64,000 bases of DNA from Bacteroidota bacterium (GTDB taxonomy: Bacteria; Bacteroidota; Bacteroidia; Flavobacteriales_D; Sanyastnellaceae), in the NCBI GenBank assembly GCA_027619225.1, contig JAQCFW010000002.1, positions 1-64,000 of the forward strand, written 5' to 3'. How positions within the stretch are numbered: position 1 is the stretch's first letter; every line of letters begins with the position of its first letter. Positions 1 through 64,000 of this stretch are shown piece after piece. The notes under the pieces were generated by a model. That model worked only from the letters and a program-made list of their open reading frames with translations, made no database searches and was not told where the DNA came from. Both the position numbers and the translations under genes were made by a program.

Positions 1-177
1 GCTATCCCAAACGCCATCGGAGTCCGTGTCTGTGTCTCCAAATACCGCTAACATCTCTAAGAAGTCTCCTATACTAACGTTGCCATCTCCATTGCCATCA
101 TACGGATTGGGACAGTCAACTTGAGCTGTTATAGACAGCGTAAAGACACACAACAAAGAAGTAAGTAAATATCTCAT
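1..177 (-). CDS. Secreted protein with dockerin-like module, partial
   Basis: This is the N-terminal 59 codons of a minus-strand gene that runs off the left edge. It starts with a hydrophobic signal peptide of about 19 residues (MRYLLTSLLCVFTLSITAQ). The mature protein begins at once with a calcium-loop-like segment (DGNGDGNVSIGDFLEMLAVFG) and then an Asp-rich run (DTDTDSDGVWDS) like thrombospondin type 3 repeats. The same dockerin-like module closes three other secreted proteins in this window, but here it stands at the N terminus of the mature chain. The function of the missing body cannot be told. The open frame and clean signal peptide make a real gene likely. Confidence 0.75.
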   Translation of the reverse strand, partial: MRYLLTSLLCVFTLSITAQVDCPNPYDGNGDGNVSIGDFLEMLAVFGDTDTDSDGVWDS

Positions 178-490
178 AGTATTATGATTTAGACTTACAA
201 GATACGGATAATCTAAAGTACTTAGTTAACGTACATCAACTTAGAGCTGGAAAACAACGTACTAAGTATTGTAAATTTAATAGACAAGAGTGAATCACTC
301 ACTTTGATTTACTACCTTTACAACCAACAATAGAGATAGAGGTGTACTTCAAGAATCTATTAAAAATGGAAGGTTTTGTACCCTATTTGTACCTTGTGAG
401 CATAAGTTACTGATAATCAATGCTGATTACTTTTTGTATCGGTAAGTAGGTGTAAAGAAAGTAACTTTGCTCAATATAAACTTAGAGTGA
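178..490. other. Intergenic region between divergent genes
   Basis: These 313 bases between the partial secreted-protein gene and trhO hold no convincing ORF or RNA gene. A candidate -7 element for trhO lies at 462-469. An 8-bp inverted repeat TACTTAGT/ACTAAGTA (219-226 and 261-268) has the heptamer AACGTAC repeated directly between and beside its arms (228-234, 256-262). A 13-bp palindrome GAGTGAATCACTC occurs near 289-301. None of these can be tied to a known regulator. Confidence 0.5.
462..469 (+). promoter_or_regulatory. Candidate -7 promoter element of trhO
   Basis: TAACTTTG matches the Bacteroidota -7 consensus TAnnTTTG exactly and ends 21 bases before the trhO start codon. No well-spaced TTG (-33) is evident upstream. 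Confidence 0.45.
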
Positions 491-1540
491 ATGGATCCTA
501 ACGCTGGAAAGAAAAAATTGAGGAATATACTCGGGAGAGACGCTGCTATTGCTGCACTTGAAGCCGAAAGCTTTGAGCGTAAGACGACATCATTCTATAG
601 ATATGTAAAAATATCTGACCCCAAATCGATGAGAGACTTGCTTTATTGTGAATGGTCAAACTTGGGAGTTTTTGGGAGAGTTTACTTAGCGCAAGAGGGT
701 GTCAATGCTCAGATTTCAGTTCCTGAATCTCAATGGTCCAAATTTATCGAAACGCTCCATTCTCACAAAGAATTTGACTTGATGCACCAGAAAAATGCTG
801 TTGAGGACGATGGGAAATCGTTTTTTAAATTGATCGTAAAAGTCAAAGAACAGATTGTGGCAGATGGTTTGGCTTTTGGTGAATACGATATAACGAATGT
901 GGGGAATCATCTCAATGCAGAGCAGTGGAATGAAGCCATGGACAAGGGGGCAACAATTGTGGATATGCGAAATCATTATGAGAGTGAGATTGGACATTTT
1001 GAAGGGGCCATTTGTCCTCAATCAGCAACCTTCAAAGAAGAACTGCCAGAGGTCCTTTCTGATTTAAAAGACAAGGAAGATGACAAAATACTATTATACT
1101 GTACAGGCGGGATACGCTGTGAAAAAGCATCTGCATATCTGAAACACCATGGATTTAATGACGTGAATCAGCTTCACGGAGGGATTATAGATTATGCCAG
1201 GCAAATTGAACTAGATGAGGGTATAGACAATAAATTCATCGGCAAGAATTTCGTTTTCGATGAGCGATTGGGAGAAAGGATCTCAGATGAGGTTATTTCA
1301 AATTGTCACCAGTGTGGTGAACGCTGCGATGATCACGTTAACTGCCAGAACAAGACCTGCAATCTGCTATTTATACAATGCAAAAAGTGTGCAACTGAAC
1401 ACTCTGGTTGCTGTTCTAAACTCTGTATAGACTATTCCCTCCTTCCAGAAGAGGAACAGATAGCTAGGAGAAAGGGAGAAAAAAACGATTCTCGATTTCA
1501 CAACCATCAGAAAAGGGATCTATCACAAGGATTGAAATAG
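491..1540 (+). CDS. trhO: tRNA uridine(34) hydroxylase TrhO (rhodanese-related)
   Basis: A 349-residue protein of the YceA/TrhO family, which hydroxylates uridine 34 of certain tRNAs at the wobble position as the first step toward 5-(carboxy)methoxyuridine. An N-terminal ferredoxin-like domain (about 30-125) is followed by a rhodanese domain (about 140-240) whose active loop reads CTGGIRCEKA, with the expected cysteines at 204 and 210. The C-terminal third (272-312) is cysteine-rich (about ten Cys in CxxC-like pairs), as in other long TrhO proteins, and may bind metal. The gene stands alone, with its own -7 element upstream and a convergent neighbour downstream. Length and motifs fit the family well. 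Confidence 0.9.
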   Translation: MDPNAGKKKLRNILGRDAAIAALEAESFERKTTSFYRYVKISDPKSMRDLLYCEWSNLGVFGRVYLAQEGVNAQISVPESQWSKFIETLHSHKEFDLMHQKNAVEDDGKSFFKLIVKVKEQIVADGLAFGEYDITNVGNHLNAEQWNEAMDKGATIVDMRNHYESEIGHFEGAICPQSATFKEELPEVLSDLKDKEDDKILLYCTGGIRCEKASAYLKHHGFNDVNQLHGGIIDYARQIELDEGIDNKFIGKNFVFDERLGERISDEVISNCHQCGERCDDHVNCQNKTCNLLFIQCKKCATEHSGCCSKLCIDYSLLPEEEQIARRKGEKNDSRFHNHQKRDLSQGLK

Positions 1541-1544
1541 AGAG

Positions 1545-1574
1545 AAAAAAGCCCGGAGCATAATGCCCGAGCTT
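1545..1574 (-). terminator. Rho-independent terminator of the S8 peptidase gene
   Basis: Read on the minus strand, the arms AAGCTCGG and CCGGGCTT (one G-T pair) enclose a 10-base loop and are followed by a run of six Ts. It lies just past the minus-strand stop at 1596 and within the trhO/peptidase convergent gap. The plus-strand side has no good T run, so it probably serves the peptidase gene only. Confidence 0.6.
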
Positions 1575-1595
1575 CAAATCTGATTTTCTAACGAC

Positions 1596-3929
1596 CTAGT
1601 TCTGGACTGCGATTTGGCGTACTGAGGTTCCGCCATCACCACGAATTGAGATAGAGTAAATTCCATTCTGGAGATCTCCCAAATCAAGAACGATACCATC
1701 ATTGCCAGCGTCAACACCAGTAACAAAAACCAAGCGCCCCATACCATCATGAACTTCTACAGACGACACCGTTAAAACAGAGTTTGAGTAAAGGTTAACG
1801 AAACGCGAAGTAGGATTGGGTCCCAAAGTGAAAGGCAGAGGGTCTAAATCATTCAATCCATAAGTGTCATCCACATACACATTTGCTGCATCAGTACACC
1901 CGTTAGAATCAGTAGCAGTAACATGGTAAACACCATCCTCAAGTCCGTTGGGATCTGCAATTTCTCCGGTAGAAGAATCAACCCACTCGTAGGTGTAAAC
2001 TCCTGAACCACCCGTAGCAGTAGCCGTTCCCATCCCTGTAGAACCGCCAAGATCGCCTGTTGCAGACAATGTGATTTCAACTTCATCAGGGCCTTCAACT
2101 GCGATAATGATAGAAGACATGCAGCCGCCTAGATCAGTAGCGACAACATTGTAACTCCCCACAGATTGGCTGAATTCACCTGAGTAGTTTTGTAGTAAAG
2201 GTGAATTCCCCAATGCAAACCAAACAGAGTCCTCAGCACCCACAGCACCTTCCGCAATAACATGAATCAGCGCGTGATCTTCAAAGCAAAGTACGTTCGA
2301 AGCATCAAGTGTGAATGTAAGTGAAATGTAGCAGCAAGAATTGTCTTCGAGGGTCGCATCGAAATCGTAGTTGTTAGCGGTATCATCCATACATCCCGAG
2401 CAAGAAGAGTTATTCCCTCCGCAAACCAAACATTCATCGAAGAACAAACAGTTGCCGATATCTGTGATAGCTACTTCGCTAAAGTTACATGCTAGTGAGT
2501 CCGTACAACCAAGTGTTGGATCACAATTGAGCATCAAAAGATCGATCGAATTCGCTACGTTAAGACGTCCTCCAGTAACGGTCTCGGTCAGTAGACCCGA
2601 CACTTGATCCACCCCGTCAAAAATGAATCCCCTTACGAGATCGGCTGTGCCTTGCGGATCGACCAGAGCACTTGACGCGAGTGATGAGCAAGGCGCACTG
2701 TACAATAACGCTATCGCACCAGCAACGCACGGGCTTGCAAATGAAGTTCCCGAAGTGTTCGAATACGACGTGCCCGATCCTGAGGGCAAGTAAACATTTT
2801 CGCCTGGAGCACCTAAATCAATTGTGGTTTGTCCATAAGCCGAGTACGTTCTCACGTCGTTGTTATTCGTGGCGGTAACAGAAACCATATACTCTGAACT
2901 ACATCCGGTAGGCATATCGCCTTGGGTATCGATGTTATACGCCGCATTCGCAGTAGCTCCACAGTTGAGGATTCCCACGGCGCCTAAGTCGTCGTAGTAG
3001 GCACACCAAACTGGAAAATTTGCTGGATTGGCTAAATCAATTCCCCAAGAAGCGTTCGTCGCAACGACAAAGGCGCCTTGAAGTCCAGCACTGGAATTGT
3101 ACATGTCTCGCATTTTATGAGGGTAGCTATAGGCCTCGATAACGTTAGACTCGGAGAGCCCGCCCATTTGGACTTGCATAATGCCAACATTCCAATTCAC
3201 CCCTACTCCACCAATACCGTTGTCACCTGTCGCACCGATCATTCCGCTCACAGCAGTTCCATGACCGCCGGTTGCAATACCGTCATTTTCTATGGTGGTA
3301 TTCCAGCCATTCACGTCGTCAACATAGCCATTCTCATCATCGTCTATGCCATTTCCATCAATCTCATGTTCATTCGTCCAATGATTAGAAATTAAATCTT
3401 GATGCGAGTAATTGGCACCACTTCCTTCGAGAACACAAACTACAATTCTATCTCCACTTGATGTGTATCCTCCAGTAGTGATATCCCAAGCGAGGTCACT
3501 GTCGATATCGTGATCACCACTTTGTATATGGTGCCACTGAGTCGAAAGGCTGGGATCGTTGGGAATGGTTTCCCTATCCTCTACGTAGTGATTGAATTGT
3601 ACTGCCTCTACTTTAGAATCCGTAGAAATATTTTTTACTAAAAAATCTTGATCAGGATGATTTTCATTGAACGTAAAAAGGTAGATATAGGACAGAGGTG
3701 AAAGGACTCGCTCCATTTTAAGGTTACAGTAGTATCCATTTACGATTAAATTTTCACGCTCGAATTCAGCAACAAACTCATCATCGATGTTGTTGTGGAA
3801 CATCACAATTAGTTCTCCTGGAACGATTTCACCTGGGAGACCGAAGGCTGGGGTTTGGGCTGAAGTACTGTATAAGTTGGAGAAAACGAAAACAATCGCC
3901 ATTAAAACTCCAGTTAGGGATATTTTCAT
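1596..3929 (-). CDS. Secreted S8 (subtilisin-like) peptidase with T9SS type A domain
   Basis: A 777-residue exported protein with a signal peptide ending near residue 24 (STSAQ). A subtilase domain spans about 155-410: the His motif GGHGTAVSGM (His223), the oxyanion Asn in TNASWG (Asn292) and the Ser motif GTSFASP (Ser396) are intact. The usual catalytic Asp motif (VIDTG/VIDSG) reads VLEGSG at 166-171, so the Asp is replaced by Glu168 or Gly169. Downstream are two cysteine-rich GCTDSLACNF-type repeats (about 470-535), Ig/PKD-like segments, and a C-terminal T9SS type A sorting domain starting LGPNPTSRF. Likely exported through T9SS to the cell surface or medium; activity is uncertain because of the altered Asp motif. 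Upstream is a -7 element at 3967-3974. Confidence 0.87.
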   Translation of the reverse strand: MKISLTGVLMAIVFVFSNLYSTSAQTPAFGLPGEIVPGELIVMFHNNIDDEFVAEFERENLIVNGYYCNLKMERVLSPLSYIYLFTFNENHPDQDFLVKNISTDSKVEAVQFNHYVEDRETIPNDPSLSTQWHHIQSGDHDIDSDLAWDITTGGYTSSGDRIVVCVLEGSGANYSHQDLISNHWTNEHEIDGNGIDDDENGYVDDVNGWNTTIENDGIATGGHGTAVSGMIGATGDNGIGGVGVNWNVGIMQVQMGGLSESNVIEAYSYPHKMRDMYNSSAGLQGAFVVATNASWGIDLANPANFPVWCAYYDDLGAVGILNCGATANAAYNIDTQGDMPTGCSSEYMVSVTATNNNDVRTYSAYGQTTIDLGAPGENVYLPSGSGTSYSNTSGTSFASPCVAGAIALLYSAPCSSLASSALVDPQGTADLVRGFIFDGVDQVSGLLTETVTGGRLNVANSIDLLMLNCDPTLGCTDSLACNFSEVAITDIGNCLFFDECLVCGGNNSSCSGCMDDTANNYDFDATLEDNSCCYISLTFTLDASNVLCFEDHALIHVIAEGAVGAEDSVWFALGNSPLLQNYSGEFSQSVGSYNVVATDLGGCMSSIIIAVEGPDEVEITLSATGDLGGSTGMGTATATGGSGVYTYEWVDSSTGEIADPNGLEDGVYHVTATDSNGCTDAANVYVDDTYGLNDLDPLPFTLGPNPTSRFVNLYSNSVLTVSSVEVHDGMGRLVFVTGVDAGNDGIVLDLGDLQNGIYSISIRGDGGTSVRQIAVQN

Positions 3930-3966
3930 AATCAGGGAATAGGTTTAAACTAAAAAACAGGTGGCA

Positions 3967-3974
3967 CGAAGGTA
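3967..3974 (-). promoter_or_regulatory. Candidate -7 element of the S8 peptidase gene
   Basis: On the minus strand this reads TACCTTCG, matching TAnnTTnG, and lies 37 bases upstream of the peptidase start codon. No clear -33 TTG is seen at the expected distance. Confidence 0.4.
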
Positions 3975-4076
3975 TAAATCTTAACCGCGTTTCTAACTTC
4001 GCATATTTAATTAATATCTTTTTTAAGACCTTAAATAAGTTGCAAATCCGTATTTTGCGGTTTCAAACTCGCATTA

Positions 4077-5864
4077 ATGATGAAATCTTACGTTTTGAGA
4101 ACGTCTTTATTAGCAATTACACTAATATTAATAACTGTTAGCTCGTTTGGGGCTGATGATTTAGTTGCTGATGGAGGTGTTTTGTTACCATCATTTACTG
4201 CTGATGCAAAGAAGGTACCGGTGAATCCTGCGTTGATGATAAATTGCACCAATCCAACATTTACAATCGGGGGTCAAAATGCAATCTGTGAAGGTGAATG
4301 TACAGATCTTTTTGTAAATTGGATTGATCCTCCAACAAGTAGTGTAAACTTAGAATGGACTATCAATGGAGGAGATCCAGTTTCAAATCAAGACACTATC
4401 ACTTACTGCCCTACAGTTTCAGGGACTGTTCTCATCGCATTAACCTTTAATCCGGATAACCCAAACAGCTCAACCGCTGAAATTTCAGTAACAACTACAC
4501 CAATTCCAGTTACGTCGATCACAATTTCTGATATTGAAGGTTGTGCACCCTTAACAGTGGATTTTCTAGCAGATGTGGACTTTGCTGCCGTTACTGCTTG
4601 GGCCTTTGGAAATGGAGAAAATGATTCGGAGAATCTTGCTCCTCAAATCACTTTTGATTGTGAAGATTATGATTCTGGAGATTGTATATTCAATGTAAGC
4701 TTCACCGCTCAGTCAATTTCTAACCTCTATTGTTCTTCCACAAAAACAGAAACAATTACTATACACCCTCAACTGTTGGCTGATTTTAATTTATCCTCTG
4801 AGGGGGTATGTTTTGATATTGGGAGCGTTGCCGTCATTGAAATAATGAACACATCATCAAGTATTACTGGTTTAAATTGTTCCGGAGGAGTTGAGCCCTA
4901 TGCTTGGACAGTGTTCCCTACCGGAGCTAACGATTGCACCGAGTTATCGACAGATGTCCCTAATTTATTTGCTGCAGGAACCGGTGTCTTTAATATAGGA
5001 TTGGTTGCAACTGATTCTAATAATTGTACTTCACAGACCTTTAAAGAGTTCGAAGTCTTTAACAATCCTATCCCTGAGATAACATTTCTTCAAAATACAA
5101 TATGCTTGCCTCTCGAAGTTGAGATCTTAAACACTTCAACTGGCGCATCTACATTTCATCTGGAAGTTCCAGGGTTTGTTATCCCTGTTAATTTCTCCTC
5201 ACCCTTTGTAATTGAAGCTGAATACCCAGGCATATATGAAGCTGAGTTGACGATTACAAGTGATGAAGGGTGTACAGTAGCTCTTGATATTGACACTGCA
5301 TTTCAAGCTTGGTACCCTCCGGTTGCTGACTTTTTAGTGACTCCAGAAGAAATTCTATTTCTTGACCCAATTGTGACATTTGAGAATATGTCAAATGGTG
5401 GAACTGAATACATCTGGTCATTTGGCGATGGAACAGGAGCTTCCGAAGTAAACCCAGAACATGAATATGAAAGAGCCGACTCTTATGAGGTTCAACTTCA
5501 TGTCACGAACATCCATGGATGTACGGATATTGCTACTCAGACTATTCACGTAACCAATGAATTGCAAATATTTGTACCCAACGCATTCACACCCGACAAT
5601 GACGGAAACAATGATTCATGGGCTCCAGTTATAAATGGAGAAGAACTCATTCTTAGCTATGAATGTTGGGTTTATGATAGGTGGGGTAAACTCGTTTTTA
5701 ACTCTACAACAATCGGAGAACCTTGGATAGGTGACAATACTGTTGATGGAGCTGGAACGCATTATGTAAGCGCCACTGAACAATTCAGCTGGAAAATTGA
5801 AGTAAAAAAGGTAAACGGTCTTGGAGCTAATATCTCTACTGGAACCGTATTCCTCGTACGATAA
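4077..5864 (+). CDS. PKD-domain surface protein with T9SS type B (gliding-type) C terminus
   Basis: A 595-residue secreted protein. The signal peptide covers about residues 1-26 (MMKSYVLRTSLLAITLILIT then VSSFGA). The middle is a series of Ig/PKD-like beta domains; the clearest PKD signature is WSFGDGTG near 450. The last 90 residues start PNAFTPDNDGNNDSW and contain YDRWGKLVF, the hallmark of the gliding-motility-associated C-terminal domain (T9SS type B sorting signal). Such proteins are exported by T9SS and often act as adhesins or surface scaffold; no catalytic domain is visible. Two ATG codons are adjacent (4077, 4080) and either could be the start. It precedes fabD by 42 bases. Confidence 0.88.
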   Translation: MMKSYVLRTSLLAITLILITVSSFGADDLVADGGVLLPSFTADAKKVPVNPALMINCTNPTFTIGGQNAICEGECTDLFVNWIDPPTSSVNLEWTINGGDPVSNQDTITYCPTVSGTVLIALTFNPDNPNSSTAEISVTTTPIPVTSITISDIEGCAPLTVDFLADVDFAAVTAWAFGNGENDSENLAPQITFDCEDYDSGDCIFNVSFTAQSISNLYCSSTKTETITIHPQLLADFNLSSEGVCFDIGSVAVIEIMNTSSSITGLNCSGGVEPYAWTVFPTGANDCTELSTDVPNLFAAGTGVFNIGLVATDSNNCTSQTFKEFEVFNNPIPEITFLQNTICLPLEVEILNTSTGASTFHLEVPGFVIPVNFSSPFVIEAEYPGIYEAELTITSDEGCTVALDIDTAFQAWYPPVADFLVTPEEILFLDPIVTFENMSNGGTEYIWSFGDGTGASEVNPEHEYERADSYEVQLHVTNIHGCTDIATQTIHVTNELQIFVPNAFTPDNDGNNDSWAPVINGEELILSYECWVYDRWGKLVFNSTTIGEPWIGDNTVDGAGTHYVSATEQFSWKIEVKKVNGLGANISTGTVFLVR

Positions 5865-5906
5865 TTGTACGAACATATACGCCAATCGCGATAAATTAAT
5901 TTTTTT

Positions 5907-6794
5907 ATGAAAGCATTTGTATTCCCCGGTCAGGGTGCTCAATTTCCTGGAATGGGCAAGGATTTATATGATTTCTCTACTTTAGCTAAAGAAAGATTTG
6001 CTCAAGCTGATGAAATTCTTGGATTTAGCATAAGCGATACTATGTTTAACGGTTCGATAGAGGACCTTAAACAAACTAAAGTCACTCAACCTGCAGTCTT
6101 TCTACACTCGGTAATTCTAGCTGAAATACTTAAAGATTCACTTTCTCCAGACATGGTCTCCGGTCACAGTCTTGGAGAATTTAGTGCTTTAGTTGTAGCA
6201 GGGGGAGTAACATTTGAAGATGGATTAAAACTTGTATCGGCAAGAGCCAACGCTATGCAAGCGGCATGTGAACTAACACCCTCGACGATGGCTGCTATAC
6301 TTGGGTTAGAAAACAATATTGTTGAGGACATTTGCAAGAATACTGACGGAAATGTTGTGGCCGCTAATTACAACTGTCCAGGACAAATCGTCATTTCTGG
6401 AGAAGTTAAAGCTGTTGAATCTGCTTGTCAAGCACTCAAAGAAGCTGGCGCTCGTAGAGCTCTTTTACTTCCTGTTGGAGGAGCATTCCACTCAACCTTG
6501 ATGGAACCTGCTCGTGAAACGTTAGCTGAAGCCATTGAAGAAACAACAATCACTAAATTGCGCTGTCCTATTTTTCAAAACGTTAGCGCATCAGCTGAGA
6601 CAGATATTTCAATGATAAGAAAGAATCTTGTTGCTCAACTCACAGCTCCTGTTAAATGGACACAAAGTATGGAAGCAATGTTAGCGTATGGTGCTAGTTC
6701 TGTGACTGAGGTAGGCCCAGGAAATGTTCTACAAGGATTATTTAAAAAGCTTGACCGTAGTTTCCCAACCAGTTCAGCAGGAATTACTTCTTAA
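5907..6794 (+). CDS. fabD: Malonyl-CoA:ACP transacylase FabD
   Basis: A 295-residue cytosolic enzyme that moves malonyl from CoA to acyl carrier protein to feed fatty acid elongation. It opens with the family signature FPGQGAQ (residues 6-12). The nucleophile elbow GHSLGEFSALV gives Ser88, and the partner His195 lies in GGAFHSTLME. GPGNVLQGL near the C terminus is also typical. Length matches the family. It is not clustered with other fab genes here. Its last 11 bases overlap the end of the convergent coiled-coil gene. Confidence 0.95.
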   Translation: MKAFVFPGQGAQFPGMGKDLYDFSTLAKERFAQADEILGFSISDTMFNGSIEDLKQTKVTQPAVFLHSVILAEILKDSLSPDMVSGHSLGEFSALVVAGGVTFEDGLKLVSARANAMQAACELTPSTMAAILGLENNIVEDICKNTDGNVVAANYNCPGQIVISGEVKAVESACQALKEAGARRALLLPVGGAFHSTLMEPARETLAEAIEETTITKLRCPIFQNVSASAETDISMIRKNLVAQLTAPVKWTQSMEAMLAYGASSVTEVGPGNVLQGLFKKLDRSFPTSSAGITS

Positions 6795-6996
6795 TCTCGT
6801 TCGCGTAAGTCATCAGGTTTTGAGCCACATGCTCTGCTGAGTTAAGTGATTCACGAAGAGCACTATTCTCGGACCTCAAATCATCATTACATTTCTGCGT
6901 TCTAGTAAGTTCTGCTTTAAGTCTTAAAAATTCACCCATAACATCGGTGCGTTCTTGCTTAGCAATCTCTAAACGTTCGGCAATTGTTGTATCCAT
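6784..6996 (-). CDS. Small coiled-coil protein of unknown function
   Basis: A 70-residue highly charged protein predicted by eye to be one continuous coiled coil (heptad-like Leu/Ala spacing through LRLKAELTRTQ and LRSENSALRESL). It resembles short ZapB/DUF-type coiled-coil proteins that sit near cell-division genes in Bacteroidota, but no zapA is adjacent, so no function is assigned. Its 3' end overlaps fabD by 11 bases in convergent orientation. It is the only ORF filling the gap between fabD and the MFS gene on this strand, and its amino acid composition is protein-like. Confidence 0.6.
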   Translation of the reverse strand: MDTTIAERLEIAKQERTDVMGEFLRLKAELTRTQKCNDDLRSENSALRESLNSAEHVAQNLMTYANEIKK

Positions 6997-7062
6997 TCAC
7001 GAAAAATACGCTCAATTATAATTAAATCAAAACCTAAACCTGTATAATTTTATATACGGGGG

Positions 7063-8271
7063 CTATGAGTTCATATTCGTTGATCTCATGTACGGAGAGT
7101 AAAACAGAATTATTGCCATCAGTCCTCCAGAGTAAGCGCAAAATCTATACAAATCTTGCAAACAAGAAGGATCGGACGCAAACATAGATCCAGAGACAAA
7201 CGCCCCAAAACCTATACCTATTTCAAGAGCCACAAGAGTTGTACCTATACCCAAAGCGATCTTTTCCTTAGGAGACAGATCAGTTGTCCATGCAAAAATT
7301 GTAGGCATATTAATTCCTATAGACAATCCATAAACAATCCCCCCAACAGCAGCTTCAAGCTGAGTTGTGGCAATCGACAATATCCCCATTCCCACAAACA
7401 AGAACAGACCACCAATTGCAAGAAGTGGTTTTCTACCGTATTTATCAGATGCTTTTCCGGCAAATAATCGCATCAAAATAGAAGCAACAACAATGATTGT
7501 ATTAAACACCCCTTTGTATTTATAGCCTAAGTCATCTACAAAGTTGGGTGTAATTGTTAAAAATACACCAAATGAAAGAGCCACAGGGAGTAGGGAAAGA
7601 GCCGCAGGCCAAGCTGCAATATCAAAATTCTTTCCTTTAAATACATTTAAATCAGACCAAATCACCTTCCTTGAATTCGGCAAAGTCTCAGGCAGCTTAA
7701 GCGTAAATAACAAAGACAGGATGCCTAAAAAAGATGAAGCTAAAAACATAGAATCATACCCCCATTCCACAGCCAAGTAACTGCCGATTGCAGGGCCCCC
7801 TGCCATACCTGCATTCCCCGCAATGCCTAGAAATCCTAAAGCTTCTCCCCTCCTATCACGGGGTACTATATCCGTCAACAAAGCACTTGAGCCTATGGGT
7901 CTGAATCCCGTACTCAATCCATGAAAAAACCTGAGAACTAGAAATAGCCAAACACCAAGCATTCCAGTTGAATAATCAGAAACAGCACCTAACATAACAT
8001 AAAGAAAACCTGCAATAGCGGTAACTGCTGTACCGAATACCATGACGATTTTACGACCTGCTCTATCGGCAATTTTTCCTGAAAAAAACCTCGACATTAA
8101 AGCACCTAAAGTAAACAATCCTATGATATACCCTAGCAAATGCCCAGCCCCCATAAGGTCTAGGTACCCAGGTAATTCAGGCATGATCATACCAAAACTG
8201 GCCATGAACAAGACTGTGCTCACGCACAGAATCACAAATGTTTTGGTAAATAAAGTCTCGCTATTTTTCAC
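7063..8271 (-). CDS. MFS transporter
   Basis: A 402-residue inner-membrane protein with about 12 hydrophobic segments and two-fold MFS architecture. The loop 2-3 signature appears as GKIADRAGRK (about 65-74) and the second-half counterpart as GKASDKYGRK (about 273-282). It belongs to the drug/sugar efflux-like MFS group; the substrate cannot be told. The start codon is GTG at 8271. A perfect -7 element (TACCTTTG on the minus strand, 8279-8286) ends 7 bases upstream of it, so the mRNA should have almost no leader. It is divergent from the repeat protein at 8301. Confidence 0.88.
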   Translation of the reverse strand: MKNSETLFTKTFVILCVSTVLFMASFGMIMPELPGYLDLMGAGHLLGYIIGLFTLGALMSRFFSGKIADRAGRKIVMVFGTAVTAIAGFLYVMLGAVSDYSTGMLGVWLFLVLRFFHGLSTGFRPIGSSALLTDIVPRDRRGEALGFLGIAGNAGMAGGPAIGSYLAVEWGYDSMFLASSFLGILSLLFTLKLPETLPNSRKVIWSDLNVFKGKNFDIAAWPAALSLLPVALSFGVFLTITPNFVDDLGYKYKGVFNTIIVVASILMRLFAGKASDKYGRKPLLAIGGLFLFVGMGILSIATTQLEAAVGGIVYGLSIGINMPTIFAWTTDLSPKEKIALGIGTTLVALEIGIGFGAFVSGSMFASDPSCLQDLYRFCAYSGGLMAIILFYSPYMRSTNMNS

Positions 8272-8278
8272 AGGGTCG

Positions 8279-8296
8279 CAAAGGTACTTACCTTCA
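8279..8296. promoter_or_regulatory. Back-to-back -7 elements between divergent genes
   Basis: Within the 29-bp gap between two divergent GTG starts, TACCTTTG on the minus strand (8279-8286) and TACCTTCA on the plus strand (8289-8296) are separated by 2 bp. Together they form the inverted repeat AAGGTA-CT-TACCTT. The minus element matches TAnnTTTG exactly; the plus element differs from TAnnTTnG at the last base. The two polymerase footprints would overlap. Confidence 0.5.
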
Positions 8297-8300
8297 CATT

Positions 8301-8711
8301 GTGAAGCAGTATCCTACTAAAATAATAGTTGCTTGGGCGGAAGCTATTAGCGGCAATCATTCAATTCGTGATTGGCTCACCGCAAATGGCTATGAAGAAC
8401 TTGCAGCCTTCACGTACGCTCTAAACCTAAGAGATGACGCTAGGAAATGGCTGATAGATAGTGGACACCTAGAACTAATGGCATTAATCAATGGTGCTGA
8501 AGGAGACGAAAAAGCATGTGTTTGGCTCATAGAAAACAAGTATAAAAAACTTGCTTTAATCGCAAAAGGGGCAGATAACGATAATGACGCTATAAACCAA
8601 CTGTTGCTTGAGGGACATCGTGAATGGGCAATGGTTGCAATGAAAATTCGATCCGTTAAGAACGACATTCAAGATGATCTTGACAATTGGCACACATACT
8701 CTCAGAGGTAA
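8301..8711 (+). CDS. Protein of four 25-residue helical repeats, unknown function
   Basis: A 136-residue protein starting with GTG. Residues 22-122 are four tandem units of 25, 25, 25 and 26 residues. Each follows the pattern xxxWLxxxGYxELAxxxxxxxxDD: IRDWLTANGYEEL, ARKWLIDSGHLEL, ACVWLIENKYKKL, AINQLLLEGHREW. The periodicity and hydrophobic spacing suggest a small alpha-solenoid, probably a protein-binding scaffold. No signal peptide or membrane segment is present, so it is likely cytosolic. The name of the family is not recognised. It is transcribed divergently from the MFS transporter out of a 29-bp gap. Confidence 0.72.
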   Translation: MKQYPTKIIVAWAEAISGNHSIRDWLTANGYEELAAFTYALNLRDDARKWLIDSGHLELMALINGAEGDEKACVWLIENKYKKLALIAKGADNDNDAINQLLLEGHREWAMVAMKIRSVKNDIQDDLDNWHTYSQR

Positions 8712-8722
8712 AAAACCAATAC

Positions 8723-9958
8723 CTAATTTTTATCTAAATACACAAGCCTGCTTAATAGATCTGGTTTAATAAATTGATTAGCGACTCTTAACAAATCGTC
8801 TGAACTGATTTTTTCAATTGATTTAAAAAAATCATCTAATGGCTGAACTTTATTGTACAATAAAAAACTCTTAGCCAAACCAGTCATCATTGCTGGACCG
8901 CTATCTTGAGATAAGGCTATTTGGCCTATGAGCTGAGTCTTCGCATCATGGAGCTGCCTAACACCTAACTTGGTATTGCACAAAAGCATTAACTCCTTAT
9001 CAACAAGAGCTTCAACCTTGTCATGATGCCTTCTGTCAGTACCAAAATAAACTGAAAAAACGCCGCTATCTTGGTATGGAGAGTATCCCGCCTCAATGTG
9101 ATATGCCATTCCATATTTCTCGCGAATATTTAAACTTAACCTACAATTCATTGCGGGTCCTCCCAAATAATTAGCAAGTAGTGTTAATGGCAGTTTATCT
9201 GGATGGTCAGCCCCAACTGTAATCCCTCCCAAAAGGTGATGAACTTGATGCGTGTCTTGCTCTACACGTTCGTCAAAAATAGGAATAGCCTTAGGAACAA
9301 GGCGATTTAATTGAGAAACCCTGCCGACTTCCTGGCCAAGATACTTCTCACACAGTTTTTTTAATTTCGCAATTGGCGTAGAACCCACCGAAGCAAAAAC
9401 CATTTGGTCTGGACAATAATAACGTTCTACAAATGAATTAATTTGGAGTTTGCCTAGATTATTTACAGACTCTTGGGTTCCTAAAATCGTCCTGCCTAAG
9501 GGGTGCGCGCCGAAAAGTCGTTCTTCAAATTCATCAAAAATTACATCAGAAGGGTTGTCTAAAACAGAAGCAATTTCATCGAGAATTACCTCCTGTTCTT
9601 TTGCGATTTCCTTTTCCGGAAATGTTGAATTGAAGCTGATGTCAGATACCAACTCAATGGCTCTATCAAGATCTCTTTCTAAAAAAGAAGCACTAATCCA
9701 AGTTTCTTCTTTGGTTGTGTATGCATTCAAATCGCCACCTACTCTTTCAAGGCGATTTAAAATATGAAATGTCTTTCTTTTCTTTGTCCCTTTAAACAAA
9801 CAATGCTCGATAAAATGAGCAACACCAGCTTCTCCCGACAACTCATCCCGAGACCCAGCATTGACCACAAGAGCAATGTGACTCGCTGATCTAGGCACCT
9901 CTTTATGAATAACCCGAAGGCCATTTGGTAGGGTAAATGTGTGAAATTCGAATTTCAT
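8723..9958 (-). CDS. M16 family zinc metallopeptidase
   Basis: A 411-residue peptidase of the M16 (pitrilysin/processing peptidase-like) family. The inverted zinc motif HFIEH gives His48, Glu51 and His52, and the third ligand fits Glu128, 76 residues on, in the segment DEIASVLDNPSD. Two homologous halves of about 200 residues are seen, as in single-chain M16B members. No signal peptide is visible, so it is probably cytosolic or periplasmic by another route. It is last in the etfB-to-M16 gene run (27 bases after atoE) but also has its own exact -7 element at 9967-9974. Confidence 0.9.
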   Translation of the reverse strand: MKFEFHTFTLPNGLRVIHKEVPRSASHIALVVNAGSRDELSGEAGVAHFIEHCLFKGTKKRKTFHILNRLERVGGDLNAYTTKEETWISASFLERDLDRAIELVSDISFNSTFPEKEIAKEQEVILDEIASVLDNPSDVIFDEFEERLFGAHPLGRTILGTQESVNNLGKLQINSFVERYYCPDQMVFASVGSTPIAKLKKLCEKYLGQEVGRVSQLNRLVPKAIPIFDERVEQDTHQVHHLLGGITVGADHPDKLPLTLLANYLGGPAMNCRLSLNIREKYGMAYHIEAGYSPYQDSGVFSVYFGTDRRHHDKVEALVDKELMLLCNTKLGVRQLHDAKTQLIGQIALSQDSGPAMMTGLAKSFLLYNKVQPLDDFFKSIEKISSDDLLRVANQFIKPDLLSRLVYLDKN

Positions 9959-9966
9959 TGCGTTCG

Positions 9967-9974
9967 CAAATATA
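9967..9974 (-). promoter_or_regulatory. Candidate -7 element of the M16 peptidase gene
   Basis: Minus-strand TATATTTG matches TAnnTTTG and ends 8 bases before the start codon, in the short gap after atoE. It would give a near-leaderless transcript independent of the upstream operon. Confidence 0.4.
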
Positions 9975-9985
9975 CCCTGAGGCTT

Positions 9986-11407
9986 TTAAGATATGAGTAG
10001 TAATCCTATAATAAAGACCAAACCTGAAACAATCAATGCCGCTAGTGTAAATGGCAATATATCCTGGGCTTTCAATTTTGTAATACCTAAAAGAGGCAAT
10101 GCCCAAAATGGTTGAAGCATATTCGTCCATTGATCACCGTAAGCCATTGCCATTATCCCCTTTTCAAGACTCATCCCCATACTGTGACAAGCTTCAATAA
10201 CAAGGGGGCCTTGTACTGCCCACTGGCCTCCTCCACTGGGAATAAAAATATTCAGCACGCCAGATGATGTGAAAATTGCCAGAGGCAATGTTGTTAAATT
10301 GGTTGACGAAACCAAAGCTCCAGATAAAATATTTACAAGTCCTGTCCCAGTAACAACACCCATTATCCCGAAGTAAATTGGAAATTGCAGCAGGATGCCC
10401 GAGGCACCTCCTATCGCTTTTTCAAGTGCAGATAGAAGATTCTTTATTGACCCATGAGCAAGAAGCGCTAAGCCTAATAAAATTAAATTAATCCAGTCTG
10501 GTGTAATAAATCCAAGTCGGGTAGCTTCTAACTCAGACGAAATAGTCAACCAAATGGCTGTTCCTATAAACAAAACTCCAAACAGCCATGCCAAACCTCT
10601 TCCATTGTCTAATTTCTCCGAAATTGAAGAAGCTCCAACACTTTCATAGCTTCGCACTTCATCCTTGAGACTGCTTTGTGGCGATACTAGTTTTAAGTCC
10701 TCTGATGGTTTGGTAAATAAATGCCCCAACAGAGCAAATAAAAGGACTACTGCGAAAATAACCCCAAGTGTAATTGCGATATTCCAAGTTGATAAAACAG
10801 TAGATGAAATTGAGATCGAATCAGGAATAGGGAGTTGCCAATCAGCCCCTTTTGGGTATAATGAAAGCAAATGACCTGATTCAGCAACTTTTAAAGGTGC
10901 GCTACCGCTTAGACCACTATGCCAAACCAAAAGACCCATATAACCAGCTGCGCCTAATAGTCCTGGACGAATACCATAACCGTGTTTTGCTGATTTATCA
11001 ATGACTGATTTTGCTAAAAGTGCACCAGCCACTAATCCCAGCCCCCAATTAAGCCATCCTAGCATTAACGCAAATAAGGCTACATAGGCAGGTGCTAAAG
11101 CTGAATTCTTGACAGCTAAAGTGACAACTTTATCAAGCAAATATTTAACTGGAGCAGACAAAGCCAAAACATGGCCAAGTACCAGCATAAACATAGCTTG
11201 AAAACCAAACCTCAATAGAGAAGGATTCCACAAACCGTCTGACCAAGCTCTCAATACCATATCGGCCTCTGTAATAAGCAGTGCGCTAAAACCAGCAACA
11301 GCAGTTAATAATAAAGCTATTGCAAATGGAGAAGGAAGAAATTTATGAAAACCCTGAGAATATGCTAAAAGCCATCGAGACCCTTTGGCTTTAATACTCT
11401 CTTTCAC
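9986..11407 (-). CDS. AtoE-type short-chain fatty acid transporter (TIGR00366)
   Basis: A 473-residue integral membrane protein with about 11-12 hydrophobic segments. The re-entrant-like signature IPSGGGQWAVQGP (about 386-398) and the ending region YGDQWTNMLQPFWALPLLG are typical of the AtoE/TIGR00366 family, whose E. coli member takes up short-chain fatty acids such as acetoacetate or butyrate. Together with etfA/etfB in the same run it hints at fatty acid or ketoacid oxidation, an inference from context. It starts 16 bases after the DUF3127 gene. Confidence 0.85.
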   Translation of the reverse strand: MKESIKAKGSRWLLAYSQGFHKFLPSPFAIALLLTAVAGFSALLITEADMVLRAWSDGLWNPSLLRFGFQAMFMLVLGHVLALSAPVKYLLDKVVTLAVKNSALAPAYVALFALMLGWLNWGLGLVAGALLAKSVIDKSAKHGYGIRPGLLGAAGYMGLLVWHSGLSGSAPLKVAESGHLLSLYPKGADWQLPIPDSISISSTVLSTWNIAITLGVIFAVVLLFALLGHLFTKPSEDLKLVSPQSSLKDEVRSYESVGASSISEKLDNGRGLAWLFGVLFIGTAIWLTISSELEATRLGFITPDWINLILLGLALLAHGSIKNLLSALEKAIGGASGILLQFPIYFGIMGVVTGTGLVNILSGALVSSTNLTTLPLAIFTSSGVLNIFIPSGGGQWAVQGPLVIEACHSMGMSLEKGIMAMAYGDQWTNMLQPFWALPLLGITKLKAQDILPFTLAALIVSGLVFIIGLLLIS

Positions 11408-11423
11408 TAAATCTTATCCGTTA

Positions 11424-11864
11424 TTAAAACGGGAGATCATCATCAGAGTCAGCAGTAGAACTCAATTCAACAGCAGCTACCTCAGGCAAAGGCGCTGAAG
11501 TCACATTTGGAGCTGAAGCTTGACTAGTTTGAGAATACTGACCCCCTAGCGAACCAGCCTGAGAACCAGCCTGAGCACCTTGACCCGACGCTTGACCCGA
11601 CGCACCTTTTTCGATTCTCCAAGCATTTAAATCAACATAGTAATTGCCGTTATACTCACGGCCTTTTACATCAAACTTTACTGTGACCTCATCGTCAACT
11701 GAAAGTCCGTCTAATTGTTCAACACGCTCTTTAAGAGCACCAAATTTAATATCCTGTGGATATTGATCGTTAGTAGTAATGACGAAGTCGCGCTTAAAAA
11801 AGCCGCTGGGAAAATCCTGTCTATCGAACAGAATTTTAATTTTTCCTTTGATCTCAAATGACAT
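11424..11864 (-). CDS. DUF3127 OB-fold protein with SSB-like C-terminal tip
   Basis: A 146-residue protein. Residues 1-90 form a DUF3127 domain (MSFEIKGKIKILFDRQDF at the start, WRIEKG at its end) with an OB-fold-like beta pattern. Residues about 91-125 are a low-complexity Gly/Ala/Gln/Ser linker (GASGQASGQGAQAGSQAG). The chain ends in ADSDDDLPF. This layout of OB domain, flexible G/Q/S linker and acidic D-D-D-[IL]-P-F tip is that of bacterial single-stranded DNA-binding protein SSB, whose tip recruits replication and repair proteins. DUF3127 is formally uncharacterised, so an SSB-paralogue role is inference. It is distinct in sequence from canonical SSB. Confidence 0.85.
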   Translation of the reverse strand: MSFEIKGKIKILFDRQDFPSGFFKRDFVITTNDQYPQDIKFGALKERVEQLDGLSVDDEVTVKFDVKGREYNGNYYVDLNAWRIEKGASGQASGQGAQAGSQAGSLGGQYSQTSQASAPNVTSAPLPEVAAVELSSTADSDDDLPF

Positions 11865-11900
11865 GCTATAAAGGTAATTTAAGGAAATGTAAAAACAATA

Positions 11901-12818
11901 CTATCCGAGGTTAAAAGTTAGAAGGGTTTTCCACGCTTCATTAACATTTCCATTGTCAAGAAGGTTTAAAGCGTGTTTATGCAGCTCCAACTCTAGAACA
12001 ACTCCATTGTCAGCATAATCTATAAAGATCTCAGACAATTCAATGAGCTTATAATCATTCACCTCTGTTTCATCTGGCAAGCTTGCAACATTGCCCAGCA
12101 TAGCAAGATGCTTCCCAGTTAGGATACTACTCGTACGGATGTCTGAAGGAATGGAATCAACTCCTATCCCTAAATTTGCCAAAGGCTTAGGTATTTCAAA
12201 CAGTGCCTCATTTGAAGCTCTTGTGTAATAAGAGCCACCGCATCTGGCAACAAGATCAAGTAAAACAGCATCAGGCAACCCGTCTGAGCCCAACACATTG
12301 TTTCGGAAATGCATACGCTTAATCTCACAGAACACCAAGTTACCTGCACCTGGGTTAGGACCTAAAGACTCTACCTTCAATACCTTACACTCCATAGAAA
12401 CAGGTGATTCAAGAACTCTTGGAGGAGTGATGGTCACTGATGGGACTTCGGTCAAACCAGCCTTTTCAAACTCATTAACTCCTTGAGCATAATCAGTTGA
12501 AGCAAGTGAACAGGCATGAACTAAATTGTAGTCAACCATATTAATCACAACTTCGGGAACTTCAAGTACATTTTCTAATGTGTGCTTGGTGGTATTGTCC
12601 TTCCCTCGGCGAGCTGGAGAAAAAATTAAAATAGGAGGGTTTGCTGAAAAAACATTGAAATAACTAAAGGGAGCAAGGTTTACTCTACCTTCTTTATCAA
12701 TTGTACTTGCTAATGCAATCGGTCTGGGAGCAACACCGCCTAGTAACAAGGCGTGAAGTTTCTGAGGACTTAGGTTGTCCGGATTAAACTCTTGGTGAGT
12801 TGATGCCAAATCAGACAT
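11901..12818 (-). CDS. Flavin reductase-like (flavoredoxin) protein
   Basis: A 305-residue protein of the flavin reductase-like domain family. The FMN-binding segment APRPIALAST...GRVNLAPFSYFN lies at about 30-55, and IFSPARRGKDNTTKHT near 85 is typical. Such proteins bind FMN and reduce it or act in electron transfer. The C-terminal third is an extra region without a recognised motif. Its ATG shares one base with the purE stop (TAATG), indicating coupled translation. The context of ETF subunits nearby is compatible with a redox role; the substrate is unknown. Confidence 0.83.
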   Translation of the reverse strand: MSDLASTHQEFNPDNLSPQKLHALLLGGVAPRPIALASTIDKEGRVNLAPFSYFNVFSANPPILIFSPARRGKDNTTKHTLENVLEVPEVVINMVDYNLVHACSLASTDYAQGVNEFEKAGLTEVPSVTITPPRVLESPVSMECKVLKVESLGPNPGAGNLVFCEIKRMHFRNNVLGSDGLPDAVLLDLVARCGGSYYTRASNEALFEIPKPLANLGIGVDSIPSDIRTSSILTGKHLAMLGNVASLPDETEVNDYKLIELSEIFIDYADNGVVLELELHKHALNLLDNGNVNEAWKTLLTFNLG

Positions 12819-13315
12819 TATTTTGTCTTGTGATTTTCTACAATTGAAGTTGAATCTTCTACTTTAGATTTAAGTGCAGACTTAAAAGACACAATACGGT
12901 CTAGGAGAACAGAATCAGATGTGGCAATTATTTGGGCAGCTAAAATACCTGCATTACGAGCTCCATCAAGAGCAACAGTAGCAACTGGGACACCTGATGG
13001 CATCTGTAGAATACTCAAAACAGAATCCCATCCATCTATAGAATTGCTGCTTTTAATTGGCACTCCAATTACTGGCAAAGGAGTATAAGAGGCAGTCATT
13101 CCGGGAAGATGTGCAGCGCCACCAGCTCCGGCAATAATCACCTTAAATCCGTCTTTAACGGCACGTTTTGCATATTCAGACAATCTATCTGGCGTTCTGT
13201 GGGCACTAACAACAGTAGCTTTATATTCAACACCAAGTTCTGTGAGGACCTTCATGGCTTCTTCCATGACTGGAAGGTCTGAAGTGCTGCCCATTATTAT
13301 ACCTACTTTACCCAT
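12818..13315 (-). CDS. purE: N5-carboxyaminoimidazole ribonucleotide mutase PurE
   Basis: A 165-residue class I PurE, which converts N5-CAIR to CAIR in de novo purine synthesis. The start GIIMGSTSDLPVMEEA, the SAHRTPDR motif (about 40-47) and the GAGGAAHLPGMTAS motif (about 63-76) are all present. PurK is not in the window. It sits 5 bases after the DUF151 gene and overlaps the next gene by one base. Confidence 0.95.
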   Translation of the reverse strand: MGKVGIIMGSTSDLPVMEEAMKVLTELGVEYKATVVSAHRTPDRLSEYAKRAVKDGFKVIIAGAGGAAHLPGMTASYTPLPVIGVPIKSSNSIDGWDSVLSILQMPSGVPVATVALDGARNAGILAAQIIATSDSVLLDRIVSFKSALKSKVEDSTSIVENHKTK

Positions 13316-13320
13316 AATGA

Positions 13321-14028
13321 TTAATTGTCTGAATTAATTTTGTCAATTTTATCACGAATTTTGGAAGCCGATTCGTAATCCTCATTACGAATGGCATCAT
13401 TCAGATTTTTCTTGAGTTCTAAAATATTCCTCTTCTTAAAATCTTCATCAAATTTAACCGCCGACTCTACATCGTCTTCTTTGTTGCTACGTTGATCTTC
13501 GTCCACCTCTGTAGTTTCCAAATTAAGACTCAAAGCTTCATCATCCTCTACATCATGTTCGTCAACATCTAGTTCCTCCTCATCCAACTCGGTCTCATCT
13601 CTATTAATCTCGGCCTCCTCCTCTGGCGTAATCCCTGTAGCTTCTAAAACAGCTTCATAACATCTAATTGGAGCTCTAAACCTCACTGCAATAGCAACTG
13701 CATCTGATGACCTTGAATCCACTTCAACTATCTTCTCTCCGTCAGTAACAACAATTTTAGCAAAAAAGACCCCTTCTTTATAATCAATGATCACAACCTC
13801 AGTGACATTCAACTCAAAAGATGACAAAGTAGACTTAAAAAGATCGTGAGTCAGTGGCCTACTGGGCTTCATGTTCTCAAGCTCAATAGCGATGTGTTGT
13901 GCTTCAAAACCTCCTATTAATATAGGAATTTTTCTGTTGCCACCTTTCTCCATTAACACCATAACATAGGCCCCTGAATTGCCTCCATTTAAAGAGATAT
14001 CAAATATTTCAAGGTCTATTTTCTTCAT
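13321..14028 (-). CDS. Bifunctional nuclease family (DUF151) protein with UVR motif
   Basis: A 235-residue protein. Residues 1-135 are a DUF151 bifunctional nuclease domain (ISLNGGNSGAYVMVLME; DSRSSDAVAIAVRF near 110-123). Residues about 140-195 are an extremely acidic linker (repeated D/E clusters), and the last 35 residues (LKKNLNDAIRNEDYESASKI) are a UvrB/UvrC interaction motif. The domain plus UVR arrangement is common in Bacteroidota. Characterised DUF151 members include a thermophile nuclease, but the cellular role here is unknown. It follows etfA by 18 bases. Confidence 0.85.
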   Translation of the reverse strand: MKKIDLEIFDISLNGGNSGAYVMVLMEKGGNRKIPILIGGFEAQHIAIELENMKPSRPLTHDLFKSTLSSFELNVTEVVIIDYKEGVFFAKIVVTDGEKIVEVDSRSSDAVAIAVRFRAPIRCYEAVLEATGITPEEEAEINRDETELDEEELDVDEHDVEDDEALSLNLETTEVDEDQRSNKEDDVESAVKFDEDFKKRNILELKKNLNDAIRNEDYESASKIRDKIDKINSDN

Positions 14029-14046
14029 GTATTAACGCTAATTTAA

Positions 14047-14976
14047 TTAAAGCGCTTTAATTGCCTCGGTTAATTTAGGAAGAACTTCAAAGACATCACC
14101 AACAATTCCATAATCAGCTGCCTTAAAGAATGGTGCTTCAGGGTCAGTATTGATCACGACGATTACTTTACTTTGATTGACCCCCGCAAGGTGCTGAATC
14201 GCACCTGATATCCCACAAGCAATGTACAAGTCGGGGCGTATGGTTAACCCAGTTTGGCCTACATGCTCGTGATGAGGACGCCAACCCATATCTCCTACAG
14301 GTCGACTACATGCTGTAGTGGCACCTAAAGCACGTGCGAGATCCTCAACAATACCCCAATTCTCAGGCCCCTTAAGGCCACGACCAGCAGAAACCACTCT
14401 TTCTGCCTCTGGTAGAGGAACAGAACCATCGTTACTTGTTGGGGTAAATCCATTTATAACGACACGCTGAGCACCTATATCAGCAGAAAATGTTTCGACT
14501 GAAGCATCTACCGCATCAGGTTTAATACCAAACGAATTAGGTGTAATAGAAATGACACGTACATCAGACAGTACGTTAACTGCAGCAGTAGCTTTTCCAC
14601 TGAATACATTTCTTGTGAAGGTCTTACCCTCTGGAAGACATGTAACGCCCGATACGTAACCAACATTCAAGGCTATTGCAACACGGGGAGCGATAGCATT
14701 GCCATCGTTGTTGCCCGAGAATACGATAGTTGATGCTGCCGCATTTTTTGCTGCTGCCTGGGTAAGCTTAGAAAGTTGCGCGTTATCTGTTACGGCTTCT
14801 GAGAAGTGTAGAACTTTAGAAACACCTACAGAGCCAAGTCCACCATCACCTGATAACGTTCCTGAAACAAGTGCTGTTACGTCACCTACATTCATGTTTT
14901 TTGCAAACGATGCAACTTCAAGTCCGGCCTTAGTAGCCGTACCGTCTTGTGTTTGGATATATACTAAAACTGACAT
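14047..14976 (-). CDS. etfA: Electron transfer flavoprotein alpha subunit
   Basis: A 309-residue FAD-binding subunit of the heterodimeric electron transfer flavoprotein, which takes electrons from acyl-CoA and other dehydrogenases and passes them to ETF:quinone oxidoreductase. The C-terminal FAD domain carries SAGRGLKGPENW (about 197-208), CSRPVGDMGW and the HVGQTGLTIRPDLY segment. It starts immediately after the etfB stop with no gap, so the two are co-translated. It is in the same direction as atoE, consistent with fatty acid oxidation. Confidence 0.94.
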   Translation of the reverse strand: MSVLVYIQTQDGTATKAGLEVASFAKNMNVGDVTALVSGTLSGDGGLGSVGVSKVLHFSEAVTDNAQLSKLTQAAAKNAAASTIVFSGNNDGNAIAPRVAIALNVGYVSGVTCLPEGKTFTRNVFSGKATAAVNVLSDVRVISITPNSFGIKPDAVDASVETFSADIGAQRVVINGFTPTSNDGSVPLPEAERVVSAGRGLKGPENWGIVEDLARALGATTACSRPVGDMGWRPHHEHVGQTGLTIRPDLYIACGISGAIQHLAGVNQSKVIVVINTDPEAPFFKAADYGIVGDVFEVLPKLTEAIKAL

Positions 14977-15717
14977 CTAAATAATTTTTGCTTCTTCACG
15001 TAAAAGACGGACTAAATCTGCTGCGTTATCCGCATCTACCATAACGCAATCACCTTTTGCAGGTGGCAGTGTAAATTTACTTACCTCTGTCGGAGCGGTA
15101 ACTCCTGAATCTTCAACAACGGTAAGAGGTTTCGTTCTTGCTGACATAATCCCTCTCATATTCGGGATCTTTTGCTCAGCCATTCCCTTTGTAGCACTTA
15201 ACACAAACGCACCATGTACAGTTACGTTGTTTGTCCCACCGGTAGATTCACAATTCAGGGTTGATACATCACCATCTACATCAATTGAAGTGGCAAATGC
15301 AACATATGGCAGATCCATACACTCCGCAATCATAGCAGGCACAGCAGATGAATTGTTATCAATGGATTCTTTACCAGCAAATATGATGTCATACGATTTA
15401 TCATTTGCGTAATTAGCAATCAATCTAGCTACCTGAGAAGAGTCTGTCGGATTCGCATCTATTCTCACTGCATCACTAGCACCTATGGCTAAAGCCTTGC
15501 GAATAATAGGATCACATGTTGTGTCACCTACTGTAATTGTCGTGACTGAACCTCCATGCGCCTCAACCAATTCGATAGCACGCACAAGAGCATACCACTC
15601 ATCATAAGGATTGACTATAAATTGTACGCCGCTTTCATCGAAGCGTTTATCTCCGTCTGTAAAGGCAATACGACTAGTGGTATCTGGAGCTTTACTGATA
15701 CAAACAAGCAATTTCAT
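14977..15717 (-). CDS. etfB: Electron transfer flavoprotein beta subunit
   Basis: A 246-residue AMP-binding beta subunit of ETF. It begins MKLLVCISKAPDTTSRI, contains NPYDEWYALVRAIEL (about 37-51) and the AMP-binding region DNNSSAVPAMIAE (about 120-132). It is first in the minus-strand run that continues through etfA, DUF151 and purE. A -7 element (TACCTTTG on the minus strand) lies 40 bases upstream. The gene is divergent from pdhB. Confidence 0.94.
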   Translation of the reverse strand: MKLLVCISKAPDTTSRIAFTDGDKRFDESGVQFIVNPYDEWYALVRAIELVEAHGGSVTTITVGDTTCDPIIRKALAIGASDAVRIDANPTDSSQVARLIANYANDKSYDIIFAGKESIDNNSSAVPAMIAECMDLPYVAFATSIDVDGDVSTLNCESTGGTNNVTVHGAFVLSATKGMAEQKIPNMRGIMSARTKPLTVVEDSGVTAPTEVSKFTLPPAKGDCVMVDADNAADLVRLLREEAKII

Positions 15718-15757
15718 ACATAATAATTATAATTCTGAAACACATTTCTCAGAATTG

Positions 15758-15765
15758 CAAAGGTA
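15758..15765 (-). promoter_or_regulatory. Candidate -7 element of the etfB operon
   Basis: Minus-strand TACCTTTG matches TAnnTTTG exactly and would leave a leader of about 35 bases before etfB. No TTG is present at the usual -33 distance. Confidence 0.45.
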
Positions 15766-15802
15766 TGAATAGAGAGGTGTCTTAATGCAGTCATAATTGG
15801 CT

Positions 15803-15810
15803 TATATTCG
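15803..15810 (+). promoter_or_regulatory. Candidate -7 element of pdhB
   Basis: TATATTCG matches TAnnTTnG and ends 24 bases before the pdhB start. It is divergent from the etfB element 37 bases away. Confidence 0.4.
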
Positions 15811-15834
15811 CCGACCGAAATATGCGTCAATACC

Positions 15835-16818
15835 ATGCGTGAAATCACATATAGAGAAGCTGTCGCTGAAGCGATGAGCGAAGAAATGCGCCGAGACGAG
15901 CGTGTTTTCCTGATAGGAGAGGAGGTTGCCGAGTACAACGGTGCCTACAAAGCTTCTAAGGGTATGTTGGATGAATTTGGTGCTCGAAGAGTCATCGACA
16001 CACCCATTGCCGAACTCGGATTCACTAGCATTGCAGTAGGTGCCGCTATGAACGGCTTAAGACCCATCGTTGAATATATGACCTGGAATTTTGCTGTTTT
16101 GGCATCAGACCAAATCATAAATCACGCCGCCAAGATGCTACAAATGAGCGGTGGTCAATTCTCAACGCCCATCGTATTTCGAGGTCCTAACGGCCCCGCT
16201 GGTCAATTAGGGGCAACTCACAGCCAAAGTTATGAGGCGATGTACTCAGCTATTCCTGGTCTTAAAGTTGTGACACCCTTCACGCCTTACGAAGCGAAAG
16301 GGCTTCTTAAATCTGCCATTCGTGACAACGACCCAGTCCTTATTATGGAGTCTGAAAAAATGTATGGTGACAAAGGCATGATTCCCGAAGGTGAGTTTTT
16401 AGTACCTATAGGTAAAGCGAACGTTAGGAAAAAGGGTTCTGATGTCACTGTCGTTTCTTTCGGTAAAATACTCAAAGAAGTTCACGCTGCAGCTGATGAA
16501 CTGGCAAAGGAAGGAATCGAAGTTGAAATCATCGATCTCGTTACTATACGTCCTTTAGACCTCGATACGATTATCGAATCTGTAAAGAAAACAAATCGAC
16601 TTGTTATTGTTGAGGAGAGCTTCCCAGTAAGTTCTGTTTCATCTGAAGTTGCATATCGCGTACAGCGTAATGCCTTCGACCACCTTGACGCTCCAATTAT
16701 TCGGTTATGCCAATCCGATACTCCTTTTGCATTCGCAACAACTCTCATTGACGAAGCTCTTCCACAAATAAAAGAAATTATGGAAGCTGTTAAAAACGTC
16801 ATCTACGTTAATAAATAA
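15835..16818 (+). CDS. pdhB: Pyruvate dehydrogenase E1 component, beta subunit
   Basis: A 327-residue E1 beta subunit of the alpha2beta2-type 2-oxoacid dehydrogenase complex. It starts MREITYREAVAEAMSEEMRRD, and shows GEEVAEYNGAYKASKG, DTPIAELGFTSIAVGAAMNG and the later EESFPVSS segment, all typical of PdhB and its relatives. E1 alpha, E2 and E3 genes are not in the window, so pyruvate versus branched-chain specificity rests on similarity to Bacteroidota PdhB. It is followed 52 bases later by hppA. Confidence 0.92.
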   Translation: MREITYREAVAEAMSEEMRRDERVFLIGEEVAEYNGAYKASKGMLDEFGARRVIDTPIAELGFTSIAVGAAMNGLRPIVEYMTWNFAVLASDQIINHAAKMLQMSGGQFSTPIVFRGPNGPAGQLGATHSQSYEAMYSAIPGLKVVTPFTPYEAKGLLKSAIRDNDPVLIMESEKMYGDKGMIPEGEFLVPIGKANVRKKGSDVTVVSFGKILKEVHAAADELAKEGIEVEIIDLVTIRPLDLDTIIESVKKTNRLVIVEESFPVSSVSSEVAYRVQRNAFDHLDAPIIRLCQSDTPFAFATTLIDEALPQIKEIMEAVKNVIYVNK

Positions 16819-16870
16819 GTAAATAATTCGCCGAACTAATGATCTTCGGCAAAGACCAAAATTATACATC

Positions 16871-19147
16871 ATGCAATTTTTAATTGACTACATCCTTTAT
16901 ATAGTTCCTGTAATTGCCATTTTCGGCTTAATCGTTATGGCTATTCAAGGTTCTTGGGTTCGCAAACAACCTAAGGGCAACGAAAGAATGACTGAGATCG
17001 CCACCTACATTCACGAAGGAGCTCTTGCTTTCCTGAACGCTGAATACCGACTACTGGCAATTTTTGTAGTCATCGCTGGAGCTGCACTTGCTTTTGTTTC
17101 AACTCTAGTGCCTGATACACACTGGTTTATTGTTATAGCCTTTGTCATCGGTGCCATTTTCTCAGCTGTTGCTGGAAACATCGGGATGCGCATTGCAACT
17201 GAAGCGAACGTGAGAACAGCTGAGGCAGCTAAAACAAGCTTATCTAAAGCTTTAAAGGTATCATTTACTGGAGGTACAGTAATGGGGCTTGGAGTTGCTG
17301 GACTAGCTGTTTTCGGGTTAAGTGTGATTTTCATTCTACTGATCAAAACCAAAGTTTTAGGTTTCTATCCAGACGTAACTAGTGTCGATGACATGATCAT
17401 TGTTCTTGAGGCTCTTGCAGGATTTTCTCTTGGAGCTGAATCCATCGCTTTATTCGCTCGTGTTGGGGGAGGTATTTACACTAAAGCCGCTGACGTAGGT
17501 GCTGACCTAGTAGGTAAGGTTGAGGCAGGGATTCCTGAGGATGACCCACGTAATCCTGCTACTATCGCAGATAACGTAGGAGATAACGTAGGAGATGTAG
17601 CTGGTATGGGAGCTGATCTATTCGGATCATATGTAGCGACTGTACTTGCAGCAATGGTGTTAGGTGTATACGTGGTGCGAGATATGGGTGCAACATACAA
17701 AGACGAGTTCGGTGGTTTGGCCACCCTTCTTTTACCTCTAGTAATTTCTGCACTTGGAATTATCTTCTCAATCATTGCTACTAAATTTATTAAGGTTAGT
17801 GACGACGGAAAAGAAGCTGAAGTTCAATCTGCTCTTAACAAAGGAAACTGGGGATCTATTCTTATGACAGCGGTTGCTTGTTACTTCCTAATCGATTGGA
17901 TGTTACCTGCTGAGTTATCTATGAACTTCTTTAAGGGAGGTGAGGATGGAGCTGACATTATTAAGACGTTCGCTTCTATCAACGTATTTTACGCAGTCCT
18001 AGTAGGACTAGGTGTAGGAGGTGGAATTAGCTGGATGACTGAGTACTACACTGGACTAGGCAAGAAGCCTGTGATGGATATCGTTCGCAACTCTAATACT
18101 GGAGCTGGAACCAACATCATCGCTGGATTATCTACTGGGATGATCTCGACGTTCGGTCCTATTATTCTTTTTGCTGCGGCGATATACTATTCTTACAAAT
18201 TCGCTGGATTCTACGGTGTTGCTATCGCTGCTTGTGCGATGATGGCTACTACAGCTATGCAATTAGCTATAGACGCATTTGGTCCTATTGCGGATAACGC
18301 AGGAGGTATTGCTGAGATGTGTGACCTTCCTGACGAAGTACGTGAGCGTACAGACATCCTTGATTCGGTAGGTAATACTACTGCTGCCATAGGTAAAGGA
18401 TTTGCTATAGCATCTGCTGCATTGACTGCTCTTGCACTTTTTGCTGCCTACGTTACGATGACTGGAATTGACGGAATTAACATTTTCAAAGCTGACGTTT
18501 TAGCTACACTATTCGTTGGAGCTATGATTCCTGTAGTGTTCTCTGCTCTTGCAATGAAATCGGTAGGAAAGGCTGCTATGGAAATGGTGAAAGAGGTTAG
18601 ACGTCAGTTTAAGGAAATTCCTGGAATTATGGAAGGAACAGGTAAACCTGAATACAGCAAGTGTGTTGACATCAGTACTAGAGCTGCTCTAAGAGAAATG
18701 ATGCTTCCTGGAGCGATCACAATCGTTTCTCCACTAATCATCGGCTTCACAATGGGTGCTGAGCCTCTCGGTTCTTACATGGCAGGTGTAACAGTGAGTG
18801 GTGTTCTTTGGGCTATTTTCCAAAACAACGCAGGTGGTGCTTGGGACAATGCTAAGAAGAGTTTCGAAGCAGGTGTTGAAATTGATGGAGAGATGACTTA
18901 CAAAGGATCTGAAGCTCACAAAGCTGCCGTAACTGGTGACACAGTAGGTGATCCATTTAAGGACACATCTGGTCCATCTATGAACATCCTTATTAAGCTA
19001 ACATGCTTAATAGGGCTCGTGATCGCACCTCTTTTATCTGGCGGTGAAAAATCTGGCCATACGAACAACAACATCAATGATGTAACTTCAAAATCACATG
19101 TAGAAATCGCAATGACGACTACAGAAGCTTTTGAATCAAATAATTAA
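16871..19147 (+). CDS. hppA: Membrane-bound ion-pumping pyrophosphatase
   Basis: A 758-residue integral membrane protein with about 16 transmembrane segments that couples PPi hydrolysis to outward H+ and/or Na+ transport. The substrate signature [19 protein letters not shown] and the [17 protein letters not shown] motif are intact, as is the late [12 protein letters not shown] motif. At the A/K position the sequence reads [10 protein letters not shown]: Ala is the marker of the K+-dependent subclass, where K+-independent pumps have Lys. Whether it moves Na+, H+ or both cannot be read here. The last 30 residues form a hydrophilic tail. The YceI gene follows after only 3 bases. Confidence 0.95.
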
Positions 19148-19150
19148 ATC

Positions 19151-19834
19151 ATGAAATTTTATAACCTATTACTTGCAGGACTCGTCTTGGTAGTTTCTTC
19201 TTGTTCTAATGAGGAAACATCTTCGAACGAAGACACAAAAACAGGATCTACTGAGACTGAATTACAATCTGCAATTGTTGGTGATTTGGGAATTCCAGAT
19301 GGCAGCTATGTGCTAACAAAGGAAAAACACAGCATTACATGGGAAGCATCAAAGATTACCGGATCAACACACTCTGGCATCATTAAGGCTGGAAATGGCA
19401 AATTTAAAGTTGAAGATGGCTCTATAAGCCGTGGGGTAGTAAGCTTTGAAATGAATAGCTTTGAAGTAACTGACATTACAGGAGAAGATAAAGCAAACTT
19501 TGATGTCCACCTTAAATCAGATGACTTCCTTGATGTTGAAAAGTTTCCAGTTGCACGACTCATGATGAATGGCTCTTCTACAGCTGAAAATGGAAAAATG
19601 AACCTTTCATGCTCTTTCGACTTTCACGGTGTCGTTGTTGATTACATTGTGCCTTTTACAGTGGAACAAAAAAAGATGACTGCAGGTAAATTTGGTTACC
19701 AAATAAACGGCAAATTTATGCTTGACAGAACGAAGCACAATATAACATATGGATCTGGGTCAGTCTTTGACGATCTCGGAGATAGAGTTATAAATGATGA
19801 GGTTAAGATCGGATTTGAATTTACTGCTTTATAG
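19151..19834 (+). CDS. YceI-domain lipoprotein
   Basis: A 227-residue lipoprotein. The signal peptide ends in the lipobox VSSC with Cys18, followed by a Ser/Glu/Thr-rich tether. Residues about 50-225 are a YceI domain (lipocalin-like beta barrel that binds isoprenoid or amphiphilic lipids in characterised homologues), with WEASKITGSTHSG and FDVHLKSDDFLD segments. The ligand is unknown. It starts 3 bases after hppA, so the two are likely cotranscribed, and is followed by the 12-bp tandem repeat and a strong terminator. Confidence 0.88.
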   Translation: MKFYNLLLAGLVLVVSSCSNEETSSNEDTKTGSTETELQSAIVGDLGIPDGSYVLTKEKHSITWEASKITGSTHSGIIKAGNGKFKVEDGSISRGVVSFEMNSFEVTDITGEDKANFDVHLKSDDFLDVEKFPVARLMMNGSSTAENGKMNLSCSFDFHGVVVDYIVPFTVEQKKMTAGKFGYQINGKFMLDRTKHNITYGSGSVFDDLGDRVINDEVKIGFEFTAL

Positions 19835-19843
19835 TAACAGTTC

Positions 19844-19891
19844 GATTTCCGTCTAGATTTCCGTCTAGATTTCCGTCTAGATTTCCGTCTA
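19844..19891. repeat. Four perfect 12-bp tandem repeats
   Basis: GATTTCCGTCTA occurs four times head to tail without a mismatch, followed by AAT. It begins 10 bases after the yceI stop and ends 14 bases before the terminator stem. Each junction makes the palindrome TCTAGA. No other copy was noticed in the window. Confidence 0.95.
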
Positions 19892-19904
19892 AATACAAAC
19901 TAAC

Positions 19905-19937
19905 AAAAAAAGCCACGCGATTTGCGTGGCTTTTTTT
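19905..19937. terminator. Bidirectional rho-independent terminator
   Basis: The stem AAAAAAAGCCACGC / GCGTGGCTTTTTTT with a 5-base GATTT loop is perfectly paired and has A and T tracts on both sides. It can therefore stop both the hppA-yceI transcript and the convergent kinase transcript. Confidence 0.93.
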
Positions 19938-19971
19938 CATGTCTAAAATAAATTACTTTACAAAAAAGCAA

Positions 19972-20595
19972 CTATTTATTTTCAAAAAGACCGTGAAGTT
20001 TTGCATCCATAGACTCGATAATCTTTCCAAGATCTTCCATATTAGCTTGGAAATCCATATCATCAACATCGATAATAAGAAGAGGTCCCTTATCATAAGT
20101 TGAGATCCACGCTTCATAGCGTTCATTCAGTCGAGTTAAGTAATCTAAACGAATTGCTTCTTCGTAATCACGGCCTCGTTTTTGGATTTGAGCAACCAAT
20201 TGGGGAACAGAGGCTCTTAAATAAATCAGAAGATCTGGAGGAGTTACAAACGACTCCATCAATTCATAAAGAATAAGGTAATTATCATAGTCACGCTTCG
20301 TCATAAGCCCCATCGCATTTAAGTTAGGCGCAAAAATATTCGCATCCTCATAAATGGTTCTATCTTGAATCATAGGCTTGCCCTTTTTCTTCAAATCTAT
20401 AAGTTGAGCAAAACGCGAGTTTAAAAAATAAACTTGCAAGTTGAATGACCAACGTTGCATGTCCTTATAGAAATCATTTAAATAAGGGTTGTCATCAACA
20501 CTTTCGTAATGAGGTGTATACTTATAATGTTTAGATAACAGTGTTGTTAGTGTGGTTTTACCCGAGCCGATATTTCCAGCGACAGCAATATGCAT
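19972..20595 (-). CDS. Deoxynucleoside kinase
   Basis: A 207-residue cytosolic kinase of the dNK/dCK-dGK family, which phosphorylates deoxynucleosides for salvage. The Met at 20595 places the P-loop GNIGSGKTT at residues 7-15, as in family members; a longer frame to 20661 would add 22 residues with no homology signal. Further motifs are DRTIYEDANIFA (about 77-88) and the lid-like RGRDYEEAIRLDYL. Which deoxynucleoside is preferred cannot be told. It is the last gene of a minus-strand group after the GH3-like gene. Confidence 0.9.
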   Translation of the reverse strand: MHIAVAGNIGSGKTTLTTLLSKHYKYTPHYESVDDNPYLNDFYKDMQRWSFNLQVYFLNSRFAQLIDLKKKGKPMIQDRTIYEDANIFAPNLNAMGLMTKRDYDNYLILYELMESFVTPPDLLIYLRASVPQLVAQIQKRGRDYEEAIRLDYLTRLNERYEAWISTYDKGPLLIIDVDDMDFQANMEDLGKIIESMDAKLHGLFENK

Positions 20596-20668
20596 ATTGT
20601 TAGTTCTTCTAAGTTGATTTAAACAGACCGGAAAGCTAACAACAATTTGTGGGCCAACCAAGGATTGT

Positions 20669-22204
20669 CTATCGATTGGGGATAACTCTTAAAACATCTT
20701 CTAGAATATCCCTCGAATTAGAAAGGCGTGGGATTTTATGTTGCCCTCCTAGTTTGTTTTTATTTTTAAGCCAAACCTCAAAACTGCCCTCTTTCACAAA
20801 AATCACCTCTGGCTTTCCCAAAATGAAATCACATTCTCTTTTTACGCAATAATCTGAATTTGATTTCTTCAATTCCAAATCGAGGGCATTAGAAACTCCC
20901 TCTACGGACACTTCGGATATCATAGCATTGCCAGACACCTCAATCACCCAACTATGTCCTACGGGGATACCTTCCTTAGAAAATCTTGGTGCTGCCGTAA
21001 ATTCTTTGAGCGATAAATTAAAATCTAACAATGCTTTAGATACTGCACTTTCTGCTTGATTCACCATCAACTCCTCTCCTACTATATTAATATAAGATGA
21101 CACTCTACCCACAACCTTAATCCGATAGGGAGCAACACAAGTAATCTTGACAACATCACCAATCAAATATCTCCACAAGCCAGCGTTTGTAGTTATAACT
21201 AAAGCATATTCACCACCCAACTCTACATCTCCCAAACTCAAGGCGTCAGAAACCTCTGAATCCATTTTATTATAAGGTAAAAACTCATAATAAATACCGT
21301 GATTTAAAAGAAGCAACATATCATTCCTCTCTAGAGAATCCTGAATTGAAAAGAAACCCTCTGAGGCATTATATGTCTCCATATAACTTAATTGATCCGA
21401 ATTAATCAGCTTCTTAAACTCCTCTTTGTATGGCTCAAACCCCACGCCTCCGTGCATGTATAGTTGAAGGTTAGGCCAAACCTCAATGAGCGACTTCTTC
21501 CCCGATTTTTCAAGAACTCTTCTAACAACAACAAGCATCCAACTTGGAATCCCCGCAAGAATTCGGACATCTTGGCCTATCACTTCTTCTGCCATAAGCT
21601 CAATCTTTTCCTCCCAATCTTCAAGCATGGTAATCTCGCGACCAGGAGTTCGCCTGGTTTCAACCCAAAAAGGCAAATTTTTAATGATTATCGCAGAAAG
21701 ATCTCCAGTATATGACCCGGATCTATATGGATGTAAAGCGCTACTGCCCCCGATGACAAAATGCTTCCCTGTATAAAGATTCGCCGTGGATTTCTCATCG
21801 CAAAACATCGCTAGTAAATCACGCCCCCCTTTGAAGTGATTGGACTTCAATGACTCCTTGGTTACAGGTAATATTTTAGACCTGTCAGAAGTCGTTCCCG
21901 ATGTTTTCGCGAACCATGATACTTGTCCAGGCCAAAGCACATCTAACTCCCCTTCTCTAGCTCTGATAATCCAAGGCTTGATTTCATCATATGTTCTGAT
22001 TGGGATGAGCTTTCTAAAAACACTTTCAGTAATTAAATCAGCGGGGGTAGTAATATCATGATCCTTTCCAAATCTTGTCTTGTGTAAAGTTTCTGTCAAC
22101 TTTTTAAAGACAATGTTTTGAGCATCGATCGGATTCTCTCTCATAAAATTTACACCAGACATCCGGGTGCGAATTAATGACGAAAAGATTTTATTGATTG
22201 GCAT
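20669..22204 (-). CDS. GH3 family acyl-adenylate-forming protein
   Basis: A 511-residue protein of the GH3 (auxin-responsive promoter) family, part of the ANL adenylating superfamily, which in plants conjugates amino acids to carboxylate hormones. The ATP-binding P-loop-like motif FAKTSGTTSDRSK (about 97-109) and the second motif YNASEGFFSIQD (about 278-289) are clear, as is YLIGDVVKIT (about 354). Bacterial substrates are unknown. It starts 13 bases after the cysteine desulfurase gene. Confidence 0.88.
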   Translation of the reverse strand: MPINKIFSSLIRTRMSGVNFMRENPIDAQNIVFKKLTETLHKTRFGKDHDITTPADLITESVFRKLIPIRTYDEIKPWIIRAREGELDVLWPGQVSWFAKTSGTTSDRSKILPVTKESLKSNHFKGGRDLLAMFCDEKSTANLYTGKHFVIGGSSALHPYRSGSYTGDLSAIIIKNLPFWVETRRTPGREITMLEDWEEKIELMAEEVIGQDVRILAGIPSWMLVVVRRVLEKSGKKSLIEVWPNLQLYMHGGVGFEPYKEEFKKLINSDQLSYMETYNASEGFFSIQDSLERNDMLLLLNHGIYYEFLPYNKMDSEVSDALSLGDVELGGEYALVITTNAGLWRYLIGDVVKITCVAPYRIKVVGRVSSYINIVGEELMVNQAESAVSKALLDFNLSLKEFTAAPRFSKEGIPVGHSWVIEVSGNAMISEVSVEGVSNALDLELKKSNSDYCVKRECDFILGKPEVIFVKEGSFEVWLKNKNKLGGQHKIPRLSNSRDILEDVLRVIPNR

Positions 22205-22217
22205 TCGTGCCGCTTAT

Positions 22218-23363
22218 TTACTCTGTAACTGTATAGAAAACCCTTGCTACAGCTTCTAAAGCATCATCAATTTCTTCAAAAGTGGTGTAGCAAGAAAATG
22301 AAAACCTCAAGCTCGCTCTACCGGGATCGTGATAACCAAGTGATTGCAAAACATGAGAACCTTTAGTTGCTCCACTAGAACAAGCACTTCCGCCTGAACA
22401 TGCCACCCCTTCTAAATCGAGTAAAAACAGAGCCATGCCGCCATTGGGGTGAGGGGGGAATTTGACGTTAAGTACTGTATATAACCTACTTTCTAGATCT
22501 GAATCACCATTAAACTCCACCCCTTTCACTCTTGCTTTCAGCCCCTCAACCATATGTTTTTTAATAGCCCTTACGTGTGTTGAATGAGCATCTAGGTTTG
22601 TATAGGCGAGTTTAATCGCAGTGGCAAGCCCCACAATGCCATGTAAGTTTTCAGTCCCACTTCTCAACCCTCTCTCTTGTCCGCCTCCAACGATTTGGCT
22701 TTTTATATTATTTCGAGGGTGGGTATATAGGAATCCTGTCCCTTTAGGTCCGTGAAACTTGTGGGCTGAACACGTTAGAAAGTCAATGTTCAGGGAATCT
22801 AGTGCGAAGCTGTAATGCGCCATAGTTTGGACTGTATCACTGTGAAATAGAGCACCTACCTGTTTACACGCTTCGGAAATTTTATCTAAAGGTTGAATTA
22901 CTCCTATCTCATTGTTCGCATGCATCAAACTGACCAAGGTCTTGGGGCCCGTACTCAGTATTTCACATAAGTTTTCACAATCAATCGTTCCATCCTTGAA
23001 GTGCTTAACGTGAACTACTTCAACCCCGAACAACTTCGCCATTTTTTCAGAACTGGCAATAACCGCACTGTGTTCAGCAGGAGAAGTTACAATTCGTTTG
23101 CAGTCTAGATCAACAACAGCAGCACGCAGGGCAAGGTTATCCGCCTCGGTTCCACCCGAAGTAAATGTTATGGACCGGGGCTCGCATCCAAGAATTTTAG
23201 AGATCTCCCTCCTGCTGGTTTCGATGAGCGCCTTTGCCTTCCTTCCTACAGCATGACTAGAAGATGGATTGCCATACACTTCACTGAGAACAGGAATCAT
23301 TGCATCAGCAACCTCAGGAGCTAATTTCGTTGTAGCTGCATTGTCAAGATAAATAGATTTCAC
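22218..23363 (-). CDS. Cysteine desulfurase (NifS/IscS-like)
   Basis: A 381-residue PLP enzyme of the aminotransferase class V family. The start IYLDNAATTKLAPEV, the PLP lysine in SAHKFHGPKG (Lys202) and the active cysteine loop SGGSACSSGATKGSHVL (Cys328) are present, the long loop being of the NifS/IscS type. It moves sulfur from cysteine for Fe-S cluster assembly or tRNA thiolation. No isc or suf partner genes lie nearby, so the exact acceptor is open. It lies 43 bases after glmM. Confidence 0.92.
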   Translation of the reverse strand: MKSIYLDNAATTKLAPEVADAMIPVLSEVYGNPSSSHAVGRKAKALIETSRREISKILGCEPRSITFTSGGTEADNLALRAAVVDLDCKRIVTSPAEHSAVIASSEKMAKLFGVEVVHVKHFKDGTIDCENLCEILSTGPKTLVSLMHANNEIGVIQPLDKISEACKQVGALFHSDTVQTMAHYSFALDSLNIDFLTCSAHKFHGPKGTGFLYTHPRNNIKSQIVGGGQERGLRSGTENLHGIVGLATAIKLAYTNLDAHSTHVRAIKKHMVEGLKARVKGVEFNGDSDLESRLYTVLNVKFPPHPNGGMALFLLDLEGVACSGGSACSSGATKGSHVLQSLGYHDPGRASLRFSFSCYTTFEEIDDALEAVARVFYTVTE

Positions 23364-23406
23364 TCTTCTTTATTTTTCTATTAAAAGTATAAATGTAAAG
23401 GTTCTG

Positions 23407-24804
23407 TTAGCTCAATAGACTTAAAAGCTCTGCTTTAAATCTACCAGCTAATTTTTTTGCAGAATCTGCAGAATCTGACTCTGCATAGACCCTGATAATC
23501 GGCTCAGTATTGCTACGTCTAAGATGAACCCAACCTTCATCTAGATCGAACTTCACTCCGTCAATACTGTTAACTTTTGCTTCTGGGTGATTCTCAATCA
23601 ATGCCTGCAGAGCTTGATCTACACCGTTCTCTGGGAGGTCCAACTTGTCTTTCTCAATAACAAACTTGGGATATGTTGCCAACAGTTCACTGCATTTAAG
23701 CCCCATAGAAACATAATGGGTGAGAAAAAGCCCCACTCCAACAAGTGCATCCCTGCCAGAATGTGATGTTGGGTAGATTATACCTCCATTACCCTCTCCT
23801 CCAATAATTGCATGCGTTTCTCTAATCGCTGAGACTACATTTACCTCGCCAACAGCGGAAGCGGTATATGAACCACCGTGTTTCTCAGTGATAATGGATA
23901 AAGCCCTGGTAGAACTCAAGTTACTTACTGTATTTCCAGGAGTTTTTGAAAGAACATAATCAGCAACAGCTACCAAGGTATATTCCTCACCAAAAAATGT
24001 TCCGTCTTCATTTACAAAACACAGTCTGTCAACATCTGGATCAACGCTGATTCCCAAATCGCATTTGTGTTCCACTACAGCATTCATAAGATCATGTAGA
24101 TGCTTAGGTAGAGGTTCTGGGTTGTGGGCGAATTCACCTGTGGGTTCACAGTGAATTTTAACAACTTCAACACCTAAAGCTTCAAGCAATTCAGGGATTG
24201 AAATCCCACCTGAAGAGTTCACTGCATCGACGGCTATCTTCAATCCAGCTGAACGAATTGCATCAGCGGATACAAGGTCAAGATCTAAAACATGTTTAAT
24301 ATGCCAATCTATCCATGTTCCATCTTGGGTCGTTGCTCCCAGATCATCAACATCAGCATAATTTACAACTGAATCAGAAAGTATCAACATTTTCTCCCCC
24401 TCCACGGCAGACAAGAATTCACCATTTTTATCTAAAAGCTTCAAGGCGTTCCATTGCTTGGGATTATGTGAGGCTGTTAAGATGATCCCACCATCAGCAT
24501 TTAATTCAGGGACAGCTAACTCAACAGTGGGTGTTGTGCTTAAACCCAAATCTATGACGTCAATTCCCAAAGAGTTTAAAGTAGCAGCAACAAGATCACT
24601 GACCATTGCACCTGAAAGACGAGCATCTCGCCCCACAACAACAAGAGGTTTGGCATTTAAACTAGAAGAATGATCCGATGCAATATTTGCTAAAACCCAC
24701 GCGCCATAGCCTGTTGCAAAACGTACAATATCGGGAGGAGTCAAGCCATTTCCAGCAACTCCACCAATTGTCCCCCTAATACCTGAAATAGATTGAATAA
24801 GCAT
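23407..24804 (-). CDS. glmM: Phosphoglucosamine mutase (GlmM-type)
   Basis: A 465-residue alpha-D-phosphohexomutase. The Met at 24804 gives the conventional start MLIQSISGIRGT; a longer frame to 24873 adds 23 unrelated residues. The phosphoserine loop TASHNP gives Ser112 in this numbering. The metal loop DPDVDRLCF, the sugar loop GGEGNGG and the phosphate-binding RRSNTEPIIR near the C terminus are intact. In Bacteroidota this form is annotated as GlmM, making glucosamine-1-phosphate for peptidoglycan; phosphomannomutase activity is not excluded. Confidence 0.9.
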   Translation of the reverse strand: MLIQSISGIRGTIGGVAGNGLTPPDIVRFATGYGAWVLANIASDHSSSLNAKPLVVVGRDARLSGAMVSDLVAATLNSLGIDVIDLGLSTTPTVELAVPELNADGGIILTASHNPKQWNALKLLDKNGEFLSAVEGEKMLILSDSVVNYADVDDLGATTQDGTWIDWHIKHVLDLDLVSADAIRSAGLKIAVDAVNSSGGISIPELLEALGVEVVKIHCEPTGEFAHNPEPLPKHLHDLMNAVVEHKCDLGISVDPDVDRLCFVNEDGTFFGEEYTLVAVADYVLSKTPGNTVSNLSSTRALSIITEKHGGSYTASAVGEVNVVSAIRETHAIIGGEGNGGIIYPTSHSGRDALVGVGLFLTHYVSMGLKCSELLATYPKFVIEKDKLDLPENGVDQALQALIENHPEAKVNSIDGVKFDLDEGWVHLRRSNTEPIIRVYAESDSADSAKKLAGRFKAELLSLLS

Positions 24805-24927
24805 TGCGGCAAAGTAAAGCGCAATTACGCATATCTTTACATGGTGTCTTAATCTTATTCGTTGAGTTTTCAATGATTGTTGTGTAAAACACTCGTTTTT
24901 TAATGTAATTATTAGACCTTTGGAGAT

Positions 24928-24935
24928 TAGTTTTG
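24928..24935 (+). promoter_or_regulatory. Candidate -7 element of the TPR-comA-aroE operon
   Basis: TAGTTTTG matches TAnnTTTG and ends 6 bases before the ATG at 24942. It overlaps an alternative in-frame TTG at 24933, which argues against that TTG being the start. Confidence 0.45.
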
Positions 24936-24941
24936 GTAGAG

Positions 24942-26354
24942 ATGAATGAAGAAGGAAGTCACATGCAGGATGAGAGTGAGATCATAGATTTAATTAAGCG
25001 CTACGAGCGAATGGTTGAAACGGGTGGTTCTCACTATTTTGATGTCGAAGAATTCGAGATAATGATTGAACATTACCTCGAGTTTAGCGAAATTAAACAA
25101 GCTCAAAATGTTCTGAAATATGCGAGTTCACTATTTCCTGAAAGCCTGACTATTCAGCTTCGAGAAGCACAGATACTAGCGAGTGAAGGAAAGCACATGA
25201 AAGCAATTTCTCGACTCAAAACGCTCTTGGCCTTCGAGCCACATAATGAGGAAATTCATCTCACTCTTGCAAGCATTTATAGCAAGATGAGCGAGCACCA
25301 TTTATCTATTACTCATTTTAACAAAGCTTTACTCACTGCTGATTCCGATATAAAGCCTGAGATTATTCAAGACATAGCACTCGAATATGAAAATTTAGGT
25401 GATTGGAGGAAAGCCATCGAGCTTTTAAAAAAGTGCATCAAAACAGATCCGTCATACGAGTCTGCCTTGTTTGAGATTGCCTTCTGCTATGATCAAATTA
25501 ACGATATAAAAAGCGCCATTTCTTTTTTCAAAAAGTTCATAGACGAAAAACCTTACAGCACACTTGGTTGGTATAACCTTGGAAACTCCTATCACAGATT
25601 AGGATCTTTAAAAAAGGCCATAAATGCATATGATTTTTCAATTGCTATTGATGAAACTTATTTAAGAGCTTATATTCAAAAAGCAGAAGCGCTAACAACT
25701 GGAGAGAATTACAGTGAAGCTCTGGAGGTATACAATGAAATTATTGAACTCGAATCAGCAACACCACACACATTGTGTTGTATTGGAGAGTGTTATGAAA
25801 GACTAGGTGAATATATTCAAGCTGAAACTTATTATAAAAAGTGCTTGGACATCGATGCCGACTTCTCTGACGCCTTTGTGGGTTTAGGAGTTCTTGCCGA
25901 TTTACAATCTGACATCCCTTTGTCAATACGGTTTTTTGAAAGGGCTGTTCAGATAGAACCTGAACATGCAGATTTCAGGCTTCTTTTAGCGACATCATTT
26001 ATGAAACTTGCGAAACCTCAAGAAGCAGAAACTCAATTCGCTGCAATTATTGAAAAATTCCCTAAAAACGTAGAGGCTTGGGAAGGACGAATAGACAACT
26101 TACAAAGACTTGACGCTCACGAAGCAGCTTTAGAAGTACTTAAAGAAGGTATTGAAGTAGTTAATGAAACTACCCATCTTAGATACCAACAATTCTTCAG
26201 CTTTTTCGCCAGTGGTAAAGAGGCAAAAGCCTTTGACCTATTAGACATACTACTCATAAACCACTTTGACAGTGCGGGTAGATTTTTTAATTTATTTCCC
26301 GACTTGCTCAATGACAACAGGATTGCGGATAGATATAACCGCCTTAAACCCTGA
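24942..26354 (+). CDS. Tetratricopeptide repeat protein
   Basis: A 470-residue soluble protein made almost wholly of TPR helix pairs (about eleven units between residues 45 and 425). Typical units read WYNLGNSYHRLGSLKKAINA and CCIGECYERLGEYIQAETYY. No signal peptide is present. TPR arrays bind other proteins; the partner is unknown. I chose ATG 24942 over an in-frame TTG three codons upstream because that TTG lies inside a -7 element. Its TGA overlaps the comA-like ATG by one base (TGATG). Confidence 0.9.
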   Translation: MNEEGSHMQDESEIIDLIKRYERMVETGGSHYFDVEEFEIMIEHYLEFSEIKQAQNVLKYASSLFPESLTIQLREAQILASEGKHMKAISRLKTLLAFEPHNEEIHLTLASIYSKMSEHHLSITHFNKALLTADSDIKPEIIQDIALEYENLGDWRKAIELLKKCIKTDPSYESALFEIAFCYDQINDIKSAISFFKKFIDEKPYSTLGWYNLGNSYHRLGSLKKAINAYDFSIAIDETYLRAYIQKAEALTTGENYSEALEVYNEIIELESATPHTLCCIGECYERLGEYIQAETYYKKCLDIDADFSDAFVGLGVLADLQSDIPLSIRFFERAVQIEPEHADFRLLLATSFMKLAKPQEAETQFAAIIEKFPKNVEAWEGRIDNLQRLDAHEAALEVLKEGIEVVNETTHLRYQQFFSFFASGKEAKAFDLLDILLINHFDSAGRFFNLFPDLLNDNRIADRYNRLKP

Positions 26355-27166
26355 TGATAATGAATGCAAAACTACCATTTCTTCCAAACAGAACCGAAAA
26401 ACCTAGAGAATCTGGGTTAAATATGGTGATGGACAAAGGTCTTAGCTTAAGACAAACTGAGGATCTCATTGAAGTTGCTGCTGATAAAATCGATCTGCTA
26501 AAACTGGGTTTTGGCACATCAATACTAACACCTAACCTCAAAGAGAAAGTGAAGCTATATAGGGACGCTGGAATTGAAGTTTATTGTGGAGGAACACTTT
26601 TTGAAGCTTTCTATATCCGAAATTGTCTTGACGATTACCTTAAATACATTGATGATTTAGGGATTTCCTGCCTCGAAGTAAGTGATGGATCCATGGTCAT
26701 TCATGAAGAGGTGAAGTGTGAAGTTATCAGAAAACTTTCTGCGAATTATAAAGTACTAAGCGAGGTGGGCTCAAAAGAGGAGGGCATCCTGATTAGTCCC
26801 TCTAAATGGACCAGCATGATGAGTCTGGAATTAGAAGCTGGAAGCTGGAAGGTGATCGCAGAAGCAAGAGAAAGTGGAAACGTAGGGATTTACAGACCCA
26901 ATGGTTCAGCTCACACTGCACTCATCAAGATGATTCTAACGAAGGTTGATATGGGGGATATCATTTGGGAAACACCTATGAAAACTCAACAAGCTTGGTT
27001 TGTCCAGCAATTTGGTGCTAACGTTAACCTTGGAAACATTGGTCCTTGGGATGTTATTCCATTAGAAACACTTAGATTGGGATTAAGAGGGGATACATTT
27101 TTTGAGTTTTTACCGAAGTCTGTTTCTAGTGGTTTAAAACAGGTAGTCGATATCTCAGAGGAGTAA
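26354..27166 (+). CDS. Phosphosulfolactate synthase (ComA-like)
   Basis: A 270-residue TIM-barrel protein of the ComA family, which in methanogens adds sulfite to phosphoenolpyruvate to give (2R)-phosphosulfolactate, the first step of coenzyme M synthesis. Family segments seen are LLKLGFGTS (about 50-58), VYCGGTLFEAF (about 76-86), CLEVSDGSM (about 109-117), ISPSKW, EARESGNVGI and LGLRGDTFFEF at the end. Bacteroidota do not make coenzyme M; a role in sulfolactate or sulfonolipid metabolism is possible but unproven. The gene is translationally coupled to the TPR gene and followed by a rhodanese. Confidence 0.87.
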   Translation: MIMNAKLPFLPNRTEKPRESGLNMVMDKGLSLRQTEDLIEVAADKIDLLKLGFGTSILTPNLKEKVKLYRDAGIEVYCGGTLFEAFYIRNCLDDYLKYIDDLGISCLEVSDGSMVIHEEVKCEVIRKLSANYKVLSEVGSKEEGILISPSKWTSMMSLELEAGSWKVIAEARESGNVGIYRPNGSAHTALIKMILTKVDMGDIIWETPMKTQQAWFVQQFGANVNLGNIGPWDVIPLETLRLGLRGDTFFEFLPKSVSSGLKQVVDISEE

Positions 27167-27179
27167 CATTTAGAAGATA

Positions 27180-27497
27180 ATGTCGAAAATAGATGTGCAA
27201 ACTCTAAAGAAGTGGAGAGATGAAAAAACAGAACATCAACTTATTGATGTTCGTGAGCCATGGGAGGTAGAAATCGGACATATTAACGGATTACATATAG
27301 CCATGGACTGTTTCCTCGATTCTATTGAGATGGTTAGGCGCGACATTCCCGTTGTAATACACTGTAAATCTGGAGTTCGATCAGCAGCTGTTGTGCATCA
27401 TCTAATCAAACAATTGGGCTATGAAAATGTTAAAGATCTCAACGGGGGAATTAATGCGTGGTCAAACGAGATTGATTCTAATATAGAGGTAGCGTGA
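27180..27497 (+). CDS. Single-domain rhodanese
   Basis: A 105-residue single rhodanese domain. DVREPWEVEIGHI is near 23-35 and the active loop CKSGVRS places the catalytic Cys at about residue 63. Such proteins carry sulfane sulfur as a persulfide. No signal peptide is seen, so it is cytosolic. Its last four bases (GTGA) overlap the GTG start of the DUF368 gene. Its place between the sulfite-using ComA homologue and DUF368 suggests, but does not prove, a sulfur-supply role. Confidence 0.9.
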   Translation: MSKIDVQTLKKWRDEKTEHQLIDVREPWEVEIGHINGLHIAMDCFLDSIEMVRRDIPVVIHCKSGVRSAAVVHHLIKQLGYENVKDLNGGINAWSNEIDSNIEVA

Positions 27498-28399
27498 GAT
27501 CTTTAAAGGATTGGAGCGGAGTAGCTGCAAAGGGATTTGCAATGGGCGCGGCCGACTTAGTTCCAGGAGTAAGTGGGGGAACTGTTGCTTTTATCACAGG
27601 GATTTATGACGAGCTACTATCTACAATCTCTGGATTGGGAATAGGCACACTGAAAGATCTTTATAAGGAAGGGATTAAAGTTGTTTGGATTAAATACAAC
27701 TTAAGCTTTTTAGCAGTTTTAGGTATGGGGTTAATCAGCGCAGTGATAGCCTTGTCTGGGTCTATACACTGGCTACAAGCAGAATATCCTACAGAACTAC
27801 GCGCTTTTTTCTTCGGACTTGTCCTGGCATCTGCCCCACTGCTTTCTAGAGAAGTAAAACACAAAACAGTTCGCAAATACTCCATGATATTATTGGGAGT
27901 ATTGATCGCCGTAACAATCACATCCCTCCCACCCGCAGTACAATCTAACTCACCTTTATTTTTAACGATTTCAGGTGCTATAGCAATATGTGCAATGCTT
28001 CTACCTGGAATTAGCGGTAGTTTTATTCTATTAATATTGGGAGCGTACACGCCCGTGATTACTGCGCTTTCAAATTTTGACATTCTTAGAATAGGCGCTT
28101 TTGCAGTGGGTGCCCTAATAGGTCTACTGACTTTTAGCCGGGTTTTATCTAGAATTTTAAAAAATCATCATTCCACGGCGATAGCTCTGTTGACTGGTTT
28201 TTTATTGGGATCACTGCACGTGCTTTGGCCTTGGAAGAAGCAAATAGAAATGCTTTACACACATAGCGATGGACGAGAGGAATGGCTTTTAGGCAATGTT
28301 CTTCCCAACTCAACTCCCAATGAATTTATCCTAACCATCGCTTCAGTTGCTATAGGGGCAATACTTGTCACGGTATTGGATCGTTTTTCCAGGAGTTAA
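27494..28399 (+). CDS. DUF368 membrane protein (PopT-type undecaprenyl-phosphate translocase)
   Basis: A 301-residue integral membrane protein with about 8-9 hydrophobic segments. The signature GAADLVPGVSGGTVAFITG (about 17-35) and its second-half echo MLLPGISGSFILLILGAY (about 161-178) define DUF368, whose studied members (PopT) return undecaprenyl phosphate across the membrane for reuse in cell-wall synthesis. The start is GTG, overlapping the rhodanese stop by four bases. The nearby murQ and upstream glmM fit a cell-envelope setting. Confidence 0.9.
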   Translation: MRSLKDWSGVAAKGFAMGAADLVPGVSGGTVAFITGIYDELLSTISGLGIGTLKDLYKEGIKVVWIKYNLSFLAVLGMGLISAVIALSGSIHWLQAEYPTELRAFFFGLVLASAPLLSREVKHKTVRKYSMILLGVLIAVTITSLPPAVQSNSPLFLTISGAIAICAMLLPGISGSFILLILGAYTPVITALSNFDILRIGAFAVGALIGLLTFSRVLSRILKNHHSTAIALLTGFLLGSLHVLWPWKKQIEMLYTHSDGREEWLLGNVLPNSTPNEFILTIASVAIGAILVTVLDRFSRS

Positions 28400-28410
28400 C
28401 TTTAGGCCAA

Positions 28411-29154
28411 ATGAAAACACTTGGACTTATCGGACATCCCGTTTCTCATTCAAAATCTCCACAGATTTTTGCAGAAAAATTTAAACTTTCCAACAGATCC
28501 GATCTTGAGTATAAATTATTTGACTTAGATAAAATTTCTGATTTTATTACCCTTACTCAAAACGACCCGAGTATTGTCGCACTTAATGTCACAGTTCCGT
28601 ATAAAAAGGCGATCATTCCCTTCCTCGACGAACTCTCAGAAGAAGCAAGAGAAATAGGAGCTGTTAATACAATTGTAAAGGTGGAGGGCAGATGGATTGG
28701 ACACAATACTGATGCTTGGGGGTTCAGCCGTAGTATTCAACCTTTTTTAAAAGGAAGACACGAAAGAGCATTGATTTTTGGCAGTGGTGGTGCGTCTCAC
28801 GCAGTAGCGTATTCTCTTAAGAAATTAGGTGTAAATTATCACATGATTGGCAGAGAAAAATCAGAAATAACAACTGTTACATATCGCGACTTAACGCCTG
28901 AAGCCATAAAACATCATCTTCTACTGGTAAATTGCACCCCCGTTGGAATGACACCTAACCCTCAAAGTTTTTTAGAAATACCTTATGATGGAATCAGCGA
29001 ACACCACCTTGTTGTAGATCTAGTCTACGATCCTGAAACGACACAGCTGATGACATTAGCTCATAAAAAGGGAGCTGTAGTCATGAACGGTAAGGATATG
29101 TTAAGATTGCAAGCTGAGAAATCTTGGGAGATTTGGCTTAAAAATGGAATTTAA
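28411..29154 (+). CDS. aroE: Shikimate dehydrogenase
   Basis: A 247-residue NADP-dependent enzyme that reduces 3-dehydroshikimate in aromatic amino acid synthesis. The substrate site GHPVSHSKSP (about 7-16), the catalytic Lys region NVTVPYKKAI (Lys in PYKK near 65), GAVNTIV and the GSGGASHAVAYSL nucleotide loop (about 123-135) are present. It is slightly short, as usual for Bacteroidota AroE. It follows DUF368 by 11 bases and is in the same operon. Confidence 0.94.
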   Translation: MKTLGLIGHPVSHSKSPQIFAEKFKLSNRSDLEYKLFDLDKISDFITLTQNDPSIVALNVTVPYKKAIIPFLDELSEEAREIGAVNTIVKVEGRWIGHNTDAWGFSRSIQPFLKGRHERALIFGSGGASHAVAYSLKKLGVNYHMIGREKSEITTVTYRDLTPEAIKHHLLLVNCTPVGMTPNPQSFLEIPYDGISEHHLVVDLVYDPETTQLMTLAHKKGAVVMNGKDMLRLQAEKSWEIWLKNGI

Positions 29155-29158
29155 TGAC

Positions 29159-29989
29159 ATGGGATTAAAAACTGACAAAACAAACCCCACTGAGAGCGAG
29201 GGTAAATATTCAAACCTTGAGGCAATGAGCGTGTCTGGCTTAGCCAACGCTATGCACGAAGTGGATCACGATGTTCTTAAAGCGGTGGGATTGGCAAAAC
29301 CTAAGGTAGTAGAATTCATAACTGAAATGATTAAAAGGGTGAGTAAAGGAGGGCGACTGTTCTACTTGGGAGCAGGAACCAGTGGAAGGTTGGGGATTTT
29401 AGACGCTTCAGAATGCCCACCTACATTCGGGGTTGAACAGGGCAAAGTAGTTGGAATAATTGCCGGAGGAGACAGTGCTATTCGTATTGCAGTGGAAGGG
29501 GCAGAAGATGACTCTGCTCAGGGATGGAAAGATTTGCGAGCGTTTAATCTTAACAAGAACGACACTGTTGTAGGTATAGCCTCAAGCGGAAGAACTCCAT
29601 ACGTAATAGGAGCTGTAAAAGAAGCAAAGAAGCAAGGTCTCTTAACAGGATGTATCACGTGTAATCCAGGATCTAAATTAGCTGAAGAAGTAGATTTTGT
29701 GATGGAAGCCATAACAGGACCAGAATTTGTAACCGGGTCAACCAGATTAAAAGCAGGAACAGCTACGAAGCTGATCCTAAATATGATTACGACGATCTTG
29801 TTTATCAAATTAGGCAACGTAAAAGGCAGCCAAATGGTAGATATGAAGCTCTCAAATGAAAAACTCATCGAGAGAGGAACTAAAATGGTGCAGGCTTCTA
29901 CAGGCTTAAATGAGATTGAAGCAAAGGCTCTCTTATTAGAGCACCAAAGCGTCAGAAAAGCAATAATTGGTTATCAAACTCAGAGATAA
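29159..29989 (+). CDS. murQ: N-acetylmuramic acid 6-phosphate etherase
   Basis: A 276-residue SIS-domain lyase that cleaves the lactyl ether of MurNAc-6-phosphate during peptidoglycan recycling. The motifs GAGTSGRLGILDASE and PPTFG (about 70-90) and the SGRTPYVIGA loop are diagnostic, as is GSTRLKAGTATKL. I prefer ATG 29159; a start at 29144 would add five residues and overlap aroE by 11 bases. No MurNAc kinase or PTS gene is adjacent. Confidence 0.94.
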   Translation: MGLKTDKTNPTESEGKYSNLEAMSVSGLANAMHEVDHDVLKAVGLAKPKVVEFITEMIKRVSKGGRLFYLGAGTSGRLGILDASECPPTFGVEQGKVVGIIAGGDSAIRIAVEGAEDDSAQGWKDLRAFNLNKNDTVVGIASSGRTPYVIGAVKEAKKQGLLTGCITCNPGSKLAEEVDFVMEAITGPEFVTGSTRLKAGTATKLILNMITTILFIKLGNVKGSQMVDMKLSNEKLIERGTKMVQASTGLNEIEAKALLLEHQSVRKAIIGYQTQR

Positions 29990-29991
29990 CA

Positions 29992-30573
29992 GTGCACACT
30001 TTAGAGCCATATTACTCTTGGAGAAATCACTACGACTCTAGTACTGACACAAAAAGCCCCTTCTATCAAAGGACCTATAACGAGACGTCGTTTCACACGA
30101 AAATATACAATCATTTCATTCATCCACAATGGGATGCGTTTGGCTCAAGCACTTTAGTATTAAAGATATTATACGTCGATTATGATGATGGATTTGCCAT
30201 CATTGAAATGCTGGGAGAATGGAATGACTGCCTTCACAACGATATCATGCACTTTAAGCGAGATGTAATAGAACATCTTGAAAATGAAGGTGTTATCAAG
30301 TTTATTTTAATTGGTGAAAATGTTCTAAATTTTCATTACAGCGATGATTCTTATTACGAGGAATGGTTTGACGAACTCGCAGATGTTGACGGATGGATTG
30401 CCCTGTTAAATTTTAGCGATCACGTTTTAGACGATATGAAATCTATCGATTTAGATAGCTTTTTCGTGATGGGTGGAGAGCTTAGTGAACTTGGCTGGAG
30501 AACCTTTTCACCTGAACAACTTTTCTTACGAATACAAGATTGCGTTGAAAATAGAATAGGATTAATCGGATAA
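29992..30573 (+). CDS. Conserved-looking protein of unknown function
   Basis: A 193-residue acidic, aromatic-rich protein with no signal peptide, membrane span or recognised motif. It starts with GTG two bases after the murQ stop, so it is likely the last gene of the TPR-to-murQ operon. The alternation of hydrophobic strands (LVLKILYVDYDDGFAIIEM, VIKFILIGENVLNFHY, GWIALLNFSDH) and helices suggests a Rossmann-like or STAS-like alpha/beta fold, which is only an impression from the pattern. A peptidoglycan-recycling or regulatory link is not supported beyond position. Confidence 0.8.
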   Translation: MHTLEPYYSWRNHYDSSTDTKSPFYQRTYNETSFHTKIYNHFIHPQWDAFGSSTLVLKILYVDYDDGFAIIEMLGEWNDCLHNDIMHFKRDVIEHLENEGVIKFILIGENVLNFHYSDDSYYEEWFDELADVDGWIALLNFSDHVLDDMKSIDLDSFFVMGGELSELGWRTFSPEQLFLRIQDCVENRIGLIG

Positions 30574-30583
30574 AAAACATCCG

Positions 30584-31396
30584 TTAAAACCCTTCAATTG
30601 CTCCCAGACCAAATAGAGCAAAATCAAACTTCACTGGGTCAACTGGATCGAACTCCCTTAGGGCTGCATCAAGCTCAGCTACAGCCTTCCAATCATTTTG
30701 CTTCCTATGTAAGAGTCCCAAACTCCTACCTACATTTGACGTGTGTACATCAAGCGGTATACTCAATACTCTTGTAGGTATTTTATCCCAAATCCCAAGA
30801 TCCACGCCCTTTTTTGGAGATCTTACCATCCACCTTAAATACATATTGAGCCTTTTTGCTGCAGATCCATTTGAAGGATTTGCGACATGTTTTCTCGTTC
30901 TATCCGCATGCACACAGTCGAAGAAAACAGCATGAAAATGACTTAGAGCTGCATTGACATTGTCTGGACTGCCTGACGCCATCCAATTCGAAGCTATTAA
31001 GTTCTCTAAACTACCATATTCTCTTACGATACGTTGTAAAGCGCTCATAAAATAAACGGCATCCTCTGGCTGAAAAGTTCTGTGACAAAAACCCTCAAAT
31101 ACTTTTTCATCAGATTTTTCAAAATTCATCACGAAATCATAAGGGGAATGATCCATTCTTTCCATAAGCCGATTTGCATTTTTTAAAATCGACTTCCTAT
31201 TACCCCAAGCAATAGTTGCAGCTAAGAACCCGGCAATTTCAATATCTTGATTATCTGAGAACATATGAGGAATAGAAATTGGGTCGTCTTTTATAAAATC
31301 CCTAGTCTCAAACTCTACCACCTTTTCATTCAAAAACTCACCTAATTCACGTTTAGACAACTTAATCATATTATTTACATTCTTATCCATATTCAT
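30584..31396 (-). CDS. TIGR02757 family protein
   Basis: A 270-residue protein of the TIGR02757 family, conserved across Bacteroidota and function unknown. Typical segments are FIKDDPISIPHMF (about 34-46), EIAGFLAATIAWGNRKSI (about 53-70) and IWDKIPTRVLSIPLDVHTSNV near 210. The C-terminal part (VHTSNVGRSLGLL, PVDPVKFDFALFGLG) is reminiscent of HhH-GPD base-excision glycosylase folds. It is divergent from the BatA gene and convergent with the unknown gene at 29992. Confidence 0.85.
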   Translation of the reverse strand: MNMDKNVNNMIKLSKRELGEFLNEKVVEFETRDFIKDDPISIPHMFSDNQDIEIAGFLAATIAWGNRKSILKNANRLMERMDHSPYDFVMNFEKSDEKVFEGFCHRTFQPEDAVYFMSALQRIVREYGSLENLIASNWMASGSPDNVNAALSHFHAVFFDCVHADRTRKHVANPSNGSAAKRLNMYLRWMVRSPKKGVDLGIWDKIPTRVLSIPLDVHTSNVGRSLGLLHRKQNDWKAVAELDAALREFDPVDPVKFDFALFGLGAIEGF

Positions 31397-31422
31397 ATAG
31401 CCTTAAAGGTCGTAAAACTAAC

Positions 31423-31430
31423 TAACTTTG
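31423..31430 (+). promoter_or_regulatory. Candidate -7 element of the BatA-domain gene
   Basis: TAACTTTG matches TAnnTTTG exactly and ends 8 bases before the ATG at 31439, implying a leader of only a few bases. Confidence 0.45.
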
Positions 31431-31438
31431 TATTTGAT

Positions 31439-33502
31439 ATGGAATGGGTTAGACCAGAAATACTTTGGGGATTATTTGCAGTTTTAATCCCAGTTTTAAT
31501 TCATTTACTGCAATTGCGGAGATTTAGGACCGTGCGTTTTTCTAATGTGAGTTTTTTAGAAAATGTAAAAAAAGAAACCAGATCTACTCAAAGGTTACGA
31601 AACCTTCTTCTTCTGCTTCTCAGAATCATTGCAATTTCATCTTTGGTTATCGCTTTTGCTGGTCCGTATATTCCTTTCACAGAAAACGCAGAGAACAATG
31701 GCAGTAAGGGAAATGCTGTATCTATCTACTTAGACACAAGCCCCTCAATAGATGCTTTAGGAGAGCTAGGGCCGGTTCTTCAGGTAGAGAAAACTCGAGC
31801 TTCTGAAATCGTAGATAATTACTCAGAAACTGACAAGTTTCATATTATTACAAATGCCTTTTCAGGAAAAGACGCACACTTTCTCAGCAAGCAAGAAGCT
31901 ATTGAAAGAATATCCTCTGTTCAAACTGAACCTTTTGTAAGAAATATTGAAGCCGTCGTTGCGAGGGCTTCAGATCAATTAAGCAAAGCATCTGACAGAA
32001 ACCAAACTATTTATCTACTCAGCGACTTACAAAAGAGTTCGCATTTGTTGTCTGAAGATTTCAAACCTGACACAAATATTTCGATTCACTTCCTGCCTTA
32101 CATTGCAAACGACAGGCCCAATGTTTGGATAGATTCGGCATGGTTCAACTCTCCTATTGCAACAAGTGGAGATCCCGCAAAACTACATGTTAGACTTAAG
32201 CACAACGCACTTCAGCGAGTAGATGGCTTAGGTCTCCAATTGGACATTAACAATGAAAGAACGGCCATTTCATCTTTCAATTTAAGTCCGGGAATTCATA
32301 CTGATACAGTTCTCCACTTTACACATGGAAAAAGTGGGTTTAACCACGCTATAATATCTATCGAAGACTCACCCATTACTTTCGATGACACGTTTTATTT
32401 GGGATACGAAGTTGTACAGCAAATTGATATTCTACAATTAAGTGACAATAAAAACTCTAAAACAAGTCTGAGTATTCAAAAGGTTTTTCTCTCAAGTGGT
32501 GTTTCCATCAATCTTGAAACAGTAGAGGCACTTCCAGACTTTGCGACAACGTCCACCTATGATTTAATTATTGTCAACGCGGTCAACGACCCTTCGAGTG
32601 GGATAACACAATCCCTTGCTGATTTCACTTCGAATGGTGGCACAGTTTTAATAATACCTGATTCAGTGAACAACAGTGCAAGGGCGGAATTATTGAGAAC
32701 TGAATTGGGATTTGGAGAGGGCAGGGTTTGGGATAAAACAAATAATCCTGAACCTTTAAAAAACATAAAATTCTCACACCCTTTATTTAATGGCGTCTTT
32801 TCAACTCCTCCAAATAGGATGGACATGCCCGTCTCAGACAGATGCATCTCAAGGAAGGTTACTGATGAGGAGGAGGTTTTAGGAAGCACATCAAGAGGAT
32901 TGCCATTTCTATCGCGAATTGGAATAGGCGAAGGGAGTGCCTTTTTATTGAGTATTTCATTAGAACAAGAAACTGGCAACTTTATTAAGCACGCTATTTT
33001 CGTACCCATTTTACTTAGGTTATCAGAAGTAGCACGTTCTGCAAAAGCTGAATCAATTACCCTTAAAAGTGAAAATAAAATATTCCTAAACTTCGAAGTT
33101 GAGCCCAATGAAGTAGTTCAGGTAAGGTTAAATAACAGTGATGCATATGTATTGCCTGAAGTCAGAACAAACAGTGGCTCGACAAGAATATTGCTTGGGC
33201 CACAAATTAACACTCCAGGCAATTATACCGTAGAAATAGACTCTATAACCTCTTTTGCTTTTGGCATTAATGCAGATAGGGTTGAAAGTGATCCTTCTGC
33301 ATGGGATGTTCCTGGATTTAAAATTGAGTTAAGTAAATATGGTTGGAATAATACGAGTGTATTAGAACTTGCAGATGAAAATATTTCTAGTGTTATTATG
33401 AATGTGAAAACAGGAACACACCTTTGGTGGCAGTTAATTATTCTTGTAATCATCGCTCTTGCAGGCGAAACAATTCTTCAAAAAAGATGGAAACACAAAT
33501 AG
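31439..33502 (+). CDS. BatA-domain membrane protein (VWA-like)
   Basis: A 687-residue protein. The N-terminal 80 residues form a BatA (TIGR02226) domain with two transmembrane helices (ILWGLFAVLIPVLIHLLQLR; LLLLLLRIIAISSLVIAFAG). A von Willebrand factor A-like domain follows (YLDTSPSID near 98 in the metal site). The rest is a long periplasmic beta-rich region with a glutamine-amidotransferase-like segment (about 360-430), and one TM helix ends the chain (LWWQLIILVIIALAGETIL). The role is unknown. Its last 16 bases overlap the dihydroorotase-like gene. Confidence 0.88.
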   Translation: MEWVRPEILWGLFAVLIPVLIHLLQLRRFRTVRFSNVSFLENVKKETRSTQRLRNLLLLLLRIIAISSLVIAFAGPYIPFTENAENNGSKGNAVSIYLDTSPSIDALGELGPVLQVEKTRASEIVDNYSETDKFHIITNAFSGKDAHFLSKQEAIERISSVQTEPFVRNIEAVVARASDQLSKASDRNQTIYLLSDLQKSSHLLSEDFKPDTNISIHFLPYIANDRPNVWIDSAWFNSPIATSGDPAKLHVRLKHNALQRVDGLGLQLDINNERTAISSFNLSPGIHTDTVLHFTHGKSGFNHAIISIEDSPITFDDTFYLGYEVVQQIDILQLSDNKNSKTSLSIQKVFLSSGVSINLETVEALPDFATTSTYDLIIVNAVNDPSSGITQSLADFTSNGGTVLIIPDSVNNSARAELLRTELGFGEGRVWDKTNNPEPLKNIKFSHPLFNGVFSTPPNRMDMPVSDRCISRKVTDEEEVLGSTSRGLPFLSRIGIGEGSAFLLSISLEQETGNFIKHAIFVPILLRLSEVARSAKAESITLKSENKIFLNFEVEPNEVVQVRLNNSDAYVLPEVRTNSGSTRILLGPQINTPGNYTVEIDSITSFAFGINADRVESDPSAWDVPGFKIELSKYGWNNTSVLELADENISSVIMNVKTGTHLWWQLIILVIIALAGETILQKRWKHK

Positions 33503-34752
33503 TTTTTAAAAAGGTAAGTATTGTTGATCCTGGAGGTTCATTCGATGGTAAAAAAGTCGATGTGAAGATAAAAAACGGTATTGTTACTGAAATAGGAAGA
33601 AATCTAAACAGTGATTCATGTTTAATTCTAAATAAGGAAAACAGCTATATAAGTCCAGGATGGATGGATGGACAAGCACACTTTAGGGATCCTGGAAATG
33701 AAATAAAAGAAGGACTAGACAGGGGGATGTTTGCAGCAGCAGCAGGTGGATTTACAGATGTTGCAATTTTACCATCCACAAACCCACCCATAGACAACAA
33801 AGCTTCAGTAGCTTATCTTATAGCAAGAGGAGAAAAAACGAATTCCCCATGTGAAGCGCATCCATTGGGATGTATTTCAAAAAACAGAGCTGGGGAACAA
33901 CTTTCAGAATTAATTGATATGGCTGATGCAGGAGCTATCGGCTTCACTGATGACGCTCCCATAAATAAAGTTGGTTTACTACATCGAGCTCTAGAATATC
34001 TAAGACCTTCAGGAGATGTCGTTATTTCAGAGGCCATAGATTCGGACTTGAATCCAGGAGCGCATATGCACGAAGGTGTAACGAGCACTAAATTGGGATT
34101 AATAGGCTCTCCTTCAGAAGCTGAAACTCTTCGGATTCAGAGGGACATTGAAATTCTTTCATATACAGGAGGAAGAATACATATACCGATTGTATCTACT
34201 GCTTCTGGAGTGAATCTAATACTAAAAGCAAAGAAAAAAGGACTGAGCATTACTGCAGCCACAACCCCTCATCATCTAACTTTTATCGATGACGACTTAA
34301 GTGATTTTGACGGTACGCTCAGAGTAAATCCACCATTAAGATTAAAGTCAGATAGAAAAGCTTTACAAGTGGCACTACAAAATGGAACCATTGACTCAGT
34401 CATTTCAGACCACCGCCCTGAAAACATAGAATCTCATGATGTAGAGTTTATTCTTAGTCCCAATGGTATTTCTGGGATCGAATCCGTTTTTGCTGCAGTC
34501 AATACAGCCTGTACTAATTTAGATCTGAGCAGGCTGATTGACTCCATATCGAATGCAACTCGTAGAGTCTACAATATCCCTGAGGTACATATTGAAATAA
34601 ATGCACCGGTAAAAATCACATGGTTTGACCCTGTGAAAGAATTTAACTTTCAAAATATTTCCGGCGGAGTAAATAACCCTTGGCCCAATCGCGATCTACT
34701 TGGTGCTGTTTATGGATGTTTAAACGGAACTAAAATCCACCTAAACGACTGA
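33487..34752 (+). CDS. Dihydroorotase-like amidohydrolase lacking metal ligands
   Basis: A 421-residue amidohydrolase of the class I dihydroorotase (PyrC) family. The ATG at 33487 is chosen because the longer frame (33424) adds residues inside the BatA gene. Family segments are clear: GWMDGQAHFRDPG, GAIGFTDDAP, HEGVTSTKLGLIG, TTPHHLTF, NPPLRLKSD and SDHRPE. The metal site is broken, however. The first His of the HxH pair is Gln63, the HAED His is missing (VVISEAID), and the HxST His is Ile235. His65, the FTDDAP Asp and Asp308 remain. It may be a non-catalytic partner of aspartate carbamoyltransferase, as known for pseudo-dihydroorotases, or have a changed activity. Confidence 0.87.
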   Translation: METQIVFKKVSIVDPGGSFDGKKVDVKIKNGIVTEIGRNLNSDSCLILNKENSYISPGWMDGQAHFRDPGNEIKEGLDRGMFAAAAGGFTDVAILPSTNPPIDNKASVAYLIARGEKTNSPCEAHPLGCISKNRAGEQLSELIDMADAGAIGFTDDAPINKVGLLHRALEYLRPSGDVVISEAIDSDLNPGAHMHEGVTSTKLGLIGSPSEAETLRIQRDIEILSYTGGRIHIPIVSTASGVNLILKAKKKGLSITAATTPHHLTFIDDDLSDFDGTLRVNPPLRLKSDRKALQVALQNGTIDSVISDHRPENIESHDVEFILSPNGISGIESVFAAVNTACTNLDLSRLIDSISNATRRVYNIPEVHIEINAPVKITWFDPVKEFNFQNISGGVNNPWPNRDLLGAVYGCLNGTKIHLND

Positions 34753-34774
34753 AGTTTATAGGCTTAGAATAATA

Positions 34775-35092
34775 TTAAGCTTCTCCTTGTGGGCCTCCAA
34801 AAGCCAACGGCATAGATCCTTCAGGCTCACTTATTTCAGATATCGCTCCATGTTTATCTTCATATCGCTTGACATTTCCAGCAAGCGCCTTAAGTAATCT
34901 CTTAGCATGCTGAGGTGTCATAATCACCCTTGAGCGAACCTTGGCCTTAGGCATACCAGGCATGATTTGAATAAAGTCAGTTACAAATTCTGTAGGACTG
35001 TGAGTAATCACAGCTAAATTAGAGTATACCCCTTCACTAACTTCTTCAGGAAGCTCAATATTAAGCTTTTTCTTTTTTTCATTATTTGCCAT
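34775..35092 (-). CDS. DUF3467 domain protein
   Basis: A 105-residue protein of the DUF3467 family, function unknown. It shows YSNLAVITHSPTEFVTDF (about 23-40) and the RVIMTPQHAKRLLKAL segment (about 55-70). It is acidic at the N terminus and has a Gly-rich tail. It ends the radC-to-yjjG run (17 bases after yjjG) but also has its own -7 element only 4 bases before the ATG. Confidence 0.88.
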   Translation of the reverse strand: MANNEKKKKLNIELPEEVSEGVYSNLAVITHSPTEFVTDFIQIMPGMPKAKVRSRVIMTPQHAKRLLKALAGNVKRYEDKHGAISEISEPEGSMPLAFGGPQGEA

Positions 35093-35096
35093 AGCA

Positions 35097-35104
35097 CGAA
35101 GGTA
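35097..35104 (-). promoter_or_regulatory. Candidate -7 element of the DUF3467 gene
   Basis: Minus-strand TACCTTCG matches TAnnTTnG and ends 4 bases before the start codon, so a transcript from it would be essentially leaderless. Confidence 0.4.
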
Positions 35105-35109
35105 CTGAA

Positions 35110-35811
35110 TTATTTACTGAGAGGAAGCTCTAAAATTGAAATCAAATCACTCACTTCGAACAGCACTTCTTCATTGTGCTCAATTTTAAGTGGGTTGTAA
35201 TACACCTGTCCCCATCCTGCTTCTCTTGCGCCAATAATATCTGACTCTAAACTGTCACCGAGCATTACAGCATTTTCAGCAGAAGAATTAGATAACTCTA
35301 AAGCAAGTTTAAATATTCCAGCATTGGGCTTTTTAACCCCCAGAGCATCACTCGTTAAAACGGATTTAAAAAAAGGGCTCAATCCACACCGTTCAACTTT
35401 AATGTGCTGGACCTCTTCAAAACCATTCGTCAACATGACTAATTTATGACCTCTCTCAAAAAACTCCTTTACGACCTCTAAAGCATCCTTTACGAGATGG
35501 GTTTTATACGGTGATGTTTCGACATAATGAGAGCCTAAGCTCTCTCCAAGTTCAGCGTCATGTTCGAGTCCCCACTTTTTTAAGGCGAGCGTAAATCTCC
35601 TGCCTCTTAACTCAGCCTTGTCCATTCTTCCATCTCTGTATTCAAGCCAACACCAAGCGTTTGCTCTCTCATATTCTTCGATATAATCTTCAATAGATCC
35701 TACACCACGCGAGTTAAGATTAATCTGATCATATCCCTCAGCCAATGCTTCCCTTGAATTCTTTTCGAAATCCCAAAGTGTATGATCCAAATCAAAAAAC
35801 AAATCTTTCAT
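35110..35811 (-). CDS. YjjG-type HAD nucleotidase
   Basis: A 233-residue HAD-superfamily phosphatase. Motif I FFDLDHTLWDF gives the Asp nucleophile at about residue 7, motif II is MLTNGF (about 124), motif III is the KKPN segment (about 160) and motif IV is GDSLESDI (about 185). YjjG enzymes dephosphorylate non-canonical pyrimidine nucleotides as house-cleaning. The upstream upp (pyrimidine salvage) in the same run fits this role. It follows the membrane protein gene by 15 bases. Confidence 0.9.
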   Translation of the reverse strand: MKDLFFDLDHTLWDFEKNSREALAEGYDQINLNSRGVGSIEDYIEEYERANAWCWLEYRDGRMDKAELRGRRFTLALKKWGLEHDAELGESLGSHYVETSPYKTHLVKDALEVVKEFFERGHKLVMLTNGFEEVQHIKVERCGLSPFFKSVLTSDALGVKKPNAGIFKLALELSNSSAENAVMLGDSLESDIIGAREAGWGQVYYNPLKIEHNEEVLFEVSDLISILELPLSK

Positions 35812-35826
35812 AATTCAAATAAATCC

Positions 35827-36303
35827 TTATAATATACCATTTTTAACACACACACTTAGAAACGTAAGTACACAAGACCAAGCAACAAAAGATAAGATTA
35901 AATACAAAACAGCATTCGGTTTGTTACTGAAATATTTAGCTCCTAACAAAGCGGATATGGGAACAGAAAATAAAGCTGATGTAATCAGCAGTCCAGTAAA
36001 GCCATACTTTTCCTTATACTTGATAAACTTTCTTCGACCAGGGGTGACAACAGCCTTTCTTTTTTTGTTGGAAAAAAACGTCGATTTTGATTTTAAGTAT
36101 GACCACCAAGAAAATATTGTTTTTCCCGAGTAATAAAATAGCATGACCCCAACAAATGCTCCAGAGAAAGTGACGAGAAGTATTTCCCAAGGCTCATAAC
36201 CTGCTGCAGTCATAAGAGAAGGGGTAATAACGAATTTAAGAATGGACATCGCAAGCCAACTAAAGAAAGTTGCTAAGCCCGTTAAAATATCTTGATCAAA
36301 CAT
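35827..36303 (-). CDS. Small integral membrane protein, unknown function
   Basis: A 158-residue protein with about four hydrophobic segments: LATFFSWLAMSILKFVI, ILLVTFSGAFVGVMLFYYSG, GLLITSALFSVPISALLGAK and AVLYLILSFVAWSCVLTFL. A basic cytoplasmic loop (SKSTFFSNKKRKAVVTPGRR) separates the halves. The fold pattern recalls DedA/VTT or small-multidrug-like proteins but no diagnostic motif is present. I chose the ATG at 36303, one base after the upp stop, over a start at 36348 that would overlap upp by 44 bases. Membership of the wecB-upp-yjjG operon is clear. Confidence 0.75.
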   Translation of the reverse strand: MFDQDILTGLATFFSWLAMSILKFVITPSLMTAAGYEPWEILLVTFSGAFVGVMLFYYSGKTIFSWWSYLKSKSTFFSNKKRKAVVTPGRRKFIKYKEKYGFTGLLITSALFSVPISALLGAKYFSNKPNAVLYLILSFVAWSCVLTFLSVCVKNGIL

Positions 36304-36304
36304 C

Positions 36305-36970
36305 TTAAGATCTAGATTTAGAACCGTAAGAAAGATCTCCAGCATCACCTAAGCCAGGCACTATATATCCATTCTCATCTAACCCTTCGTCTATGGCTCC
36401 TATCCAAAACACGGTACCCTCAGGGAGGTGTTTTTGAGCATATTCAACACCCTCCGGACTCGCAATTGCAGTTATCACATGAAGCTGACTCGGCACACCA
36501 TCTATACAGAGAGCTTCATAAGCAGATACCATAGAGGCTCCAGTTGCAAGCATTGGATCAACGAGAACAAGGATTCTATCCTTACAAGAGGGAGCTCCTA
36601 TGTACTCAATCTCTATATCGAAACCTCCTTGATCGTTGTGTTTTCTATAGGCTGAAACAAACGCACAATCTGCCTGATCCCACACTTCTAAAACCCCAGC
36701 GTGCATAGGCAACCCAGCACGCATAACAGTTGCTAAAACGGGCTGTTCTTTTATCACATTACATTTCGCAACCCCCAATCCCGTCTTGACTTCTATTTCT
36801 ATCATAGGCCAAACTTCAGCCATAGCATTCCCTAAAAGCCAACCCAATCGTTGCAGGTTATGGCGAAAGGCACCGCGGTGACTTTGCGCGATCTCATGAC
36901 GCAAACTAAAGAGAAGGGATCCAGCCATACCCGGTTTCTTGCTGAAATCGTGAATCAATTTTTCATTCAT
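36305..36970 (-). CDS. upp: Uracil phosphoribosyltransferase
   Basis: A 221-residue PRTase that makes UMP from uracil and PRPP. The PRPP-binding loop VDPMLATGASM (about 137-147) and the uracil-binding ending GLGDAGDLSYG are diagnostic; VMRAGLPMHAGVL (about 83-95) is also typical. It lies 4 bases after the deacetylase gene. A minus-strand TACCTTAG at 36975-36982, which includes the preceding stop codon, could act as a weak internal -7 element. Confidence 0.93.
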   Translation of the reverse strand: MNEKLIHDFSKKPGMAGSLLFSLRHEIAQSHRGAFRHNLQRLGWLLGNAMAEVWPMIEIEVKTGLGVAKCNVIKEQPVLATVMRAGLPMHAGVLEVWDQADCAFVSAYRKHNDQGGFDIEIEYIGAPSCKDRILVLVDPMLATGASMVSAYEALCIDGVPSQLHVITAIASPEGVEYAQKHLPEGTVFWIGAIDEGLDENGYIVPGLGDAGDLSYGSKSRS

Positions 36971-36974
36971 ACCC

Positions 36975-38276
36975 CTAAGGTACGCACCTTAAGACTACTT
37001 CCTTGTAAAGACTTTGCCAACCTTCCCAAATTCCATGATCTGAAACCGAAGTATTGTGCCAAATTGTGACCATCACCCCCCCCACTTCTCTAACACTGTC
37101 GGACAACTGAGATACTTTATTCAATGCTTCTGAAGTATCTAACTGTAAGTACGATTTTAATGTAGAATCCATCACCGCAAATGGATGAATTATAAGATCT
37201 AAAGGTTGTTCATTCACCAGGTCATAAGCTGGGTAAGGCTTACTCATTCCTGATCTAAACCCCACCTGGTCAGCATACCCCATTGAGTAATCATGTTTAA
37301 TGCCGGCATCCACAAATTGTTTCCACGATGATTGCTCACCCAGTAAAAAATGAGTTCTTACAATTTCAGTCTTGTTACCACCTTCAATCCCATTATTCTC
37401 AAAAGTCTTTTTTTCCTTATCGAATTTTATTAAAGAAGAGGAAGCAGCATAACTCGGATGCCATGAAACCAAAGATGATTTTACAAGGTGTGAAATCAAG
37501 CTGTCTAAAACTACCTTGTGGACAGGAAGATCGTGCGGTCTTTTATATTCTGCATAAAGAATAAAAAACCTGGTTTGAAGTTTCACCTTCTGATGAATTT
37601 TAATGACCCAATCATACGTAAAATACGGATCCACACCTCCCATGAATACATCTATTCTATTTCGCAAAGATCTCCACCTAAAAAACACAATATCTCTGAT
37701 GGCGGCAAATGCATTGTGACATACTCCCCTACCTTTAAAAGCGTATGCTATATCTATATCTATGGTGGGCTCGAAGGTATAGTCTGTCGCATATAGCTCT
37801 TTAGGAATCTTTAACTCCGCAGCTAGTGCATGCGCAAGATTCTCTACCAACGGGGTTTTAAGCATTTTGTGCGTGTAAGCAGCGCTTACAGCGCCCCTAA
37901 ACCTTCCATGCTCATCTCTGAATTTAGTGTTTTTTTCTCCTTGTGATTGTAATTCTTCCCATCTAACACAACAAAAAAACACAGATGCCAAAGGATCAAA
38001 TTGGAGATCCGTCATCCCTAAAACTTCACAGGGATAATTAAACCTTCCCCACTCAGACCAATTAACACCTGAAGAAAAAGCATTTTCATCATCTTCCAAA
38101 CTAATCGCATGCAAAGGACATGAAATAGATGACCCACAAAAAGATATGGTTAAAGCGTCAGTCTTTGAAGTACAGTCCCATTCTACTTCCATGCCTAAGC
38201 ACACATTGAAAAGAATATGAGCCGAGTATTTCATCCTTTGCGTTGGCGACGTGTATGTCAAGATGATTTTACTCAT
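36975..38276 (-). CDS. Polysaccharide deacetylase-like protein
   Basis: A 433-residue protein of the Bacteroidota group annotated as polysaccharide deacetylase with an N-terminal DUF7033-like domain. The NodB-like domain begins with EPTIDIDIAYAFKGRG (about 168-183, the Asp-x-Asp of motif 1), and includes GFRSGMSKPYPAYDL (about 346) and LIIHPFAVMDSTL (about 366). The ending VTIWHNTSVSD is also typical. No signal peptide is seen. It follows wecB by 11 bases, so it may act on an amino-sugar-containing glycan, an inference from context. Confidence 0.85.
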   Translation of the reverse strand: MSKIILTYTSPTQRMKYSAHILFNVCLGMEVEWDCTSKTDALTISFCGSSISCPLHAISLEDDENAFSSGVNWSEWGRFNYPCEVLGMTDLQFDPLASVFFCCVRWEELQSQGEKNTKFRDEHGRFRGAVSAAYTHKMLKTPLVENLAHALAAELKIPKELYATDYTFEPTIDIDIAYAFKGRGVCHNAFAAIRDIVFFRWRSLRNRIDVFMGGVDPYFTYDWVIKIHQKVKLQTRFFILYAEYKRPHDLPVHKVVLDSLISHLVKSSLVSWHPSYAASSSLIKFDKEKKTFENNGIEGGNKTEIVRTHFLLGEQSSWKQFVDAGIKHDYSMGYADQVGFRSGMSKPYPAYDLVNEQPLDLIIHPFAVMDSTLKSYLQLDTSEALNKVSQLSDSVREVGGVMVTIWHNTSVSDHGIWEGWQSLYKEVVLRCVP

Positions 38277-38287
38277 AAGTAGAACAA

Positions 38288-39364
38288 TTATAAGCTTGAA
38301 AAACGCTTAGAAATTTCCTTCAAGATATGAACCGAAGCATTACCATCTCCATAAAGGTTATCTGAAGTGTCAATAATTTGACTGTGTTTAGATGTTGCTA
38401 ACTCCATTAAATCTGAAGGTTCTGGACATAGAACAGAATGTCCAGATTCGAGAAGTTCTACCCACTCCGTATTGTGACGAATTACCACAGACGCAGTACC
38501 ACAGCTATAAGACTCCTTTTGTACACCCCCTGAATCAGTAATAACGAGTGAGGATGATTTAATTAATTTCAGCAATTCAATATAACCAACAGGTTTTATA
38601 GCTTTAATCCTCTGATTCATCAAGATCGATTTGAAATCTTTGCCGAAAATTTTAATCAATCCTTTCTCAGTTCTGGGATGAACCGGAAATACAGCTGAAA
38701 TTCTATTGTCTAAACAAAATTCACCAACAGCATCTATCCAACTATGTAGCCTTTCTGGGGAGTCAACATTTGAAGGTCTATGCATCGTCACAAGAATCGA
38801 GGATGTTTTTATACAATGAAGATCTTTTGTGAAGTGTAGCGCATTGTCATGCATAATATCTCCAGACAATAGTGAATGAAACAAGCCTTCACTTTCGAGA
38901 TTAGCGATAGCCGTTCTTGTTGGAGCCACAAGAAGGGTTGACAGCTTGTCCGTTTCTATTCGATTAATCTCTTCAGGCATAGCCAAATCAAAAGACCTTA
39001 GACCTGCTTCAATATGAATCAATGGAATCCTTAACTCGTGAGCAACTTGTGCCCCAGCTAAAGTCGAATCTGTATCTCCATAAACAAGAACAACATCAGG
39101 GCTTGAAGTCTCTAAAGCCTCCTTAATCCCCTTTCTCATTTCAACCATTCTCTCAGACCTGTCACTTGTAATAAGTTTGAGTGAAAATGTAGGTTTAGGG
39201 ATGTTTAATTCCTCAAAGAAAATATCTGAAAGCAAAGGGTCGTAGTGCTGACCTGTGTGAAGTATGGTTTGGTTCCAAAATGGAGAATCTGCGATAGCCC
39301 TAGTCATAGCAGCCGCTTTAATAAATTGGGGGCGAGCCCCTATTATTGTAAATATTTGTGCCAT
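38288..39364 (-). CDS. wecB: UDP-N-acetylglucosamine 2-epimerase (non-hydrolysing)
   Basis: A 358-residue GT-B-fold epimerase that interconverts UDP-GlcNAc and UDP-ManNAc for surface polysaccharides. GARPQFIKAAAM (about 8-19), YGDTDSTLAGA (about 94-104), HIEAGLRSFDLAMPEE (about 116-131), HRPSNVDSPE and DSGGVQKESYSCG (about 278) are all present. It starts directly after the radC stop with no gap. No glycosyltransferase is adjacent; the deacetylase-like protein follows. Confidence 0.93.
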   Translation of the reverse strand: MAQIFTIIGARPQFIKAAAMTRAIADSPFWNQTILHTGQHYDPLLSDIFFEELNIPKPTFSLKLITSDRSERMVEMRKGIKEALETSSPDVVLVYGDTDSTLAGAQVAHELRIPLIHIEAGLRSFDLAMPEEINRIETDKLSTLLVAPTRTAIANLESEGLFHSLLSGDIMHDNALHFTKDLHCIKTSSILVTMHRPSNVDSPERLHSWIDAVGEFCLDNRISAVFPVHPRTEKGLIKIFGKDFKSILMNQRIKAIKPVGYIELLKLIKSSSLVITDSGGVQKESYSCGTASVVIRHNTEWVELLESGHSVLCPEPSDLMELATSKHSQIIDTSDNLYGDGNASVHILKEISKRFSSL

Positions 39365-40039
39365 TTATAAAAATCCTTCATCGGCAAAGCTAACAAAGTC
39401 TTTGTCGGCAATTATAATATGGTCAACAACAGGTAAATCTAAGAAACCCCCAGCTTTACAAAGGTTTCTAGTAAGAGTACGATCCGATACACTTGGTTTA
39501 CAGTTTCCCGAAGGGTGGTTATGTACCAAAACTATAGCAGATGCGCGTAAAGCTAAAGCGCGCCCAAAGATCAACTTCGGATCGGCTACAGTCCCAGACA
39601 ACCCTCCCGAAGAAATTTTAATTTCAGCAAGCACATGGTTTGATCTTTTCAAAAGTAAAATCCAGAACTCTTCGTGCTGAAGATCTGAAAGTCTATCAGA
39701 AAATCTATTAAAAACATCTCTGGATGAGACAATTACATGTGATTTTCCCAGAGCGCTAAAAGTTCGCCTTCGTCCTAATTCCATAGCTACTGAAAGCACC
39801 AATGAGATTTGTTTCCCTACTCCATGAACTTGCTCGTAGCCTTCAGGAAGAAGTTTACCTAATGCATACAGATCTCCTCCAGTCAATTTTAATAAATCTT
39901 CAGCTACTAAAACAGAAGATTTCACGCTCTTACATTGCCCTATCAATAAAGAAATGAGCTCAATGTTATTTAATGAACTCGTTCCATTGATTTGAATTCT
40001 GTCTTCTAGATTGCTGTTTACTATAGCCGTATAATTCAT
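39365..40039 (-). CDS. radC: RadC family JAB/MPN protein
   Basis: A 224-residue protein. The N-terminal half contains a helix-hairpin-helix-like segment (LPEGYEQVHGVGKQISLVL). The C-terminal JAB1/MPN domain carries the JAMM-like metal motif HNHPSGNCKPSVSD (about 175-188) with Glu in AEIKISSGG. The name comes from an old repair mutant; the biochemical role is unsettled. It is first in the radC-wecB-deacetylase-upp run, downstream of the rpsT terminator. Confidence 0.9.
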   Translation of the reverse strand: MNYTAIVNSNLEDRIQINGTSSLNNIELISLLIGQCKSVKSSVLVAEDLLKLTGGDLYALGKLLPEGYEQVHGVGKQISLVLSVAMELGRRRTFSALGKSHVIVSSRDVFNRFSDRLSDLQHEEFWILLLKRSNHVLAEIKISSGGLSGTVADPKLIFGRALALRASAIVLVHNHPSGNCKPSVSDRTLTRNLCKAGGFLDLPVVDHIIIADKDFVSFADEGFL

Positions 40040-40057
40040 TATTCCCTAAAAATTATC

Positions 40058-40089
40058 AAAAAAAACCCCCCGACGAATGTCGAGAGGTT
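40058..40089 (-). terminator. Rho-independent terminator of rpsT
   Basis: On the minus strand AACCTCTCGAC and GTCGGGGGGTT pair over 11 bp (including two G-T pairs) around an ATTC loop and are followed by a T tract of eight. It separates rpsT from radC. Confidence 0.85.
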
Positions 40090-40110
40090 AAATATCATAA
40101 TTCTTTAGAC

Positions 40111-40365
40111 TTATTTTAGAGCCAATGTGTGTGCGGCTATACTGGCTTTAAGGTTGGAAGCTTTATTCTTATGAATAATGTTATTCTTAGATAACTTATC
40201 CAACATAGATGAAACCTTAGGTAACATTTCTGTAACCTCTTTCAAATCTGTCGATTCACGTAGTTTACGTAATGCGTTACGAGTTGTCTTGTGCTGGTAA
40301 CGATTGCGATCGCGTTTCTTCTCATCTGAACGAACGCGCTTTAATGCTGACTTGTGGTTTGCCAT
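40111..40365 (-). CDS. rpsT: 30S ribosomal protein S20
   Basis: An 84-residue very basic protein matching bacterial S20, which binds 16S rRNA near the subunit base. It starts MANHKSALKRVRSDEKKRDRN and contains KNIIHKNKASNLKA, the conserved S20 C-terminal segment. It is monocistronic, with a good promoter (TTG-N19-TATATTTG) and its own terminator. Confidence 0.96.
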   Translation of the reverse strand: MANHKSALKRVRSDEKKRDRNRYQHKTTRNALRKLRESTDLKEVTEMLPKVSSMLDKLSKNNIIHKNKASNLKASIAAHTLALK

Positions 40366-40391
40366 CTTTTTCCTTTAAAATATCAGGGGTG

Positions 40392-40421
40392 CAAATATAG
40401 TAAGGATTCAAACTCATACAA
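40392..40421 (-). promoter_or_regulatory. rpsT promoter
   Basis: Minus strand: TTG (40419-40421), a 19-base spacer, then TATATTTG (40392-40399), matching the Bacteroidota TTG-N17-23-TAnnTTTG arrangement. The leader to rpsT would be about 22 bases. Confidence 0.6.
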
Positions 40422-40435
40422 CATGAAAAGGAAAA

Positions 40436-42913
40436 TTAATTACAAAGAGTTCCAAAGGCTGAAAGAATGAGTAACAAATCCCCAACTGCAACGATTCCAT
40501 CACCATCTAAATCCTCTGGACAAACACCACCTATAGAGCCATCTGGCAAGCAAAAGCTCGACTCTTGATCCCAATAAGTACCCGGTCCACAATAGCCTGG
40601 ATCTCCACATACATTACATAAAGAAAAACAATGTATAGGCACTTCAAATATCGCTGGATCTACAATAAAAAATCTATTGTAACCACCTAACCCATTATTA
40701 GCACCACAAGTTGCAGGGACTGTTTCTTCTGCTCCCCAAGCATCTCCATTAATGAATTTATAATCTACCTGAGTACCTACAACAGCAATCACATCAACTG
40801 AATACGTCCCATCAGATTCTAAGGTAAGGGGTGTAGATGAAGGAACCCAGTTCTGAAATGACCCAGCAATGTGAGGGCCTGAAGAAGTTGGAGCCAGTTC
40901 GCCCAGATCAAGATGGAGAGTAGTAATGTATTGGCAAGTGCCGTTGTCGAACTCTGCTACAGGATCATAGTTCACAGCATTGGAATCCATACACCCTGAA
41001 CTAGTGAGGATGGGGAAAAATCCGTTGGTATCAGGTGTGGGGAGTGGGGTATCTATGTAAAGGTGCCATTCACCAGGTTCAATATATAATGAAGTGGCTA
41101 CGTCATTAACAGAATAACTCATTCCGGAAAAATAATCATACCAAGTCCCTGTGTATGGAAAACCAGGTATCATCTCGAGGGGAACTACATCGAAATTACC
41201 AATGAGTACAGCATTTTGATCTGGAGAATAAAGATGTATGATTTTTCCTGTTCCACTGCAATCAAGGTTGTAATCAGATGTCGTAAATACCGATTGCTCT
41301 TGCTTAAGGTGAGCTAAAGCGGAGATGGTTTTTGCAAGGGAAAGCCTCTCAGGAACCTCTAAATCCGACCATCGATCAGGTTTTTCAGACAGCTTACAAT
41401 CTTCTGAAGATGTTCCATCACCACAATCAAAAATACTTACGTCGTATCCCAATTCTGCCCATTGCCAAATCATTTTAGGTCCTGGAATAGCAAGCAAAAA
41501 GGCATTGGTCATTTTAAGCCTGTCCATAGCAGTACTGAACTCCTTCGTATCGTAGGTGCCTGAAGCATTGCCGTAAAGTTGTAAATCATATGCGAGGCGC
41601 TCCTCGTCATGGGACTCCATATAGGTGATGAGGTTGGGATAATTGTACCCGCGATTCTGCCATGAACCATAGTTAAAATCACCACTATAGCCCATCGAAC
41701 TTTGAGAGAAACCATAGGTCATCTTACCCCAAATCATGAATCCTCCATCAGCCAATGATTTCTCCTCATCATTGTTTCCAAGATGTTCTAAGATCATATA
41801 CGTACCTGGGTGATTCGACTGAATATCGTTGTAATAATCAAATAAAATATCAATTCGGCTCTGATCGTATTGATTCCATAAATTTACATTACTCCCACTA
41901 TCTACTTGGGTTAGACCTTTACTCAAATCCACTCGATATCCATCTATGTGGTATTCTGAAAGCCAAAAATCAAAGACCCTCTTCCAATACTCCCTCACCC
42001 ATCCATCTTCATGATTGAAATCGTAACCAGGGCTGAATGGATGCATTGCGTAGCTATTAAACCAAGGATTCTCTTCTGAAACAATTCCGTTTTCATCTTG
42101 ATACAATCTCACAAGAGGATCTGTCCCGAAGCTGTGGTTGGGAACTACATCTAAAATGACTGCTATTCCTTTTGCGTGACATCTATTTACAAACTCCTTA
42201 AGCTTCGACTTCGGTCCGTAATATTTATCCGGGGCAAATCTAAAATTGGGGTTATAACCCCAACTGGAATTTCCTTCGAACTCACTTACAGGCATAAGTT
42301 CAATAGCATTGAAACCCATATACTCAAGATAATCAAGCCTGTTTATTAAATCTTGATACACAGAACCCGAATCAAAATCTCTAACGAGACATTCATAAAT
42401 AACCAACTTATCCTGAGATGGCTTCTGAAAGTCATAATCAGTCCAAAGAAAATATGGATTGTCAGTTCTAAATGTGCTAATGGGGACAGAGGCAATACCT
42501 GTAGGATACTGAGGCATTCCAGGGAAATTTCCTTGTGGAATGTATCCATCGTTCCATGGATCTAAAATGAGTTCAGAATATGGATCACCTATCTCGAGCA
42601 CGCCTTCAACTAAGAAGAAATATCTGTAATATGTACCCGGATTCAGGTCATTGATTTGTAACCAATGGCTGTTACCATCCGTTGAAATCTTCATCAAACT
42701 AGTTGCACTTTCCGAAAAGGAATTAAAATCACCTTTAAGATGAACATATTGCTTACTCGGTGATCGAAGCTGAATGATAACAGAAGTACCGGACAAGATG
42801 TTTACTCCGTCAAGAGTTCCTGATGGGGGATCAGAAACGATGGGCGTTTGGGCTGTGGCAGTTAACTCCAAACACAAAATCGCAAAAGCTATAACCAGAG
42901 AAAGTGTCCTCAT
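40436..42913 (-). CDS. Secreted GH13 alpha-amylase-like hydrolase with dockerin-like end
   Basis: An 825-residue secreted protein; ATG 42913 gives a proper signal peptide (MRTLSLVIAFAILCLELTAT then AQ), while a start at 42931 adds six residues. A CBM48-like N-terminal domain precedes a GH13 (beta/alpha)8 domain. Its catalytic set is visible: the nucleophile Asp in DGYRVDLSKG, the acid Glu in MILEHLGNN and the transition-state Asp in MESHDEERL; DVVPNHSFG is region I. After a C-terminal beta domain come a GCMDSNAVNYDP Cys-repeat, a starch-binding-like beta domain and a final dockerin-like module (CPEDLDGDGIVAVGDLLLI). There is no T9SS domain. It is divergent from the GH2 gene. Confidence 0.9.
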   Translation of the reverse strand: MRTLSLVIAFAILCLELTATAQTPIVSDPPSGTLDGVNILSGTSVIIQLRSPSKQYVHLKGDFNSFSESATSLMKISTDGNSHWLQINDLNPGTYYRYFFLVEGVLEIGDPYSELILDPWNDGYIPQGNFPGMPQYPTGIASVPISTFRTDNPYFLWTDYDFQKPSQDKLVIYECLVRDFDSGSVYQDLINRLDYLEYMGFNAIELMPVSEFEGNSSWGYNPNFRFAPDKYYGPKSKLKEFVNRCHAKGIAVILDVVPNHSFGTDPLVRLYQDENGIVSEENPWFNSYAMHPFSPGYDFNHEDGWVREYWKRVFDFWLSEYHIDGYRVDLSKGLTQVDSGSNVNLWNQYDQSRIDILFDYYNDIQSNHPGTYMILEHLGNNDEEKSLADGGFMIWGKMTYGFSQSSMGYSGDFNYGSWQNRGYNYPNLITYMESHDEERLAYDLQLYGNASGTYDTKEFSTAMDRLKMTNAFLLAIPGPKMIWQWAELGYDVSIFDCGDGTSSEDCKLSEKPDRWSDLEVPERLSLAKTISALAHLKQEQSVFTTSDYNLDCSGTGKIIHLYSPDQNAVLIGNFDVVPLEMIPGFPYTGTWYDYFSGMSYSVNDVATSLYIEPGEWHLYIDTPLPTPDTNGFFPILTSSGCMDSNAVNYDPVAEFDNGTCQYITTLHLDLGELAPTSSGPHIAGSFQNWVPSSTPLTLESDGTYSVDVIAVVGTQVDYKFINGDAWGAEETVPATCGANNGLGGYNRFFIVDPAIFEVPIHCFSLCNVCGDPGYCGPGTYWDQESSFCLPDGSIGGVCPEDLDGDGIVAVGDLLLILSAFGTLCN

Positions 42914-42917
42914 TACA

Positions 42918-42925
42918 CTAAGATA
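42918..42925 (-). promoter_or_regulatory. Candidate -7 element of the amylase gene
   Basis: Minus-strand TATCTTAG fits TAnnTTnG and ends 4 bases before the chosen amylase start, which would make the mRNA nearly leaderless. Confidence 0.35.
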
Positions 42926-42932
42926 CGGCAAG

Positions 42933-45578
42933 ATGGACGAGAGTTATGTAATTTGCAGTGTGAAAAAAATACTTCCTGCTCTACTTATTTTGTGTGCGTC
43001 ACTTTTGCCAATTTACTCAAACAATTTTTCAGCCCAAGAAAACCTTACGATATATGGAACTTGGCAATGCCTCGACTCCACTGAAATTTCTGTCCCGGGA
43101 CGGATGCCGGGGAGTTTGTACAACTCCCTGCTAAGGGGGGCAGTGATTCCAGATCCTTTTGTCGGAACAAATGAAGATTCTGTTCAGTGGGTAAGTGAAA
43201 TGGACTGGGTGTTCACTTCGACCCCCTTTGATGCAGCGGAAAACTTTGAGGATTACGACTTACTATTCCTTAAAGATGTACAGCTTTATTGCAGCATCAC
43301 CTTAAATGGAGTTGTACTTGGTGAAACCGACAACGCTTTTAGAAACTGGTCCTACAGTTTGAAATCGACCTTGAAATCGACCGACAATATTCTTACATTT
43401 AGTTTTAAATCGCCTACTCACAATGTAAATAAAATGGGTGGTGTTGAACAGCATAGAACTCCACAATTTGCATTTGGATGGGATTGGGCATTGAAGCTTA
43501 TTGATTTTTCTATTGGCAGAATTGATCTTGAGAAGAGCCGGACTGAAGAGAATATCTACATTGACAATCTCACACTTGTTACTGATACAATTTACGGGTC
43601 CACTGCGAAAGGGTTTGTTATGTGGGACATCTCAGGAGATTTAAGCGAGACTGTGGTTTTAAGGTGGGCTTTGACGAATGAGAGTGGTGCCGTTGTAGCC
43701 TCAGCAAATTTTAGTAACACATCGGGGATTATAAAGTCACCATTCACCATTGAAAATACTGATTTATGGTGGACCCACGATTTGGGAAAACCATCTTTGC
43801 ACACGCTCGAGGTAGTCGCCGTTGGGAAAAACGGTCTGCTTGCTCTAGAGAAAAAAACAGTGGGGATTAGAACCCTCAAACTAGATACTTCTGAAGACGA
43901 AAAAGGCGCTAAATTCCAGTGGGTTCTCAACAACGTGCCCTTTTTTGCTGGAGGAGCAAATGTTGTCCCAGCTGACATACTTAAATTCAGAATCAACTCC
44001 TTAGAAGAAAGAGAAATCGTGAAAAATGCTGTCGCTGCGAACATGAATACCCTGAGGGTATGGGGTGGCGGGAATTATGCCTCGGACAATTTCATGGAGG
44101 CCTGCGACGAGATGGGCGTTCTGGTTTGGCAAGATTTTATGTTTGCATGCGCTATGTATCCTGGAAATGAGGGTTTTATAGAATCTATACAGCATGAAGC
44201 CACAGACCAAACCCTTCGCCTTCGACACCACCCCTCCCTCGCCATGTGGTGTGGCAACAACGAAGTAAGTGAAGGATGGGAAAGGTGGGGGTGGCAAGAT
44301 GGGCTTTCCGAAGAAGAAATCACCGAAAAAGAAATCGCCTACTCCGAGATTTTCGAAAACATCCTACCTTCTACTGTCAGCTTATACGACGACGCACCTT
44401 ACTGGCCTTCCTCACCCCTACTTGGACGAGGCGACCCAGATTTTAAGAACCGTGGTGATGCCCACGACTGGGGGATTTGGCATGACGGGTATGCGTTCGA
44501 TTCGCTTTGGGCTCGAGTACCCAGATTTATGAGTGAATTTGGTTTTCAAAGTTTTCCTGAACGCTCAACTTGGGAAACCGTAGTGCTGTCTGACACCTTA
44601 GACCGACACTCATCTGAGGTCATTGCGCACGAGAAACACAGTCGAGGGTTTGCAATCATTGATAAATACTTGGAGAATTCATATGGAGACTTCTCTGAGG
44701 GGGTTTCTTACGAAGAGTGGGCGTATGTCACTCAAGTTCTTCAAGCCAAAGGGATCTCAGATGGGGTGCGAGCAGCACGACTCAATCAGGATTTTTGCTC
44801 TGGGTCTTTGGTTTGGCAATTAAATGATTGCTGGCCAGTAGCATCATGGTCTTCTATAGACGCTCACGGAAAGTGGAAACTCCTTCATTATGAATTGAAG
44901 AAGGCCTTCGCGCCCACGCTCCTTTATGGAAAATGGAATCATCTGGGGAACAAGCCCCGTTTAGAGATCGGGTTAGTGGCGAATCCAAGCAAACATGGTG
45001 AAATCCAAATCCCTGGAACTGTCCGCGTATCAGTCGTGAACTTTGACGGCACGGAAGCATTCATGTCTGAACATCCATTAAATCTCACACCTGGCAGAGC
45101 ACAATGGATTACCCTCGATAACGTACCCTACTACGATAACATGAAAAACATCGACCCCACCAGCTCATTTGTGCAACTCTCATGGATAGACGCAACGTGT
45201 GAAAACGCTCAAACTTGCCAAATCAAAGCGAGCGCAACTGTCTTTGCCGCCCTCCCTAAAGAGCTTAAACTCGAAGACGTTCCTGTACATGTAAAACCAT
45301 TTACCGGAGGAAATAGCGAAAGCGAGTTCGTGTTGTATGAAGTAAGTTCAAGCGCTTTCTGCAAAGATGTACAGCTTACCGCTACAACTTTGGGAAATTT
45401 CGAGATGAACGGATTTGACTTACTTCCCGGAGAAAAGCGCATCGTGAAATTTACACCTCACTCAATCATAAATTGGGCTCCTGAACTTGCTGTAGGAGGT
45501 ACTTCCAAATTAAAACCGAAAGCTTTATTTGTTCGAGCCATCAGTTTAAACAACGTTGTTAAAACTACTTCTCCCTAA
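42933..45578 (+). CDS. Secreted GH2 beta-mannosidase-like enzyme
   Basis: An exported glycoside hydrolase family 2 protein of about 880 residues. Start choice is open: ATG 42933 gives MDESYVICSVKK before the hydrophobic core, while GTG 42960 gives a cleaner signal peptide (MKKILPALLILCASLLPIYS). Sugar-binding, Ig-like and TIM-barrel domains follow in GH2 order. RVWGGGNYASDNFMEACDEMG, the acid/base Glu in WCGNNEVSEGW and the nucleophile Glu in RFMSEFGFQSFP match beta-mannosidases, which release mannose from N-glycan cores or mannans. No T9SS or dockerin-like domain is seen. Its 3' end overlaps the convergent GH20 gene by 14 bases. Confidence 0.9.
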   Translation: MDESYVICSVKKILPALLILCASLLPIYSNNFSAQENLTIYGTWQCLDSTEISVPGRMPGSLYNSLLRGAVIPDPFVGTNEDSVQWVSEMDWVFTSTPFDAAENFEDYDLLFLKDVQLYCSITLNGVVLGETDNAFRNWSYSLKSTLKSTDNILTFSFKSPTHNVNKMGGVEQHRTPQFAFGWDWALKLIDFSIGRIDLEKSRTEENIYIDNLTLVTDTIYGSTAKGFVMWDISGDLSETVVLRWALTNESGAVVASANFSNTSGIIKSPFTIENTDLWWTHDLGKPSLHTLEVVAVGKNGLLALEKKTVGIRTLKLDTSEDEKGAKFQWVLNNVPFFAGGANVVPADILKFRINSLEEREIVKNAVAANMNTLRVWGGGNYASDNFMEACDEMGVLVWQDFMFACAMYPGNEGFIESIQHEATDQTLRLRHHPSLAMWCGNNEVSEGWERWGWQDGLSEEEITEKEIAYSEIFENILPSTVSLYDDAPYWPSSPLLGRGDPDFKNRGDAHDWGIWHDGYAFDSLWARVPRFMSEFGFQSFPERSTWETVVLSDTLDRHSSEVIAHEKHSRGFAIIDKYLENSYGDFSEGVSYEEWAYVTQVLQAKGISDGVRAARLNQDFCSGSLVWQLNDCWPVASWSSIDAHGKWKLLHYELKKAFAPTLLYGKWNHLGNKPRLEIGLVANPSKHGEIQIPGTVRVSVVNFDGTEAFMSEHPLNLTPGRAQWITLDNVPYYDNMKNIDPTSSFVQLSWIDATCENAQTCQIKASATVFAALPKELKLEDVPVHVKPFTGGNSESEFVLYEVSSSAFCKDVQLTATTLGNFEMNGFDLLPGEKRIVKFTPHSIINWAPELAVGGTSKLKPKALFVRAISLNNVVKTTSP

Positions 45579-47838
45579 CTACAATTTCGTCACAAAAAAG
45601 CCATGTCGGCTCAGTTGCTGCGGCATGCCAGTTAGGGCAAAGTCCAGAATTGACTGCCCTCATCTTGACATATCTGGCGTGAACACCCATTAGCTTTCCG
45701 GAATTTACTGTCACGATATCTTGAGCATCGTTCTTTAAAGTTGCGTCTTTGAAATCGTTTTGAGAGATGACTTCATAATGATCTCCATCAATTGACGCGA
45801 AGAACTCTACGGATATGGGCGGGAAAATCCACGCGTCTTGATATCGATAAAAATTGGAGAATATTGAATCAATTTCTATTATTTCCTCGAGATCTACGAT
45901 TGCAAGAACATCCTCTCCTTGTACTGCTTGCCAAACACCGTCGTGAAATCCAAGAGAGCCTATCCTACCATCAACAAGTGCGAAATCTCCACCCCCAGTG
46001 TAATATGGACTCGGTGTAAATCCAAGTTCTATGGGGTGGAAGACCCCAGCGTGTCCGTCAACAAAAAACTCCTCACGTCTAGGCAGTTGTCGTCCTCGGT
46101 AATTGATAGAAACGCTTATTGTTCCATGGCTTTCGACCTCGATAGATTGACCTAACAAGACACTATCTCCATTAAAATGGGTAGTGCCCTTGATATATTC
46201 CGCTGATGGAGTGAGTGTCGCATAAAGTTTTTCAGATTGAACTGCCAAGGATAGCGTTACAGGGACGGATTCCATTCCATAGTCAACTTTAAGGATAGAG
46301 AGTCTTTCTAAATGCGGCTCAAGGCGCTTGACAAAGTCAGAGTATGCGCCTGAAGCACCTGTAAATTCTGGTCCAGACCAAAGAACTTCGGACAGTCCTA
46401 TCGCCCTTGGGAATACCATGGATTCCACAAGGTGCTGAGGGGTGTGCTCTGTCCACATATTGCACTCGCCACCCAACACTCGCCCATCACCTACTGTTTC
46501 AGGTCGAGGATTAAATGAGTAAACTTTCTTGAGGTCGGTGGAACTTAGAGGATAGTCGAGGTAGCAATGGCTCGTGGGTGAGACGATCACATCAGACCCG
46601 AGTTCTATGGCTTGTGAAGCACCTGACATACCGCGCCAGCTTTGGACTACCGCCCCGTCGGGAAGACCCCCTTCTAAAATCTCATCCCATCCAATAATCG
46701 TCTTGCCTTTCGACTCTAGAAATAATCCTATTTCCTCAATAAACCATGTTTGCAATTCGTGCTCATCATTCAGCCCTTGTTCAGCAATCCTGTTCTGACA
46801 TTTGTCACAACTGTGCCACCTAACCTTAGGCGCTTCATCCCCTCCTATATGAATACGGCTTGAAGGAAACAGCTCACACACCTCAGTTAAAACCTGCTTT
46901 AAAAATAAAATGGTACTGTCGTTTCCCGCACAATAAATATCCTTAAATACTCCCCAACGATTAGCCACTTCAAGCTGTTCTCCTGTGCAGCCTAAATAAG
47001 GGTAAGCAGCTAATGCGGCTTGACTGTGACCGGGCAATTCTATTTCAGGAATTACTTCAACATGTCTCGCTGATGCATACGTAATTATTTCACGAATCTC
47101 TTCTTTAGAATAGAAACCACCGTGCTTCGTTCCATCTAACTCAGTTCGCCAGGCTCCAACTTCAGTCAGATTGGGGTAAGCGTCTATTTCTATACGCCAA
47201 CCCTGATCCTCCGTAAGATGCCAATGCAACACATTCATCTTGTGAAGAGCAAGATTGTCTATCATTTTTTTAATAAACTCAACCTCCATAAAGTGTCTAC
47301 AACAATCCAACAGCAATCCCCTATGTTCAAATTCAGGAGAATCTGAAACAAGTACTTCAGGAAGAAAAAAACCGCTCACACACCCCCCATACTCACACGA
47401 ATTAGGAATCATCTGCCGCAGCGTAGTAAACCCTCGGAATAGCCCCACCTCACTGTTCGCATTGATATGAATAACATCATTTTTAATGATCAAATCATAG
47501 GATTCATCTGTATTATCTCCTGTAATCTCGAAGACCAAATTGGCATTTGTCGCAAAATCCTTCCTTACCTCAACACCTACACCCATGAACCAAGCTTCTA
47601 CCACTTCTGATGTGGGACCCAAGTGTTCTATTCCTTGAATCCTAATATCTTCTCCAGAAAAAAACATCTTGCCATCCTCCACCTTCCCAATCAAAGACAC
47701 AGATTTAGGAAATGGAATCAAAGCTTCTATACCTCCTGTTGGTATACTGTGAGGCGATTTTTGGGAACACGATAGAAAAACAAACATGGAACATAACGTC
47801 ACGAAAAAAATACCACAATTCTTAAAATTCATCTTCAT
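45565..47838 (-). CDS. GH20 beta-N-acetylhexosaminidase lipoprotein
   Basis: A 757-residue lipoprotein with lipobox FLSC (Cys24). A GH20b beta domain (about 35-165) precedes the GH20 TIM barrel (about 170-500). The catalytic pair Asp334-Glu335 lies in HIGGDEAPKVRWHSC, and the start HRGLLLDCCRHFMEVEFIK is typical. A discoidin (F5/8C)-like domain closes the protein (about 620-757). It removes terminal GlcNAc/GalNAc from glycans or chitin fragments at the cell surface or periplasm. It overlaps cutC by 17 bases (11 if the second Met is used). Confidence 0.92.
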   Translation of the reverse strand: MKMNFKNCGIFFVTLCSMFVFLSCSQKSPHSIPTGGIEALIPFPKSVSLIGKVEDGKMFFSGEDIRIQGIEHLGPTSEVVEAWFMGVGVEVRKDFATNANLVFEITGDNTDESYDLIIKNDVIHINANSEVGLFRGFTTLRQMIPNSCEYGGCVSGFFLPEVLVSDSPEFEHRGLLLDCCRHFMEVEFIKKMIDNLALHKMNVLHWHLTEDQGWRIEIDAYPNLTEVGAWRTELDGTKHGGFYSKEEIREIITYASARHVEVIPEIELPGHSQAALAAYPYLGCTGEQLEVANRWGVFKDIYCAGNDSTILFLKQVLTEVCELFPSSRIHIGGDEAPKVRWHSCDKCQNRIAEQGLNDEHELQTWFIEEIGLFLESKGKTIIGWDEILEGGLPDGAVVQSWRGMSGASQAIELGSDVIVSPTSHCYLDYPLSSTDLKKVYSFNPRPETVGDGRVLGGECNMWTEHTPQHLVESMVFPRAIGLSEVLWSGPEFTGASGAYSDFVKRLEPHLERLSILKVDYGMESVPVTLSLAVQSEKLYATLTPSAEYIKGTTHFNGDSVLLGQSIEVESHGTISVSINYRGRQLPRREEFFVDGHAGVFHPIELGFTPSPYYTGGGDFALVDGRIGSLGFHDGVWQAVQGEDVLAIVDLEEIIEIDSIFSNFYRYQDAWIFPPISVEFFASIDGDHYEVISQNDFKDATLKNDAQDIVTVNSGKLMGVHARYVKMRAVNSGLCPNWHAAATEPTWLFCDEIVVREK

Positions 47839-48541
47839 TCCATTTTAGTACCTCATCACTTAGCTGAACAGCTTTATCAAAATCTACCGGATATGTGCTC
47901 AAGTCGAACAGCCCCTCATCTACATGATTCAATATATTAGACAGCGTTTTTAATCTACAAGAAGCATGAACTGCTTCTACGCCCACTTGTCCTAATGTTG
48001 TAACATCTTCTAATCTTACACCACCTCCTGCTATAACCTCCATTCCCAGTTGGGAAAGATCCCTAAGCAATCCAAGTCCCAGGCCAGCCGCTGGAGCCCC
48101 ACCGCTCGATAAGACAGCATTAATTCCGAAATCTTGCAGAATTTTAGCAGACTCTAAAGGGTTTTTTGACACATCTAGAGCCCTATGAAACACAATCAGG
48201 TCACTGGATATCTTTTTGCATAGCATCTCAAGCAAGTGCTCATCCACATTTCCAGATTCATCTAATCCTCCTACCACAATCATTTCTGCCCCTGCGTCAA
48301 GGCAATCTAATGCCTCAGCTATCATTAATTTCTTTTCAGAAGCATTGTAGATAAAATCTCCTGCCCTAGGTCTTATCAAAGCCCTAACAGGTATGCCTAT
48401 GCTTGCGCTAGCTCTTACAGAAGCTGAGGTAGGAGTCAGTCCTCCGCACTCCCAATGTCCACAAAGTTCAACTCTATCCGCACCAGCTTCTTGAGCTATA
48501 GCAACATCAACAGGTGTACTTACACATATCTCAAAATTCAT
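47822..48541 (-). CDS. cutC: CutC family TIM-barrel protein
   Basis: A 239-residue protein of the CutC family. It opens FEICVSTPVDVAIAQEAGAD and has RVELCGHWECGGLTPT (about 23-38), RPRAGDFIYN (about 57-66), FHRALDVSKNP and LSSGGAPAA (about 144). The name comes from an E. coli copper-tolerance locus, but the copper role has been questioned and the barrel looks enzymatic. Here it is translationally coupled to the GH20 gene, favouring a carbohydrate role (inference). Confidence 0.9.
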   Translation of the reverse strand: MNFEICVSTPVDVAIAQEAGADRVELCGHWECGGLTPTSASVRASASIGIPVRALIRPRAGDFIYNASEKKLMIAEALDCLDAGAEMIVVGGLDESGNVDEHLLEMLCKKISSDLIVFHRALDVSKNPLESAKILQDFGINAVLSSGGAPAAGLGLGLLRDLSQLGMEVIAGGGVRLEDVTTLGQVGVEAVHASCRLKTLSNILNHVDEGLFDLSTYPVDFDKAVQLSDEVLKWNEDEF

Positions 48542-48559
48542 CTTTTAGCTTGGACAAGG

Positions 48560-49756
48560 TTAATTGGGACAAGGTTCACCGAACACGGCCAGGACTGATA
48601 GCACATCCGAAACCGTTACCGCTCCATCTCCATCAACATCTGCAAAGCAGGATAACTCACAACCGAATTGACCTAAAATTTCTAACACATCCGCTACAGT
48701 AATTACTCCATCAGCAACGATATCAGCTGGGCAAGTATTTACAATTGGAGGAGGGGAATCCACATCATACCATCCACAAATAGGAGGGTACAAAGGGCAT
48801 ACTTGTCTACTCGTAAAACCTACTGTAACAGCTCTAGTGGTATCGTAATATTGAGTGGAAGATGCATGTGGAGTATGACCGGCTCCGGGGAAGGCATGAA
48901 AACAATTGTCTATGCCTAACAAATCAGTGGTATTGTGAATAATCTCGCTACCATCTACGATCGTAACATTCATACCTGACAATTGAACGTAACCTGTTCC
49001 AAAGGGTACCGTTCCGTCATTCGTTCCATGCGTACTTACCACGGGAATGTTCCCTGCTGAAATCCATGCATCATCTCCTATTGCACCAGAAATACTAAAT
49101 ATTGAAAGCAGTTCTGAGGAATATCCTGGAGATCCGGAATCCCCTTCTATCCCACCTGATAACCCGTTCGCATTAAAATTTACCGTAGAAGGTATTTCTG
49201 ACAAATCATCAACATAGGCAGCATGAAGTGCGATAAAACCTCCTGCAGAGGACCCACCCAAGACAATTCTCTCAGGATCTATCCCCCAAATATTGCCTTC
49301 TATCGCATGAGATTTACGCAAATATCTTACAGCGGCTTTTGCATCTTGAACACCTCTAATAGCAGCTTCTTGAAGTGAGGATTCCAGATTAAAGAAATTT
49401 CCTATTCCCAATCTATAGCTTATTGAGGCAGCTACATACCCCATCCTTGCCAAGTCCTCACAAAGAGGTACAACGTCTAACCCATTGTTAGAACCTCCTA
49501 GAAAAAAACCACCATGTGCTACAACAACAACTGGCCTGTTATTTACCACATCACCTACAGGCTGATAAATATCCATGACCAATGAAATGTTGCTTCCCGT
49601 TGCTGAGATATTGTTGCCATAAGGGATGTCATAATCTACTGAAATATCATCAAAGACTCGATATCTATATCTAGCACCATCACAACCTATTCCCGTTTGG
49701 GCAGGAAGGTTAATTGCAAACAACGTGGTTAAAACAACGTAGAAAAATATTCTCAT
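48560..49756 (-). CDS. Secreted alpha/beta-hydrolase (esterase) with double dockerin-like end
   Basis: A 398-residue exported protein with signal peptide MRIFFYVVLTTLFAINLPAQ. The alpha/beta-hydrolase domain (about 55-320) has an oxyanion HGGFFLGG (81-88), the nucleophile elbow GGSSAGG (Ser170) and a late His in FHAFPGAGH; it resembles HSL/carboxylesterase-type lipases. The last 55 residues hold two Cys-flanked dockerin-like units. The first (CPADIVADGVITVADVLEIL) has lost its Ca ligands and the second (DVDGDGAVTVSDVLSVL) keeps them. No T9SS domain is present. The last codons are duplicated after the stop (see findings). Gaps to neighbours are 9 and 18 bases. Confidence 0.88.
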   Translation of the reverse strand: MRIFFYVVLTTLFAINLPAQTGIGCDGARYRYRVFDDISVDYDIPYGNNISATGSNISLVMDIYQPVGDVVNNRPVVVVAHGGFFLGGSNNGLDVVPLCEDLARMGYVAASISYRLGIGNFFNLESSLQEAAIRGVQDAKAAVRYLRKSHAIEGNIWGIDPERIVLGGSSAGGFIALHAAYVDDLSEIPSTVNFNANGLSGGIEGDSGSPGYSSELLSIFSISGAIGDDAWISAGNIPVVSTHGTNDGTVPFGTGYVQLSGMNVTIVDGSEIIHNTTDLLGIDNCFHAFPGAGHTPHASSTQYYDTTRAVTVGFTSRQVCPLYPPICGWYDVDSPPPIVNTCPADIVADGVITVADVLEILGQFGCELSCFADVDGDGAVTVSDVLSVLAVFGEPCPN

Positions 49757-49765
49757 TTGGCTCGT

Positions 49766-50488
49766 TTAATAGGTTCTTTCGAACCAGTTATTAAGGTCCC
49801 TTTCAAGATTTGGAATGCTCTCTAAAATATAGTATTTGTTTTGAATAACATCAGCCCTAAATGGTGTTGACATTACTTCTTCTAGATTAAAAACTTTTAA
49901 TTTATTACGCAATTCCCAAGCGTGACTGGTTTCTCCATATGAAGACATGATCCCCGCACCGAAGAGTTTTGCTTCACCCTCCTCTCTAATAAATCCAAAT
50001 TCAACAAAGAACCAATATAACCTCTGAAGCTGGGTTACTTGGAAATCCCGTCCGTCATTAGCGATAGCCAATCCAACCTCTCCAAATCTGTGCATAAAAC
50101 TTGCGAAATCAGCGTTCATCAAAGGCGGGATATGACCGAAAGTATCGTGAAACATATCTGGCTCTTCTATATAATCAACTTGATCTTTACGACGCACCCA
50201 AGTAGATGTACAGAATTTTTTTTTCGACAACAGTTTGAAGAACTCAGATGGTGATATTAAGCCAGGAACGATCTCAATAGACCATCCCGTAGCTTTCATC
50301 AATTGCAAAGCCATCTCCTCAACCATCGGAATAGATGTTCTAGTCAGCGTCTCCGACATTTCATCTAGCGTATCTAGATAAAGTCGGCTGGCTTTACCCT
50401 GAAGATGTGCTTTCTGTCTATCGTATAGAAAATTCCAAGTTGCGTGTTGTTCTTGGGTATAATCTTCTATTTTCTGAGTGAGAATCAT
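49766..50488 (-). CDS. phhA: Phenylalanine 4-hydroxylase-like aromatic amino acid hydroxylase
   Basis: A 240-residue non-haem iron, pterin-dependent hydroxylase; ATG 50488 is chosen over 50506 because it removes a short unrelated extension. The iron site HDTFGH gives His114 and His119, with Glu163 in WFFVEFGFI. EEPDMFHD and GAGIMSSYGET are family landmarks. It converts Phe to Tyr (or related aromatic substrate). No pterin carbinolamine dehydratase is nearby. It sits in the same-strand run between the PLD protein and the esterase. Confidence 0.9.
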   Translation of the reverse strand: MILTQKIEDYTQEQHATWNFLYDRQKAHLQGKASRLYLDTLDEMSETLTRTSIPMVEEMALQLMKATGWSIEIVPGLISPSEFFKLLSKKKFCTSTWVRRKDQVDYIEEPDMFHDTFGHIPPLMNADFASFMHRFGEVGLAIANDGRDFQVTQLQRLYWFFVEFGFIREEGEAKLFGAGIMSSYGETSHAWELRNKLKVFNLEEVMSTPFRADVIQNKYYILESIPNLERDLNNWFERTY

Positions 50489-50523
50489 TGTATGCAAAAG
50501 GTACACACAATTTTATGATGAAA

Positions 50524-52725
50524 CTACTGTTGAACGACAACTTGCAGAGAACTGTTTAATTTTTTAGAACTCAGGACATAAACGCCTAAATCTAAACTAC
50601 TTACATCTAAACAAGTGCGGGCTGAATTGATGTTCAAGACTTCAATTAATCGTCCGTTAATATCAGAAAGCGTAAACTCCGTACCGATATACTCGTTTGA
50701 GACTTCGATATTAATCACATCAGTAGTCGGATTTGGAAATACCGTCATTACAAATTGACCATTCTCATCTTCTATTGAGTAAATGACTCCCATCGAGATT
50801 AACAGGCCTCTAAATTCTTGATAGTAGAGGTTTGACACTCTTGCATCGTGAACGATAACAGTATTCTCGTCGTTCGTGTTTTCAGCAGTAGATGACCAGT
50901 TGTGAGACCCTGTTACGACTGTAGGATCAGAAAGAGGTTCGCTGTAGTCAATCACGGCATATTTATGGTGAAGCTGACTAGCTATATCTTGATGAGAATG
51001 TACATCTATTCCCGCCGCAGTAAGGTTATAAAATTCAGCACCAGTACCACCTATTTCTTCAATCGCACCCTGAGGGCTTACAAAAAAATTTGATCCATCA
51101 ATAATCGCATCTGCTAAGTCGTCACGGGTAAACGACAAGAGCGCAAAAGCCATTCCGTAATCCATCGTTTCAATGGTTTCACGGATCGCCGAAGTCGTTC
51201 CATCTGTCGGAGAGAAATAAACCTCAACAGGTGAACCTCCTATGATGTATTTCAATGGCGTGTTGACCGTTTTCGCGGGCCCAAACTTTGAGTTTGCTTC
51301 ATCTGGAACCATGGTATCACTGCCCCACATCTCATTGAACTCAAGGCGATATCCGCGAGCAATACTTTGGTCTTGAAAAACAATCACATTGTTCTTGTCA
51401 GTATTGAGATTCGCCGTAGTCATATTTGTTGACCCTGTCAATACGAAAGCCGTTTCAGGGTAGTCAGCATCCCCAATAAAGAACTTGTTGTGCATTCCTG
51501 AACCCTCACCGTCTGTGCGGTAATGAACAGGAATTGAGCTGTCAAAATTCTGGATCCCTAGGTTTGCATTTTCTCCTTCGGCGATATATCTAATCTGAAC
51601 TCCGTTTGCCGCAGCTGTATTTACAGCATTTTCAATCGCGACATTGTTCGTGTTGTATACTGCAATGTCGAGCGTATGTTGGGCGGAAGTAATCCACGCT
51701 GCAATCGTATCGTTTGTGCTCGTGCCAAGTGACATTGCTTCTTCGTCGATCGCGACAGTCGTATCCACAGAGCCGGTGAAGTACACGTGAATGTTTCCTG
51801 AAGATTCTGAAATGGTCGCGTAAACCCTGACAGGAGAAGTTACTGTTTCTCCATCGGTATTTGTAGATTTCACTCTTGCGTAGTAAAGTGTCCCAGGACT
51901 GAGTCCACCCAAAGAAATCAAGTGGTCTGTAGATAGAAATAAATCTGAAGTAGTCGTTCCTAAATCTGGAGTTAGACCCCACTCAACTTCACTGTCACCG
52001 ACGACATCTGTTGTCCATGTTAGATCAAATGACGATGACGAAATGTTGATTTGTTCTACTTCAGAAGTAAGACAAACCCCAGAAGTGGAAAGCATATCAG
52101 AAGCTCCACGAGGTAAAAGTTGGTAGCCTCCGTATCCATTGAAAGAAAACTGGCTTACAATCCCCATGAGGTTCATTTCGCATCCGTTAAGTGTCGTTCC
52201 CACAAGAGAATTAGAAGATCTTACGTAGATGATACCTTCTTCTCCAGAGGAAGTGAAGGTGTAGGTGGCGTTAGATTCTATTGTTTGCCCTCCCGCATCG
52301 AAAGTGGTGCCCTCTATTACAACCAATTGCCCCTCCAAAGATTCATTAAGCTGATTAGGTGTTACTACTAAAGCATCAGGAATAGGATTGCCTGAGCTCA
52401 ATACAACAATCTGGGCGAGATTAGGTCCGATTTCGAGCAGTCCATTGTACTCCGTGATTTCTCCCGTCACAGTCACCTCATCACCTGGATTAGGTTCTGC
52501 AGCCCATGCAGTCCAATCGTTTCCTGGATAGATAGCTATTCCAGCAGAATTGTCCTGTATATATCTTACAGATCCCAAATCTGATCCATTTGTGACAATA
52601 CCTGTTACGGTTACGGTCTCACCTATCTGATAATTTGTACGTGCGTCTAAAATATCAGACTGCGCATATAAAATTGTGGAGGAAAGGATCGCAATAAATG
52701 CGAGGGTACAGCTAAATAATTTCAT
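50524..52725 (-). CDS. Secreted OB-fold/FN3/phospholipase D-like protein with T9SS type A domain
   Basis: A 733-residue exported protein with signal peptide ending at YAQ (about 22). Two OB-fold-like units (about 30-215; VTVTGIVTNGSDLGSVRYIQ and DEVTVTGEITEYNGLLEIG) resemble DUF5689/nuclease-associated OB domains. A fibronectin III domain (about 222-305) is next, then a PLD domain with two HxK motifs (His412-Lys414 in MHNKFFIGD and His586-Lys588 in HHKYAVID, each followed by GSTNM or GSHNWS). The end is a T9SS type A domain (VFPNPTTDVINIE). PLD enzymes of this layout are nucleases or phosphodiesterases. It is 24 bases downstream of the TonB receptor. Confidence 0.9.
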   Translation of the reverse strand: MKLFSCTLAFIAILSSTILYAQSDILDARTNYQIGETVTVTGIVTNGSDLGSVRYIQDNSAGIAIYPGNDWTAWAAEPNPGDEVTVTGEITEYNGLLEIGPNLAQIVVLSSGNPIPDALVVTPNQLNESLEGQLVVIEGTTFDAGGQTIESNATYTFTSSGEEGIIYVRSSNSLVGTTLNGCEMNLMGIVSQFSFNGYGGYQLLPRGASDMLSTSGVCLTSEVEQINISSSSFDLTWTTDVVGDSEVEWGLTPDLGTTTSDLFLSTDHLISLGGLSPGTLYYARVKSTNTDGETVTSPVRVYATISESSGNIHVYFTGSVDTTVAIDEEAMSLGTSTNDTIAAWITSAQHTLDIAVYNTNNVAIENAVNTAAANGVQIRYIAEGENANLGIQNFDSSIPVHYRTDGEGSGMHNKFFIGDADYPETAFVLTGSTNMTTANLNTDKNNVIVFQDQSIARGYRLEFNEMWGSDTMVPDEANSKFGPAKTVNTPLKYIIGGSPVEVYFSPTDGTTSAIRETIETMDYGMAFALLSFTRDDLADAIIDGSNFFVSPQGAIEEIGGTGAEFYNLTAAGIDVHSHQDIASQLHHKYAVIDYSEPLSDPTVVTGSHNWSSTAENTNDENTVIVHDARVSNLYYQEFRGLLISMGVIYSIEDENGQFVMTVFPNPTTDVINIEVSNEYIGTEFTLSDINGRLIEVLNINSARTCLDVSSLDLGVYVLSSKKLNSSLQVVVQQ

Positions 52726-52749
52726 TGAAAAAAATGTTATTGAGAGTAA

Positions 52750-55653
52750 TTAAAATCTGACGCGAATAGAGAAATTTGAACTGAAACCATATCCCATATA
52801 TACGCTTGCTGAAGCTGCGTCGAAATTGTTTTCAGTAAATGCATAAGTACGGTTAGGATCAGTAAAGTTCCACTCGCCATACGGATCGTTATTCTGTGCG
52901 TTGACAAGATAAATCGTGTTTAAAACGTTAAAAGCAGAAAAGCGAAAATCTATCTGCGAGTCCTTCAGATCCATGGTGTATCCCATATGAAGGTCCAGAA
53001 GACCATAAGCTGGGAGTTCCCAAGACTGACGACCTTCGTTGTCTCCATTCAAAGAGAATGGATCAAAATTAGCGTAAAATCTATCGAAATAAGTGTAACG
53101 AGGTTTAACGTAGAAGCCGTTTTTGCGGTAACGGACAGCAAAACCTATTTGGGTTTGGGGTGCATCACCTACAGAAACTCCTGCTGCATTGTATTTCACA
53201 ATCTCTGGATTTCCTTCCCAATCCAAATAAGGTAGGTTCGTATTTTCATCCAACAAAATCAAACTGTCCTCAGAGCTGGTCCATCGCCAATCACCATAGG
53301 AACCATATCCCTCAATTGTAATGTGGCGATTCAATTGGTAACCGAAATCAAGCTCAATCCCCTTGTGAAGAGCACTCATTGAATTAATGTTCGCCCTTAC
53401 AATCTCTCCGTCCGCAGTTTCAAACCTAAGCATACTATTTAAAGGCCTGTTCTGCCAATTCGTATAGTATCCATTCAGATTCAACGTCCATGGGGATTTA
53501 CTCCACTTGACACCAAATTCAACCGAAGATATCTTCTCGTTTTGAGTGTTTTGAATAAACTTGTTGTCGAAATCAATCACGCTCGAGAAAGTAGGTGTCC
53601 TGTTGAGATAACCGAGGTTCATAAATGCATTGGTCCACTCATTAATGTTTACATTTCCTCCACCCTTAACAGTATAACCTGAAATCCACTTCCAACCAGA
53701 TTCGTTGTACTCCATGTCACCTGTCTCCTCATTCTCAACAAGTGGTTTGAAGTAATCCACACGGTTGTACCCTTGGTTGACAGCACTCACATTCACAAAG
53801 TAATTGTACCACGGACCTTTGAATTCCATGAGCGCAAACACCCCTCCCCATTTCACAAAAGCGTCATTGTGATACCCTATTGTATCTCCCACAGTATGCA
53901 TGGGCTGGTTGTCATTTGAGTCATCTTGATCAATGAAATAATCTCCCCCAAGCAGATCATGAACAGTACTGTAGTGCTCCCCTTGATAGGTTCTAAAGTC
54001 TGCTCCACCTGAGAATGTAAGCCTATCGCTACTCTCATACCTGAAAGTAGAAAGCCCGCCAAACCATTTGTGGTTGTTGTAGAGTTTCCTCAGAATTCTA
54101 GAGCTCTTAAGTAATGTTTCTGAGTAAGTCGGGTCGATCGGCGGGCCGAATAATCCCCCCACAGTATTGGTATTCCAAAACTTCTGAAAGTCAACCTGAC
54201 CATCCGCCGAATAATCTCCCGACCCAAGCGAATTCTCTAACCTTGTTCCTCCGCCATGCCCATAAGAAGCATAGGCAGTGGTCGTGATGTAAAGCTTCTC
54301 TGTCGTTCTCCAGCTGTGGCGCAAAGACATCAATGGTTTGTGGTATTTGTTCTGGCGCTCATACAGGTTCGCTCCATTAAGCTCGCCCCAATGAACATTG
54401 TAGTTAAGCCCCATATCCCTCAGGCCAGTGGTATCAATATAGTTCGTAGATGTCATTTCATTTTCAAACTCAGAAGCTCCACCTTCTACGTCATATCCGT
54501 ACTGAGAATTGAGCTCAGAATAGGCTGCTTGCTCTTCTGCAAGAGAAAGAGATCCATCGTTAAAAATCGCATCATAAGCTTGACTGTACTCTGTCATCTG
54601 AGTATAGTCATCATCCGTCCCTGTGAAAAGACTTCTTGCATACTCTTTGTTGTGAGTTGGAATTCGTTGCTGATACCCACGCGCTGAGTTCTGCGAAGGC
54701 GCCCCGGTAACACTTAAAGACAAGATATGCGATCCGAGTTCCTTTTGAGCTTTTCCATAGTAGAACCAAGAGTCTTCATACGATTGCGCCACATATCCTC
54801 CGCTGTTCTTATAACTTCCAGAAAAGGTAAATCCCCATCCACCATCTAAACGACCTGTGGTGTGACCCAGCGTAGTACGAGTCATACCAAAACTACCAAG
54901 TTCTTGCTTCACACTCGTTTTCTTCTTGTTTTCAATCCCTACAGTAATAATATTTACAGTTCCACCAATCGCTGGAAGAGCAAGTTTCGAAGCACCAAGC
55001 CCCCTTTGGACTTGCATCGTTTGAGTGACCAGATCGAGGCCAAACCAGTTGTTCCAAAAAACGCCTCCATTCTCCATGTCATTGACAGGGATCCCATCTA
55101 TAAGAACACTTACGTTTCTCTGTTTAAATCCTCTGATACTGATACTTGGCCCATTGTCGTCTGACCCTGCCTGAGTAGCATAAACTCCAGGCGTTGAGTT
55201 GAGTAGCATGGGCAAAGGTTGAGAACCCAATTCTTCTTGAATTTGAAGTGGTTTTATATTTGAAAACGCAACAGGGGTTTCTCTTTCTATCGCGATATCT
55301 GCAACTACCCTTGCTTCTTGAAGGAGTACGGTCTCCATCTTAAAAACAACTTCAATGGTCGAATTTGCAACGACATCTACCTCTTTTGACATCGGCTCAT
55401 AACCGACGTAAGAAACACGAAGGATGTATCTACCTGGCGTAAGTTCAATCGCATACAACCCATCGAAATCCGTGAGAACACCTACCGTGGATTCACCTGC
55501 ACCATAAATGACGGCTGCCTGAATTAAAGCCTCCCCAGTGATCGCATCCGAAATAGAACCACGTACAAGACCTGTTTGGGCAGATGCGGTGAGCATCGAG
55601 CCAAAGAAAAGCCCCAAGAAAGCGGACAGGACAAACCAATGAATACGAATCAT
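52750..55653 (-). CDS. TonB-dependent receptor with carboxypeptidase-like regulatory domain
   Basis: A 967-residue outer-membrane receptor. The signal peptide ends at SAQ (about 26); a carboxypeptidase-regulatory-like beta domain (about 28-118) precedes the plug (about 125-235: VSVLIDGIPVND, GGTVNIIT) and a 22-strand barrel ending in an aromatic-rich terminal strand (FSIRVRF). It takes up a substrate too large or rare for porins using TonB energy. The substrate is unknown; it is neither SusC length nor paired with SusD. It is flanked by a lamin-tail secreted protein (36 bases upstream) and the PLD protein. Confidence 0.93.
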   Translation of the reverse strand: MIRIHWFVLSAFLGLFFGSMLTASAQTGLVRGSISDAITGEALIQAAVIYGAGESTVGVLTDFDGLYAIELTPGRYILRVSYVGYEPMSKEVDVVANSTIEVVFKMETVLLQEARVVADIAIERETPVAFSNIKPLQIQEELGSQPLPMLLNSTPGVYATQAGSDDNGPSISIRGFKQRNVSVLIDGIPVNDMENGGVFWNNWFGLDLVTQTMQVQRGLGASKLALPAIGGTVNIITVGIENKKKTSVKQELGSFGMTRTTLGHTTGRLDGGWGFTFSGSYKNSGGYVAQSYEDSWFYYGKAQKELGSHILSLSVTGAPSQNSARGYQQRIPTHNKEYARSLFTGTDDDYTQMTEYSQAYDAIFNDGSLSLAEEQAAYSELNSQYGYDVEGGASEFENEMTSTNYIDTTGLRDMGLNYNVHWGELNGANLYERQNKYHKPLMSLRHSWRTTEKLYITTTAYASYGHGGGTRLENSLGSGDYSADGQVDFQKFWNTNTVGGLFGPPIDPTYSETLLKSSRILRKLYNNHKWFGGLSTFRYESSDRLTFSGGADFRTYQGEHYSTVHDLLGGDYFIDQDDSNDNQPMHTVGDTIGYHNDAFVKWGGVFALMEFKGPWYNYFVNVSAVNQGYNRVDYFKPLVENEETGDMEYNESGWKWISGYTVKGGGNVNINEWTNAFMNLGYLNRTPTFSSVIDFDNKFIQNTQNEKISSVEFGVKWSKSPWTLNLNGYYTNWQNRPLNSMLRFETADGEIVRANINSMSALHKGIELDFGYQLNRHITIEGYGSYGDWRWTSSEDSLILLDENTNLPYLDWEGNPEIVKYNAAGVSVGDAPQTQIGFAVRYRKNGFYVKPRYTYFDRFYANFDPFSLNGDNEGRQSWELPAYGLLDLHMGYTMDLKDSQIDFRFSAFNVLNTIYLVNAQNNDPYGEWNFTDPNRTYAFTENNFDAASASVYMGYGFSSNFSIRVRF

Positions 55654-55689
55654 GACAAAAGAAGTGCTAAGTAGTTCGCGTAAAACGAA

Positions 55690-56631
55690 TTAACGTACAA
55701 CGATGCGGTGTGCGAAAATCGAACCACTCAAGTACTGAACGTTCACAAAATAAACACCTGCCTTCCAATCTGAAGTAGAGATAGACCAAGTGCGAATATC
55801 TGAAGTCGGTGCAATCACCTCCACGAGACGACCCTCAGGACTGTACACTTGAATTTGCTTGACAGACTGTCCACTTTCAATGTTGAACTGACCGTTTACA
55901 GCAGGATTGGGGAAAATCTCTAAAGATGGAGTCTCCACTAGATTGTTTGTTCCAGTTGAACCACACGCACAGCTGTGAGATCCCAAGCCATCCCAAGTAT
56001 TTACTGGAAGCGTATCCCATTCGAGAAAAGTATCAAAAACCACAGGTGGAACATTGATTCCATGAACCACGTCGAACTTGCGTCGTAATGTGTGGTTAGA
56101 AGTAAGCCAAGCAGCACCATCACCGACATCTGTAAAACCGTTCTCAGCATCATTTGTCCAAGCCACTCCAGGGTTCTCTCCTGGCTTTCCGAAAATATCT
56201 ACTACAGTTGTACCGTTCTTGACGAGAACAAGTGCATCATTTCCATTCATGTATGTTGGTGCAGGATAAGGATTGTCCAATTGATCTGCCAAGCCTTGCA
56301 TCACAGGATCACACATTGGAGACATTGCGCCACCGCCAAGGTCTACGTCTTCCGTCTGACCATTTACCAAAACCCAGGTAGTCAGAGAAGGCAAAGTACC
56401 GAAAAGTTGTGTCGCATCCGTAACTGTTCCTTCTCCATTGCTCCAACGTTGTAATTCATACGCGCTCAAATCAATCGGCTCTGTAGTGGGGTTGAAAAAT
56501 TCAAGACCTTTGTTATTTCCTGTACCTTCAAGGTATTCAGAGATGATAAGGTCATCACAAATGAGCTGAGCTGAAGTACTTGCAGAAAAAGACAATCCTG
56601 CGACGAGGAAAAATATTGTAGAAATACGCAT
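55690..56631 (-). CDS. Secreted lamin-tail-domain protein with T9SS type A domain
   Basis: A 313-residue exported protein. The signal peptide ends at SAQ (about 22). A lamin tail domain (LTD; about 24-185) begins LICDDLIISEYLEGTGNNKG and includes LEFFNPTTEPIDLSAYELQR. The last 75 residues are a T9SS type A domain (LEIFPNPAVNGQFNIE). LTDs in bacteria are often fused or linked to secreted nucleases and may bind DNA or other ligands. It is first in the LTD-TonB receptor-PLD group. Confidence 0.9.
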   Translation of the reverse strand: MRISTIFFLVAGLSFSASTSAQLICDDLIISEYLEGTGNNKGLEFFNPTTEPIDLSAYELQRWSNGEGTVTDATQLFGTLPSLTTWVLVNGQTEDVDLGGGAMSPMCDPVMQGLADQLDNPYPAPTYMNGNDALVLVKNGTTVVDIFGKPGENPGVAWTNDAENGFTDVGDGAAWLTSNHTLRRKFDVVHGINVPPVVFDTFLEWDTLPVNTWDGLGSHSCACGSTGTNNLVETPSLEIFPNPAVNGQFNIESGQSVKQIQVYSPEGRLVEVIAPTSDIRTWSISTSDWKAGVYFVNVQYLSGSIFAHRIVVR

Positions 56632-56682
56632 AAGTTTATTTTTTGATTTATGAAGCCAAACTTACTGCGTATCTTGCATGCA

Positions 56683-59160
56683 ATGAAAAAAATTAGATAC
56701 TTTTCTCGGTTATTATTAATAACTTCTTGTTTCTTCTTCATTGCGGGAATCTCATTATTCATTGTATCTCATCAATCTAACGAGCTAGAAACAGATGCTT
56801 TCCACAAATTCGAACCGCAAAGAGCTGCCGCTTTTAAGTGGTCATACCCCGATGAAGATTGGGATGTTTCTGAAGCTGATGCAGCGTTAAAAAATGTGCG
56901 ACATCATTTTGAAGCACAAGAGGCGAATGATTTTTCGAGAGAAATTGGTGGATCATGGAGGATGGAAGGTCCTGGAAACATCGGTGGGAGATTAAACGCA
57001 ATTGCACAAGATCCTTTCGACTCGAACCACATCCTTGCGGGAAGTGCTGCAGGAGGTCTATTCGGAACAAATGATGGCGGGGCAAACTGGTCGTCACTTA
57101 CAGAGGATTTCGCCTGGATGGCAATGGGAACGATCGCATTTCACCCCACCCAAGAAGGAACAGTCTACATAGGCTCCGGCGACCCACAAATTTCATCCCA
57201 CCCAAGATTGGGAGATGGGGTGCACCGATCAGTTGACGGAGGGGCCAACTGGACTCATTTGGGCCTCGACAGCGCTCGAATCGTGAGTAAAATACTCATT
57301 CTTGAAGACACCCCAGAAGTAATTATGGCCGCAACTATGGGAAACCCTGCCGTAAAAGGCCCAGACAGAGGTCTATACCGCAGCTCTAACTCCGGAACCA
57401 CGTGGGATCATGTTCTACTGCCCTCTGATTCAGCTGGCGTTAACGACCTCGCGTATGACTCTTCAACTGGAATTATGATCGCTGCAGGGTGGAATAGACT
57501 TCGAACCTCTACACGATCACTTGTTTTAGGACCCGAATCAAAATTATACAGATCTGCTGACGCAGGCATCACATGGGGAGCTGTAAATAGCCCATGGGGG
57601 AATGAGAATAGGTGCCGAATAGGACTTTCTGAAAATAACGGTGATTTCTACGCTTTAGTTGTAGGGCTAAATATGCAATTAGACAATATCTATAAAAGCT
57701 CAGATGGAGGGGTTAGCTGGCTTCCAATCATAAGTGACACATCCCCACTTGCTAACGCATTGGGAGGGTTTGGTTGGTATTTCTCTAAAATCAGAGTTAA
57801 CCCATGGAACTCTAATGACATTACTGTTTTAGGAGTTGACGCTTGGAATTCTCTTGACGGGGGTGATACTTGGTCTCAACTAACTCCTATATGGTGGGAG
57901 TATACTGTTCATGCAGATAAACATGATTTGCAATGGGTCGGACCAAATTCAGCTATTTTAGCTACTGATGGCGGAGCATACAGAACCGATGATCACGGAG
58001 AGACTTGGACCGACATAGAGAACATCAACAACTCTCAATTCTACAGGGTTGAATGGAACCCGCATAATCCAGGTGTATATACAGGAGGGGCTCAGGATAA
58101 CGGAACTACAAGTGGCTCCTATTTAGATGTGGACAGTTGGTCGCGAGATCGAGGTGGAGATGGCTTTACCCCTGTTTTCCATCCTACGAATCCCTATTAC
58201 AGGATAGCGACAGTTCAGTATGGTAATTTTGCTTTTTCCGAGGAACCATCAACGGCACCTAACCCAATCTGGACAGATATGGAAGACCTAGAATACGATG
58301 ATAGAAAAGGCTGGGACACGCCGATAATTTTACACCCTGCAAACCCTGATCACATTTGGACAGGAACTCAAAGAATGTGGAAAATGACGGGCTCCCCCTT
58401 GGGAAATTGGAGCCCGATGAGCGAAGACCTGACTCACAACATAAGTCCTGGACTTGGATACAGAGTCATTTCAGCAATTTCAGGATCTCCCATTGACGAA
58501 AACATCTTAGCCGCTGGAACTTCAGACGGGAGAGTTCATTACACGACCGATGGAGGACTCTCGTGGAATTTGATGACTGACGGGTTGCCGGAACGCTACG
58601 TTACCGACCTTTATTTCGACCCATTTTATCCTGACTCTATTTTCTGTACAGTGAGTGGTTACCGTGATTACGCATATACACCTCATATTCTAAAAGCAGC
58701 GCTTGGAGGTGCTTGGGAAAGTATTTCTGGGGATCTCCCTCAACATCCCATGAATGCTGTAGTAGCGTTGAGCGAATTGGTTTGGGCTACAGCTACAGAC
58801 GCGGGAGTATATGCAACCGTAAATGCTGGAGTCAACTGGGAGAGATTGGGCAACATGCCCTGGATACCTGTTTATGATTTAGTCGTAGACACCGTTGAGA
58901 GAAGATTGGTGGCTGGGACTTTTTCTAGGAGCATACAAAGCTTCCCACTAGATTCAATTTTAGTGGGGACACCTCCTGACCCTGTTTTTTATTGTTTAGA
59001 AGATGTGGTACCAAATGGCATCATTGACACGAGCGATATTTTACTCATGCTTAGCCAGTACGGATGCCTTTCAGATTGTTCAACCGATATGAATGGCGAT
59101 GGTTCGGTCACTATATCAGACCTGTTGGTGGTGCTTGCAGTGTTCGGTCAACCCTGTTAA
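56683..59160 (+). CDS. Secreted Asp-box (sortilin/VPS10-like) beta-propeller protein with dockerin-like end
   Basis: An 825-residue exported protein; ATG 56683 gives a basic n-region and signal-like segment (KKIRYFSRLLLITSCFFFIA), while a start at 56650 adds 11 residues. At least nine Asp-box motifs of type S/TxDxGxxW are seen (SVDGGANW, SADAGITW, SSDGGVSW, SLDGGDTW, TDDHGETW, TTDGGLSW), making one or two beta-propellers as in sortilin-like or sialidase-fold proteins. Catalytic sialidase residues (RIP) are not evident. The last 60 residues are two dockerin-like units: DVVPNGIIDTSDILLML (Ca ligands lost) and DMNGDGSVTISDLLVVL (ligands kept). No T9SS domain. Confidence 0.87.
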   Translation: MKKIRYFSRLLLITSCFFFIAGISLFIVSHQSNELETDAFHKFEPQRAAAFKWSYPDEDWDVSEADAALKNVRHHFEAQEANDFSREIGGSWRMEGPGNIGGRLNAIAQDPFDSNHILAGSAAGGLFGTNDGGANWSSLTEDFAWMAMGTIAFHPTQEGTVYIGSGDPQISSHPRLGDGVHRSVDGGANWTHLGLDSARIVSKILILEDTPEVIMAATMGNPAVKGPDRGLYRSSNSGTTWDHVLLPSDSAGVNDLAYDSSTGIMIAAGWNRLRTSTRSLVLGPESKLYRSADAGITWGAVNSPWGNENRCRIGLSENNGDFYALVVGLNMQLDNIYKSSDGGVSWLPIISDTSPLANALGGFGWYFSKIRVNPWNSNDITVLGVDAWNSLDGGDTWSQLTPIWWEYTVHADKHDLQWVGPNSAILATDGGAYRTDDHGETWTDIENINNSQFYRVEWNPHNPGVYTGGAQDNGTTSGSYLDVDSWSRDRGGDGFTPVFHPTNPYYRIATVQYGNFAFSEEPSTAPNPIWTDMEDLEYDDRKGWDTPIILHPANPDHIWTGTQRMWKMTGSPLGNWSPMSEDLTHNISPGLGYRVISAISGSPIDENILAAGTSDGRVHYTTDGGLSWNLMTDGLPERYVTDLYFDPFYPDSIFCTVSGYRDYAYTPHILKAALGGAWESISGDLPQHPMNAVVALSELVWATATDAGVYATVNAGVNWERLGNMPWIPVYDLVVDTVERRLVAGTFSRSIQSFPLDSILVGTPPDPVFYCLEDVVPNGIIDTSDILLMLSQYGCLSDCSTDMNGDGSVTISDLLVVLAVFGQPC

Positions 59161-59177
59161 ATTTCGTATGATTTCAC

Positions 59178-59195
59178 AACTGACTTAAGTCAGTT
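59178..59195. terminator. Perfect palindrome, possible terminator between convergent genes
   Basis: AACTGACTTAAGTCAGTT is a perfect 18-bp inverted repeat (7-bp arms, TTAA centre) lying just past the Asp-box gene stop and overlapping the yjbR stop codon. T-rich sequence follows on the plus side but not as a continuous run, so a terminator role is only plausible. Confidence 0.4.
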
Positions 59196-59574
59196 CGTTT
59201 CTTACTTTTACAGGCAACGAGTCGCGCACTGTGGAATAGCTATGGTGCAGGAGTTCCCAAAACAACGTTGGTGGAACATCTGAAATCGGAAATGGCGAGA
59301 CCGTATTCCAATGCTTTTTATTCATATGCCATCCTGGAATTACACCCTCAAATTCACTCCGTAACTGAACTGACCGTTCAGGATTACATTTAAGATTGAC
59401 GCTTTTAAAATCTTCAATATCGAACAGAGCAAATATTTTCCCCTTCTCTTTATTTCCAACTTTAAACACCAATATTTTGTTGTCGAACGGGAAACCCTGA
59501 GTCACCCCTGGGAGTTTCGAAACGAACTCAAGAATTGTTTCCGCGTTAACCTCGTGGTTGATGTCCTGAATCAA
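59185..59574 (-). CDS. MmcQ/YjbR family DNA-binding-fold protein
   Basis: A 129-residue protein of the MmcQ/YjbR family with a double-wing CyaY-like fold. GVTQGFPFDNKILVFKVG (about 24-41), NLKCNPERSVQLRSEF (about 64-79) and PGWHMNKKHWNTV (about 84-96) are family landmarks. DNA binding has been proposed for the fold but the role is unknown. It starts 11 bases after rluF. Confidence 0.9.
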   Translation of the reverse strand: MIQDINHEVNAETILEFVSKLPGVTQGFPFDNKILVFKVGNKEKGKIFALFDIEDFKSVNLKCNPERSVQLRSEFEGVIPGWHMNKKHWNTVSPFPISDVPPTLFWELLHHSYSTVRDSLPVKVRNELT

Positions 59575-59585
59575 ATCCGATTTTA

Positions 59586-60305
59586 TTAAAAAGTCTTCGA
59601 GGAATCGCCTATCATGCGATACATTTCTTCAAGCTCGGGTTTTTTAAAATCGCGCCAGGTACCTACAGGCATGTCTAGGTACATATTCATGATTCGAACT
59701 CGCTTGAGTCGCCCAACTCTATATCCGAAATATTCGCACATTCTACGGATCTGCCTATTAAGCCCTTGGGTGAGGATGATTCGGAATTCGCGGTCTCCTG
59801 TTTGTTCTACAAAGCAAGGATTCGTAACCGTTTCTAAAATGGGAACTCCATTCCCCATATCACGAATGAAACTGCCGATAATAATCCTATCAACAGTGAC
59901 GATATACTCCTTCTCATGGTGATTCTTCGCTCTGAGAATTTTATTCACGATATCCCCGTCGTTCGTTAAAAAGATTAACCCCTCGCTGGGCTTGTCTAAC
60001 CTGCCTATAGGGAAAATTCTGGTGGGGTAGCCGATGAAATCTATGATGTTGTTTTCCTCTCTACTTTGGTCTGTGGTACAGACAATTCCCACAGGCTTGT
60101 GAAATGCCAAGTAGACCAATTTATCGCGCACCCCCTCTCCCACTAGCTTGCCGTCCACCATCACCTCATCACCCGACTTTACCTTCGTTCCGAGCTCTGG
60201 AACCTTCCCGTTAATCGTAACCTTACCCTGCTCGAGGAGTCTGTCTGCAGCCCTTCTCGAACAAAAACCCACTTCGCTTAGAAATTTATTTATCCTCGTT
60301 TCCAT
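59586..60305 (-). CDS. rluF: 23S rRNA pseudouridine synthase (RluF-like)
   Basis: A 239-residue pseudouridine synthase of the RluB/E/F/RsuA group. The S4 RNA-binding domain is at residues 1-60 (INKFLSEVGFCSRRAADRLL), and the catalytic motif IGRLDKPSEGLIFLTNDG (about 105-122) carries the Asp nucleophile. QGLNRQIRRMCEYFGY near 190 is RluF-like. The Met at 60305 is preferred: a longer frame to 60407 runs into umuC. It is the third gene of the umuD-umuC-rluF-yjbR run. Confidence 0.9.
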   Translation of the reverse strand: METRINKFLSEVGFCSRRAADRLLEQGKVTINGKVPELGTKVKSGDEVMVDGKLVGEGVRDKLVYLAFHKPVGIVCTTDQSREENNIIDFIGYPTRIFPIGRLDKPSEGLIFLTNDGDIVNKILRAKNHHEKEYIVTVDRIIIGSFIRDMGNGVPILETVTNPCFVEQTGDREFRIILTQGLNRQIRRMCEYFGYRVGRLKRVRIMNMYLDMPVGTWRDFKKPELEEMYRMIGDSSKTF

Positions 60306-60331
60306 TTCGCAAAGGTCGTGCTTAAATTCTA

Positions 60332-61585
60332 CTAAACCTTCACGGTTAAAAAATCTGTAAAGCGCGTTGTGTAACACGGGGAAAGTCGTTCCTGACGGAG
60401 GCGCCATTTTCGATCGAAGCCCTGTACGGCGAGTCGGACTTTGTCGTGACCGAGCTTCATGTTTATGGTATCTATCGAAGTCATTAAAGAGGTTCGCTTC
60501 GATCTGTCGACGACATCGAAAAGTCCGAGTTGAACTTCTGCAGAGGGGGTTATCGAACTCACCAGGACGCCCGCTTTTTTGTACGAAAATCCATCTCGGT
60601 AAATGAACTTTAGCGCCTGAATCGCAGAAGCGACAATTTCGAGGGTGTCGTTCGTGGGAACTTCGAGCTTGATGGTGCGCGAAGCGTTGTATTGGGGCGC
60701 TTGAGGTTTAAAGGGGTTCGTCATTACAAAGGTGGTAATGGAGATACAGCAACTTTCTTCCTTCCGGAGTTTGGACGCGCAATTGGCGGCGAAAGTTCCC
60801 ACTGATTCATTGAGGGCGTGTAAACTTTGTACTTCGGAGCCAAACGATCTTGCTGTTCGTATGCTTTGTTTGCGCGGGGAGGCGTCGTTGACTGGGGAGC
60901 AAATCGTACTTTGAAGTTCCTTCTGCAACCTCGTGCCTGTGATGCTTAGGTTGCGACGTACCCATGCGGGGTCGGCCAAGGTGAGCTTCAGCGCCGTAGT
61001 TATTCCGTAGGATTTCAGCTTGGAGGAGGATCGGCTACCGATACCCCAAACATCCTCTATTTTACAGCGATGAAGTGCGCGCTCTACATCGCAGGACGAA
61101 TTCAGAGTGAATACGCCATTCATTTCGGGCATTTTTTTAGCGATACGCGTGGCTATTTTTGCCAGAGTTTTCGTCGGAGCAAGACCTATCGAAACGGGTA
61201 TTCCAGTCCACCGCTCCACCTTCTCACGAAGGGCTCTAGCACGCTCTTCGGCAGCTGGGCCTTCAAACACGAGAAACGCCTCGTCAATAGAATAGACCTC
61301 CATCTCATCGACTTCGGGCCGAATGGTGTCCATGACGCGCTTAGACATATCTCCGTACAAAGCGAAATTGGATGAGAAGACATGAACTCCATTGCGCGCA
61401 AAAAAAGCTTCGCTTTTAAAAGCCGGGGCTCCCATTTTTACACCCAACGATTTTGCCTCGTTACTGCGAGCTATAACACAACCATCGTTGTTTGAAAGGA
61501 CGACGACGGGTTTGGAAATGAGGTTGGGCCTAAACACACGTTCACACGATGCAAAGAAATTATTGCAATCAACGAGGGCAATCAC
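60332..61585 (-). CDS. umuC: Translesion DNA polymerase V catalytic subunit UmuC
   Basis: A 417-residue Y-family polymerase that copies damaged DNA. It starts at GTG 61585, overlapping the umuD stop as GTGA; a frame to 61618 would add 11 residues inside umuD. The catalytic motif VDCNNFFASCERVF (about 5-18) and VYSIDEAFLVF (about 96, SIDE acidic pair) are present, and GIGSRSSSKLKSYG (about 183) is the HhH of the thumb. The C-terminal little-finger domain and the UmuC C-terminal extension (LRQERLSPCYTTRF) are full length. Confidence 0.93.
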   Translation of the reverse strand: MIALVDCNNFFASCERVFRPNLISKPVVVLSNNDGCVIARSNEAKSLGVKMGAPAFKSEAFFARNGVHVFSSNFALYGDMSKRVMDTIRPEVDEMEVYSIDEAFLVFEGPAAEERARALREKVERWTGIPVSIGLAPTKTLAKIATRIAKKMPEMNGVFTLNSSCDVERALHRCKIEDVWGIGSRSSSKLKSYGITTALKLTLADPAWVRRNLSITGTRLQKELQSTICSPVNDASPRKQSIRTARSFGSEVQSLHALNESVGTFAANCASKLRKEESCCISITTFVMTNPFKPQAPQYNASRTIKLEVPTNDTLEIVASAIQALKFIYRDGFSYKKAGVLVSSITPSAEVQLGLFDVVDRSKRTSLMTSIDTINMKLGHDKVRLAVQGFDRKWRLRQERLSPCYTTRFTDFLTVKV

Positions 61586-62016
61586 ACCTTGTGAATTACG
61601 AATGTCACCACACCCCACACCTGAAAATTCGACTCTTCCCCCACCTCTATCGGCTTGAGCTTGGGGTTTTCAGGAATTAAAAGAAGTTGGTCGTCCTGAA
61701 TATCCACGCGCTTTACCGTAAACTCTCCATCTAACACCGCCAAGACTATGCTGCCCTTCTGCGGCGTAAGCGATCTATCTATCATAATCACGTCCCCAGT
61801 CTGAATTCCCGCACCCACCATAGAGTCACCTTCAACCCTGCAGCAAAATGTTGCAGACGGATGTTGAACGAGATACGAATTTAAATCCAGGTCCAGGTCT
61901 AGATGATCTTCTGCCGGAGAAGGAAAACCCGCTTGCACCCCCTCGTCAAAAAATGGCACCGCATCAAATGCGACAGCACTTGCGGGACACCATTTTAATT
62001 TCATTTTCCTATTCAT
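61582..62016 (-). CDS. umuD: UmuD-like self-cleaving mutagenesis protein
   Basis: A 144-residue S24 (LexA-fold) peptidase. The self-cleavage site is Ala29-Gly30 in VQAGFPSPAED (E. coli has Cys-Gly). The catalytic dyad is Ser65 (GDSMVG) and Lys102 (TVKRVD). The processed form pairs with UmuC to make Pol V. A second Met four codons in (62004) is an alternative start. It heads the umuDC operon; a 17-bp palindrome lies 86 bases upstream of the start. Confidence 0.93.
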   Translation of the reverse strand: MNRKMKLKWCPASAVAFDAVPFFDEGVQAGFPSPAEDHLDLDLDLNSYLVQHPSATFCCRVEGDSMVGAGIQTGDVIMIDRSLTPQKGSIVLAVLDGEFTVKRVDIQDDQLLLIPENPKLKPIEVGEESNFQVWGVVTFVIHKV

Positions 62017-62101
62017 ACCTGTAGATTAAAGAGCGCAAACCATGAATAAAGGCAACCTAAGTAGCACACTCATCGTCTTTATAAAAGCGGACAGGGAAGT
62101 T

Positions 62102-62118
62102 ACACAAATGATTTGTGT
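62102..62118. promoter_or_regulatory. 17-bp perfect palindrome upstream of umuDC
   Basis: ACACAAAT-G-ATTTGTGT is a perfect inverted repeat with 8-bp arms, placed 86 bases upstream of umuD and 264 upstream of susC. The shape suits a dimeric regulator such as a LexA-type or other HTH repressor. No Bacteroidota SOS box is known to me to match it. Confidence 0.5.
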
Positions 62119-62303
62119 TTTCACGCCGAAAAGCAATAACTTTTCACCTTTCCAAAACGAGCCAATCATGAAGCCAACATTAAACCTCCTCTTTCTTGTT
62201 TTCGCCAGGTGCTACTCTTAAATCAAAAGGATTTAAATCTGATTTTGTAAACAATTATTAACATTTACCGCTAAAAACTTATCAACATCTGCCTGAAAGT
62301 CAG

Positions 62304-62333
62304 TTGATTTAACAAATTTTAATTGTACCTTCG
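62304..62333 (+). promoter_or_regulatory. susC promoter
   Basis: TTG (62304-62306), a 19-base spacer and TACCTTCG (62326-62333) match the Bacteroidota TTG/TAnnTTnG arrangement with the same spacing as the rpsT promoter. The leader to the ATG at 62383 would be about 45 bases. Confidence 0.6.
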
Positions 62334-62382
62334 GTCACAATATATACTAATTTTTTTTTTATTAAACCAACCCCCTATTTTT

Positions 62383-64000
62383 ATGAAAGCAAAAATGCTA
62401 ATCTTTATGACCCTGCTCTTCTCAGCGAGTGCTTGGTCTCAAACCACGGTGACCGGTACGGTGACTGACAAAGCCTCCGGCGAGGGTATGCCAGGTGTAG
62501 CTGTCGTAGTTGACGGGTCAGGCCAAGGTGTATTTACCGGAATAGACGGTTCTTATTCTGTTTCTGCCGACCCTACAAATGACGTTTTACTTTTTAGTTT
62601 CGTTGGATTCAAAACTCTTCGTGTTGCTCTAAAAGGTTCTACATCCTTAAATGCTTCTCTCGAAAGCGGAGTTGCACTCGATGAGGTAGTTGTTACTGCT
62701 CTTGGTGTTACACGTGAAAAGAAATCCCTTGGCTATTCTGTACAAGAATTAGGAAACGAAGCCTTCACAGAAGCAAATGCTGACAATATCGTACGTTCAC
62801 TTTCAGGAAAAGTGGCCGGTGTTCAGGTAACTTCTGGAACATCTATGGGTTCATCTTCTAAGGTGTTACTTCGTGGAGCTAGTTCTATCACAGGAGATAA
62901 CCAACCACTATTCGTAGTGAATGGTATCCCAATGGACAACAGCGACTACTCTGGCTACGGCACTCAGCGCTCTACTGGTGGTTACGACTATGGAAATGCG
63001 ATTCAGGACGTTAATCCTGATGACATCGAATCAGTGACTATTCTTAAAGGAGCTGCCGCTGCCGCTCTTTATGGAGCACGTGCAGCAAATGGAGCGATCG
63101 TTATTACTACGAAGAATGGTAAAGGATACCAAGCTGCTGGCAAACGCGGTATAGGTGTATCTGTCAACTCTGGCGTAGAATTCAACAATGTTTACATACT
63201 TCCTGAATACCAAAATCGTTACGGTGGAGGTGCTGGAACAGCTTGGATCGATACTGTTGACGGAGCTTTTATTCCAGACTATGGATATGATGGGTCTTGG
63301 GGACCTGAGCTTCTCGGTCAAGATACAAGACACTGGGATTCTTGGGATGAAGGGTCTGACACCTATGGTGAAGTTCGTGCATGGAGCCCAACAGATAGTG
63401 ATGTTGAAGATTACTTCCAGACAGGTGTAACGTACAGAAATAATTTCGCTGTCACGGGTGCAACTGATGCAAGTTCTTTCCGTCTTTCTTACACGAAGTA
63501 CGATCAAACTGGTGTTTACGAGAACTCTTCATTGAGTCGCAACACTTTGTCTTTCTCTAGCTCATCTGATGTAAGCGACGATTTAACAGTAAGCGCCAAT
63601 GTGAATTACGTACAGAGTGAAGGTGAAGGTCGTCCAAATACAGGATATGGCTCTTCTATTATGAGTCAATTTACACAATGGGGACAACGCCAGCTAAGTA
63701 TGGATCGCCTTCGTGATTACATGAATCCTGATGGATCTCAACGTACTTGGAACCGAAATAGCGCTGCTGACGGATCACCACACTATTGGGACAACCCTTT
63801 CTGGGAGCGTTACCAAAACGTACAAGACGATCAGCGAGACAGAGTTTACGGAAATATTAGTGTTGACTATACGATTAATGACAACCTTAGTCTTACAGGT
63901 CGTGCGATGACAGATTTCTATACTGACCGTCGTCAAGAGCGTATCTCAGTTGGTGGAGTTAACGAGTCAAGCTACTCAGAGTACACTCGTCAATTACAAG
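62383..64000 (+). CDS. SusC/RagA family TonB-linked outer membrane protein, partial
   Basis: The first 539 codons of a SusC-type receptor that runs off the right edge. The signal peptide ends at AWSQ (about 20); a carboxypeptidase-like domain (TVTGTVTDKASGEGMPGV) is followed by the plug with VVVTALGVTREKKSLGYSVQ, LRGASSITGDNQPLFVVNG and ILKGAAAAALYGARAANGA, all canonical for SusC/RagA. Barrel strands follow. With a SusD partner (expected beyond the edge) it imports glycans or peptides. No frameshift is seen to the end. Confidence 0.95.
   Translation, partial: MKAKMLIFMTLLFSASAWSQTTVTGTVTDKASGEGMPGVAVVVDGSGQGVFTGIDGSYSVSADPTNDVLLFSFVGFKTLRVALKGSTSLNASLESGVALDEVVVTALGVTREKKSLGYSVQELGNEAFTEANADNIVRSLSGKVAGVQVTSGTSMGSSSKVLLRGASSITGDNQPLFVVNGIPMDNSDYSGYGTQRSTGGYDYGNAIQDVNPDDIESVTILKGAAAAALYGARAANGAIVITTKNGKGYQAAGKRGIGVSVNSGVEFNNVYILPEYQNRYGGGAGTAWIDTVDGAFIPDYGYDGSWGPELLGQDTRHWDSWDEGSDTYGEVRAWSPTDSDVEDYFQTGVTYRNNFAVTGATDASSFRLSYTKYDQTGVYENSSLSRNTLSFSSSSDVSDDLTVSANVNYVQSEGEGRPNTGYGSSIMSQFTQWGQRQLSMDRLRDYMNPDGSQRTWNRNSAADGSPHYWDNPFWERYQNVQDDQRDRVYGNISVDYTINDNLSLTGRAMTDFYTDRRQERISVGGVNESSYSEYTRQLQ

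Follow-up and report, generated by a model that had tools for sequence, protein, structure and literature searches.

The window analyzed here, a stretch of 64,000 nucleotides corresponding to bases 1-64000 of contig C4 in a genome of 2.03 Mb and 49 contigs, encodes secreted proteins that end in a Cys-flanked module resembling a dockerin, together with others that carry a T9SS domain. The question raised by this locus is what the module is and whether it serves its carriers as a C-terminal tag in place of the T9SS domain.

Copies of the module in the window

A preliminary description of this DNA had placed the module at the ends of an amylase, an esterase and an Asp-box protein and at the start of a partial gene at 1-177, and had counted six copies. 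We searched the whole genome with a profile built from sequences that included the esterase and Asp-box modules, and read the DNA itself in the regions surrounding the relevant genes; the amylase and edge-gene copies were not in the profile, and independent models agree with the profile calls. All of these placements held, and the six copies proved to be six halves: one in the amylase, two each in the esterase and the Asp-box protein, and one in the edge gene. According to its open reading frame and domain models, the amylase is a secreted alpha-amylase family protein with CBM48 (40436..42931, minus strand); its single half of 26-30 residues (40442..40522, minus strand, E 4.7e-8) ends CPEDLDGDGIVAVGDLLLILSAFGTLC-N-stop. 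The same evidence identifies the second carrier as a secreted alpha/beta-hydrolase esterase of the BD-FAE type (48560..49756, minus strand), with a double module at 48569..48739 (minus strand, E 5.8e-25), and the third as a secreted sortilin/Asp-box propeller protein (56683..59160, plus strand), whose double module (58990..59157, plus strand, E 1.8e-24) stops exactly at the last Cys. In both, the two halves together span about 55 residues. The preliminary description gave no strands. In the edge gene, which is cut by the contig end, a single half without the closing Cys (31..120, minus strand, E 6.4e-5) lies immediately past the signal peptide, at the N-terminus.

The same description had contrasted these proteins with four T9SS-tagged ones, and this contrast also stood. 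Domain models find no T9SS type A or type B match at the C-termini of the amylase, esterase and Asp-box protein, and domain models and the module profile together show four T9SS-tagged proteins without the module. These are an S8 peptidase (1596..3929, minus strand), a PLD-like protein (50524..52725, minus strand) and a lamin-tail-domain protein (55690..56631, minus strand), all with type A (TIGR04183), and a PKD protein (4077..5864, plus strand) with the type B CHU_C domain (PF13585, 39.4 bits; TIGR04131 scores 31, just below its cut-off of 35).

Sequence and fold of the module

In its majority form the module reads C-x2-D-L-N-x-D-G-x-I-T-V-x-D-x-L-x2-L-S-E-F-G-C-x3-C-x2-D-x2-G-D-G-x-V-T-V-x-D-x-L-x2-L-S-x-F-G-x2-C, followed by the stop. 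It is a divergent branch of the GC-type dockerin described by the NCBIfam model NF041540, which matches 27 places in the genome at E<=1. Three of these lie above the model's cut-off of 29 bits; the esterase of the window sits at the boundary, with 33 bits in one search and exactly 29 in another, and the other 24 matches, including the Asp-box module, fall below it. Pfam Dockerin_1 (PF00404, gathering cut-off 22.9) matches 7 of 46 carriers, one of them with 29.9 bits, while the window copies score 14-15 bits.

The resemblance to type I dockerin halves and GC-type dockerins that had been proposed for the module is supported at the level of structure as well. A profile of the window copies and public copies finds solved dockerins, the best being 2y3n_B (E 1.9e-9). 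The predicted structure of the esterase double module (pLDDT 89.5) consists of two helices, each preceded by a loop, and its best Foldseek match is again 2y3n_B (TM 0.80, rmsd 1.1 Å); the other confident PDB matches are dockerins too. Taken together, the family models, the match to solved structures and the predicted fold identify the module as a genuine dockerin.

The aspartates of the calcium loops hardly vary among 143 distinct double modules; the first Cys is found in 136 (in the rest it is mostly shifted by one) and the last in 138. The second and third Cys co-vary: both are present in 135, each is present singly in 1, and neither is present in 6; these six copies have the first Cys, and three of them also the last. 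From this pattern we infer that the module probably forms C1-C4 and C2-C3 disulfides, the evidence for the outer pair being the weaker of the two. The loops would bind calcium, although in the esterase and Asp-box copies the first loop is degenerate, one of its ligand positions being occupied by a hydrophobic residue.

Carriers across the genome

The preliminary description had suggested extending the search to the whole genome, and the module was found far beyond the window. With the Asp-box module alone as query, 35 places were recovered (best non-self E 1.2e-18); with the profile, 50 places at E<=1, of which 43 at E<=0.001. These places map to 46 longer open reading frames, to the edge gene and to two short fragments; the secreted proteins that carry a GC-type dockerin number about 45 and are mostly unrelated. 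A signal-like N-terminal hydrophobic segment, called by a simple hydrophobicity rule, is present in 39 of the 46 frames, and several of the others are cut at contig ends. Of the 41 frames whose module is C-terminal, 40 have only 0-3 residues between the last Cys and the stop.

The carriers include M12B peptidases, lamin-tail proteins, FG-GAP/ASPIC proteins, PETase-like and other esterases, endonuclease I, arylsulfotransferase, CotH, PQQ dehydrogenase, and plastocyanin-like and trypsin-like proteins. A PETase-like hydrolase at L056:4895-6016 (contig C35; PF12740, 139.5 bits) has a C-terminal module, and many carriers, for example L048:4166-6499, have C-x-D-x2-ACNYD-x2-AT-x-DDGSC repeats just upstream of it. 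Reading of the carrier C-termini revealed no transmembrane stretch or basic tail, and a sortase-type tag (LPXTG, PEP-CTERM, GlyGly-CTERM, MYXO-CTERM) was discarded. The module is N-terminal in five of the 46 frames, as it is in the edge gene. Three of these five are FISUMP-domain proteins (L057, L037 and L041, on contigs C36, C17 and C20), in which a degenerate single module directly follows the signal peptide, as in the edge gene.

Distribution among relatives

Of 114 genomes belonging to the same family, 109 contain the module. Genera g3 and g6 have 0-2 copies, and the number rises to about 50 in other genera. Presence throughout the phylum was considered and rejected: among 393 genomes drawn across it only two match at E<=1e-10, a threshold that would miss weaker members, and both belong to the same family. 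Similar modules also occur in Flavobacteriales-labelled and Phycisphaerae MAGs and in one Desulfobacteraceae MAG. Module density and T9SS density, the latter counted from unscored first-look candidates, are inversely related by genome (rho -0.56); by genus the relation is weak and not significant (rho -0.36, p 0.11).

Relation to T9SS domains

TIGR04183 matches 67 places in the genome, 61 of them over cut-off, and none lies in any of the 46 module reading frames. This count, which the preliminary description had proposed, refers to type A; type B (TIGR04131/PF13585) was covered in the window. Part of the exclusion follows automatically from the C-terminal position of both tags, and it concerns the Cys-flanked kind of module, as relatives have ordinary Cys-free dockerin-like repeats, mostly under the Pfam cut-off, inside T9SS-tagged proteins.

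A single protein family, whose name refers to the variety of its anchors, allows a closer comparison. Choice-of-anchor B proteins (TIGR04312) were found in 109 of the 114 family genomes; 111 were read, and 105 tails were classed by the module profile and sequence motif. The module ends 59 of these, T9SS type A 30 and a third C-terminal domain 16, and none has two. A tree built from the part that these proteins share requires only 3 tag changes, and one of them, a replacement of T9SS by the module in genus g14, depends on starred branches. Frequent tag swapping among orthologues, which we sought in this tree, was therefore rejected; replacement of one tag by the other is possible but rare, and the small number of changes fits different destinations better than free exchange. 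The third domain, of about 40 residues (..LVKIVDQLGREV..GQIVFYIYDDGSAEKVFV..), stands in place of T9SS type A and the module and has no NCBIfam model. It is found, for example, in L128:481-2658, L115:481-2745 and L163:111-2318, in 13 other choice-of-anchor B proteins and, in the genome itself, at C10:1747-2835, and it could be an unnamed T9SS-type domain.

The idea of an alternative C-terminal tag is thus upheld in that the module replaces T9SS type A within choice-of-anchor B, and has to be qualified for the five proteins and the edge gene with N-terminal modules. It had also been argued from the mutual exclusion that the module is a sorting, anchoring or assembly tag. The exclusion itself extends to the genome, with the reservation on its partly automatic nature made above, and docking or assembly fits better than sorting or export. 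Were the module an export signal, the type IX translocon would read it as an alternative sorting domain. This would agree with its standing in for the T9SS domain in choice-of-anchor B and with the occurrence of T9SS type A proteins in all 114 family genomes, with or without the module, and it is the only version that would account for crossing of the outer membrane. T9SS C-terminal domains are beta-sandwiches, however, while the predicted fold of the module is all-helical, of the EF-hand type; related modules are found in MAGs of Phycisphaerae and Desulfobacteraceae, groups that are not known for T9SS; and genera g3 and g6 have T9SS yet almost no modules. We consider recognition by the translocon very unlikely, and a T9SS subtype is supported neither by the predicted fold nor by the occurrence in Phycisphaerae.

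Gene runs and lineage-specific residues

Genes with the module tend to be neighbors in operon-like runs. Ten pairs of module genes are adjacent, one of them across a gap of 1.2 kb, whereas 46 genes scattered over 1800, an assumed number, would be expected to form about 1.2 such pairs. The run at C27:83542-90162 (L047) contains four module genes on one strand, separated by 47, 41 and -25 bases, with mutually unrelated domains (arylsulfotransferase, endonuclease I, choice-of-anchor B and YHYH). A trio at C28:86165-91583 (L048) encodes trypsin-like, MopE-like and plastocyanin-like proteins, each ending in the module, and its order is kept in public contigs, for example L063 and L065-L068.

The modules of one genome also have residues in common. 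In the relative G045, 15 modules carried by different genes agree in residues that set them apart from the modules of this genome and of genus g19, with F at column 49 in 14 and L at column 35 in 13 of the 15, and module identity is higher within groups than between groups (p ~5e-4). Such residues are expected from a common lineage-specific receptor, and copying of the tag between genes could also produce them.

These patterns bear on the possibility that the module is a cap that binds no partner, a terminal fold stabilized by calcium and disulfides that shields secreted proteins from proteolysis. The conserved features, four Cys and the calcium loops, would indeed stabilize a terminus, and most genomes of the family have no cohesin. 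A cap does not predict gene runs made up entirely of module carriers or lineage-specific residues common to unrelated proteins; nor does it predict exclusivity with another anchoring tag or the cohesin gene next to a module gene described below, and we regard it as unlikely.

Cohesins and the case for docking

The preliminary description had seen no cohesin partner. This remains so for the genome as a whole, in which neither PF00963 at E<=1 nor a cohesin profile of the lineage finds a match, and it does not hold for the relative G043. Over the 114 family genomes PF00963 gives five matches above cut-off, and by the lineage profile G043 alone is clearly matched. Its protein L254:8526-10529, of 668 residues, has four tandem cohesins and a C-terminal GC-type dockerin. 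The gene adjoins one for an M43 peptidase of 1254 residues with a C-terminal dockerin and an open frame of 2304 residues for a repeat protein, all three on one strand; the C-terminus of the repeat protein reads like T9SS type A, and Pfam gives no match to a T9SS type A family there. A cohesin-dockerin set that uses the module thus exists in the family, and with so few genomes matched a cohesin cannot be its general partner. Another candidate was rejected on similar grounds: G104, of the same genus, encodes a T9SS-tagged thioredoxin-like protein (L223:76-2892) in which an ordinary dockerin-like stretch follows a cohesin-like one, and only three further genomes have relatives of this protein, one being weak.

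We judge the chances about even that the module, stabilized by calcium and disulfides, is a tag that docks its carriers to a shared receptor and substitutes for T9SS anchoring. Two loop-helix halves, or sometimes one, would bind calcium and probably be stapled by the disulfides proposed above, forming a tag at the extreme C-terminus of Sec-exported proteins. Tagged proteins of one lineage would bind a common receptor, which may bring co-expressed hydrolases, nucleases, esterases and copper proteins together, either on the surface of the cell or within a complex, and the module would replace the T9SS anchoring domain rather than add to it.

The established role of the dockerin fold is docking, and the predicted fold of the module matches dockerins solved in complex with cohesins, such as 2y3n_B. 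Docking is further supported by the conservation of the calcium-loop residues and Cys together with the terminal position of nearly all copies, by the one-tag rule in choice-of-anchor B, by the same-strand runs of unrelated carriers with their lineage-specific residues, and by the dockerin-tagged M43 peptidase adjoining the four-cohesin gene of G043. It also has precedents in the planctosome model (PMC6461901) and the Stygibacter scaffoldin (PMC8542988). The case is weakened because no cohesin or other receptor was found in this genome or in most module-rich relatives, because tag copying offers another source for the lineage-specific residues, because a Sec signal peptide by itself would take the proteins no farther than the periplasm, because of the degenerate first calcium loop in two window copies, and because some N-terminal copies misfit a C-terminal tag.

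The same Sec-type signal segments and the lack of a receptor would suit a module that merely marks periplasmic or freely released proteins; the different destination would then explain the absent T9SS domain, and the dockerin fold would be a relic. The stability of the tag in each choice-of-anchor B paralogue fits distinct destinations of this sort. Since strong conservation of the calcium loops and Cys argues against a relic, and many carriers are polymer-attacking types usually used extracellularly, we find this the least probable of the readings considered. The docking tag may also be conceived more specifically, as part of a lineage-wide display system parallel to T9SS. In each genome the disulfide-stapled dockerins of dozens of secreted enzymes would bind a receptor on the outer surface that is peculiar to the lineage and is not a cohesin, and one bacterium would thus have two mutually exclusive C-terminal codes, each for a different extracellular destination. 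This form is possible but doubtful.

Comparison with known systems

The domain has a name (NF041540), and dockerin assemblies outside cellulosomes are known from Planctomycetes (PMC6461901) and Cloacimonadota (PMC8542988). Our literature search found no paper describing T9SS-bearing Bacteroidota in which a whole lineage uses the module as an exclusive C-terminal tag and none on 'GC-type dockerin', and the papers on dockerins and Flavobacteriales do not, by title and abstract, treat it. According to one paper, Bacteroidetes genomes lack cohesins and dockerins (PMC5831590); the present family, in whose genomes the dockerin matches number up to about 50, stands against this remark. If the docking code is true, it would be a second route for organizing extracellular enzymes, among them PETase-like and peptidase families, alongside T9SS, and the lineage-specific residues and the four-cohesin relative would offer a route to the receptor.

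The planctosome model of freshwater Planctomycetes places dockerins on M12B reprolysin-like peptidases, lamin-tail proteins and HYR domains, and similar protein families carry the module here; the planctosome has cohesins (PMC6461901), whereas in this genome no cohesin can be detected. Ca. Stygibacter (Cloacimonadota) has dockerin-tagged secreted enzymes, as here, and one large cohesin scaffoldin attached to the surface through a conserved CTD (PMC8542988), whereas in the present family the multi-cohesin protein is confined to G043 and ends in a dockerin. Type I and II cellulosome dockerins (PF00404; 2y3n_B) have the same fold, duplicated calcium loops and placement on secreted enzymes, and the module differs from them in its flanking and central Cys, its single-half forms and the cohesin-free state of most genomes. 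The T9SS type A CTD (TIGR04183/PF18962) occupies the same position on Sec-exported proteins, including paralogues of choice-of-anchor B; it is unrelated to the module in sequence and fold, and here it never shares a protein with the Cys-flanked form. NF041540 itself is like the module in length, layout, Cys at both ends and a mostly C-terminal place, and unlike it in that most copies here score under the cut-off. The Bacteroidota module has four Cys with a central FGC-x3-C, while several Phycisphaerae copies are without the inner or the last Cys.
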